DNA of 38,251 nucleotides, from positions 1 to 38,251 of IMG/VR virus record IMGVR_UViG_3300032820_003990. One strand, 5' to 3'. The DNA is from a virus. Numbering within the stretch: the first letter of the stretch is position 1; the number at the start of each line of letters is the position of its first letter. Positions 1 through 38,251 of this stretch are shown piece by piece. The notes under the pieces were generated by a model that was not told the DNA's origin, searched no databases, and was given only the letters and a program-made list of their open reading frames with translations. Position numbers and translations under genes: made by a program.

Positions 1-1488
1 ATGACTAACTGGAATAATTATATAAATTTTCAATCGATTACAAGCAAACATGGTAATAAATTTTGTGGTGCGCCATGGTCGTCTTTAATTTTTGAGCCAT
101 CAGGTATTGTAAAATTTTGCTGTATGGCTACAGACGCAGGAAACTTACGAGAATTTTCAAGTAAACCTGCTGACATAGTTAACTCATCTTTGGCAAAGGC
201 TGTAAGGAAAGAATTTTTAAATGGAAGGATGGCAGACAGAGCTGAAAATGCCAGTTTGTCTGTCCTAGCCTTGGAAGCAGAAGGTACTGCCACTGAAAAA
301 TACTGTGACGTATGCTGGTATCAAGAAAGTTTATATAATTTTCCAACAGATAATCGATTAAGTAATACAGAATGGGCAAAAGATGTTATTGATGATTTGG
401 TTAAAAATACTGACTCCGATGGCTACATACGTAATCAAGCACCAGCATGGCTTGACATAGTATTTTCAAATAAATGTAATTTTGCGTGTATGGGGTGTGA
501 AGCTGCATATAGTACTACTATTGGAAAATACATATCAGCATATAATATTCGTGATGGATTTGATAGTAGCCATAGCCCCGCTCAAACGTTCGATGGTCTA
601 GACCGTCAACGCATTGATTCAGTCGTTAAAGATACAAATAGATGGAATGAAGATGACTGGTTACTGAATGATGTTGATGCTGATGAGATAATTGATTATA
701 TTATAGAGCATAGAGATACTATTACTCGTATCCATTTTCAAGGTGGTGAGCCATTTATGATGCCTGAAGTGTATAAGACACTAGATAGATTAATTGAATA
801 TGATTTGCATAAAGAAGATGGAATTAATATGTGGGCACATACTAATGGGTCTGTTAGAACATATAAAGGTGTAGATATTATTGAAAAGTATGTATCAAAA
901 TGGGAACATCGATTTCAGATTACTATGAGCCATGATGGTGTAGGATCACGTGGTGAATATATAAGGTTTGGATATAAGGACAAAAAATGGTTAGAAACAT
1001 TTAATCGTGTTGTAGAATCAAAATGTCAAACAGGGATACAACATTCTGTAAATATTTTTAATATTTTACATCAGTATGAATGTTTAGATTGGTATATTGA
1101 TAATTGTATATCAGTAGCTAGATCTAATCCTGCAGGGTTAGATTTATTTAATTTTGAGGATTCGTTTTTTATGGTATTAAACCCTTGGGGGATGGAGTTG
1201 TTTAATTTTTCAACTGTTGTATTAGTGCCAGAGTTACATGAAAAAAGTGTTAAAGTATTACAACAGTGTGTTGATAGATGCATAAAAGAAGGAATCGATT
1301 CTTCAGGCTATGCAAAATATCTTGATATGTTATCATCAACGTCCGCCCGGACGGACGATGCTTGGGAGGATGATGACATGAAAAAACAGTTTATATCAAC
1401 GATAGAAGAATTTGACAAGGTAAGAGGAACAAATTTTCATAGTACATTTCCAGAATTAAAACCGTTGTGGAATTATTGTAGTGTTTAA
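1..1488 (+). CDS. Radical SAM protein with N-terminal auxiliary cysteine motif (twitch/SPASM-like)
   Basis: This 495-aa protein is a radical SAM enzyme. Such enzymes use a [4Fe-4S] cluster to cleave S-adenosylmethionine and start radical chemistry. The cluster motif CxxxCxxC is C159, C163 and C166, followed by a GGEP motif at 248-251 that contacts SAM. Before the SAM barrel there is a second cysteine set: C22 in a CxxPW motif, C40 and C41, then a CxxC pair at C102/C105. This resembles SPASM/twitch auxiliary-cluster ligands, but they usually lie C-terminal to the barrel. The substrate is unknown. The ATG is the first base of the window, so an upstream extension cannot be excluded, although the N-terminus looks natural. 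The gene overlaps the next one by 8 nt and heads the Fe-S cassette. It is too long for QueE. Confidence 0.85.
   Translation: MTNWNNYINFQSITSKHGNKFCGAPWSSLIFEPSGIVKFCCMATDAGNLREFSSKPADIVNSSLAKAVRKEFLNGRMADRAENASLSVLALEAEGTATEKYCDVCWYQESLYNFPTDNRLSNTEWAKDVIDDLVKNTDSDGYIRNQAPAWLDIVFSNKCNFACMGCEAAYSTTIGKYISAYNIRDGFDSSHSPAQTFDGLDRQRIDSVVKDTNRWNEDDWLLNDVDADEIIDYIIEHRDTITRIHFQGGEPFMMPEVYKTLDRLIEYDLHKEDGINMWAHTNGSVRTYKGVDIIEKYVSKWEHRFQITMSHDGVGSRGEYIRFGYKDKKWLETFNRVVESKCQTGIQHSVNIFNILHQYECLDWYIDNCISVARSNPAGLDLFNFEDSFFMVLNPWGMELFNFSTVVLVPELHEKSVKVLQQCVDRCIKEGIDSSGYAKYLDMLSSTSARTDDAWEDDDMKKQFISTIEEFDKVRGTNFHSTFPELKPLWNYCSV
1340..1353. repeat. GC-rich perfect palindrome inside the first radical SAM gene
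   Basis: Six bases (CGTCCG) are followed by CC and then their exact reverse complement (CGGACG). The site is almost entirely G and C in an otherwise AT-rich gene and encodes a Ser-Ala-Arg-Thr-Asp-Asp stretch near the C-terminus. It could be a protein-binding site, a hairpin in the mRNA, or chance. Confidence 0.5.
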
Positions 1489-1666
1489 ATGTTCTTATTG
1501 TTCGGTAGAATTAGATTCTATGATGGATATAAAATATTGGCTTGATGAAAAGTATTATGTTAAGGATAGTAAAGTTAATTATCCATTTTGTAGCTGTGAT
1601 TGTGGTACCAAGTTTTACAATGAGAATAATTATTTAGAGAAAGAGGTATTAAAAAATGTCAAATGA
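1481..1666 (+). CDS. Small cysteine-rich, zinc-finger-like protein (TRASH/treble-clef type)
   Basis: This is a 61-aa protein. A CxxC pair (C4, C7) is followed about 30 residues later by a cluster (F-C-S-C-D-C-G) and an aromatic segment (KFYNENNY). This resembles small TRASH/MYM-like treble-clef zinc fingers. The GTG start at 1481 is preferred because the next methionines would remove the CxxC pair. It overlaps the end of the preceding radical SAM gene by 8 nt and has no clear Shine-Dalgarno, so translation is probably coupled. It also overlaps the second radical SAM gene by 11 nt. Its place between two radical SAM genes suggests a partner, metal-delivery factor or substrate; this is inference only. 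Confidence 0.65.
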   Translation: MFKCSYCSVELDSMMDIKYWLDEKYYVKDSKVNYPFCSCDCGTKFYNENNYLEKEVLKNVK

Positions 1667-3332
1667 TGATAATGCATCACGTGATCTTACTAAAAATAAG
1701 AGTTGGTGTCCAATACCGTGGGTAACTTATAGTATAAACAGTTTAGGGCATTATCGGTTATGTGTTCAAGCAAATAGTTATAAACCTCGTAATGATAAAT
1801 GGACGAGAGATAAAAGTATAGGAAAGTTTACCCGTGGTACACTTTGGGAAATGCCACCACCGAAGGTTATGACTTTTGGCGGTAGTGCTAACAGATATGC
1901 TGATGCTGAGAACAAGCCAACAAATTGTCAAACAACAGATTTAAACGCAATTCGAAATAATGATTTTCTTAAAGAAGTTAGATCATATATGTTGCGAGGA
2001 GAAAGACATCCTGTTTGTAAAAGGTGTAACCAAGAGGATGATAATAAAGTTTTAAGCAGACGTATGGCAGATAGACGCAATATGGAAGAGCATGGATTTA
2101 GTGTTGATGATGCATTTGAATACACAGAGGCAGACGGTACAATAACTGATATAAGTAAAGTACCTTTGTTAGCAGCTGACATACGATTGAGTAATTTATG
2201 TAATCAAAAATGCCGTATGTGTTATCCTGGAGAAAGTTCAACATGGTATCAAGAATGGTTTGATACTTTTCAAATGAGACACATAGTATATGAAGGTGTT
2301 AAAAGTAGAAAGCTTCCAAAATTTACTGGGCCTGGTAATACAAAAATGACCATTGATTTAGATGAGAATGGAAAAGCCAGGATTGATAGTTATCAACTTT
2401 TGGAAGATGAGGAAGATTATAATGCACGAGTATTGGCACAGGAAAAAGGAGATCCATATGTTTGGGCACAATCAAAGGAACTCTATGAGAGCTTGTCTAG
2501 TCAATCTCCAGACATGAAACATATTCATATAAGCGGTGGCGAACCACTTATGATTACACAGCATTATGAATTTTTAAAAGGTTATATTGATGCTGGTAAA
2601 GCACATGAAATAACTTTAAATTATAATACTAATCTTTCTAATATTCCAGAACGAGCATTAGACTTATGGCAACATTTTAAGTTAATTGAAATAAGAGCAA
2701 GCATAGATGCTCCTGGTAAGATTAATGAATATATTCGATATCCAAGCAAATGGGAAATTGTTTTACGGAATCTTCGACTTTTGACTACAGTAAAAAAATC
2801 TGGTAAGATTAATTTAAATCTAGGCATAATAGTAACAGTACAAGTATACAATGTATTTTATCTTAAGGAATTAGTTTCTGAACTTAACAGCTATGATGAT
2901 ATTTCATTTGATGATATAATTTTGCATATGCTTCATGACCCTAGATATTTAAATATAACTTCGTTGCCTCATAGTGTAAAAGAGGTTGTTTCTGATAAAA
3001 TTCGTGAGTTGCAAGCCGAAGATAAGTTTGTAAAACAAGGTGAGGGAGTTATTAATTATATGTACAGTGATGATACATCTGATTCTCTTGATCAGTTCTT
3101 TGTTGAGACACGATTAATGGACAAATATCGACACCAACGAATCGAAGAAAGTTTACCAGAATTGTATGAAATGTTACAACCTTACGATCCGTTATTTCAT
3201 GCAGGACGTAAAGTTCAAAAAATACTAGATGAACAATTTAATGATGCGTATATTATTAATGTTTATGAACAAGAAATTTCTAAATTAAAATATACTCATA
3301 TACAAGTATTGAGGGATGCAGATGAAAGCTAA
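1656..3332 (+). CDS. Second radical SAM protein with N-terminal auxiliary cysteine motif
   Basis: This 558-aa protein is built like the first radical SAM protein. An N-terminal CxxPW motif (C18) and C36 are followed by a CxxC pair (C121, C124). The radical SAM motif CxxxCxxC is C182, C186 and C189, and GGEP is at 294-297. A long insertion rich in charged residues (about 200-285) separates the cluster motif from GGEP. A purine-rich AGAGGT site lies a few bases before the ATG. The gene overlaps both neighbours. The two proteins share architecture but little obvious sequence outside the motifs, so they probably catalyse different steps or form a heteromer. The substrate cannot be read from the sequence. 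Confidence 0.85.
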   Translation: MSNDDNASRDLTKNKSWCPIPWVTYSINSLGHYRLCVQANSYKPRNDKWTRDKSIGKFTRGTLWEMPPPKVMTFGGSANRYADAENKPTNCQTTDLNAIRNNDFLKEVRSYMLRGERHPVCKRCNQEDDNKVLSRRMADRRNMEEHGFSVDDAFEYTEADGTITDISKVPLLAADIRLSNLCNQKCRMCYPGESSTWYQEWFDTFQMRHIVYEGVKSRKLPKFTGPGNTKMTIDLDENGKARIDSYQLLEDEEDYNARVLAQEKGDPYVWAQSKELYESLSSQSPDMKHIHISGGEPLMITQHYEFLKGYIDAGKAHEITLNYNTNLSNIPERALDLWQHFKLIEIRASIDAPGKINEYIRYPSKWEIVLRNLRLLTTVKKSGKINLNLGIIVTVQVYNVFYLKELVSELNSYDDISFDDIILHMLHDPRYLNITSLPHSVKEVVSDKIRELQAEDKFVKQGEGVINYMYSDDTSDSLDQFFVETRLMDKYRHQRIEESLPELYEMLQPYDPLFHAGRKVQKILDEQFNDAYIINVYEQEISKLKYTHIQVLRDADES

Positions 3333-4395
3333 TTCATGGTCAGAGTTTCAGCCACTTAAAGAAGTTATTTTAGGAAAAGGGTTCAGTTCAGTGGATATTA
3401 CATCTGAACATTTTCCTGATGATGAATTAAGGGATGGATTAAAAAGAATTTTTGACGAGACTGAAGAAGATGTTTTAGTAGTTAAAGAATTTTTAGAAAG
3501 TGTTGGTGTTAATGTACTTCGCCCAAAAGTTGTTTTTGATTTAAAAGTAAAGAAAGGTTACTGTAATTTACATAAGTTTGATTTTGTATTTCCTGATCAT
3601 CCTTTACAACCACGTGATACAGCAGGTGTATATGGTGATACATTAGTAGATTTTTATACTGGTAACAATGGTCGATTTTTTAGTAACTGGAGTACCTATG
3701 ATTACTTTGTAGATTATTATAAAACAGGTAATAATTGGATTTCAATGCCAATGCCGAATCTTAATGGAGACACAGAGAAATTATATGAAGCACATGATGA
3801 TAAAAGGTTGTTGTATCATTCAGCAAATATTTTACGATGTGGAAAACATGCTTTTTATTCATTAGTAAATCCAACACGTGGTAGGCATATTGGAAAAGGC
3901 TCTAATCTTGGGATGGAATGGATTCAACGTGCATTAGGACATAAATTTGAGTTTCATGCTATTAATCACGGTGGGCATTTAGATGGTAAGTTAGCATTAC
4001 TTAAACCTGGTGTAGTAGCATGTTGGAATAAAAATGTTATACCTGACATTATGAAAAATTGGGATATAATTCAAATACCCGATACAGCATTTAATTTGCC
4101 AGAAGAATTTAGAAACACACGGAAGAAACGATGGTACAAAGATTTTGTATCTGATTATCTTACAGAATGGATCGGATACTGTGATGAAACAGTATTTGAT
4201 GTTAATATGTTTAGTGTAAGTGAAGAATTAGTTATTACTAACGGTTATAACAAAGATATTTACGAGCAATTTAATAAACATAAAATTGAAGGATGGCCAT
4301 GGCATTTTAGGCACCAACATTTTTGGGACGGTGCAATACATTGTTTAACAATGGACACGATACGTGAAGGTGGGCAAGAAGATTATTTTAGATAG
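3322..4395 (+). CDS. Amidinotransferase (glycine amidinotransferase-like)
   Basis: This 357-aa protein belongs to the glycine/inosamine-phosphate amidinotransferase family, which moves an amidino group from arginine to an amine through a covalent cysteine intermediate. The N-terminus (NSWSEFQPLKEVILGKG) matches the family opening. The catalytic histidine region is H219-L-D-G, preceded by a G-S-N-L-G-M-E-W segment. The catalytic cysteine is C341 in an I-H-C-L-T-M-D context. The length is normal for the family. The start at 3322 is chosen over an in-frame ATG at 3316 because a GAGGG ribosome site lies at a usable distance only for 3322. It overlaps the upstream gene by 11 nt. One segment that in GATM reads F-D-A-A-D reads Y-H-S-A-N here, so the acceptor may differ. 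Confidence 0.85.
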   Translation: MKANSWSEFQPLKEVILGKGFSSVDITSEHFPDDELRDGLKRIFDETEEDVLVVKEFLESVGVNVLRPKVVFDLKVKKGYCNLHKFDFVFPDHPLQPRDTAGVYGDTLVDFYTGNNGRFFSNWSTYDYFVDYYKTGNNWISMPMPNLNGDTEKLYEAHDDKRLLYHSANILRCGKHAFYSLVNPTRGRHIGKGSNLGMEWIQRALGHKFEFHAINHGGHLDGKLALLKPGVVACWNKNVIPDIMKNWDIIQIPDTAFNLPEEFRNTRKKRWYKDFVSDYLTEWIGYCDETVFDVNMFSVSEELVITNGYNKDIYEQFNKHKIEGWPWHFRHQHFWDGAIHCLTMDTIREGGQEDYFR

Positions 4396-4404
4396 GATTA
4401 TATT

Positions 4405-5385
4405 ATGAATCAACTTACTGAAGAAAAGTTATATATGGCAGGTTCATTGGATATTCATACTCTGTTCAATGAGAATATTTTAAGTACTGATGCTCATGCT
4501 GTTTGGGAACCAAAATGGCAAGCAGTATTAGGTCAGGCACCTTGGGAAGAATGGATTACTGACGATGAGTTTTTTAATTGTAAAGATGCTTTTTTAGAAA
4601 AAATGCATGGTTGGATTATTTCTAATAGATTGAATAGTGTGAATGCTGAAAGTTTAGAAAGATTTGATCGTAGAGATTCGATAGTAGGAACTACACAAGG
4701 ATTAGATGAATTTCATTGGCGACATAGAGGTCGCGACCTTCGAATTTTTAGAGGAGAGTATGCTTACAATAAAAGAGTGTATGAGACGTTTGGTGAAATA
4801 AATGCATTTGATATGCATTTAGATAAGTCTAGTGGTGAATATAGAGGTTTAGCAGAAAATGATTTTGTTATTATTAGTTTACCATTTGCTGGAACTGGAG
4901 ATCGGCATTGCCAAATGGATGAGATGCTTGATAATGCTAAAGAATTAAATGTTCCTGTATTAGTAGATTGTGCATGGTTTGGTACTTGTATGAATGTTGA
5001 GTTTGATTTCTCACATCCAGCAATTACTGAAGTATGTTTTAGCACAAGTAAAGGTCTAGGATGTGGTAGGTATCGATCCGGAATTAGATATAGTAATTAT
5101 TATAATGGTATGATTTACCAGCATAATAATTATAATCATTTAGTAGGTAGTAACATGCAACTAGCAATGTGGATGATGGAACATTTTCGATCTGATCATA
5201 TCCCAACTAGGTTTAGAGAAATGCAACAAGATGTATGTAATGAGTTTGGGTTAGTATCATCAAATTGTATGCATGTAGGATTGGCTCCAAATACAGAGGA
5301 ATGGAGAGTGTTTGAAATTGCTGGAATACATTATCGGGTAGGATTAAATAAGGCTATCAAAATGAGACGACAAGGAAAACTATAA
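4405..5385 (+). CDS. PLP-dependent (class I/II aminotransferase-like) enzyme
   Basis: This 326-aa protein has the signature of a fold-type I pyridoxal-phosphate enzyme. A G-T-T-Q-G loop at 95-99 fits the cofactor phosphate site. D188 in V-L-V-D-C-A-W-F-G fits the aspartate that binds the pyridine nitrogen. K216 in S-T-S-K-G-L-G followed by G-R-Y-R-S-G fits the Schiff-base lysine and the arginine-containing strand after it. It is shorter than the usual 380-420 aa, with a small C-terminal domain. Substrate residues are not recognisable, so it may be an aminotransferase, a decarboxylase or a lyase. An AGGA site precedes the ATG, and 9 nt separate it from the amidinotransferase gene. Confidence 0.75.
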   Translation: MNQLTEEKLYMAGSLDIHTLFNENILSTDAHAVWEPKWQAVLGQAPWEEWITDDEFFNCKDAFLEKMHGWIISNRLNSVNAESLERFDRRDSIVGTTQGLDEFHWRHRGRDLRIFRGEYAYNKRVYETFGEINAFDMHLDKSSGEYRGLAENDFVIISLPFAGTGDRHCQMDEMLDNAKELNVPVLVDCAWFGTCMNVEFDFSHPAITEVCFSTSKGLGCGRYRSGIRYSNYYNGMIYQHNNYNHLVGSNMQLAMWMMEHFRSDHIPTRFREMQQDVCNEFGLVSSNCMHVGLAPNTEEWRVFEIAGIHYRVGLNKAIKMRRQGKL

Positions 5386-5387
5386 AT

Positions 5388-5726
5388 ATGTATATGGAAC
5401 CGTTTACAGTAACAGACGCAGCTAAAGATCAAATGGTAGTTGTGTGTAATGCAAGAAGTGCCGATGCAGTCCGCTTTAGTATTAGAGGCGGCGGGTGTGC
5501 CGGCTTTGAGTATCAATGGGACACAGTTAGTAATGATACTTTCGACGAAGGAGATACTATAGTTGATCTTCAAGAGAATAAAAAATTTGTTGTAGATAAT
5601 ATGAGTATTATGTATATCAATGGTGCAGAGTTTGATTATGTCACGGAAGCATTTGGTTCTGCATTTAGAGTTAATAATCCTAATGCTACCACTTCATGCG
5701 GATGTGGCGAAAGCATAGGATTTTAA
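5388..5726 (+). CDS. iscA: A-type iron-sulfur carrier protein (IscA/SufA/HesB family)
   Basis: This 112-aa protein is a full-length A-type Fe-S carrier, which holds a cluster or iron between subunits and passes it to client proteins. The three conserved cysteines are present: C37 in G-G-G-C-A-G-F-E-Y, and C104 and C106 in the terminal S-C-G-C-G-E-S. It lies 2 nt after the PLP gene and 3 nt before a ferredoxin gene, directly behind two radical SAM genes that each need clusters, so a role in maturing those enzymes is likely. An in-frame ATG at 5394 would shorten it by only two residues. Fe-S carriers of this family have been reported in marine viral sequences. Confidence 0.9.
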   Translation: MYMEPFTVTDAAKDQMVVVCNARSADAVRFSIRGGGCAGFEYQWDTVSNDTFDEGDTIVDLQENKKFVVDNMSIMYINGAEFDYVTEAFGSAFRVNNPNATTSCGCGESIGF

Positions 5727-5729
5727 TTT

Positions 5730-6074
5730 ATGACATATATAGTTAACGACAATTGTATTAAATGTAAGTATACTGATTGTGTTGAAGTGTGTCCTGTTGA
5801 TTGTTTTTATGAAGGTGTTAATATGCTTGTAATTAAATCTGCTGAGTGTATTGATTGTGGTGTGTGTGAACCAGAATGCCCAGTAGATGCTATTGTCCCG
5901 GATACATTATTACAAGAACCAGATAAGTCATATTGGATTGAATTTAATGACAAGTATGCTTATAAATGGCCTAACCTTGTACGACGAAAAGCTGCTCCAG
6001 ATGATGCAGATGATTGGACAAAAGTGCCCGATAAAATGAAATATTTTGACGAAACTCCCGCAAATAAGGGATAG
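5730..6074 (+). CDS. fdxA: FdxA-type 7Fe-8S ferredoxin
   Basis: This 114-aa protein closely resembles Azotobacter-type ferredoxin I (FdxA), a low-potential electron carrier with one [3Fe-4S] and one [4Fe-4S] cluster. The first cysteine set is C9, C12, C17 and C21, with C25 in C-P-V-D-C-F. The second is C40, C43, C46 and C50 followed by proline. The C-terminal extension with aromatic residues ([16 protein letters not shown]) is typical of FdxA and not of short bacterial 2[4Fe-4S] ferredoxins. It ends the Fe-S cassette and is the obvious candidate electron donor for the two radical SAM enzymes. The strong similarity to proteobacterial FdxA suggests acquisition from a host. Confidence 0.92.
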
Positions 6075-6084
6075 ATTTTTAAGG

Positions 6085-6113
6085 TTGACAAAAACCAAGA
6101 ATTCTTATATTAT
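6085..6113 (+). promoter_or_regulatory. Sigma70-like (early-type) promoter P1
   Basis: A perfect TTGACA at 6085-6090 is followed by TATTAT at 6108-6113 with a 17-nt spacer; TATATT at 6106 with a 15-nt spacer is an alternative. The AAGG before the -35 box and an ACCAAGA core in the spacer are shared with P2 (7958). It drives the small gene, HNH nuclease and methyltransferase unit. Confidence 0.8.
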
Positions 6114-6158
6114 ATATACTATGAGAGTGATAAAGAAAGTTCTCGGAGGAAATTGTTA

Positions 6159-6443
6159 ATGCGTAGTTCAATTTGCAAAGACGGCAAACGGCGTATCTTA
6201 ACTAAGATAGAGGTCCCAATGGATATCGAGGATATTGCGGGATTTGCGTGGAATGCTATTATTCAGGATTCAGAATCCTTTATTAATCGAGCTGATCCTG
6301 CAGAAAAAATTAAAAATATGAATAAGCGTGAAATCCTCCGTTTAGCCAAAAAAACAGTAAAAAAGGATGGGATCGCTGGTCCTACCGAATTCCCTGCTGA
6401 AATTCTTCAGCATGTTAAAAATATGTTCCCCGAAGTTGACTAA
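6159..6443 (+). CDS. Hypothetical small protein upstream of the HNH nuclease
   Basis: This 94-aa protein is not recognised. It is basic in the middle (M-N-K-R-E-I-L-R-L-A-K-K-T-V-K-K), with predicted helices and no cysteine motif beyond one Cys near the N-terminus. The ATG at 6159 is preferred over an in-frame TTG at 6153 because a perfect GGAGGA site at 6145-6150 sits 8 nt before it. It is the first gene after promoter P1, and its stop overlaps the next start (TAATG). A role as a controller of the downstream nuclease and methylase is possible, but no helix-turn-helix motif is evident by eye. Confidence 0.75.
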   Translation: MRSSICKDGKRRILTKIEVPMDIEDIAGFAWNAIIQDSESFINRADPAEKIKNMNKREILRLAKKTVKKDGIAGPTEFPAEILQHVKNMFPEVD

Positions 6444-7018
6444 TGTTAACATTAGAAGAAGCCTGGCGGGAAAATTTAAAATCCCATGGTGTAAAGTTGC
6501 CTAGAGAAGGGTCAATTTCTCGTGATACCTTAGAAGTGCTTTACGCACATATGGGGGAATTTATTAGTAAATTAGATATTAATCAGAGTATTGGTTACGA
6601 TGGACCAGATAATCAAATGCAACGAGGATTAAAGCGTGACGGGTGGCATGTTATTAGTGATGCTAATAGACCTGTAAAATATAAGTTAGTTGATTTAAAT
6701 GTTAAGCCTGGATGGAACCCTGGCAAGAGAAAAGAACAGTTTTTTAAAGGATGGGAAAATATTAAAGAAGCATATGATTGTCGTTGTGCTACTTGTGGTA
6801 GTAAAGAAGGTGAACCTAGTTTTAAAGATAGGACGGTTATAACTAAACTAGAAAAAGGTCATATGGATCCATCTAAGCAATTAACTGATATTAACTGTAT
6901 ACCACAGTGTACTATATGTAATAAAGCATTCAGAGATTGGTGGATTTTTGACAGCACTGGTCGAGTTATAGAAAAGAATTATGAATCTGCTAGATGGAAT
7001 AAAAATGACATTATTTAA
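6443..7018 (+). CDS. HNH endonuclease, probable type II restriction enzyme
   Basis: This 191-aa protein carries a C-terminal HNH (beta-beta-alpha-metal) nuclease domain. Zinc cysteines C115 and C118 (C-A-T-C-G) and C156 and C159 (C-T-I-C-N) frame the catalytic histidine H140 in K-G-H-M-D-P, with N151 and N160 in the expected positions. The N-terminal 110 residues are probably the DNA recognition part. It begins on the last base of the upstream stop codon and overlaps a DNA methyltransferase gene by 14 nt. That pairing and the HNH form are typical of type II restriction-modification systems. A homing endonuclease is less likely because the methyltransferase partner is immediately downstream. 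Confidence 0.8.
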   Translation: MLTLEEAWRENLKSHGVKLPREGSISRDTLEVLYAHMGEFISKLDINQSIGYDGPDNQMQRGLKRDGWHVISDANRPVKYKLVDLNVKPGWNPGKRKEQFFKGWENIKEAYDCRCATCGSKEGEPSFKDRTVITKLEKGHMDPSKQLTDINCIPQCTICNKAFRDWWIFDSTGRVIEKNYESARWNKNDII

Positions 7019-7871
7019 AGGTGATGCAATAGAGTTGTTAAAATCATTGGATGAGAATTCAATTGATTTGTGTTTAACTGACCCACCATATTTTTTAGAT
7101 GGATTAGGTGATGATTGGGATCCAGCAACTATAGAAAGAAAGAAACCTAAGATACGGAAGCATGGTACAATTTCTGGTTTGCCAAAAGGAATGAAATTTG
7201 ATCCTAAGCAAGGTAAAAAGTTTCAGGAATTTATGAATGGTATTGCTAAAGAAGTATATCGTGTACTTAAACCAGGTGCATTTTTTATTAGTTTTAGTCA
7301 AGCACGATTGTATCATCGTATGACAGTAGCAGTAGAAGATCAAGGATTTGAAATCCGAGATATGCTTGGTTGGACATATGAAGGGCAGGCAAAAGCATTT
7401 AGTCAAGATCACATTATTAAGAAGCAAAAGTGGTCTGATGATGAGAAGGAAAGTCTTATTGAAGAATTAAATGGATGGAAGACACCGCAATTAAAGCCTT
7501 GCATTGAACCCATGTGTTTAGCACAAAAACCAACTGAGGGAAAGTTTATAGATAATTGGAAAGAATATCAAGTTGGTCTATTGAACACTGCTGTAACATG
7601 GCAGGGTAAATTCCCAGGTAATATTATTCAATGTGCAAAGCCTACAAAAAGTGAGAAGGGTGAATGGAATACACATATCAGTGTTAAGCCATTAGCATTA
7701 ATTGAGCATTTAATTAAATTGTTTACTGTGCCGGATGCAGTAGTATTGGATCCATTTTTGGGAAGTGGCACAACTTTGGTCGCCTGCAAGAAAACCCAAA
7801 GAATTGGCATAGGTGCAGAAATTAACCCTGAATATCATCCGGTTATTGAGCACCGGACTGAGATAGCATAA
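7005..7871 (+). CDS. DNA methyltransferase, beta class (N6-adenine or N4-cytosine)
   Basis: This 288-aa protein methylates an exocyclic amino group in DNA with SAM. The catalytic motif D-P-P-Y is at 26-29 and the SAM-binding motif D-P-F-L-G-S-G-T-T is at 249-257. Catalytic motif before SAM motif defines the beta class. DPPY favours adenine-N6, but N4-cytosine cannot be excluded. The variable central part (about 100-220) would contain the target recognition domain. The start at 7005 (M-T-L-F-K-G-D-A) is preferred over an in-frame ATG at 6981 because family members begin just before this strand. It overlaps the HNH gene by 14 nt and would protect phage and host DNA from that nuclease. Confidence 0.88.
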   Translation: MTLFKGDAIELLKSLDENSIDLCLTDPPYFLDGLGDDWDPATIERKKPKIRKHGTISGLPKGMKFDPKQGKKFQEFMNGIAKEVYRVLKPGAFFISFSQARLYHRMTVAVEDQGFEIRDMLGWTYEGQAKAFSQDHIIKKQKWSDDEKESLIEELNGWKTPQLKPCIEPMCLAQKPTEGKFIDNWKEYQVGLLNTAVTWQGKFPGNIIQCAKPTKSEKGEWNTHISVKPLALIEHLIKLFTVPDAVVLDPFLGSGTTLVACKKTQRIGIGAEINPEYHPVIEHRTEIA

Positions 7872-7890
7872 TATAAGTATTCTCTTATAT
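7871..7890. repeat. AT-rich inverted repeat after the methyltransferase gene
   Basis: ATATAAG and its exact complement CTTATAT flank a 6-nt loop immediately after the stop codon. There is no T-tract directly behind it, so it may stabilise the 3' end of the message rather than terminate transcription. Confidence 0.4.
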
Positions 7891-7921
7891 GCTCCCTCTT
7901 AAAACACCCACTAAAATAAGC

Positions 7922-7953
7922 GGTTTTTTGTTGTAAAAAACCCACACTTTTTT
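7922..7953 (+). terminator. Probable rho-independent terminator after the R-M-like unit
   Basis: GGTTTTTT (7922-7929) pairs exactly with AAAAAACC (7935-7942) around a 5-nt loop, followed by a T-tract at 7948-7953. The stem is A/T-rich and may be leaky. It lies directly before the next promoter. Confidence 0.55.
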
Positions 7954-7957
7954 AAGG

Positions 7958-7985
7958 TTGACAAATCACCAAGATGTCTTATAAT
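7958..7985 (+). promoter_or_regulatory. Sigma70-like (early-type) promoter P2
   Basis: TTGACA at 7958-7963 and a perfect TATAAT at 7980-7985 are separated by 16 nt. The spacer contains ACCAAGAT, almost the same as in P1. It drives the run of small genes from 8020 to 11107. Confidence 0.88.
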
Positions 7986-8019
7986 GTATGTATAGATCGT
8001 AAAAAGTGAAAGGAATTTT

Positions 8020-8382
8020 ATGTCAATAGCATACGAAGAGCACTGCAAAAAGTACGATAATTATATGCCCATGTTTCCTATCGGTAAAGATAACCGATAT
8101 AAGGGATGGTATTATCAAGCAGATTATGATCATGAGATAGATGGGGATTGCACAAAGATCTACCATTATGCTCGTGGTTGGCCCGTGGACTATGTTACAA
8201 TTGATTGGACTCCATATCGCGAAATGACAGATGTGGATTTTAAACTGTGGATTGATCTTGGCATGCCAGGTCGCAATCCGCTAAACAATCCAATTAGTGG
8301 TGGTCCGTTGCGTCAGGGAGATTTAGAAACATTGCGTGATTGGCGTAATACTCAGACACAGGAACAGGGTTGCTTAATATGA
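8020..8382 (+). CDS. Hypothetical protein, first gene after promoter P2
   Basis: This 120-aa protein is not recognised. It is rich in aromatic and acidic residues in its first half (many Tyr, Trp and Asp) and has no signal peptide, membrane segment or known motif. A good AAAGGAA ribosome site precedes the ATG. It is the first gene downstream of a strong sigma70-like promoter, so it is probably expressed early. Its stop codon overlaps the next start in an ATGA arrangement. Confidence 0.8.
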   Translation: MSIAYEEHCKKYDNYMPMFPIGKDNRYKGWYYQADYDHEIDGDCTKIYHYARGWPVDYVTIDWTPYREMTDVDFKLWIDLGMPGRNPLNNPISGGPLRQGDLETLRDWRNTQTQEQGCLI

Positions 8383-9128
8383 GATCAAGGTATCCAGATG
8401 TGTTGAAAGGATATACTACCTATGTAAATAGGCCTACAAACGAGAATCCAGAATTTAATACTAGGGAGATTCTCGAGTTGGCTGTTGCTGTTAACCGTAA
8501 GCAGGGTTTTGTAAAATCCGGCTTTGGTCATACTATTACAAATGACGACAACGGAAAATATTTGCCTGAAAACGAATGGAAGGTTATCGAAGATAACAAA
8601 ACGGTGATTCATAATCACCTTAAGGGCAAAACGAAAGTTCGTGTTACTGCTAAAGATAAAGAAATGGCAGATGACATGCTTTCTCATTATAAAGGTCTTG
8701 CCATGAAGAAGTTATCCGGTGAGACAAACGATTTTGAAAACAACGCCTTGATGTATACAGATGCCGAGAAGGTTGACAGATTGGGTGTTGCTATAATTGC
8801 TTCGTTACCGAAATCATATAAATCAGATATTCGAACACGAGCAATTGCCGACGATGCTGAAGATAGCGAGTATGTTGGGATTCTTAAGAAACGAAGCAAG
8901 TTTACCATAAAGGTAAGAGACACCCGGCAGTTTGATTTTGGTCAGTTAGTTATTTGTATCGAAGGTGACGCGAATATTGTAAAGTTCTTCTTTAATAAAG
9001 ATCTTAAAGAGAACGGTATTGCAATTGGTAAGGTTTTGAATATTACTGGTTATGTAAAAGACCAGAGTGTAAGTAAGTATTCAAAGTTAAAAGAAACAGT
9101 GTTGAACAGGGTTAAGGTGGAAAAATGA
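8379..9128 (+). CDS. Hypothetical protein, possible OB-fold-like C-terminus
   Basis: This 249-aa protein is not confidently recognised. The last ~60 residues (G-K-V-L-N-I-T-G-Y-V-K ending in ETVLNRVKV) resemble the closing strands of OB-fold-like domains in phage DNA-metabolism proteins, so nucleic acid binding is possible but speculative. The central part is rich in Lys and Asp. The start at 8379 (ATGA overlap with the previous stop) is chosen over an upstream TTG because coupling by ATGA is used repeatedly here. It also overlaps the next gene by an ATGA. Confidence 0.75.
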   Translation: MRSRYPDVLKGYTTYVNRPTNENPEFNTREILELAVAVNRKQGFVKSGFGHTITNDDNGKYLPENEWKVIEDNKTVIHNHLKGKTKVRVTAKDKEMADDMLSHYKGLAMKKLSGETNDFENNALMYTDAEKVDRLGVAIIASLPKSYKSDIRTRAIADDAEDSEYVGILKKRSKFTIKVRDTRQFDFGQLVICIEGDANIVKFFFNKDLKENGIAIGKVLNITGYVKDQSVSKYSKLKETVLNRVKVEK

Positions 9129-9349
9129 CAGATACATTAACAGGATGTTCTGCTCTTGTAGATCCATATAACATGACTTTTGAAGAATTCAGAGGTGTAA
9201 TGTCATATGAGTTTCAGGGCATTGATCCTTTGTGTGACAAGTACTATTGGAATTTATGGCAGGATAGTAGGGCGTATGGTTGTAAGAATACAGCCGCTAA
9301 ACCTGTATGGGAAGAATTTTTAACTGCAATTCGCACAGGAAAGATATAA
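9125..9349 (+). CDS. Hypothetical small protein
   Basis: This 74-aa acidic protein rich in aromatic residues is not recognised. A strong AAGGTGG ribosome site sits before the ATG, which overlaps the previous stop (ATGA). Its own stop shares a base with the next start (TAATG). It belongs to the chain of coupled small genes behind promoter P2. Confidence 0.75.
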   Translation: MTDTLTGCSALVDPYNMTFEEFRGVMSYEFQGIDPLCDKYYWNLWQDSRAYGCKNTAAKPVWEEFLTAIRTGKI

Positions 9350-9642
9350 TGGCACGTCGAAAGACAATGAATGTTGAAGATGTTAAGGAATGGGCGAATA
9401 CAAATCTGTCACTAGCACCAATGGGTGCAGGTAATGATGAGTATGTTGAAACTGACCGGGCATGGCGTGAGGGTGTACAAACGATGTTGGAAAATATCCT
9501 GATGTCTACTGGCAATTACAAAGGATTTCGTTACTTGGCACTGGACGAGGTTCCGACAGGTTGTGCGCCTGGAATACGGCGTGACCGAGGCCAAGAGAAA
9601 CAATTTGAGAACACCGACCATACTCGCGTGAGGTACTTCTAA
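9349..9642 (+). CDS. Hypothetical small protein
   Basis: This 97-aa protein is not recognised. It has a basic N-terminus (M-A-R-R-K) and an Arg-rich C-terminus. A longer in-frame reading from 9307 exists, but 9349 is chosen because it is an ATG with an AGGA site and a TAATG overlap with the previous gene. Its stop again shares a base with the following start. Confidence 0.75.
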   Translation: MARRKTMNVEDVKEWANTNLSLAPMGAGNDEYVETDRAWREGVQTMLENILMSTGNYKGFRYLALDEVPTGCAPGIRRDRGQEKQFENTDHTRVRYF

Positions 9643-9815
9643 TGACATTTGAAATTAAACGAGACGCCCGTGAGCGGCTTTGTGAAGCAGTACAGGAAGG
9701 CTTACTTGATCCTGATATGTTCGTAGTTATGGTCGCTAAGTGGATGACTAACGACGACATTATTGAGATGATGGACGCCAACGAGATTAACCTTCGACAA
9801 TTGGTAGGGTATTGA
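9642..9815 (+). CDS. Hypothetical 57-aa protein
   Basis: This short gene encodes 57 residues (MTFEIKRDARERLCEAV, ending in LRQLVGY). It begins on the last base of the previous stop (TAATG) and ends 2 nt before the next start, so it fills what would otherwise be the only gap in this operon. The protein is predicted to be helical and acidic, with no known motif. Conserved spacing and a complete frame support it as a real gene. Confidence 0.7.
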   Translation: MTFEIKRDARERLCEAVQEGLLDPDMFVVMVAKWMTNDDIIEMMDANEINLRQLVGY

Positions 9816-9817
9816 AA

Positions 9818-10120
9818 ATGGAAATCGAATACTTTGATGAGCAGGTGCAGTTTAAATGCGAGTTTAGAAAGAATGCAATGTCGCTCGCAGATATTCCTGT
9901 GGAAATAATTACCCGAGTTTGTAAAGGTGACATTGTTAGCAGACCAAAGGATGGAAAGGTTACGGTGGATGTGTTTGAAGGCTTTGATTTGCTAACAGGA
10001 CGACTAGTGACTTTGCCAGTCGATAAGTTATACACAATTTTTGATAAACTTGCTAACAATGAAATGGAGTCAGTTGGTATTCTTGATGTTGAAAAACTTA
10101 AAAGGACTGTTGACCTATGA
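9818..10120 (+). CDS. Hypothetical small protein
   Basis: This 100-aa protein is not recognised. It looks like a mixed beta/alpha fold with no cysteine motif or membrane segment. The ATG at 9818 is preferred over an in-frame TTG at 9812 because a TAGGG site lies at normal spacing. Its stop overlaps the next gene by an ATGA. Confidence 0.75.
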   Translation: MEIEYFDEQVQFKCEFRKNAMSLADIPVEIITRVCKGDIVSRPKDGKVTVDVFEGFDLLTGRLVTLPVDKLYTIFDKLANNEMESVGILDVEKLKRTVDL

Positions 10121-10476
10121 AATTTCGAAAACTTTTTGGTGTAGTTATGTTTGTAATGATGTTGGTACCTAGCATTGCTAATGCAGGTAAGTTTGAGGTG
10201 TGTATTAACGGTATTGATATTAGTACCGGTAAGTTGTGTGTTAACCGACCAGTTATGATACCACAGCAAATTACAGCCACTAGTCATGATGCAATTCATA
10301 TTATTATGAATGGACAAATTCTTAGTAGTGGGTTTGATATGAATGGTAATGCTTTATTTGTTGTGCATTATACTGCTCCTATAGCAAAATATGTTCTTGC
10401 TCGGAATCAGGTGTTTAATTGCACAGTAAGCAGTGGCGCAACTGAGTTTCTCTGTAAGTCGTGGTATGCAAAGTAA
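10117..10476 (+). CDS. Secreted small cysteine-containing protein
   Basis: This 119-aa protein begins with a clear Sec signal peptide: a basic start (MKFRKLF), a hydrophobic core to about residue 18 and an A-N-A cleavage site after residue 23. The mature part of about 96 residues has four cysteines (C29, C41, C102, C113), which could form two disulfides in the periplasm. No family is recognised. It is coupled to the previous gene by ATGA. An exported protein made from a probable early operon could alter the host envelope, for example in superinfection exclusion, but nothing in the sequence proves that. Confidence 0.75.
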   Translation: MKFRKLFGVVMFVMMLVPSIANAGKFEVCINGIDISTGKLCVNRPVMIPQQITATSHDAIHIIMNGQILSSGFDMNGNALFVVHYTAPIAKYVLARNQVFNCTVSSGATEFLCKSWYAK

Positions 10477-11107
10477 GTTAGATAACATTCGAGAGTTCCT
10501 TGTTAAGGAACTTAGTTTTGAGAACTCGCTTTTAACGGCGAGGGAGATCCTTGCGTGGAATGATTTCTACAGAGGACATAATTTTGTTTTTGTAAAGAAC
10601 ATTAAAGATCGTAGTCCTGAAGGAATGATGAAAATTCTTAAGGGTGACAAATTCCGTTGGCAGATAAGAGTTGGTGCAAATATGACGGAACATACTAATT
10701 TTAAAAAGTCTGATACTTTAATTGTTACAATGTGGGATTCAGGTGATGGTATTATATATGATCCTTTTTTTAATACGAAAAAAGATACCGGCAAGCCTGT
10801 TTTTATGGCGCACAAGGTTCATAATAATGATACTGTGCTAGAGCAATTAAAAACCCATGTTAATAAGTTTGAAAAATATGCTTTAACTATAGAAAATGAA
10901 TGCCCAAGTTGCGGCGGGATTTTAGTTCCTCGCAAGGCAAAGAAATTACGGATAGAAGATCCTCGAGCACTTGGCAAGGCAACTAACGAACGTACAGGTT
11001 CAGTTAAAAAGGCCAGGGTGTATCTTGCTTGCCATGATTTCCCTACTTGCGATCATATCGCTTCTTATGTTAAAATAGATAATGAGGAATTATTAGAAAC
11101 AGCATAA
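10466..11107 (+). CDS. Protein with C-terminal topoisomerase-type zinc ribbon
   Basis: This 213-aa protein has an unrecognised N-terminal region and a C-terminal zinc ribbon of the kind found at the end of type IA topoisomerases. C-P-S-C-G-G-I-L-V-P-R, then a basic linker, then L-A-C-H-D-F-P-T-C supplies four cysteines in the usual order. These ribbons bind single-stranded DNA, so a role in DNA metabolism is likely. A GTG at 10433 in the same frame would give a longer overlap with the previous gene; the ATG at 10466 is preferred. It is the last gene before a strong terminator. Confidence 0.75.
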   Translation: MQSKLDNIREFLVKELSFENSLLTAREILAWNDFYRGHNFVFVKNIKDRSPEGMMKILKGDKFRWQIRVGANMTEHTNFKKSDTLIVTMWDSGDGIIYDPFFNTKKDTGKPVFMAHKVHNNDTVLEQLKTHVNKFEKYALTIENECPSCGGILVPRKAKKLRIEDPRALGKATNERTGSVKKARVYLACHDFPTCDHIASYVKIDNEELLETA

Positions 11108-11126
11108 CAATCTTGTTGTATTCTAG

Positions 11127-11155
11127 TAAACCCACCTTAAGGTGGGTTTATTTTT
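11127..11155 (+). terminator. Strong rho-independent terminator
   Basis: A perfect palindrome from 11127 to 11150 (TAAACCCACC, centre TTAA, then GGTGGGTTTA) is followed by a T-rich tract. The symmetry would allow action in both directions. It ends the P2 transcription unit. Confidence 0.9.
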
Positions 11156-11159
11156 AGCA

Positions 11160-11167
11160 AATAAATA
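11160..11167 (+). promoter_or_regulatory. T4-late-type promoter motif (AATAAATA) at the start codon of the next gene
   Basis: AATAAATA is followed by exactly 5 nt and then the ATG at 11173. In T4 late promoters the TATAAATA box spans about -13 to -6, so the predicted +1 is the A of the ATG. No Shine-Dalgarno is present. Confidence 0.6.
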
Positions 11168-11172
11168 TTAGC

Positions 11173-11433
11173 ATGTTCAATCCGTTCTTAGAAGACCAGT
11201 TAATCGAATTATCAGATGATCAACTTCTTGATAAAATCAATGAAGTAGCAAATAAAGTTTCATCTGCTAGGCGTTCTGGCATGAGTTATACTATGTTATC
11301 TCAATTAGAGACGGTGTATCACCAGCTGAATACTGCATACCAGGACCGGCTAATTAAGAAGAACAGTGAAAACATGGACAGTACATCTTTAGAAATTGGA
11401 CACATTGAAGGAGACGTTACTAATGCCGAATGA
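11173..11433 (+). CDS. Hypothetical helical protein
   Basis: This 86-aa protein is predicted to be largely helical and acidic at its ends. It resembles small conserved proteins of marine T4-like phages of unknown role, from memory only. There is no Shine-Dalgarno; the ATG sits 5 nt after a late-promoter motif, so translation may start on a leaderless transcript. It overlaps the next gene by 11 nt. Confidence 0.7.
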   Translation: MFNPFLEDQLIELSDDQLLDKINEVANKVSSARRSGMSYTMLSQLETVYHQLNTAYQDRLIKKNSENMDSTSLEIGHIEGDVTNAE

Positions 11434-12088
11434 AAATTATGTTATTCAAAATAGTAATTTTGTTATTTACAATTCATCGTTTTTAGCAACACGAGTAATT
11501 AGTGATTATATAGATCCGTGCGAGTTTAAAATTGAAATTGGTTTTCAATTTGGTGTAAATGAAGTTAGTACAAATATGGATCAAACTGTTGCATATAATA
11601 AATTAGAATTTCTCATTGATAATGTGCTTGATAAGAGTATCTTTGTTAGTAGTGGTAATGGGTTTTGGAACGAAGTTGCTGATAAAGAAACCCGAAATAA
11701 TTTTTTAGTTTTACCTGGTGAACCATATGATGATCTTGTAACAAAAGCATTATATTACAAAATACAAGCAATTTCGTTTCCTGCATTTATGCTAGTTGAT
11801 ATGTCTGTTTGGTCAACAAGTACAAGATTAAAATTTAATTTTGTAGGTGAGGAAAAATGCACACTTCCAGGTATTGAACAATGGTTAGGCGAGTTAACAT
11901 ATCATGATCAACCTTGGTGGCATAGGGATGATTGCGATACTAGAGATGAAATCCCACCAAACAAAAAAGCACTTGACAACCCACCGAAGAATAGTGTAAA
12001 CTTTAACATAGTTTATGAGTTATTAAATAGTCAAGATCCTGGTGAGGTTGTTGAATTTAAGAATTTTAAGCCAACTTTAGTTAAATGA
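11423..12088 (+). CDS. Hypothetical phage protein
   Basis: This 221-aa protein is not recognised. It appears mainly beta-rich with a Trp/His/Asp-rich segment near residues 160-180 (Q-P-W-W-H-R-D-D-C-D). The ATG at 11423 is chosen because AAGGAG lies about 10 nt before it; an upstream TTG start is less likely. It overlaps the previous gene by 11 nt and the next by an ATGA. No membrane or secretion signal is seen. Confidence 0.75.
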   Translation: MPNENYVIQNSNFVIYNSSFLATRVISDYIDPCEFKIEIGFQFGVNEVSTNMDQTVAYNKLEFLIDNVLDKSIFVSSGNGFWNEVADKETRNNFLVLPGEPYDDLVTKALYYKIQAISFPAFMLVDMSVWSTSTRLKFNFVGEEKCTLPGIEQWLGELTYHDQPWWHRDDCDTRDEIPPNKKALDNPPKNSVNFNIVYELLNSQDPGEVVEFKNFKPTLVK

Positions 12089-12612
12089 GAAAAGATAATG
12101 TAGGTCAGGTTGTTTTAGATTCAAATGATTGTGTTGAATTATTATATAATGATGGGTTAAATGATAGTATATTAGTTGATGCTGACATAGACACAGAGTT
12201 ATATGATAAATATACGCATATAATGAATACTGATTGGCCGATATTAAAACAGGCTACCGAAGCAACAAATATTGAGGAATTTGACAAGTTAAATCAGGAA
12301 AATTGGTTTATGCCGAAGGAGTATAAGGACTTAGATATTGTAAGTTACTTGATGGAAAAGGCAAAGAACCAAACTCATACACTTCATTACTTAAGAGCAG
12401 AAGCAGAATTAAAAGTATATGAAAACAGAGGTCTTTTAAATTTGTTACGATTCCTAGTATATTTGGTTGATGTTATGAAAGAACGTAATATTGTTTGGGG
12501 AGTTGGTAGAGGATCAAGTGTAGCCAGTTATGTTTTATATCTTATTGGTATTCATAAAGTAGATAGTATTAAATACGAACTCGATTTTAACGAGTTTTTA
12601 AGTAGGAGATAA
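12085..12612 (+). CDS. DnaE-like (DNA polymerase III alpha) fragment lacking the catalytic aspartates
   Basis: The C-terminal half of this 175-aa protein matches the start of the palm domain of bacterial replicative polymerase DnaE. A helix with R-F-L-V-Y-L-V-D-V is followed by W-G-V-G-R-G-S-S-V-A-S-Y-V-L-Y-L-I-G-I and then Y-E-L-D-F-N-E-F-L-S. In DnaE this is immediately followed by the P-D-F-D-I-D-F motif that holds two catalytic aspartates; here the protein stops after F-L-S-R-R. G-R-G-S is at 141-144. It therefore cannot be a polymerase alone. It may bind nucleotides or DNA, or interact with the host replisome. The first 80 residues are unlike DnaE. It overlaps the previous gene by ATGA. 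Confidence 0.72.
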   Translation: MRKDNVGQVVLDSNDCVELLYNDGLNDSILVDADIDTELYDKYTHIMNTDWPILKQATEATNIEEFDKLNQENWFMPKEYKDLDIVSYLMEKAKNQTHTLHYLRAEAELKVYENRGLLNLLRFLVYLVDVMKERNIVWGVGRGSSVASYVLYLIGIHKVDSIKYELDFNEFLSRR

Positions 12613-12614
12613 AA

Positions 12615-13061
12615 ATGGTAACAAGAAAAACAGCATCCGGAAACGATATAGATATGGAAGCATTGATGGTTGAAAATGAAGAAGTTATTGCTGTAGGTAA
12701 TACACGAATGAATGCCCGCGGTGATACACTCGATTCAAAAGGAAATGTTATTCAAACTGTGCAGGAAACTGCAACAGCATATTATAAAGAGAATCCAAAT
12801 GCAGTAATAACACAGAGTACAAAAGAAGAGTTAGGTGTAACTCAACAAAGTACCCTGCGTCCAGATCAATTGGATCCCAATGCATCAGTTGCTAAACAAG
12901 AATTTGATGATTGGGTTGACCCAGAAAATTCAGTTGAAACACCAACAGGAAAAGTAACTAAAGAAGAAGACCGCGTTGTAGCCTCAGGAGGTGCAAAAAC
13001 AATGAAGAAAGCACAGCCTAAGGCAAAAAAGAGTATTGACGACATCTATCAAGGTGCGTAA
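12615..13061 (+). CDS. Hypothetical protein, low complexity
   Basis: This 148-aa protein is acidic and Thr/Glu/Asn-rich, with a short Lys-rich tail (K-K-A-Q-P-K-A-K-K-S) and the segment N-T-R-M-N-A-R-G-D near residue 33. It looks partly disordered. I do not recognise it beyond a general resemblance to hypothetical proteins of marine T4-like phages. An AGGAG site precedes the ATG, and it lies 2 nt after the DnaE-like gene. Confidence 0.75.
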   Translation: MVTRKTASGNDIDMEALMVENEEVIAVGNTRMNARGDTLDSKGNVIQTVQETATAYYKENPNAVITQSTKEELGVTQQSTLRPDQLDPNASVAKQEFDDWVDPENSVETPTGKVTKEEDRVVASGGAKTMKKAQPKAKKSIDDIYQGA

Positions 13062-13072
13062 GGAAAATTAGA

Positions 13073-13378
13073 ATGAGAATTCGTGCAACACGTGAAACTA
13101 TTTTAGCAAAGACTATGGAGAGGGGCGAACGTAAATCGGCGGGCGGTATTGTTATACCAGATGATAATGGAACAGATTCTGGTATACGCCCTCGCTGGTG
13201 TCAAGTCTATGATGTTGGAGTTGAAAGTGAATTTAAAGATGATATTAGGTCAGGTGACTGGATTTTAGTTGCTCACGGCAGATGGACAAATGGCGTTGAT
13301 GTTGATGGAGAAACTATTTGGAAAATAGATCCAGATGGTATTTTATTACAAAGTGACGAAGAGCCGGATGGGGTTTAG
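13073..13378 (+). CDS. groES: GroES-like co-chaperonin (Cpn10; analogue of T4 gp31)
   Basis: This 101-aa protein has the length and order of a co-chaperonin. It opens with M-R-I-R-A-T-R-E-T-I-L-A-K, followed by the mobile-loop segment K-S-A-G-G-I-V-I-P-D at 21-30, which is the part that binds the GroEL ring. The V-Y-D-V-G-V strand and the G-D-W-I-L-V-A strand follow the Cpn10 pattern. T4-type phages encode such lids (gp31) to fold the major capsid protein with host GroEL, so the same role is probable. AAGGA precedes the ATG. The end overlaps the next gene by 11 nt. Confidence 0.9.
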   Translation: MRIRATRETILAKTMERGERKSAGGIVIPDDNGTDSGIRPRWCQVYDVGVESEFKDDIRSGDWILVAHGRWTNGVDVDGETIWKIDPDGILLQSDEEPDGV

Positions 13379-13619
13379 AAAAACATTTAATGTAGACAGC
13401 CTATCAAACAGATCACCACATAAAATTCCAGTGCAGGAAGGAGGTGCCCTTAATGCAAACTATAGACAAAGTGAAGCACTTGCTGTATTATGTAATAAGT
13501 TAGGGCAACAAGGACTGGAATATGGTAAAGATTTTTATTGGGATGATACCGGATATGATGGTATCACTTTAACCTTTAACCAGAAAGAAGATATTTTTAT
13601 TACAAAATTAAGATTATGA
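13368..13619 (+). CDS. Hypothetical small protein
   Basis: This 83-aa protein is not recognised. It has a basic N-terminus and a compact alpha/beta pattern (Y-R-Q-S-E-A-L-A-V-L-C-N-K-L) ending in L-R-L. The start at 13368 overlaps the groES-like gene by 11 nt; upstream in-frame codons lie deeper inside that gene. It is joined to the next small gene by ATGA. Confidence 0.65.
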   Translation: MGFRKTFNVDSLSNRSPHKIPVQEGGALNANYRQSEALAVLCNKLGQQGLEYGKDFYWDDTGYDGITLTFNQKEDIFITKLRL

Positions 13620-13792
13620 AATTACCAGAAATAAAATCACCATCAGGATTAACAACTGCTGGCGCCACAGGTATTGTGCTTATGGTGTTGCATATCCTTG
13701 GACATCTAGAAGGATGGGCATGGCCTATTCTTTATGTATTATTAATTATAACTGGCATTGGCCAAGAAAATAAAAAAGTAAAAACTGAATGA
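13616..13792 (+). CDS. 58-aa membrane protein with two hydrophobic segments
   Basis: This short gene encodes 58 residues. Two hydrophobic segments (about 12-30 and 36-49) are separated by a turn with H-L-E-G-W, and the C-terminus is basic (N-K-K-V-K-T-E). The start overlaps the previous stop by ATGA and its own stop overlaps the clamp-loader start by ATGA, so it is fully embedded in the operon. Size and topology would fit a small holin-like or other inner-membrane protein, but no family motif was identified and no lysis gene is adjacent. Confidence 0.7.
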   Translation: MKLPEIKSPSGLTTAGATGIVLMVLHILGHLEGWAWPILYVLLIITGIGQENKKVKTE

Positions 13793-14718
13793 AAGAACTG
13801 TGGGTCGAAAAGTATAGGCCTAAGACACTTGCTGAATATGTATTTCGTGATGATGTGCAGAAAGGGCAAGTTCAGTCTTGGGTCGAGAGCAATGCAATCC
13901 CGCATTTATTGTTTAGTGGCGGGCCTGGTGTAGGTAAGACAACACTTGCAAAGGTCTTGTTACATGAGATAGATGCTGATTGGGGAGATGTGTTAGAGAT
14001 TAATGCTTCGCGTGAAAGAGGCATTGATACTATAAGAGATAAGATTACTAATTTCTGTAGCACATTACCGTTTGGTCCATTTAAGTATATTATACTTGAT
14101 GAGGCAGACTACACTACAGAAGCCGCACAGGCATCGTTACGTGGTGTAATGGAACAGTATGCAAGTTCTGTTAGATTTATTTTAACTTGCAATTATCCTC
14201 ATAGAATTATTCCAGCAATACATTCTCGTTGTCAAGGGTTTCATATTGAACATCTCGATGAAACAAATTTTATGGTAAGGTTGGGTGAAATTTTAGTTGC
14301 AGAGGAAGTAGAATTTGGAATACCAACTTTAGAATTGTATGTTAAGGCTACATATCCTGATTTGCGGAAGTGTATTAACTTATGTCAGATGAATAGCCAA
14401 ACTGGGCAATTGATAGAACCACATCGAAGTGAAAGCAGTGGCCCTGATTATCGTGTTGAGATGGTAAAGTTATTTCAACAAGGAAAAATAACTGAAGCAC
14501 GAAAGTTAGTATGCGAGAAGGCAAGTCCTGCAGAGTATGAAGATATTTTTAAATTTTTATATCGTAATTTGGATTATTGGAATAGCACAAAAGAAGGGCA
14601 AGACGAAGCAATATTAATTATTAGAGATAGTTTAGTAAAGCATACAACTTGTGCAGATCCAGAGATAAATCTTGCCGCTTGTTTGGTACAGTTGGATATG
14701 TTGCGTAAAGGTTCATAA
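13789..14718 (+). CDS. 44: Sliding clamp loader ATPase subunit (T4 gp44/RFC family)
   Basis: This 309-aa AAA+ protein matches the clamp loader large subunit that opens and loads the sliding clamp onto primed DNA. The N-terminal L-W-V-E-K-Y-R-P-K-T is the RFC-family signature. Walker A is G-G-P-G-V-G-K-T-T at 44-52, Walker B is I-L-D-E-A-D at 102-107, and the SRC arginine-finger motif is at 146-148. T4 gp44 is 319 aa, so this is full length. In T4 it works with gp62 and the gp45 clamp; neither is evident in this window. It follows the 58-aa membrane gene with an ATGA overlap. Confidence 0.93.
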   Translation: MKELWVEKYRPKTLAEYVFRDDVQKGQVQSWVESNAIPHLLFSGGPGVGKTTLAKVLLHEIDADWGDVLEINASRERGIDTIRDKITNFCSTLPFGPFKYIILDEADYTTEAAQASLRGVMEQYASSVRFILTCNYPHRIIPAIHSRCQGFHIEHLDETNFMVRLGEILVAEEVEFGIPTLELYVKATYPDLRKCINLCQMNSQTGQLIEPHRSESSGPDYRVEMVKLFQQGKITEARKLVCEKASPAEYEDIFKFLYRNLDYWNSTKEGQDEAILIIRDSLVKHTTCADPEINLAACLVQLDMLRKGS

Positions 14719-14721
14719 ATA
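14714..14721 (+). promoter_or_regulatory. T4-late-type promoter motif (CATAAATA)
   Basis: The motif overlaps the clamp-loader stop codon. The next gene begins 17 nt after the motif and has its own CGAGG ribosome site, so the transcript would have a short leader. Confidence 0.55.
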
Positions 14722-14738
14722 CTGTTCGAGGTATAATA

Positions 14739-15119
14739 ATGACAGACTTTAAGAAAATGAACAAAGCACAGTTGGAAGAGTATGGTCGTTCAGTTGGGAT
14801 AGAGCTAGATCGTCGTTTAAAGAAAGACACTCTAATTCAACAGTTAATTGAGTTTGAAACACCACCTGATGTGGTTTCGTCAGTTACAACTCGCCCTGAT
14901 CGCGTAAGTGCAACTCCAATTCCGGCAGATCTTCAAGCAATAAAGAGTTTTCTTGATTCGTTGCCAGAGTATACTGGTGAGAACAATGGAGCATTAAGTT
15001 CGATAATCATGAAAAAACTTAATCTGTTTTCAGGGCACAAAGTTCAATTTGGTCCTGATGAGAAAGGTTATCGTATAATTGTTAAAGGTCCAGATGTAAA
15101 TAATACATATAGACTTTGA
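14739..15119 (+). CDS. Hypothetical protein with SAP/HeH-like N-terminal helices
   Basis: The first ~40 residues of this 126-aa protein (M-N-K-A-Q-L-E-E-Y-G-R-S-V-G-I-E-L-D-R-R-L-K-K-D-T-L) look like a SAP/HeH-type helix-extended-loop-helix, small folds often used to bind nucleic acid. A Pro/Thr-rich linker follows, then an unrecognised C-terminal domain. A GAGG site and a late-promoter motif precede it. Function unknown. Confidence 0.75.
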   Translation: MTDFKKMNKAQLEEYGRSVGIELDRRLKKDTLIQQLIEFETPPDVVSSVTTRPDRVSATPIPADLQAIKSFLDSLPEYTGENNGALSSIIMKKLNLFSGHKVQFGPDEKGYRIIVKGPDVNNTYRL

Positions 15120-15128
15120 TAATGATTA

Positions 15129-15767
15129 ATGAAATCCTTAGAACGTAATGCCGTACATACATATAGCAATCGACAATTAATGAAATCTAAGAAGATTATA
15201 TTAACTGATGTTGATGGCGTACTACTTGACTGGGAGTATGCTTTTCATGTTTGGATGGAACAGCATGGGCATAATCCAGTAGATGGGTATAGATTAAAGT
15301 ATAATATTGGTGCTCGGTTTGGTATTAGAAAAGATTTAGGCCGGCGTTTAATAAATATTTTTAATGAAAGTGCGTCAATAGGGTTTTTACCTCCCTTACG
15401 AGATTCAATGTATTATGTGCGTAAATTACATGAGCAACATGGGTATGTATTTCATGCAATTACTTCATTAAGTACAAACCCTCATGCAGTTAAGTTAAGA
15501 GAACAGAATTTAGCAAAGTTATTTGGTGGTAGTGTATTTGAAAAAGTTACTTGTTTAGATACTGGTGCTGATAAAGATGATGCATTACAAAAGTACAAAA
15601 ATACAAATTGTTTATGGATTGAGGATAAAATTGCTAATGCTGAAGTAGGTCTTAATGTAGGGTTACGCAGTATTATTATGGAACATGGGCATAATATGCA
15701 TTATGAAGGCGAAGCATCCCTTGTAAAGAACTGGAAAGAAATTTACAATTTAATTATTAAACGATAA
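15129..15767 (+). CDS. HAD-family hydrolase/phosphatase
   Basis: This 212-aa protein has the haloacid-dehalogenase fold signature. D27-V-D29-G in I-I-L-T-D-V-D-G-V-L provides the nucleophile and acid, and T in A-I-T-S-L-S fits motif II. A W-I-E-D-K strand followed by N-A-E fits the metal-binding acidic motif near the C-terminus. A phosphatase acting on a nucleotide or on polynucleotide ends is plausible, because similar proteins are common in T4-like phages, but the substrate is not visible. An alternative ATG at 15180 begins just before the first beta-strand. Neither start has a good ribosome site, so the first 17 residues are uncertain. The stop codon is part of a late-promoter motif. Confidence 0.82.
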   Translation: MKSLERNAVHTYSNRQLMKSKKIILTDVDGVLLDWEYAFHVWMEQHGHNPVDGYRLKYNIGARFGIRKDLGRRLINIFNESASIGFLPPLRDSMYYVRKLHEQHGYVFHAITSLSTNPHAVKLREQNLAKLFGGSVFEKVTCLDTGADKDDALQKYKNTNCLWIEDKIANAEVGLNVGLRSIIMEHGHNMHYEGEASLVKNWKEIYNLIIKR

Positions 15768-15770
15768 ATA
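15763..15770 (+). promoter_or_regulatory. T4-late-type promoter motif (GATAAATA) overlapping a stop codon
   Basis: The TAA stop of the HAD gene is part of the motif. Five nucleotides follow before the ATG at 15776, placing the predicted +1 on the start codon. There is no Shine-Dalgarno. The sequence GATAAATA-N5-ATGGC is the same arrangement as at 24474. Confidence 0.65.
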
Positions 15771-15775
15771 TTACT

Positions 15776-16357
15776 ATGGCATTAGACAATACTTTTCTTC
15801 GAGACGCAGTTGAGAATGTTAACCGTATTAACGGTAACGAAACACTGCTTGACATGTTACTAGAATTTGAGAAAGTTCTAGATGACGTTGGCGTTTACGC
15901 ATATAAAAATTGGATGCTCGGTGAAGTAGTTGAAGGACCATTACTAGAAAGATATTGGTTTAATGTAACACTTATGTATCCTCGCAAGGAAATGCCCGAT
16001 CCAGATGCAATGCGCCGTTTGGACAAGTATGGGTGTAAAGTTGAATATGTAAAGGAACAAGTTGAAATTCCAGTAAAAGTTACAGGTCCTCAAGATTTAA
16101 AAGACCTTAAAACAAAAGAGCCAAAGATGGAATCAAAAGATGTTTGGCTTGTAAAAATCGAAATGCCTCGAAGATTCTTAGAAAATTTTGATGATCGTAG
16201 TTTAGAAGTTGCTGGTGAAAAACTTGATATTGAAGCACTTAATAAAGCAACTGATGAAGGACTTGATGATCAAAGTGAAGCTAAACAACAAGGACAAGAT
16301 ATCAATGCACCAGAACCAGCAGAAGCAATCCCGCCAGCCGGCCCACCGCCAGCTTAA
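15776..16357 (+). CDS. Hypothetical phage protein with acidic, Pro-rich tail
   Basis: This 193-aa protein has a structured N-terminal region (F-L-R-D-A-V-E-N-V-N-R-I-N-G-N-E-T-L-L-D-M-L) and a disordered C-terminus rich in Gln, Glu and Pro ending in P-P-A-G-P-P-P-A. It resembles conserved proteins of marine T4-like phages with no known function, from memory only. The start follows a late-promoter motif by 5 nt without a ribosome site, suggesting a leaderless late message. The downstream gene is open in another frame for 149 nt inside this one. Confidence 0.78.
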   Translation: MALDNTFLRDAVENVNRINGNETLLDMLLEFEKVLDDVGVYAYKNWMLGEVVEGPLLERYWFNVTLMYPRKEMPDPDAMRRLDKYGCKVEYVKEQVEIPVKVTGPQDLKDLKTKEPKMESKDVWLVKIEMPRRFLENFDDRSLEVAGEKLDIEALNKATDEGLDDQSEAKQQGQDINAPEPAEAIPPAGPPPA

Positions 16358-17105
16358 AGAAGGATTACGAGAACATGATCTTAGGGAGACAATCCTTAAG
16401 GAAATTTCTGTTGATCTATTTGATCCAAAAGCTGGAAATGAAGAAGATGTTATTGTTGTAGCATTAGAATGTGTTGATGAAAATCCAGCAAAAGACTTAG
16501 AAGAGTTTATTAGGACTGGTCCAATTGATACAATTGATTCGGATGTAAGTCCAGGCCCAAATGAAGATGGGCATTATATGGTTTTTGCTGAATTTGAAAG
16601 AAACAAAGCATTTCCTGTAAATTTTGTAAAACTTCTTAATGACATTAAACATGTTGTTAAGAATAATGAATGGAAGTTTAAGAGTTATCCAAATAAAAAT
16701 CTTGTGGATTTAACCCCTGAAAGTCTTTTACAGGAAGTAGTTACAGACCCAGTTGAGTATCAAACTGCTCGTGAGATGCATAATAGTCAGAACGCTGCAG
16801 AAAGTTTCCTTACTAAAGACTTATCTCGTAGTCATTATATTTCTGAAGGAAAATTATTTATTAGTACTGGCCAAGGAAGGTATGTTAGTTATTTGATTGA
16901 TTCAGTTGATACTGAGGCTAATATATATGAAGCAAAACAACTTAGAAATAAACCAATAAGATTTGACAATGCTCGAGTTTTGAGGTTGCAAAAGATGTTC
17001 GGTCCGTCGTATAATGTTAATAATGTTGATGAATATATAGTTGTAACAAATAGTCATGGAAATGCAATGGCACTCAAGCCAGTCGCCACCGCACAAGCCG
17101 GTTAG
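16305..17105 (+). CDS. Hypothetical phage protein with uncertain start
   Basis: This protein of up to 266 aa is not recognised. Conserved-looking sequence begins around L-R-E-H-D-L-R-E-T-I-L-K-E-I-S-V-D-L-F-D-P-K, at about nt 16360. No ATG, GTG or TTG lies close before it in frame. The nearest ATG is 16305, with AAGGA about 10 nt before it, inside the previous gene; an ATG at 16209 is also in frame. A non-standard start after the AAGAAGGA at about 16358, or a frameshift from the upstream gene, are alternatives. The second half has a beta-rich pattern. Confidence 0.65.
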   Translation: MHQNQQKQSRQPAHRQLKEGLREHDLRETILKEISVDLFDPKAGNEEDVIVVALECVDENPAKDLEEFIRTGPIDTIDSDVSPGPNEDGHYMVFAEFERNKAFPVNFVKLLNDIKHVVKNNEWKFKSYPNKNLVDLTPESLLQEVVTDPVEYQTAREMHNSQNAAESFLTKDLSRSHYISEGKLFISTGQGRYVSYLIDSVDTEANIYEAKQLRNKPIRFDNARVLRLQKMFGPSYNVNNVDEYIVVTNSHGNAMALKPVATAQAG

Positions 17106-17379
17106 CCGCCGTCAAGTTTATTCGTGGATCAAAGACTGGGAACCAATAAAATTACCAATAGCAATTAAGCTCGATCGCCCTGGCGTTCCGCATAATTGGG
17201 TGGAATGGTGTTCGGAGAATTGTGAAGGAAAATGGAGTTGGTGGTTTGAGGAAGGCACTTGGGATGATATGGCGTATATAGGATTTGAATTAAAAGAAGA
17301 AGCTGTGCTTTTTAAATTAATATTTCCAGAATGGAAAGGTGAGGCCTCATTAGCATTGTGGCCCGTAACGGAGAGGTAA
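17056..17379 (+). CDS. Hypothetical Trp-rich protein
   Basis: This 107-aa protein is not recognised. It is unusually rich in tryptophan (W-V-E-W-C-S-E-N-C-E-G-K-W-S-W-W-F) and has two cysteines. The start at 17056, or 17062 two codons later, lies inside the preceding gene and gives a 50-nt overlap; no later in-frame start exists before the conserved-looking part. It ends directly before the i-spanin gene. Confidence 0.65.
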   Translation: MEMQWHSSQSPPHKPVSRRQVYSWIKDWEPIKLPIAIKLDRPGVPHNWVEWCSENCEGKWSWWFEEGTWDDMAYIGFELKEEAVLFKLIFPEWKGEASLALWPVTER

Positions 17380-17877
17380 ATGTTTTTTGGGAAACTAAAG
17401 CTATACTTTATTTTGCTCTTGCTTTTAGCAGGAATCGTAGGGGTTGCTTATTGGTATTATAATGATACACAAGATAAGTTAAGAGTCTCAGCAGAGAAAA
17501 ATGCTGTGCTAACAATAACAAGAGAGCAACAAGAATTAGCGATTAAAAAACTTAATGATGATGTAGCACGGAGCCAGGCTATTGTAGAGGATTTGCGAGA
17601 ACAGTTTTCTGCACTTCATGATGATTATAATGCGTTAGAGAAAAGGTTTAACAAGCAGAGTGTAAATTTTGGAACACGTGATATCGGAAAGTTAGCAGAA
17701 GCAAAACCAAAGTTAATTGAAAGAGTAATTGATAAAGCAACTAAAAATGTTTTACGATGTTTTGAACTTGCCGCTGGTGCTCAACGCACACATGATGAAA
17801 TAGCGGCTAGAAAGAAATCAGAGACAAATCCAGAATGCCCTGCTTTAGCAAATCCTAATTATGTAGAGGAAGATTAA
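17380..17877 (+). CDS. Rz-like i-spanin (inner-membrane spanin)
   Basis: This 165-aa protein has one N-terminal membrane segment (about 8-27, L-L-L-L-L-A-G-I-V-G-V) and a long periplasmic coiled coil (about 30-95) rich in Glu, Lys and Leu. Near the C-terminus is N-P-E-C-P-A-L-A-N-P, as in many Rz proteins. This is the layout of i-spanins, which join outer-membrane o-spanins and fuse the two membranes in the last step of lysis of Gram-negative hosts. GGAGAGG precedes the ATG. The adjacent lipoprotein gene supports the assignment. Sequence identity to a specific Rz could not be judged. Confidence 0.75.
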   Translation: MFFGKLKLYFILLLLLAGIVGVAYWYYNDTQDKLRVSAEKNAVLTITREQQELAIKKLNDDVARSQAIVEDLREQFSALHDDYNALEKRFNKQSVNFGTRDIGKLAEAKPKLIERVIDKATKNVLRCFELAAGAQRTHDEIAARKKSETNPECPALANPNYVEED

Positions 17878-18330
17878 ATGAAGATAATTGCGTTAATAGC
17901 TATTTTTTCGATGTTTGGATTATCGGGTTGTGCAACAACTCAAACAATAAAGGTATTAAGTGTACCAGTTGACGAGGTTCCTCTTAATCCTCCAACAGTT
18001 CGGAAATTAGAATTGCAGGATATAGATTGGTTTATTGTTACACCAGAGAATATCGATGAAGTGTTTGCTAAACTTAAAGACCAGAGAAAGGATGTTGTAT
18101 TGTTTGGTTTAACTGATGATGGTTACAAAGCAATCAGTTTAAATTTAGGGCAGATACGAGAATTAATAGCACAACAACAAGCAATCATTGAAGCCTATAA
18201 GGAATATTATAAAGAAACACAGAAACGCATTGGAAAGCAAAAGGATGATTACAATGAAAAGTTAACTCAACCTGTTGATGATAATGCTACGTTTGATTTG
18301 GGAAAGTTTATCGAAAACATCTTTCGTTAA
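17878..18330 (+). CDS. Outer-membrane lipoprotein, probable o-spanin
   Basis: This 150-aa protein begins with a lipoprotein signal peptide ending in the lipobox L-S-G-C (C18), so the mature protein would be lipid-anchored. Ala-Thr at positions 2-3 after the cysteine do not suggest inner-membrane retention. The middle contains P-L-N-P-P, and the C-terminal half is predicted coiled coil (I-A-Q-Q-Q-A-I-I-E-A-Y-K-E-Y-Y-K). It follows the i-spanin gene with no gap, the usual order of a separated spanin pair. It is longer than classical Rz1. Confidence 0.72.
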   Translation: MKIIALIAIFSMFGLSGCATTQTIKVLSVPVDEVPLNPPTVRKLELQDIDWFIVTPENIDEVFAKLKDQRKDVVLFGLTDDGYKAISLNLGQIRELIAQQQAIIEAYKEYYKETQKRIGKQKDDYNEKLTQPVDDNATFDLGKFIENIFR

Positions 18331-18332
18331 GA

Positions 18333-18360
18333 TTGACAAAAACCCAGGATATTTTATAAT
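18333..18360 (+). promoter_or_regulatory. Sigma70-like promoter P3 directly before dnaJ
   Basis: TTGACA at 18333-18338 and a perfect TATAAT at 18355-18360 are separated by 16 nt, with an ACCCAGGAT spacer core similar to P1 and P2. Only 6 nt separate the -10 box from the dnaJ ATG, so the predicted transcript is leaderless or nearly so. Confidence 0.85.
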
Positions 18361-18366
18361 AGTATA

Positions 18367-19242
18367 ATGCAGGATTACTATGAAACATTGGGTGTAAAAG
18401 CAGAAGCATCCAAGCCAGAGATTACAAAGGCTTTTCGGAAACTAGCCCAAAAGCATCATCCTGACCGAGGTGGTAATGAAACAGAATTTAAAAAAATAAA
18501 TGAGGCATATGACACATTAAAAGATAAGGAAAAGCGAGCAGATTATGATAATACGAGAAACTTTGGTTATCAATCAAACAATCGTACAGGTCAACATGCA
18601 ACAGACCCAGGAGGGTTTCGTGTATACCGAACATCATCTGGGTTTCCATTCGAAGGTGGTCCCGGTGGAGTTGAAGAAATGTTTTCAGCAGTGTTCGGTC
18701 AAGGGTTTGCTCGTCAGGTAGTTAATCGTAATATAACTTTAAATTATGAGATTACTGTTGAAGATGCTTATAAAGGATTGCAACAACAATTAGATATTAA
18801 TTTGCCAAGTGGTGTAGTAAGGAGTGTTAATGTTACAATTCCAGCAGGAATAAAAAGTGGAAGTAAGATAAAGTTTGCTGGGTTAGGAGATAATTCATTT
18901 TCATCAGCACCTGCAGGTGATTTAATTATTGTTGTTAATGTTAAAGAGACTGATGCATGGAGTCGAGAAAAGGACGATTTAATAACTACAATTAAACTTG
19001 ATATGTTTGATGCGGCAACAGGATGTGAGGCAAAAGTAAGACATCTTGATGGTAAAGTTTTAAGTGTAAAAATTCCAGCTGGAACACAGCCTGGTGCAAA
19101 AATTCGTCTTAAAGGAAAAGGCATGGCAAGTATTCGAACAAAAGGGTTCGGCAGTTTAGTTTTAATAGTTAATGTAGAGATTCCAAAAAATTTAACCCAA
19201 AAACAGACAGAGATGTTAAAAGCAATTAAAGACATGCGGTAA
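18367..19242 (+). CDS. dnaJ: DnaJ/CbpA-type J-domain co-chaperone (type II, no zinc finger)
   Basis: This 291-aa protein stimulates the ATPase of Hsp70 (DnaK) and delivers substrates. The J domain occupies 1-65 with the essential H-P-D motif at 31-33. A short Gly/Phe-rich linker (G-F-P-F-E-G-G-P-G-G) follows. The two C-terminal beta-domains come next, with P-A-G-I-K-S-G-S-K-I and P-A-G-T-Q-P-G-A-K-I-R-L-K-G-K-G repeats. The cysteine-rich zinc domain of type I DnaJ is absent, so this is CbpA-like. The start is the canonical first residue of the family, leaving no room for a ribosome site. The stop codon is embedded in the late-promoter motif for the deformylase gene. Confidence 0.93.
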   Translation: MQDYYETLGVKAEASKPEITKAFRKLAQKHHPDRGGNETEFKKINEAYDTLKDKEKRADYDNTRNFGYQSNNRTGQHATDPGGFRVYRTSSGFPFEGGPGGVEEMFSAVFGQGFARQVVNRNITLNYEITVEDAYKGLQQQLDINLPSGVVRSVNVTIPAGIKSGSKIKFAGLGDNSFSSAPAGDLIIVVNVKETDAWSREKDDLITTIKLDMFDAATGCEAKVRHLDGKVLSVKIPAGTQPGAKIRLKGKGMASIRTKGFGSLVLIVNVEIPKNLTQKQTEMLKAIKDMR

Positions 19243-19245
19243 ATA
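19238..19245 (+). promoter_or_regulatory. T4-late-type promoter motif (GGTAAATA) overlapping the dnaJ stop
   Basis: The TAA stop of dnaJ is part of TAAATA. Six nucleotides follow before the deformylase ATG at 19252, so the predicted +1 falls within one or two bases of the start codon. No Shine-Dalgarno is seen. Confidence 0.5.
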
Positions 19246-19251
19246 TTGTTA

Positions 19252-19728
19252 ATGGAACTTGTTTATTATCCAAATGAAGTACTAGCAAACATTTGTGTAG
19301 AAGCTGATTTTGAAAGCATAGATATTGCAAAAGATGCATATCAGATGTTTCGGATAATGAAGGATAACAGTGGTATAGGATTAGCGGCTCCACAGGCAGG
19401 ACTTAATTATAGAATGTTTATTATGGAAGATTTAGTTATTGTTAATCCTACTATTAAAGAAACAAGTAAAGAAGTTATTAAAGAGGTAGAAGGGTGTTTA
19501 AGTTTTCCACAATTATGGATGAATGTTGAAAGAGCAAAAACTATTGTAGCCAATTTCTTTGATGAGAATGGTGTAGAGAAAACAGAGGAGTTTTCAGATA
19601 TATATTCGAGATGTTTCCAACATGAGTTTGATCATTTAGATGGTGTTTGTTTTAACCAGAGAGTATCGAGAATGGTATTTGAGATAGCAAAGAAAAAGAG
19701 GAAAAAGGAACGTGGCAGACAGAATTGA
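19252..19728 (+). CDS. def: Peptide deformylase
   Basis: This 158-aa metalloenzyme removes the formyl group from new proteins. All three family motifs are present: G-I-G-L-A-A-P-Q-A-G at 41-50, E-G-C-L-S-F-P at 80-86 (metal ligand C82), and H-E-F-D-H at 124-128 (ligands H124 and H128, catalytic E125). The C-terminus is short and basic, as in cyanophage deformylases, which are known phage-borne metabolic genes. The ATG at 19252 is preferred to a TTG at 19246 and lies just after a late-promoter motif. It overlaps the clpA-like gene by 17 nt. Confidence 0.95.
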   Translation: MELVYYPNEVLANICVEADFESIDIAKDAYQMFRIMKDNSGIGLAAPQAGLNYRMFIMEDLVIVNPTIKETSKEVIKEVEGCLSFPQLWMNVERAKTIVANFFDENGVEKTEEFSDIYSRCFQHEFDHLDGVCFNQRVSRMVFEIAKKKRKKERGRQN

Positions 19729-21910
19729 AGGATTAGTTGAACGAGCAGTAGATATGGCCGCTGAAAACAGCCACGAGTATGTTACTCTTGAACATTTGTT
19801 GTATAGTTTGTTAGAGGATGACGATGTCGCTGAAGTTATTAAAAAGTGTAATGCTGATATTCCAATTTTAAAAGAAAAAGTTGGGTTACACATTACACAA
19901 GATAAAAAAGATATTGTGTTAGATGATCCAATGGTTAAGCCACAAAAAACACAAAGTCTTGAACGTGTTTTTCATAGGGCATTTACACAAGTAATTTTTA
20001 GTGGGCGTAAAGCATTAGAACCGAAAGATTTGCTTGTTAGTATAATGAGCGAAACTGAGAGTTATGCTCATTATTTCTTGTTATCGAATGGAGTTGATAA
20101 AGAAAAACTTATACAAGTTCTTACAAAGGCACATTCAGACGGGGAAGCAAATGCAATAGAGCAATGGTGTATTAATCTTAATGAAGAAGCAGAACAAAAT
20201 AAAATTGATCCTTTAATTGGTAGAGAAGAAGAAGTTCTTGCATTACAGGAAACATTAGCACGGCGCCGTAAGAACAATGTTATTATTGTTGGTGACGCTG
20301 GTGTTGGTAAAACTGCAATAGCAGAAGGACTTGCTAAAAAGATTGTTGATAAGGAAGTTCCTGCGTTGCTTGCAGATAAAGAAGTGTGGAACATTGACAT
20401 TGGTGCAATGGTTGCTGGCTCGAAGTATAGAGGCGATTTTGAAGAACGCATTAAGTTTGTTCTCGATGAACTTATTAATAAAGGTAATGCAATTATGTTT
20501 ATTGATGAGATACATCAAATACTTGGTGCAGGCTCAGCAGGACAAAGTAACATTGATGCCGCACAATTATTAAAACCCATTTTAAGTAAAGGCGACATAC
20601 AAGTTATAGGTGCAACAACTTACGAAGAATATCGTAAGCATATTGAAAAGGATAGAGCACTTATGAGACGCTTTCATAAGTTAGATTTGCCTGAGCCTAC
20701 TGTTGAGGATGCAAAACAAATACTCGAAGGACTTAAACCATATTATGAAGCATTTCATAACATTGAGTTTGAGGATGGTGTGTTAGATTATATTGTTGAG
20801 ACAAGTGATAGATATATACAGGCACGATTTTTACCTGATAAGGCTATTGATGTAGTTGACATGGCTGGTGCTAAAGTTAGATTGTTTAATCATGATAAAA
20901 AAGAGAAAACAATTATTACTCTCAAAGATGTAGAGAAAGTTATTAGTAAAATGGCAAACTTGCCTATAGAAGTTATTGATAAAGATGAGACAGATATTTA
21001 CGAAGACCTCGAGGATACATTAGGGAAGTTTGTATATGGGCAAGATAAAGCACTTACTACTTTAACAGATGCTATCCTTGTTAATAAAGCAGGATTGCGT
21101 GAACCGGATAAACCAATTGGTAGTTTTCTATTCGTAGGTCCAACTGGTTGTGGTAAAACAGAAACTGCTAAACAACTTGCAGAGGCTCTTGGTGTTAAGT
21201 TATTAAAGTATGATATGTCAGAGTATATAGAAAAGCATTCAGTAAGTAAACTTATTGGTGCACCTCCTGGGTATGTTGGTTATGCAGAAGGTAGTGTAGG
21301 ATCAGGACAACTTATTAATGATGTTGAGAAGGATCCTAATTCTGTGTTGCTACTTGACGAGGTAGAGAAAGCTGCTCCTGAAGTGTTACAAATTTTGTTA
21401 CAAATTATGGATGATGGTAGGTTAACAAGTAGTGATGGTAAGACTGTTAACTTTTATAATACTGTTTTGATTATGACATCCAATCTTGGTGCGTCTGATA
21501 TGGAGAAAAATGCTATTGGCTTTGGATCTTTGGAAAAAACTGGAGTCGATGATGACGCAGTTGAATCATTTTTTGCACCTGAGTTTAGAAACAGGCTTGA
21601 CGCAACAGTTAAGTTTGGTAAGTTAAATGAAGAAATTATTTTAATGATCGTTGATAAAGTTCTCAATGAAACAAATAAACTTCTCGAGAAACGTGGTGTA
21701 AAAATTACTATATTAAAGAGTGCTAAAATGTGGCTTCGAGATAATGGCTATAATGAAACAATGGGTGCAAGGCCCTTAAAGAGATTGTTCGAAGAGAAAA
21801 TTAAGAAGCCATTAAGTAGGGAGATATTGTTTGGCCGCCTGAAAGACGGTGGCAAAGTTCGTGTTTCATTAGAAGGCGACGAATTAAAATTTACATATAA
21901 CGGCGAATAA
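19712..21910 (+). CDS. clpA: ClpA-like AAA+ unfoldase with ClpP-binding loop
   Basis: This 732-aa protein is a two-ring Clp/Hsp100 unfoldase. An N-domain (1-145) is followed by AAA-1 with Walker A G-D-A-G-V-G-K-T at 194-201 and Walker B at 261-266. AAA-2 has Walker A G-P-T-G-C-G-K-T at 476-483 and Walker B at 545-550. The long coiled-coil M domain of ClpB is missing, which places it in the ClpA class (E. coli ClpA is 758 aa). I-G-F at 602-604 sits where ClpA carries its I-G-L/F loop for docking to ClpP, so it may feed proteins to host ClpP. No clpP is seen here. A GTG start at 19712 has an AAGGA site. It ends in a TAATG overlap. Confidence 0.92.
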   Translation: MADRIEGLVERAVDMAAENSHEYVTLEHLLYSLLEDDDVAEVIKKCNADIPILKEKVGLHITQDKKDIVLDDPMVKPQKTQSLERVFHRAFTQVIFSGRKALEPKDLLVSIMSETESYAHYFLLSNGVDKEKLIQVLTKAHSDGEANAIEQWCINLNEEAEQNKIDPLIGREEEVLALQETLARRRKNNVIIVGDAGVGKTAIAEGLAKKIVDKEVPALLADKEVWNIDIGAMVAGSKYRGDFEERIKFVLDELINKGNAIMFIDEIHQILGAGSAGQSNIDAAQLLKPILSKGDIQVIGATTYEEYRKHIEKDRALMRRFHKLDLPEPTVEDAKQILEGLKPYYEAFHNIEFEDGVLDYIVETSDRYIQARFLPDKAIDVVDMAGAKVRLFNHDKKEKTIITLKDVEKVISKMANLPIEVIDKDETDIYEDLEDTLGKFVYGQDKALTTLTDAILVNKAGLREPDKPIGSFLFVGPTGCGKTETAKQLAEALGVKLLKYDMSEYIEKHSVSKLIGAPPGYVGYAEGSVGSGQLINDVEKDPNSVLLLDEVEKAAPEVLQILLQIMDDGRLTSSDGKTVNFYNTVLIMTSNLGASDMEKNAIGFGSLEKTGVDDDAVESFFAPEFRNRLDATVKFGKLNEEIILMIVDKVLNETNKLLEKRGVKITILKSAKMWLRDNGYNETMGARPLKRLFEEKIKKPLSREILFGRLKDGGKVRVSLEGDELKFTYNGE

Positions 21911-22764
21911 TGCTTGTAACATTAAACTTAAAAGGATTGTATCCTAATGTGGCCGGCGCGGTAGTTCCGGTACATAAATTATATTTTCAAAATTTCCCTA
22001 CGGGTGGTTTTGTATTTAAAGTTAATTTTCAAGTACGATCAATGTATGATACAATGTATGGCGCCTCTGCATGTGATGATGCTGAAGCAAAAAAATTAGA
22101 TAAAGGATATCATGATATTTCAAAATGGATCCGTAACACGTATAGAACAGACCAAATTCCATTCCCAGGTGACCTTAAAGAGAGACAAAGTTTTCAAACA
22201 CGAACATTGTTTTTAAAACATCCAGACAGATTTGATGAACTATTAGATAAGTTTGGTCATCTTGTTATTTCAGCAGAACGTCCAATTAACCAAACACATT
22301 ATAATATGCTGTTAGATGGTGATCATGTTGTTTTTAGAGAGAACTTGTTTTGGAGGAAGTATAGATACCGTGTAGGGTTTCGTTCTTCACCGACATTTTA
22401 TGATAGTAGCGTGCCCTGGTTAATGGAATTTTTCGAAGATAGATCCCGGAATGATTATAAATTTAATGCCAATTTACAAAGAGCTATTACTGATCAAACG
22501 ACTCATAAGCATTTTCATGCTATTGGTACAAAGTACACACCATTTGGAAATTTTAGGCGTAAGAAACGATATTATTACTATGGACACAATATTTTTGTAA
22601 ATAATAAAGAGGATATTGTAATGATCAAGCTTCGTATGAATGAAGATGTTTTTAAAGTAGAACGCATATTCAGATACGAAGAATTGGGCGATATTGTAAC
22701 AGAGATAGCAGATGGAAATCAGTCAGGTGGGCATCGAACTAATCAAGCAGTTCGAAGGATGTAG
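21910..22764 (+). CDS. Hypothetical phage protein
   Basis: This 284-aa protein is not recognised. It is basic and rich in aromatic residues, with a cluster R-R-K-K-R-Y-Y-Y-Y-G-H near residue 220. It has no membrane or secretion signal. Its start shares a base with the clpA-like stop, so it is co-translated with the unfoldase gene. Its last 53 nt overlap the endolysin gene. Confidence 0.8.
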   Translation: MLVTLNLKGLYPNVAGAVVPVHKLYFQNFPTGGFVFKVNFQVRSMYDTMYGASACDDAEAKKLDKGYHDISKWIRNTYRTDQIPFPGDLKERQSFQTRTLFLKHPDRFDELLDKFGHLVISAERPINQTHYNMLLDGDHVVFRENLFWRKYRYRVGFRSSPTFYDSSVPWLMEFFEDRSRNDYKFNANLQRAITDQTTHKHFHAIGTKYTPFGNFRRKKRYYYYGHNIFVNNKEDIVMIKLRMNEDVFKVERIFRYEELGDIVTEIADGNQSGGHRTNQAVRRM

Positions 22765-23149
22765 GTTAAAAGCATATAAAGATGCAGTAGGTGTTTGGAC
22801 AATTGGGTATGGGCATACTGTTGATGTTAAAGAAGGTATAGAAATATCACAACATCAAGCAGATGTAATACTTCAAGTTGATTTATATGAGTATGAAGAT
22901 TATATAAACAAATATGTTCAAGTATCACTTACACAAAATCAATTTGATGCTTTAGTAAGTTGGGTTTATAATTTGGGTGCTGGTAATTTACAATCAAGCA
23001 CTATGTTACGAGTGCTAAATGAAGGTAAATATAGTGAAGTTCCCTCCCAAATGAAAAGATGGAATAAAGCAGGTGGCAAAGTCTTACGAGGATTAGTTCG
23101 CCGCAGGGAAGCCGAAGCGGATTTATTCAACGATGACTCAAGCAGTTAG
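22712..23149 (+). CDS. Endolysin, GH24 lysozyme family
   Basis: This 145-aa protein is a T4/P21-type muramidase that cuts peptidoglycan. The catalytic triad has the T4 lysozyme spacing: E15 in Q-F-E-G, D24 in A-Y-K-D, and T30 in W-T-I-G-Y-G-H-T. The later A-L-V-S-W-V-Y-N-L-G-A-G and R-G-L-V-R-R-R-E-A-E segments are also typical. There is no signal peptide or SAR membrane anchor, so release probably needs a holin, which was not identified with confidence. The start at 22712 lies inside the previous gene; a GTG five codons later is possible. Confidence 0.92.
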   Translation: MEISQVGIELIKQFEGCRLKAYKDAVGVWTIGYGHTVDVKEGIEISQHQADVILQVDLYEYEDYINKYVQVSLTQNQFDALVSWVYNLGAGNLQSSTMLRVLNEGKYSEVPSQMKRWNKAGGKVLRGLVRRREAEADLFNDDSSS

Positions 23150-23405
23150 TGACCTATTTAAAAAATTTAAAGAACTTGAAGACACTGTAAAAGCAAATGG
23201 TGATCAATGGGATACGGACTATCAAAATGTGTTGGATCGTTTAAAGTCCCTTGATGTAAAACAAGATAGTCTTCGCACAAACATAACACATATTAGTCAG
23301 CGCCTTGCTACAATACATAAAAGGCTTGAAAGAATTGAAAAAGAGATTGGTATTGATGGAAAAAAGAAATCAGATCCACCAATGCCTGAGTACTATGGGT
23401 TATAA
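23133..23405 (+). CDS. Small coiled-coil protein
   Basis: This 90-aa protein is almost entirely predicted helix with heptad-like Leu/Ile spacing (about 5-75) and ends in a Pro-rich tail (P-P-M-P-E-Y-Y-G-L). It overlaps the endolysin gene by 17 nt, and its 3' end overlaps the 3' end of the minus-strand gene by 6 nt. Its function is unknown; a lysis accessory or structural coiled coil is possible. Confidence 0.7.
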   Translation: MTQAVSDLFKKFKELEDTVKANGDQWDTDYQNVLDRLKSLDVKQDSLRTNITHISQRLATIHKRLERIEKEIGIDGKKKSDPPMPEYYGL

Positions 23406-24197
23406 TCTACCAAATGCCCATTGCCGTTCCCAACACCACCAACATTCTTCGCAGTGAACAGTAAAATTACATGAAGCTTCGATTGTTCCTTCGCATGACC
23501 ATGTTACTGGAAGTAGAGAATTTATTAAATTAAATTGTCGGAAAATATCAGCAACAAATCTTTTATCTATTAAGTATAGTGGCCTCATATGTGCTCTGCA
23601 TTCACTTTCAATTTCTTTTTTTACATCGTCGCCCCGTCGATGTTCTTCGCCGTTTGAATACGGTTGTACATCTGCTGGAGGATTAGATGTAAGCCCATCG
23701 AAGAGTACATGCCAAACTTCAGTGTCTTTGTTTTTTTTGTCTCTGTCTTGAAACTCTTGCCATTCAGTTTGATGCGGATCACTTCGAGGAGGATAGTAAA
23801 TTTGATGTGGAAGCATTCTATCAAAGTTAAGTATTTCAGTAACTTTTTGTATAACTGCTGAAGCCTTAACAGGATTCCACGGTCGTTGCCTTCTTACTGA
23901 CATGGGTTGAATATATAAATCTAAATTATGATCTTGTATAGTTTTAGCAAGGAGATATAATAATGAAGTTGAGTCACAACCACCTGAACACCAGATACCT
24001 AATCGTTTTACATTGTTTGTGTGTCTAGTATTTTTTGGAATTTTAATTGTAATAGATTCTGAGTTATCTAAATTATAATATGGTTGTTCAACAAAGTATG
24101 CTGGTTCTGGTTGATTACTAACTAATGTACCAAAATCTTCTGGTGCGTTGTCAGCAAATGTTTCTGATGATAGCACAACTTGTTCAGTTGTTGTCAT
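23400..24197 (-). CDS. queC: QueC-like PP-loop ATPase (7-cyano-7-deazaguanine synthase family)
   Basis: This 265-aa protein is the only minus-strand gene. It has the PP-loop ATP pyrophosphatase motif S-G-G-C-D-S-T at 71-77. Its C-terminus matches QueC: W-S-C followed by C249, C252 and C255 in a CxxCxxCxxR spacing and then a W-A-F close. QueC converts 7-carboxy-7-deazaguanine to preQ0, used for tRNA queuosine or, in some phages, for modified DNA. Residues 130-200 form a larger insertion than usual. No QueD, QueE, FolE or DNA-inserting DpdA is seen in the window. It has its own late-type promoter motif and a GGGAG ribosome site. A different PP-loop reaction remains possible. Confidence 0.7.
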   Translation of the reverse strand: MTTTEQVVLSSETFADNAPEDFGTLVSNQPEPAYFVEQPYYNLDNSESITIKIPKNTRHTNNVKRLGIWCSGGCDSTSLLYLLAKTIQDHNLDLYIQPMSVRRQRPWNPVKASAVIQKVTEILNFDRMLPHQIYYPPRSDPHQTEWQEFQDRDKKNKDTEVWHVLFDGLTSNPPADVQPYSNGEEHRRGDDVKKEIESECRAHMRPLYLIDKRFVADIFRQFNLINSLLPVTWSCEGTIEASCNFTVHCEECWWCWERQWAFGRL

Positions 24198-24226
24198 TTA
24201 ATTTCTCCCGTAAATCATTATGTATG

Positions 24227-24234
24227 TATTTATT
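24227..24234 (-). promoter_or_regulatory. T4-late-type promoter motif (AATAAATA) for the minus-strand gene
   Basis: Read on the minus strand, AATAAATA lies about 30 nt before the start at 24197. A GGGAG ribosome site (24205-24209) lies 7 nt before that ATG, so this transcript would have a short normal leader. Confidence 0.6.
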
Positions 24235-24258
24235 GGATGGTGTAAAAATGTTAAAAAA

Positions 24259-24288
24259 GTTTACAAATCATTTAATTTTTTTGTAAAC
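24259..24288. repeat. Inverted repeat GTTTACA / TGTAAAC
   Basis: Two perfect 7-nt arms (24259-24265 and 24282-24288) flank a 16-nt AT-rich centre, between the two divergent promoter motifs. It could be an operator for a dimeric regulator or an RNA hairpin. Confidence 0.5.
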
Positions 24289-24301
24289 GCCTTAAATAAT
24301 T

Positions 24302-24385
24302 ATGCAGGAAGGCAGTTTTGAATACACTATAACAATAATCTCAAGTGATTCGAAACTTCGCGTTTCTAATATAAAGAAGAGGTAG
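24302..24385 (+). CDS. Possible 27-aa mini-gene
   Basis: An ATG 3 nt after CTTAAATA opens a 27-codon frame (MQEGSFEYTITIISSDSK, ending in I-K-K-R). It has no clear Shine-Dalgarno. The peptide has a plausible beta-strand pattern and might be a small gene or a remnant. Support is weak. Confidence 0.3.
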   Translation: MQEGSFEYTITIISSDSKLRVSNIKKR

Positions 24386-24391
24386 TAATTT

Positions 24392-24433
24392 ATGCTGTTA
24401 GACTGCGTACGGGCAATAGGCCTGATTGTTTAA
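24392..24433 (+). CDS. Possible 13-aa leader peptide before a terminator
   Basis: A short frame (MLLDCVRAIGLIV) has an AGAGGT ribosome site. Its stop codon overlaps the first base of the terminator stem. This geometry is like that of attenuator leader peptides, but the codons show no clear amino-acid bias. Confidence 0.35.
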   Translation: MLLDCVRAIGLIV

Positions 24434-24465
24434 AAGCCCTTCGGCGAAAGTTGGAGGGCTTTTTT
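24432..24465 (+). terminator. Rho-independent terminator with GAAA tetraloop
   Basis: AAAAGCCCT pairs with AGGGCTTTT in a 9-bp stem. The inner CGGC-GAAA-GTTG can add four pairs capped by a GNRA-type loop. Six T residues follow. It separates the minus-strand gene region from the fibre region. Confidence 0.88.
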
Positions 24466-24473
24466 AATGACCT

Positions 24474-24481
24474 GATAAATA
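24474..24481 (+). promoter_or_regulatory. T4-late-type promoter motif (GATAAATA) at the start codon of the next gene
   Basis: GATAAATA is followed by 5 nt and ATGGC at 24487, the same geometry as at 15763. The predicted +1 falls on the start codon, and there is no Shine-Dalgarno. Confidence 0.65.
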
Positions 24482-24486
24482 TAACT

Positions 24487-24864
24487 ATGGCAAGATCAAC
24501 TACAATGATAAGTTCCGCTACAGGAACAAATTTTAACACAACTGGCAGTAAAGTTCGTGCTGATGCTTACTATGGTTATACAGATGGTATGCATACGGTT
24601 GCTTTTTATTTAGAAGACTTTACTGGAAAGATTTTTCTAGAAGCTACATTAGCAACAGAACCAACAGAGGATGATTGGTTTGCAGTTGCTATAAATCCAC
24701 CGAATGAATTTTTGTTGGCTACAGCACACACTGGTGTTATTGCTCGTACTTTTAATGGTAATTTCGTTTATGCACGAATTCGCATTAATCGTGATCATTT
24801 AAGCCCTGCAAACAACGATACGATGCAGTATGGCCAGATCACACAAGTCCTTCTTAATCATTGA
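24487..24864 (+). CDS. Small virion structural protein of the fibre region
   Basis: This 125-aa protein is rich in Thr, Ala and aromatic residues and appears to be an all-beta sandwich. It starts M-A-R-S-T-T-M-I-S-S-A-T-G-T-N. It resembles small structural proteins encoded just before the fibres of marine T4-like phages, from memory. A longer in-frame reading from 24451 would start inside the terminator stem and is rejected. The start follows a late-promoter motif by 5 nt without a ribosome site. Confidence 0.72.
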   Translation: MARSTTMISSATGTNFNTTGSKVRADAYYGYTDGMHTVAFYLEDFTGKIFLEATLATEPTEDDWFAVAINPPNEFLLATAHTGVIARTFNGNFVYARIRINRDHLSPANNDTMQYGQITQVLLNH

Positions 24865-24878
24865 TCACTATTTAATTA

Positions 24879-24886
24879 GATAAATA
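24879..24886 (+). promoter_or_regulatory. T4-late-type promoter motif (GATAAATA) for the giant fibre gene
   Basis: The motif lies 37 nt before the fibre ATG at 24924, which has its own GGGGAT ribosome site. Confidence 0.6.
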
Positions 24887-24923
24887 TCTATAGTTATAAC
24901 TTTAGGTATTTTGGGGATCAAAT

Positions 24924-27900
24924 ATGACAATTCAATCAGGTACTAGTACAGGTGGTGTAACTGCTATACCATTTTCACAAACTAGCAATTACTCATTGAA
25001 TCAAGTTTTAGTATTTGACACTGCTATTCAAGCATTTGTTAATTCAGTATTACCAGATGGTGGAAACACTGGCGAAATTAATACTGGATCAAATATAGGC
25101 GTAGGCACAGGAATTTTTGCAGATAAGCTGCTCGGTGACTTACGGTTTAAAAGTATTATTGCTGGAACGGGTGTTAATATTACTTCTGATTCAGATGAAG
25201 TTACTATTAGTTTATCAGCAACTGGATCGGGTGACGTCAGTAATGGCGAAAACACAGGATCAGGTGCTAATGTTTTTAGAGATAAAAATACAGGCAATTT
25301 AAGGTTTCGAACACTTACTGCTGGAACAGGAGTTACAATTACTGAGAATGCTGATGATATAGTTCTTAGTGCTGGAACAGCTGCTTCAACACTTAATGGA
25401 TTAAGTGATACAGATTTTGTTAAGGTAGCAAACAACCTTAGTGATGTAACAGCCGCAACAGCAAGAACAAATTTAGCAGTTTATTCAAAAACAGAAAGTG
25501 ATGCAAAATATCACACTATGAATGAATCAGAAACTGTTGATGTAGATGCGACATATAATATGGGTGACACAACCCATCGATGGAATGAGATTCATGCAGT
25601 TAGATTTAGAGGGCAAGCAGACACTGCACTTACTGCATTAACAATCCCAGGTTTTTCCCCAAGTGATTATTTAACATTAATAGGCGGTATAATGACTGGT
25701 GCTTTGACATTGTCAGGTGCACCAACAGCAGATTTACATGCCGCAACAAAGTTATATGTAGATACCGCAATAGCAGATACAATAGATAGTTCACCAGGTG
25801 TATTGAATACATTAAATGAGTTGGCCGCGGCGATAGGTGACGATGCTAATTTTGCAACTACAATGTCAAATTCAATTGCAGCTAAATTACCATTAGCAGG
25901 CGGCACATTGACTGGCGCATTAGTATTGTCAGGTGCTCCAACAATTGCATTACATTCTGCAACAAAAGCATATGTAGATGCAGGTGATGCTTTACAACTA
26001 ACAGCGGCAAGTAATTTAAGTGATGTAGCAAATGGTGCAACAGCAAGAACAAATCTTGGATTAGGAACAGCAGCTACAACAGCAAGCACGGATTATATTG
26101 CAGCTGGTACAACAACTAGTGGCATTCTCGAAGGAGCAAATTTATATTACACTGATGCAAGATCGGATGCAAGAGTTAATGCAGGTTTTGCCGCAAGGTC
26201 TACAAGTGATTTAAGTGAAGGTACAAACCTTTACTATACAGATGCACGATGGGATACAAGATTAGCGGCAAAGACAACTGCTAATTTAGCAGAAGGCGCA
26301 AATCTTTATTATACAGATACACGGGTAGATGTAAGGGTTGACGCAGGATTTACTGCAAAGTCAACAACTAACCTAAGTGAAGGAACGAATTTATACTACA
26401 CTAATGCTAGAGCAGATGCTCGCATTGGCGCAGCTAACTTAGGTGATTTAGGTAATGTCGATGTAACTGGTATTGCAGACGGCTACCACCTTACGTGGGA
26501 CGCCGGTAATACTAAATTTATTGTTGCAAGTTTTACAGAAGAAAATTTATCAGATAATGACACAGATGATTTATCTGAGGGTAGTACTAATTTATATTAC
26601 ACAAATGCAAGGGCACGAAGTGCTATTAGTGTAACAGGTGATTTAACATATAATTCAACATCTGGTGTATTAAATTATTCATTAGCAGGATACAATAATG
26701 CTAATTGGGATACTGCATATACGCATTCACAAGCGGCACATGCTCCAGCAGGTGCAATAGCCAACGTTGTTGATGATACAACACCGCAGTTAGGTGGAAC
26801 CCTTGACGCAAACGGTAACACAATTGATATGGGTGTTAATATTATTACTGACGCAAAAGTTGGAAACTATGATACAGCAGTAGCAACAATGCCCAATTGG
26901 AATCTAGCATATACTTGGGCAAATGCAGGACGTACTAACTGGGATACAGCATATACGCATTCACAGGCAGCGCATTATGCTACAAGTAATTTTAATACAG
27001 ATCTTGCTAGTAAAGACACAGCAGATGTTACAGAAGGAACAAATTTATATTACACTGATGCAAGAGCAAGAGCCTCTGTCAGTGTAACAGGTGATTTAAC
27101 ATATAATTCAACAACTGGTGTTATGAGTTATACAACGCCAACATTATATGCAACATCGAATTTTAATACAGATTTTGCAACTAAATCTACAACTAACTTA
27201 ACTGAAGGAACTAACCTTTATCATACAAGCGAAAGAGTAGATGATCGAGTTGCGGCATTGCTTGTAGCAGGTAACGCAGTTGATTTAACATATAATGATA
27301 CTGCTGGTACTATAACAATTGATGCAGATTTTACAGAACAGAGTGGTTACAATAATACTAATTGGGATACAGCACATGGATGGGGCAACCATGCAAGTGC
27401 TGGATATGCATTAACTACATATGTAGATACTGCAATAGCCAATACAATTGATGCAGCGCCAGGTGCGTTAGATACGTTAAATGAGTTAGCAGCTGCACTA
27501 GGTGATGATGCTAATTTCTCAACTACTATGACAAATGCATTAGCTGGTAAAGAAGCATTAATTACTGCCGGAACAACAGCACAGTATTGGAGAGGTGATA
27601 AGACCTGGCAGAGTACTACTAATTGGGATACAGCATTTGGTTGGGGAGACCATTCGGGTGCAGGTTATTTAACAGCTATTACTACTCAGTCATTTACAAC
27701 ATTATCAGATGTAGATGCTGTAGTAGCAGCTGATGATGCTAAGGTGCTTTATTATAATCATGCAACTACCTCATTTAAATGGAAAACAGATGCAAGTACA
27801 CCAGCTGGTTATAATAATGCTAATTGGGATACAGCATTTGGTTGGGGCGATCATAGCACAGGCGGCTATTTAACTTCAGAAACATCTCATGCAGATGTTG

Positions 27901-30900
27901 TTGTTGATGGTGACTTTGCGTCACAGGGTATTATGATGCGTGGTGCAACAGCAGGGAGTTACAGTATATTAACTAATAGCTCTGCTAATTGGAATACAGC
28001 ATTTGGTTGGGGCAACCACGCAAGTGGTGGTTACCTTGCTGGAACACATGATGCAGCTGGTGTAACAACTGCTAAAATTAGCAATTGGGATACAGCATTT
28101 GGTTATGGAAATCATTCAAGTGCTGGTTATGCATTAACTTCATATGTAGATACTGCAATAGCCAATACAATTGCTTCGGCGCCAGGTGCGTTAGACACGT
28201 TAAATGAGTTAGCAGCTGCACTAGGTGATGATGCTAATTTTGCAACTACTATGACAAATTCATTGGCAGGTAAAGAGCCAACAATTACTGCTGGAACAAC
28301 GTTAAAATATTGGAGAGGTGACAAGTCATTTCAAACATTAAATACAAGTGTAGTTCCAGAAACCACAAATCTTTATTATACAGATGCAAGAACAAATTCA
28401 GCATTTGATACAAGAATAGCAACTAAATCAACAACTGATTTAAGTGAAGGTGCTAATTTATATTATACTAATGCTAGAGCAGATGCAAGAGTTAATGCAG
28501 GATTTACTGCTAAATCAACAACTGATTTAAGTGAAGGAACTAACCTTTATTATACAGATACTCGAGCACGAAGTGCTATTGGGGTAAGTGGTGATTTAGC
28601 ATATAATGCATCAACAGGTGTTATTAGTTATTCACTAGCAGGATACAATGATACTAATTGGAATACAGCATATACACATTCACAAGCAGCTCATGCTCCA
28701 ACTAATGCAATTATTAATATTAGTGGGCAAACATTTACAACATTATCAGATGTAGATGCTGTAGTAGCAGCTGATGATGGTAAAGTTTTATATTATAATC
28801 ATGCAACTACTTCGTTTAAATGGAAAACAGATGACGATATACCAGCAGGTTATAATAATGCTAATTGGGACCAGGCACATACTTGGACAAATGCAGGACA
28901 TACTAACTGGGATACAGCATATGGATGGGGCGATCACTCAAGTGGTGGTTATTTAGGTGCGGCACACGCCGCGGCTGGTGTAACAACTGCTAAAATTGGT
29001 AATTGGGATCTTTCGTTTGGTTATGGAAATCATGCAAGTGCTGGTTATGCATTAACATCATATGTTGATAGTTCAATAGCAAGTTTAGTTGATAGTGCGC
29101 CAGCATTATTAAACACATTGAATGAATTAGCAGCTGCGTTAGCAGATGATCCAAATTTTGTAACTACAATAACTAATTCAATTGCTGGTAAAGAATCAGC
29201 AATTACAGCAGGAACAACAGCACAGTATTGGAGAGGCGATAAAACTTTCCAAACACTTGACACAAGTAATGTTCCAGAGAACACAAATCTTTATTTTACA
29301 AATACAAGGGCAGATTCGAGAGCAGTTACTCAAGTACTTGCCGCAACAGGTGCTAATTTAGATTTAAGTTCTAAATCAACAACTGATTTAAGTGAAGGTA
29401 CAAATTTATATTACACTAATGCTAGAGCAGATGCTCGCGTTAGTGCGGCAATAGGCTCTACAGTTCAAGCACATGATACTGGTTTAACTGCAATTGGTGG
29501 ATTAACAGCACTAGATAGCAAGTTTATTGTTGGCAATGGAACAACTTGGGTTACAGAATCAGGATCAGCAGCCCGGACTTCATTGGGCTTGGATACAATG
29601 TCTCAAGAAAGTGCGTCATCTTATTACAATAGATCAGAGACTGATACTAGGTTTGCTAATGTATTAGGAACTGGTGCTAATTTAGCAGATATTGCAGACG
29701 CTGCTGTAGCAAGAACTAATTTAGGTTTAGGTACTGCGGCAGTTTCAGATGCAGGAGATTTTGCTGATGATACATTAAGCAATTTAGCTAATGCACAAAC
29801 ATCAAGAATTAATTTAGGTGCAATTGGATATACAGAAGGTGATGCAAGATGGGTCAATGATGATGTAAATTGGGTGCCAGATATTGATAATATATTAGTA
29901 TTAGGTGACTCAACTAGACGATTTAGTGCAATTTATGCAAGGCAAGTTATTGGTTCGTTTGCTGGCACTTTTGATTTATCCACAAATACAGATGCATTGT
30001 CAGAAGGTAGTGTTAATTTATATTATACTAATGCTAGAGCTGATGCAAGAGCAGATGTTCGTATAGCAGCTTCAAGTATTGATTTATTAAGTGATGTTGA
30101 TACTACTACAGCAACACCAACTGATGGTCAAGCACTTATTTGGGATAACGCAGGAGCGCAATGGAAACCAGCAGATCAAACTGTTACTGGTGCGTTGATA
30201 GCATCTAACAATTTAAATGATTTAGTAGACCAATATGATGCAAGAACTAATATTGGTCTTGGAACAACAGATAGTCCAAAATTCGGTGGGCAATCAACTG
30301 GAATAATTACAATTGAAGCAACACCAAATGGTGCTACAGCACCAACATTTTGTGGGCTTGTATTTAAAAGTGTTCCGCCAACAGCAGGTACTGGACACAA
30401 GTGGTCATTGGCCACTGAACAAGATGGTGATTTTTCACTTGCATATCGTACTATTGATGATACAGGCGGTAATGTTGGTAGTTCAACAACATATCTACAA
30501 GGAAGCATATCTACTAATAGAGTATTAATTGGTAGTTCATCAATAAGTGTTGGAATAAGTGGATTAGTATATCCAACAGCAGACGGCACAGTTGGCCAGG
30601 TATTAACAACTGATGGTGCTGGAGCTTTAAGTTGGACTACAGTATCATCCGGTAGTAGTGGAGACATTACTGCGGTTGTTGCTGGTACTGGATTAACAGG
30701 CGGTGCATCATCGGGCAGTGCAACATTAAATGTCGATGTCGGAACAACAGCAGACAAAATTGTACAGTTAGATGGTAGTGCAAGATTACCAGCATTAGAT
30801 GGCTCGCAATTAACAGGTCTTTCGAGTGGTGCAAGTACTTTACCTGCATTAAGTGATGTAGATGCTGTAGTAGCAGCTGATGATGCAAAGATACTTTATT

Positions 30901-33224
30901 ATAATCATTCTACTACTTCGTTTAAATGGAAAGTAGATGATGACACTCCAGCTGGATATAATAATACCAATTGGGATACAGCATATGGATGGGGCGATCA
31001 CTCAAGTGGTGGTTACGCATCCACAGCATATGTTACTACTGCTGTCGCAGGTTTAGTAGACAGTGCGCCAGGCGCATTAGATACACTTAATGAGTTAGCG
31101 GCCGCGTTAGGAGATGATGCTAATTTCTCAACTACTATGACAAATGCATTGGGTAACAAAGAACCAACAATTGGCTCAGGTAACACAACGCAATATTGGA
31201 GAGGTGATAAGACTTGGCAGAGTACTACCAATTGGAATACAGCATATACACATTCACAAGCAGCTCATGCTCCAACTAATGCAATTGCTGATATCACTAA
31301 CGAAGAATTTACATCATTGTCAGATGTTGATGCAGTTACAGCAGCTGATGATGACAAAGTGCTTTATTATAATCATGCAAGTACCTCGTTTAAATGGAAA
31401 GTAGGCGGAACACCAGCAGGTTATAATAATACTAACTGGGATACCGCATATGGATGGGGCGATCATGGTGCGGCAGGATATATTACAGCAACATTAACAG
31501 ACGAGCAAGTGCAAGATAAAGTTGGTGCAATGTTTAGTGGTAACACAGAAACATTAATTACAGCAACATACAAAGATTCAGACGGAACATTAGACTTGGT
31601 TGTTGATAATGATTTAGCCAACTATGATAATAGTACATCTGGCTTTTTAACAAGTGTTAGTATTGCGGCAAACAGTATTAATGATACACATATTGATTGG
31701 GGTACAGGTGCAAATCAAGTAAGTACAGCAGATGTACCAGAACAAACGAATTTATATTACACAGATGTAAGAGCAGATGCAAGAATAGTAAATGCAGGTA
31801 GTGCTAATTGGAATACAGCACATGGTTGGGGCAACCACGCAAGTGGAGGTTACTTAACAGGCACTGGTGTATTAAGTTCTCATACAGATGTACATACAGC
31901 GGCCGCAACAGATGGGCAAGTATTAAAATGGGATAATGGAAATAGTCGTTGGGCACCTGCAACAGATGCAGGTGGTATAGCATTAACTGCTTTAAGTGTA
32001 ACAACAGCGGCAGTAGGTACTGCGGCATTAGCATATAATAACGGTACTGGAGTGTTTACATATACTCCACCAAACTTGTCAAGTTACTTAACATCAGAGA
32101 CTTCACACGCAGACGTAGTACAAGATGGTGACTTTGCGTCACAGGGTATTATGTTACGAGGTGGTAGTGCAGGCTCTTATAGCATATTAGCAGATGCTTC
32201 TGCTAATTGGAATACAGCATATGGTTGGGGGAACCACGCAAGTGGTGGTTACTTAACAAGCACTGGTGTAATAAGTTCACACACCGATGTACATACTGCG
32301 GCACCAGCAGATGGCCAAGTACTTAAATGGGATGCTGGCAATAGTCGTTGGGCACCAGCGGCAGACGCAGGTGGTATAGCATTAACAGATTTAAGTGTTA
32401 CAACGTCGGCCCCATTAGGCGCCGGCAATTTGACATATAACAATGGTACTGGCGTGTTTAATATTACGATGCCAGATCTAACCGTTGCGGCAAACTCAAT
32501 TAACGATACACATATTGATTGGGGTGTTGGTTATCAACAAATAAGTACACAAGACATTCCAGAAAATGCAAACTTATATTGGACACAAGGAAGATTTAAC
32601 ACAGCAATATCAGTAATATCAACAGATCAATTATCAGAAGGCTCAAACTTATATTATACAGATGCAAGAGCAGAAGCAGTATCAATTAATAATGTTGTAG
32701 AAGACACAACTCCAACACTTGGTGGTGACTTAGATGGTAATAGCAAAGCAATTACAAATGTCAAAAGATTGGAAATTGCAGATAGTGCTCATAACCAGTC
32801 TTCGCTTGTTATTGCTAATCCTGCTCATACAACAACAGGTGGTTCAAGTCAACAAGCAACTTGGGCGTTGGGTGGACAAACAACAAATAATACACAAATA
32901 GAAATTTTTGTTGGATCAACTGGAAGTAATAGGCTTGGTATTGGTTTTAATGATGTTGCTATGTTTGAAATTGATGTAATAGCAGTAAATTCATCTACAC
33001 CATCTGAAAATGCTTCATGGAAGTTTAAGGCTTTTGGTTATAATAATTCTGGCACGTTATCTTTTATTGGTAATATTACTGAAGAAGAAATTAACCCACA
33101 GACTAATTGGTCAGTTACCCTTGATACTTCAACAGCATACTTGAGTGTTCTAGTTACAGGTGAAAATTCTAAAACAATTTCGTGGGGTGCGTTTGCAAAA
33201 ATAACAGAAATAAGTTCAGGTTAA
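24924..33224 (+). CDS. Giant repeat-built tail fibre protein
   Basis: This 2766-aa protein is composed almost wholly of short Asn/Thr/Ala/Gly-rich repeats typical of long trimeric tail fibres. By hand count it holds 16 units of the E-G-x-N-L-Y-Y-T-x-A-R type, 11 of N-W-D-T-A-x-G-W-G-x-H, five ~45-residue units around L-N-E-L-A-A-A-L-G-D-D-A-N-F, and four of V-L-Y-Y-N-H-A-T-T-S-F-K-W-K. The N-terminus (about 1-100) probably joins the fibre to the baseplate. The last ~130 residues are non-repetitive (from G-G-Q-T-T-N-N-T-Q-I) and are the likely receptor-binding tip. It is far longer than T4 gp37 (1026 aa). GGGGAT precedes the ATG. Confidence 0.9.
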   Translation: MTIQSGTSTGGVTAIPFSQTSNYSLNQVLVFDTAIQAFVNSVLPDGGNTGEINTGSNIGVGTGIFADKLLGDLRFKSIIAGTGVNITSDSDEVTISLSATGSGDVSNGENTGSGANVFRDKNTGNLRFRTLTAGTGVTITENADDIVLSAGTAASTLNGLSDTDFVKVANNLSDVTAATARTNLAVYSKTESDAKYHTMNESETVDVDATYNMGDTTHRWNEIHAVRFRGQADTALTALTIPGFSPSDYLTLIGGIMTGALTLSGAPTADLHAATKLYVDTAIADTIDSSPGVLNTLNELAAAIGDDANFATTMSNSIAAKLPLAGGTLTGALVLSGAPTIALHSATKAYVDAGDALQLTAASNLSDVANGATARTNLGLGTAATTASTDYIAAGTTTSGILEGANLYYTDARSDARVNAGFAARSTSDLSEGTNLYYTDARWDTRLAAKTTANLAEGANLYYTDTRVDVRVDAGFTAKSTTNLSEGTNLYYTNARADARIGAANLGDLGNVDVTGIADGYHLTWDAGNTKFIVASFTEENLSDNDTDDLSEGSTNLYYTNARARSAISVTGDLTYNSTSGVLNYSLAGYNNANWDTAYTHSQAAHAPAGAIANVVDDTTPQLGGTLDANGNTIDMGVNIITDAKVGNYDTAVATMPNWNLAYTWANAGRTNWDTAYTHSQAAHYATSNFNTDLASKDTADVTEGTNLYYTDARARASVSVTGDLTYNSTTGVMSYTTPTLYATSNFNTDFATKSTTNLTEGTNLYHTSERVDDRVAALLVAGNAVDLTYNDTAGTITIDADFTEQSGYNNTNWDTAHGWGNHASAGYALTTYVDTAIANTIDAAPGALDTLNELAAALGDDANFSTTMTNALAGKEALITAGTTAQYWRGDKTWQSTTNWDTAFGWGDHSGAGYLTAITTQSFTTLSDVDAVVAADDAKVLYYNHATTSFKWKTDASTPAGYNNANWDTAFGWGDHSTGGYLTSETSHADVVVDGDFASQGIMMRGATAGSYSILTNSSANWNTAFGWGNHASGGYLAGTHDAAGVTTAKISNWDTAFGYGNHSSAGYALTSYVDTAIANTIASAPGALDTLNELAAALGDDANFATTMTNSLAGKEPTITAGTTLKYWRGDKSFQTLNTSVVPETTNLYYTDARTNSAFDTRIATKSTTDLSEGANLYYTNARADARVNAGFTAKSTTDLSEGTNLYYTDTRARSAIGVSGDLAYNASTGVISYSLAGYNDTNWNTAYTHSQAAHAPTNAIINISGQTFTTLSDVDAVVAADDGKVLYYNHATTSFKWKTDDDIPAGYNNANWDQAHTWTNAGHTNWDTAYGWGDHSSGGYLGAAHAAAGVTTAKIGNWDLSFGYGNHASAGYALTSYVDSSIASLVDSAPALLNTLNELAAALADDPNFVTTITNSIAGKESAITAGTTAQYWRGDKTFQTLDTSNVPENTNLYFTNTRADSRAVTQVLAATGANLDLSSKSTTDLSEGTNLYYTNARADARVSAAIGSTVQAHDTGLTAIGGLTALDSKFIVGNGTTWVTESGSAARTSLGLDTMSQESASSYYNRSETDTRFANVLGTGANLADIADAAVARTNLGLGTAAVSDAGDFADDTLSNLANAQTSRINLGAIGYTEGDARWVNDDVNWVPDIDNILVLGDSTRRFSAIYARQVIGSFAGTFDLSTNTDALSEGSVNLYYTNARADARADVRIAASSIDLLSDVDTTTATPTDGQALIWDNAGAQWKPADQTVTGALIASNNLNDLVDQYDARTNIGLGTTDSPKFGGQSTGIITIEATPNGATAPTFCGLVFKSVPPTAGTGHKWSLATEQDGDFSLAYRTIDDTGGNVGSSTTYLQGSISTNRVLIGSSSISVGISGLVYPTADGTVGQVLTTDGAGALSWTTVSSGSSGDITAVVAGTGLTGGASSGSATLNVDVGTTADKIVQLDGSARLPALDGSQLTGLSSGASTLPALSDVDAVVAADDAKILYYNHSTTSFKWKVDDDTPAGYNNTNWDTAYGWGDHSSGGYASTAYVTTAVAGLVDSAPGALDTLNELAAALGDDANFSTTMTNALGNKEPTIGSGNTTQYWRGDKTWQSTTNWNTAYTHSQAAHAPTNAIADITNEEFTSLSDVDAVTAADDDKVLYYNHASTSFKWKVGGTPAGYNNTNWDTAYGWGDHGAAGYITATLTDEQVQDKVGAMFSGNTETLITATYKDSDGTLDLVVDNDLANYDNSTSGFLTSVSIAANSINDTHIDWGTGANQVSTADVPEQTNLYYTDVRADARIVNAGSANWNTAHGWGNHASGGYLTGTGVLSSHTDVHTAAATDGQVLKWDNGNSRWAPATDAGGIALTALSVTTAAVGTAALAYNNGTGVFTYTPPNLSSYLTSETSHADVVQDGDFASQGIMLRGGSAGSYSILADASANWNTAYGWGNHASGGYLTSTGVISSHTDVHTAAPADGQVLKWDAGNSRWAPAADAGGIALTDLSVTTSAPLGAGNLTYNNGTGVFNITMPDLTVAANSINDTHIDWGVGYQQISTQDIPENANLYWTQGRFNTAISVISTDQLSEGSNLYYTDARAEAVSINNVVEDTTPTLGGDLDGNSKAITNVKRLEIADSAHNQSSLVIANPAHTTTGGSSQQATWALGGQTTNNTQIEIFVGSTGSNRLGIGFNDVAMFEIDVIAVNSSTPSENASWKFKAFGYNNSGTLSFIGNITEEEINPQTNWSVTLDTSTAYLSVLVTGENSKTISWGAFAKITEISSG
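25753..31161 (+). repeat. Five dispersed ~130-nt repeats in the giant fibre gene
   Basis: Copies near 25753-25890, 27418-27550, 28140-28272, 29058-29193 and 31027-31161 each encode a Y-V-D-T-A-I-A segment followed by L-N-E-L-A-A-A and T-T-M-T-N. Copies two and three are nearly identical at DNA level, so recombination between units is likely. Confidence 0.85.
26129..32676 (+). repeat. Sixteen E-G-x-N-L-Y-Y-T repeat units in the giant fibre gene
   Basis: Units of about 25-30 residues centred on N-L-Y-Y-T-D-A-R-A-D-A-R recur singly or in tandem through most of the gene. Some start with P-E-x-T-N rather than S-E-G-T-N. The tandem runs at about 26129-26420 and 28360-28590 look like recent unit duplications. 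Confidence 0.85.
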
Positions 33225-33226
33225 TA

Positions 33227-33277
33227 AATGAAATATATTGGACAGCAGTTGAATAAATATAGTAAAGTGAGGAAATA
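33227..33277 (+). CDS. Possible 16-codon mini-ORF between the two fibre genes
   Basis: An ATG 2 nt after the giant fibre stop opens a 16-codon frame (MKYIGQQLNKYSKVRK). It has no good ribosome site and contains the late-promoter motif of the next gene. It may be a remnant or chance. Confidence 0.15.
33252..33259 (+). promoter_or_regulatory. T4-late-type promoter motif (AATAAATA) for the second fibre gene
   Basis: The motif lies 20 nt before the ATG at 33280, which has a GTGAGGA ribosome site. Confidence 0.6.
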
Positions 33278-33279
33278 GG

Positions 33280-34752
33280 ATGGCAATCGGATTAAAAATT
33301 AAACATAGTACAGGTGAAATTACAACCGGTACTGGTAATCTTACATTAAATGCCGCTAGTGATTTAGTGCTTGATTATGCAACGTTTCCATCCTCTGATG
33401 GCACAGCAAATCAAATACTACAAACAGATGGCGCCGGTAATTTAAGTTGGGTAACAGCTGCAGGTACAGGTACTGTAACAAGTATTACAGCAGGCACAGG
33501 GTTAACTGGTGGTACAATTACAACAGCAGGCACAGTAGCAGTAGACGTTGGTACTACAGCAAGCAAGATTGTACAATTAGACGGAAGTGCAAGACTGCCA
33601 GCAGTAGACGGTTCACAATTAACAAACATTTCACATGTTCCGGCAGGATATAATAATTCTAATTGGGATACAGCATACGGTTGGGGCAACCACGCAAGTG
33701 GTGGCTACTTAACCTCAGAAACATTTACAAGTTTAGTTCAAGATACTACACCACAACTTGGTGGTACACTTGACGCAAATGGTAACACAATTGATATGGG
33801 CACCTATGTTATTACTGACGCAAAGGTTGGAAATTATGATACAGCAGTAGCGACAATGCCTAACTGGAATACAGCATATGTACATTCACAAGCGGCACAT
33901 GCTCCATCAGGTGCAGAGGTCAACCAAAATGCATTTACAACAGTTGCTGTCTCAGGGCAATCAAATGTTGTAGCAGATACAACAACTGATACATTAACAT
34001 TAGTTGCTGGATCAAACGTAACATTAACAACTACTCCGGGTACTGATAGTGTAACTATTGCGTCCTCAGGCGGTGGTGGTAATTCGTTTGAAACAATTGC
34101 AGTTAGCGGGCAAGGTAATGTAGTAGCAGATACAGCAACAGATACATTAACATTTGTTGCTGGTACAGGTATAACACTTGCAACAGATGCAGGTACAGAT
34201 AGTATTACAATTAATGCATCGGGTGGTGCAGGTTCACAAAACGTATTTGAAACAATTTCTGTTACTGGACAAACAGATGTTGTAGCAGATACAACAACTG
34301 ATACATTAACATTAGTTGCTGGTAGTAATATGACAATTACTACTTCGTTTCCTGATACTATTACATTTGCTTCATCGGGTGGTGGCGGTGGTGGTAGTTC
34401 ATCATTTACATTTACCGTTAATTATTCTGCAGGAGGAACATCAATTGCTTCAATTAGTAATTTACCCTCAGGATGGAGTGCAAGTATTTCCAGTCCTAAT
34501 GTAACAATTACACATACAGCAAATGGACAGCCAATGGGTGTATCTTTTTATGGATTAGATAAGAGTGCTAGTCCTGATGTTTGGAAATATGGTTATCCAA
34601 CTAGTACATATCCTGTAACATTTCCAGATACTGGTGCAGGTGAAGTTATTAGTACAACAGAGTTTACACTTAATATAGGAACAACAGCAACCGGAGCAAA
34701 TACTGGAACACCATTTTCTACTTCGTTAGCACATGTAAAGGTAATATTCTAA
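33280..34752 (+). CDS. Second tail fibre protein sharing modules with the giant fibre
   Basis: The N-terminal region of this 490-aa protein (M-A-I-G-L-K-I-K-H-S-T-G-E-I) is followed by T-G-T-V-T-S-I-T-A-G-T-G-L-T-G-G and I-V-Q-L-D-G-S-A-R-L-P-A modules, one N-W-D-T-A-Y-G-W-G-N-H unit and a T-T-P-Q-L-G-G-T-L-D-A-N-G-N-T unit, all also found in the giant fibre. Three repeats of V-V-A-D-T-T-T-D-T-L-T follow. A Gly-rich hinge (G-G-G-G-G-S-S-S) leads to a C-terminal domain of about 120 residues. It is probably a fibre or a short accessory fibre attached to the same baseplate. GAGGA precedes the start. Its stop overlaps the next start (TAATG). Confidence 0.85.
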   Translation: MAIGLKIKHSTGEITTGTGNLTLNAASDLVLDYATFPSSDGTANQILQTDGAGNLSWVTAAGTGTVTSITAGTGLTGGTITTAGTVAVDVGTTASKIVQLDGSARLPAVDGSQLTNISHVPAGYNNSNWDTAYGWGNHASGGYLTSETFTSLVQDTTPQLGGTLDANGNTIDMGTYVITDAKVGNYDTAVATMPNWNTAYVHSQAAHAPSGAEVNQNAFTTVAVSGQSNVVADTTTDTLTLVAGSNVTLTTTPGTDSVTIASSGGGGNSFETIAVSGQGNVVADTATDTLTFVAGTGITLATDAGTDSITINASGGAGSQNVFETISVTGQTDVVADTTTDTLTLVAGSNMTITTSFPDTITFASSGGGGGGSSSFTFTVNYSAGGTSIASISNLPSGWSASISSPNVTITHTANGQPMGVSFYGLDKSASPDVWKYGYPTSTYPVTFPDTGAGEVISTTEFTLNIGTTATGANTGTPFSTSLAHVKVIF

Positions 34753-36749
34753 TGGCACATTATCTCGAATATAGTTCAATTAGTAGATATCGTCCATCAA
34801 AAGTTATGGCGATTACTGTTAATACTTCAGCAGAACTTGAATCGTGGTGGTATGATGATGGATTTAACGATCCATGGTGGAGAGGTGCTTCAGGCGTAGG
34901 TACTAATGCAGGGCGTCCTACAAAATTTAGAGTTGTGATGAGTATTACTGCCAGTGCCCATTCGTCACATTTAACTAGAGTATCGTATGTGTATAATGGA
35001 TTAGATATTAATGTGGGCATGTGGATTGCTAGTCTAGCTGCTCCAAAAGCATTAAAAATTATTAAAGTTGAAGAAAAAACAACAACATCCGTAACTTGTA
35101 TTGTTGAAGATGTTGATAGATATAATACATTTAGAGACCCAGGTGGTAATGGTAATGCTATGTTTAGTGTGCCAAGTTCTGGTATTGTATTTGAATTAGG
35201 TGACGACGGGTTGCCAATATTAGATCCTATTTTAGCATCAATGACAGATATGAAAATATTTGATCAGATTGCAAGTCGGTTTAGAGTTTTTAATCCAAAT
35301 AAGAGAATGAAGTTTGAGAAATTGGACCATGATTTTGTTGAAGGAGAAATGCTTAAAGTTACTGCTTCAGGATTTGCTAAAGCAACGTCTGTTGATTTAT
35401 ATCCAGTTGGTGTAGTAGTAGATATAGGACCAGGTCCACACACATTTTATATAACACCAACAACTAAACTTATTACAAACCTTGAGGGATTGCCTGGTTC
35501 GCAGGGCGATTTAATTTATCAAGATGACAGCGTAGATGGACATTTAACAACAACTGCTGGTAGTTCAACTAAAGTAGTGTTTCTTAAAGTTACTAATGCA
35601 AAGATTTGTAGGGTTATTGGAAGTCAGTCAGCTCCATCGACGTCATCTGGTAATAAAATGAATATTAATAAAATTGAAATAACTTTTACTACTAATGCTG
35701 GAGCAACATCTGGCATACTTATAGACATTAATGCAGCTACAGCAGATCATGGAATTGTTGCTTCAATGTCACCACCGGAGACAGTAGTCACTGGCTCAGC
35801 ATCTCCAGTATATAGTGATGTAGCAACTGGACCTTTTTCATATTCTATTAATGGAGTAACATTTAGTATTGCACAGAATGCTGATTCAATATCATATGTA
35901 GGAACAACGTATCCAGGTATCTGGGATTTAATTAGAGATATAAATGAACGAACTAGTGATACTAATGTACATGCTGAAGAGTCAACTGGTGCTCTTAAGT
36001 TAACAAATATTGCCGCAGGTGCAATTACAGTTGCTAATGTAGCGCCAGCAGTAACAGCAGGAACATACAGAACATTTACTGATGCTACTGGTATTGTTAC
36101 AACAGCTACAGGCACATCAGATCGTATTAAATTAGAAAGAGCGGACGGTGGTGAGATTATTATTGCTGATGTTAGTGGAACTCCATTAGCAGATATTGGT
36201 ATTCATTCAGTTGACAATGGTGAGTTATCTACAGGACTTGTTGTAGAGCAAGGTGGTACTGCTTCAGTATCAACATTTGTTGTTGCAGATATACCTGCTC
36301 GTAATGCTTTGGTGGGATTAACTGATGGTAGCACTGCGTTTGTGCAAAATGATGGTAACGGTGAATGGGCACAATATATCTATGTAAGCAGTGGATGGAT
36401 AAGGCAATCAGATCAAGATAGTGCCGCAACTGATGCTAATACAATGAGTACACAAATATTGCCGTTTAGTAGTGGTAATACAACAATTGGAACTGTTAGT
36501 GCAACTTCACGTGTAACTTTAATTACTATTGATGTTATAACGGGATTTAATGGCAGTCCTTCGTTAACAGTTGGTGATGCAAGTGATGCAGCTAGGTTGG
36601 TTGCAAATAGTGACATTGATTTATCGTCAGCTGCTGTATATACTGTTACTTCTTCGTATGAATATGCCGCAGAAACGGATATTGTAGCATATTATTCCTC
36701 CGGTGGAGCCTCTTCTGGCTCTGTTAAAATTGCAGTTTCTTACATGTAG
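34752..36749 (+). CDS. Virion structural protein of the fibre/baseplate region
   Basis: This 665-aa protein lacks the fibre repeats. The N-terminal ~200 residues look globular and Trp-rich (A-E-L-E-S-W-W-Y-D-D-G-F-N-D-P-W-W). The middle has a beta-rich domain with I-R-D-I-N-E-R-T, and the C-terminal ~170 residues are Ser/Thr/Ala-rich. It is translationally coupled to the second fibre (TAATG). A tail or baseplate-attached adhesin is likely from context only. Confidence 0.72.
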   Translation: MAHYLEYSSISRYRPSKVMAITVNTSAELESWWYDDGFNDPWWRGASGVGTNAGRPTKFRVVMSITASAHSSHLTRVSYVYNGLDINVGMWIASLAAPKALKIIKVEEKTTTSVTCIVEDVDRYNTFRDPGGNGNAMFSVPSSGIVFELGDDGLPILDPILASMTDMKIFDQIASRFRVFNPNKRMKFEKLDHDFVEGEMLKVTASGFAKATSVDLYPVGVVVDIGPGPHTFYITPTTKLITNLEGLPGSQGDLIYQDDSVDGHLTTTAGSSTKVVFLKVTNAKICRVIGSQSAPSTSSGNKMNINKIEITFTTNAGATSGILIDINAATADHGIVASMSPPETVVTGSASPVYSDVATGPFSYSINGVTFSIAQNADSISYVGTTYPGIWDLIRDINERTSDTNVHAEESTGALKLTNIAAGAITVANVAPAVTAGTYRTFTDATGIVTTATGTSDRIKLERADGGEIIIADVSGTPLADIGIHSVDNGELSTGLVVEQGGTASVSTFVVADIPARNALVGLTDGSTAFVQNDGNGEWAQYIYVSSGWIRQSDQDSAATDANTMSTQILPFSSGNTTIGTVSATSRVTLITIDVITGFNGSPSLTVGDASDAARLVANSDIDLSSAAVYTVTSSYEYAAETDIVAYYSSGGASSGSVKIAVSYM

Positions 36750-36910
36750 TCTTTTTAAGACATCTTAATTCTAATTTCTAAGGTAAATATATATAATATA
36801 GGTACATTAGTTTTTGCTTTATTGTATTTTATCTTTGTATTACAGATTTATATTTTAAGCCTGTAAAACCGAACTGCAAGCGCAGACAGATAATTCTGAC
36901 GGAGATTTGA
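36750..36910. other. Leader region before the last fibre gene
   Basis: This 161-nt stretch holds a weak 5-bp hairpin around the previous stop, a GGTAAATA motif followed by TATAATATA, a T-rich segment, and a small CTGC-AAGC-GCAG hairpin inside an outer CTGT/ACAG pair (about 36862-36890). GGAG lies before the ATG at 36911. It implies an untranslated leader of about 115 nt, the longest in the window. Confidence 0.5.
36782..36789 (+). promoter_or_regulatory. T4-late-type promoter motif (GGTAAATA) for the last gene
   Basis: The motif lies 121 nt before the ATG at 36911. A sigma70-like TATAAT lies directly behind it without a good -35. Confidence 0.5.
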
Positions 36911-38251
36911 ATGGCTGTTACTATTAATGCAAAAGGAACCTCGAGTCCGCATTTTAGGATAGGAAAGCAAGGAACTACTGTTTATCAAGGAACCAGCGAC
37001 CCATCTGGTAGTTATACTACTTCTGCTGGTGACATATGGATAGACACAACAAATCTTGTATTAAAATCAAGAAACAGTTCAAATAATGGATGGGAATCAA
37101 ACTTGTCCGGAACTGGTAGTATTGACATTACCGGTAATGCAACTATCACTGGTAATTTAACAGTAACCGGCACAACAACAGTCGTTGATACAACTAATTT
37201 AACAGTTAAAGATCCGTTAGTAATTTTATCTGAAGGAACAACAGGCAGTCCTACAAGCGATGCTGGTATTGTTGTAGAACGTGGTGACAGTGTTAATACT
37301 GGTATTATATGGGATGAGAGTGCTGACGAATGGGCTGTTGCAAATACTAATGAAACTGGTTCCACTGCTGGTAATGTAACATTTACAACATATGGAAATA
37401 TAAGAGCAAACGAATTTCATGGTGATGGTAGTAATTTAACTGGTACCACATCTATGACGACAACACTAGTCGCATTAACAGACACAACAATTTCAAGCCC
37501 AGCAAATAATGAATTTTTACGACATAATGGTAGTGCATGGATTAACGAAGAAGTTACTCTTTATTCAACTTTAGAAGGTTTAACAGATACAACCATTTCA
37601 GCTGAGTCAAGTGGACAAGTATTAAAATATAATGGTAGTGCATGGATTAATGATACCGAAGGTGCAACTACAACAGTTACACTGTCAGAAATGACCGGCG
37701 ATGGTTCTGATACAACATTAACATTAGAATCTAATCCAGCAAGTGATGATAATTTATTAGTATTTGTAGATAGTGTTTTACAAGATGCAGGTGCATGGTC
37801 TCGAAGTGGTACAACTTTAACATTTAGTGAAGCACCTGCTAATGGTGCTATTATTAAAGCATGGGACTTGTTAGCAAGTACAGCAACCAATGCGGCAAAG
37901 TTAGATGCATTAACAGGAGATGGTTCGACAACTGCATTTGGTCTATTGAACGGTGGTTCTACATATACACCAGGTAGTGCAAATTCATTAATAGTAAGTG
38001 TTAGCGGTGTTATACAAGAACCCGGCAGTGGCAAAGCATTTACAGTAAGTGGCAGTACAATAACATTTACAGGTGCTCCTGCTAATAGTGCTCCAATTTG
38101 GATTATCGATGTTGGAACAGGTATTACAATTAATACACCTGCTGATGATTCTGTTACAGCTGCTAAACTTAACAGTGCTTTATATACTGCTTCAACTGGT
38201 GCGTTTCAATTGCCAACAGGTACTACAGCACAACGCCCTGGTAGTCCTTCA
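36911..38251 (+). CDS. Tail fibre-like protein, 3' end outside the window
   Basis: At least 447 residues are encoded and the frame stays open to the last base, so the gene is partial. It begins M-A-V-T-I-N-A-K-G-T-S-S-P-H-F-R-I-G-K-Q. N-L-T-V-T-G-T-T-T-V-V-D-T and K-D-P-L-V-I-L-S-E-G-T-T-G follow; these are common in fibres of marine T4-like phages. Two units contain L-T-D-T-T-I-S and N-G-S-A-W-I-N. Two ~65-residue units each carry a V-x-V-S/D-x-V-L/I-Q strand and end A-P-A-N. GGAG precedes the ATG. Function in the fibre or baseplate network is inferred. Confidence 0.85.
   Translation, partial: MAVTINAKGTSSPHFRIGKQGTTVYQGTSDPSGSYTTSAGDIWIDTTNLVLKSRNSSNNGWESNLSGTGSIDITGNATITGNLTVTGTTTVVDTTNLTVKDPLVILSEGTTGSPTSDAGIVVERGDSVNTGIIWDESADEWAVANTNETGSTAGNVTFTTYGNIRANEFHGDGSNLTGTTSMTTTLVALTDTTISSPANNEFLRHNGSAWINEEVTLYSTLEGLTDTTISAESSGQVLKYNGSAWINDTEGATTTVTLSEMTGDGSDTTLTLESNPASDDNLLVFVDSVLQDAGAWSRSGTTLTFSEAPANGAIIKAWDLLASTATNAAKLDALTGDGSTTAFGLLNGGSTYTPGSANSLIVSVSGVIQEPGSGKAFTVSGSTITFTGAPANSAPIWIIDVGTGITINTPADDSVTAAKLNSALYTASTGAFQLPTGTTAQRPGSPS

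Follow-up and report, generated by a model that had tools for sequence, protein, structure and literature searches.

TAAATA boxes that lie just upstream of start codons in a marine phage genome fragment and its relatives are very likely T4-type late promoters producing leaderless mRNAs (probability of ∼0.87), where both the 5' ends of the transcripts and how they are translated are inferred. This reading is supported by features that are shown below, namely the box-to-start geometry, the loss of the Shine-Dalgarno (SD) sequence, the preference for AUG, the absence of a −35 element, a statistically located transcription start (+1), the switching of orthologs between two states and the presence of gp55 homologs in large relatives. 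Since the start codon falls at the predicted promoter +1, the messages probably lack a ribosome-binding leader and would be read from their first base. In the proposed mechanism, the TAAATA boxes would most likely be recognised by the RNA polymerase of the host in association with a gp55-type sigma factor from the phage, and RNA would start at about the sixth base after the box. In a short-spaced class, +1 would be the A of the ATG or lie 1–5 nt before it, giving a leaderless or nearly leaderless mRNA whose 5'-terminal AUG would be bound by ribosomes, a 70S-type initiation being inferred as known for leaderless mRNAs. In a long-spaced class, the ATG would stand 16–40 nt after the box, behind an SD sequence. 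In the jumbo clade, as in the HTVC008M-related SAR11 phages, about one third of the late promoters would fall into the first class, and the jumbo phages would also set the ATG at the +1 of sigma70 promoters.

Late boxes and start codons in the window

The window is the whole stretch of DNA analysed here (38,251 bp), corresponding to the entire record IMGVR_UViG_3300032820_003990, a single IMG/VR virus fragment. As judged by gene content and synteny, its source is a marine, jumbo-like phage of the T4 superfamily, with PA5oct, Atu_ph07, Phosso and 121Q as relatives. It encodes a PolIII-alpha-like fragment, a GroES-like protein, a gp44-like clamp loader, DnaJ, peptide deformylase, ClpA, a giant tail fibre and virion proteins including phrog_12928 and phrog_13138. 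The relatives of its ferredoxin are found in alphaproteobacteria including Pelagibacteraceae, which is merely suggestive as a host clue. An Rfam search of the window returned no match, and neither did the protein encoded at 21910-22764 when used as a query for phages carrying it. The relevant features are listed below, d being the number of nucleotides between the TAAATA box and the ATG.

5383..5396, + strand: predicted leaderless start; TAAATA, N5, ATG 5394; IscA-like gene (PF01521)
11125..11152 (limits approximate), + strand: intrinsic-terminator hairpin; fold −18.9 kcal/mol, z −5.4, T-rich tail
11162..11175, + strand: predicted leaderless start; TAAATA 11162-11167, N5, ATG 11173; 86-aa gene (phrog_15348), without SD
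14716..14741, + strand: leadered counterpart; late box, 17 nt with SD cgaggt, ATG 14739
15765..15778, + strand: predicted leaderless start; TAAATA, N5, ATG 15776; virion structural protein (phrog_12928)
18333..18369, + strand: sigma70 promoter with predicted leaderless start; TTGACA 18333, N16, TATAAT 18355-18360, N6, DnaJ ATG 18367
19240..19254, + strand: predicted leaderless or nearly leaderless start; TAAATA, N6, ATG 19252; peptide deformylase (PF01327)
24432..24466 (limits approximate), + strand: terminator hairpin with U-tract, directly 5' of the 24476 box
24476..24489, + strand: predicted leaderless start; TAAATA, N5, ATG 24487; 125-aa gene (phrog_13657, phrog_14467 virion protein)
24881..24926, + strand: leadered counterpart; late box, 37 nt, ATG 24924; 2766-aa tail fibre, SD-led
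33254..33282, + strand: leadered counterpart; late box, 20 nt with SD gagga, ATG 33280

The sequence-only reading had placed an ATG 5 nt after TAAATA at 11173, 15776 and 24487 and 6 nt after it at 19252, all without SD. Both claims held with every coordinate correct, and the box itself sits at the SD position in the short-spaced sites. A more distant motif combined with a ribosome site was confirmed at 14739, 24924 and 33280, while the fourth case put forward, ATG 36911, has its nearest box at 36784, 121 nt away, and is of little informative value. The claim that nearly all the longer gaps after 11,107 contain TAAATA was also verified, except for the sigma70 gap before DnaJ. Two cases had been missed, the TAAATA-N5-ATG at 5394 and the sigma70 arrangement at 18367. 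The hairpin at 11125..11152 is expected to stop transcripts coming from upstream immediately ahead of the 11162 box, which calls for a local promoter there; the region 24400-24475 folds at −28.2 kcal/mol (z −3.3).

These spacings recur in homologous genes of other loci. The ortholog of the 11173 gene in L003 likewise stands at d=5, as do those of 15776 in L003, L046 and L043, many other orthologs of the latter being at d=17–29, mostly with SD. Peptide deformylase orthologs are found at d=6 (L047) and d=8 (L046), and homologs of the 5394 gene at d=5 (L057 and L163) and d=6 (L026). On the leadered side, the 14739 orthologs display d=16–17 with SD.

The window alone proves little, and the decisive statistics are those of the relatives. 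TAAATA, regarded in the sequence-only reading as common by chance in AT-rich DNA, is depleted in the window (40 occurrences versus 68.5 in shuffles). The bare TAAATA-N5-ATG pattern occurs four times for 1.74 expected and was matched in 9 of 100 shuffles; as this is not significant, the analysis was moved to gene starts in relatives. Among called gene starts of the window, two are at d=5 (0.05 expected) and three at d=5–10 (0.39 expected), in a count where the gene caller left out 15776, probably due to overlap, and took ATG 5388 instead of 5394.

Spacing classes and the predicted transcription start

Relatives were represented by 124 loci, of which 91 are non-redundant, and distances were scored from TAAATA to the ATGs of ORFs with 60 codons or more. 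In the 91 loci, the TAAATA-to-ATG distances are bimodal. A sharp peak at d=5 (64 ATGs, versus 16 for d=0–4 together) is followed by a tail up to d=10 (34, 23, 32, 13 and 13 ATGs at d=6, 7, 8, 9 and 10, summing to 115), a sparse zone at d=11–14 (18) and a broad hump from 16 to ∼40. The sparse zone is as expected from a start at base 6, which would leave leaders of 6–9 nt, too long for a leaderless message and too short to accommodate an SD. In the same loci, SD frequency is 0–8% at d=5–10 versus about 65–80% at d=16–24, and start codons at d=5–10 are 179 ATG versus 16 GTG/TTG. At the level of single genomes, with expected counts from dinucleotide shuffles of upstream regions, d=5 genes number 27 in G007 (0.59 expected; none at d=6), 16 in G006 (0.53 expected; eight at d=6), 15 in G011 (0.56 expected; second peak of eight at d=4) and 11 in HTVC008M (0.34 expected). 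Near-complete genomes thus carry 15–27 such genes. The lack of enrichment of the 5-nt spacing would have refuted the initial proposal, which survived with a 27- to 46-fold enrichment per genome.

The position of +1 can be approached independently of the start codon. The T4 late box TATAAATA occupies −13 to −6 (PMC1524935), and +1 is therefore the sixth base after the box. In SD-led promoters of the clade, this sixth base is an A in 60–67% of cases and is preceded by a T in 56–62%. Since the start codon plays no part in these promoters, the A at base 6 locates +1 independently, and the +1 so deduced coincides with the ATG position in the short class, on statistical grounds and without RNA data. 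Within the d=8 class, an A occupies base 6 in 87% of cases, implying a leader of 3 nt. Base 6 is not an A in the d=6 class, which suggests a +1 at base 7, again the A of the ATG. A is not enriched at base 6 in leadered promoters of G011, where +1 may differ. These data support the proposal that the boxes are T4-like late promoters with the A of the ATG as first transcribed base, the transcripts remaining unmapped. They also amend it, as the clade box is mostly (G/A)ATAAATA and not TATAAATA; in the jumbo clade, a G or an A mostly stands in place of the first T of the T4 box, a position known to tolerate variation in T4-like phages (PMC1524935). No −35 element was detected at d=5 sites (TTGAC in 1/105), where information content does not exceed 0.17 bits at any position more than 2 nt upstream of the hexamer.

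Further support is provided by orthologs that switch between the two states. In the 24487 family, eight members (including that of the window) are at d=5 without SD, six are at d=20–24 with SD and none is found in between. For the virion protein, gataaatagttgt is directly followed by ATGACTATA in L043, while L034 displays gataaatagttgt, then aacaggagtttattgtt, then ATGACTATA, the difference being one precise 17-nt SD leader. Across the clade, both states are present in 23 gene families, with an SD in 8/101 short versus 151/192 long members and the same start in 1100 of the 1401 aligned short-long pairs. Such pairs with and without an SD leader are natural experiments on leaderless versus leadered initiation.

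A parallel sigma70 class and rival explanations

A similar geometry was found for sigma70 promoters, which adds to the initial proposal. The promoter of dnaJ in the window is a 12/12 match, and many DnaJ orthologs (36–40% amino acid identity) keep TATAAT ∼6 nt 5' of the ATG. In the clade, promoters combining TTGAC and TATAAT display a sharp peak at d=6 (42 cases, neighbours at most 6), a valley and a hump at ∼20–44. The +1 of sigma70 promoters is normally located 7 bases after TATAAT, and the d=6 peak therefore puts the ATG at +1. A TTGAC −35 element is present in 42/46 TATAAT-N6-ATG sites versus 1/105 box-N5-ATG sites, which defines two distinct promoter classes. Regarding possible host use of such promoters, a search for leaderless sigma70 promoters in alphaproteobacteria gave no match with a strict pattern and no clear excess with a loose one, and raw counts in Pelagibacteraceae did not clearly indicate host leaderless promoters.

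Could the spacing arise otherwise? Chance can be virtually discarded. TAAATA and ATG are frequent in AT-rich DNA and the bare window pattern was not exceptional, as seen above (9/100 shuffles), but shuffles at gene starts in relatives predict 0.3–0.6 cases where 11–27 are observed, and the arrangement is conserved in orthologs. Termination-reinitiation, in which ribosomes would finish the upstream gene at the TAA of the box and resume at the ATG 8 nt further on, without any need for SD or promoter, is highly improbable. In its favour, the TAA of the box is the stop codon of the preceding gene at 5383, 14716, 15765 and 19240. However, the box is an upstream stop in only 2/31 (G007), 5/29 (G006), 2/25 (G011) and 3/16 (HTVC008M) short-spaced genes, and stop overlap occurs in SD-led boxes too. 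Moreover, terminator hairpins separate the upstream gene from the boxes at 11162 and 24476, and many short-spaced genes lie next to a divergent gene or behind a gap of more than 40 nt; these divergent and isolated cases refute reinitiation as a general cause. Neither the (G/A)A 5' of the box nor the A at base 6 in leadered genes is predicted by it.

Compactness would retain the box as a promoter, the 5-nt class being translated from longer transcripts begun at other promoters and its short spacing being a by-product of tight intergenic space. The tandem, operon-like gene order and the many gaps of at most 40 nt would fit with this view, but we consider it just as improbable. Indeed, it predicts neither the edge at d=5, nor the sparse 11–14 zone, nor a near-absence of SD confined to the short class. 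In addition, the T4, 121Q, cyanophage and Melnitz samples are compact yet devoid of the peak, and orthologs change state by gaining or losing an entire SD leader. The late-promoter reading with leaderless messages is therefore preferred. Several points nevertheless run against it: transcript starts are unmapped, gp55 homologs are restricted to part of the records, G011 and the d=6 class deviate at base 6, a clear sign of host leaderless promoters is lacking, some boxes overlap the preceding stop codon, and tandem genes could be expressed by read-through from upstream promoters.

Distribution among phages and implications

Short spacing concerns 225/640 scored late boxes in the jumbo clade and 63/173 in HTVC008M-like loci (∼35%), versus 2/58 in cyanophages, 1/37 in T4, 121Q, Melnitz and phiM12 pooled, and 2/28 in PA5oct, Atu_ph07 and Phosso. 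Fisher tests of both groups against these controls, which are 50-kb stretches or short loci, give p values from 3e-8 to 2e-3; they are only indicative since the records are mutually related. The d=5 peak was not found in the sampled T4, 121Q, Melnitz and cyanophages. The pelagimyophages HTVC008M and Mosig EXVC030M, which infect SAR11, resemble the jumbo clade in having late genes at d=5 (in HTVC008M, these include gp25, gp4, gp2 and the tape measure; Mosig has four such genes in 50 kb). They differ by a box more similar to TATAAATA and by little sigma70 leaderless signal. Late promoters could not be identified in pelagimyophages in an earlier study (PMC7029224).

With the gp55/gp33/gp45-dependent late promoters of T4 (TATAAATA), the clade shares a single box about one turn 5' of +1 without −35, late structural genes downstream and, in large relatives, a gp55-type sigma factor. 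However, a 50-kb sample of the T4 late region contains no box at d=5, one at d=6–10 and 12 at d=16–30, whereas in about one third of the jumbo-clade boxes the ATG coincides with the predicted +1 or follows it by no more than 5 nt. The jumbo phages CBB and GAP32, from a related group, have the same ATAAATA motif 5' of structural genes and a gp55-like sigma (PMC5259590), but the leaderless arrangement is not described in the relevant sections of that work and the related 121Q has no d=5 peak. Leaderless mRNAs are known from lambda cI, mycobacteria and others. The messages predicted here share with them the absence of SD and an AUG at the predicted 5' end but, unlike them, the predicted leaderlessness is here tied to a phage late-promoter class serving many virion and late genes. 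No description of leaderless mRNAs from T4-type late promoters was found in the open-access literature searched and, within that limit, such a class is apparently undescribed.

Homologs of gp55 (phrog_234, E 1e-22 to 1e-24) were detected in 5 of 17 records (G002, G003, G006, G007 and G011), among them every one of the four records that reach 250 kb (G003, G006, G007 and G011). None was found in the other 12, all below 220 kb, nor in the 38-kb window, which is a fragment. A tie to phage-encoded S21, IF3 or IF1 was considered and rejected. Among large records, S21 is present in 4/7, IF1 in 3/7 and IF3 in 0/7, and G007, which has the most d=5 genes, shows none of the three, which leaves no simple correlation.

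In a bolder reading, which could as easily prove wrong as right when its parts are taken jointly, two lineages of the T4 superfamily (the marine jumbo clade and the SAR11 myophages), perhaps independently, added a second late translation mode, with one third of the late promoters and the jumbo-clade sigma70 set, including that of DnaJ, positioned to emit leaderless mRNAs. If true, many late genes would rely on 5'-AUG recognition and may gain when the state of ribosomes or initiation factors shifts late. Leaderless translation on a large scale is predicted during phage infection, and the cultured HTVC008M or Mosig make its testing feasible. Besides, box-N5-ATG offers a sequence rule to call late genes and their starts in ocean phages lacking known late promoters (PMC7029224), for which gene callers expecting an SD may put these start codons in the wrong place.

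Sigma70 promoters and late start sites

The DnaJ gene of the window is preceded by a perfect sigma70 promoter arranged as TATAAT-N6-ATG (18333-18369), and this arrangement with a sigma70 promoter is roughly tenfold enriched in relatives of the phage. On these two grounds, we infer from sequence alone, with transcript ends unmapped, that the leaderless design is not confined to late promoters. Besides the DnaJ promoter, the sole 12/12 sigma70 match in 5000-25000 lies within the stretch 7958-8022, upstream of a Shine-Dalgarno-led gene at 8020.

The two strands of the window carry 40 copies of the late box TAAATA versus 68.5 expected; such a depletion might mean that stray late promoters are avoided, or that TAA is kept out of coding frames. 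The large related phage G011 (357,559 bp) has 8 genes in a second box-to-ATG spacing peak, at d=4, and base 6 of its leadered promoters shows no peak of A, so the start of late transcription in this phage may be shifted by one base.

Translation-initiation genes in jumbo relatives

Ribosomal protein S21 is encoded in the phage records G003, G005, G006 and G011, IF-1 in G001, G002, G011 and Phosso (locus L130), and IF3 in 121Q (locus L134). No simple link was found between their carriage in jumbo relatives and leaderless use.

Other genes of the window

12085-12609, short PolIII-alpha-like fragment (phrog_11127)
within 1-6074, two cysteine-rich ORFs, putatively radical-SAM-like (labelled without a scan)
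within 1-6074, IscA-like gene
within 1-6074, ferredoxin gene

The nearness of the PolIII-alpha-like fragment to GroES-like and clamp-loader genes is conserved in distant jumbo phages. The 1-6074 cluster is metabolic in appearance; the best cellular relatives of its ferredoxin are mostly alphaproteobacteria, Pelagibacteraceae among them.
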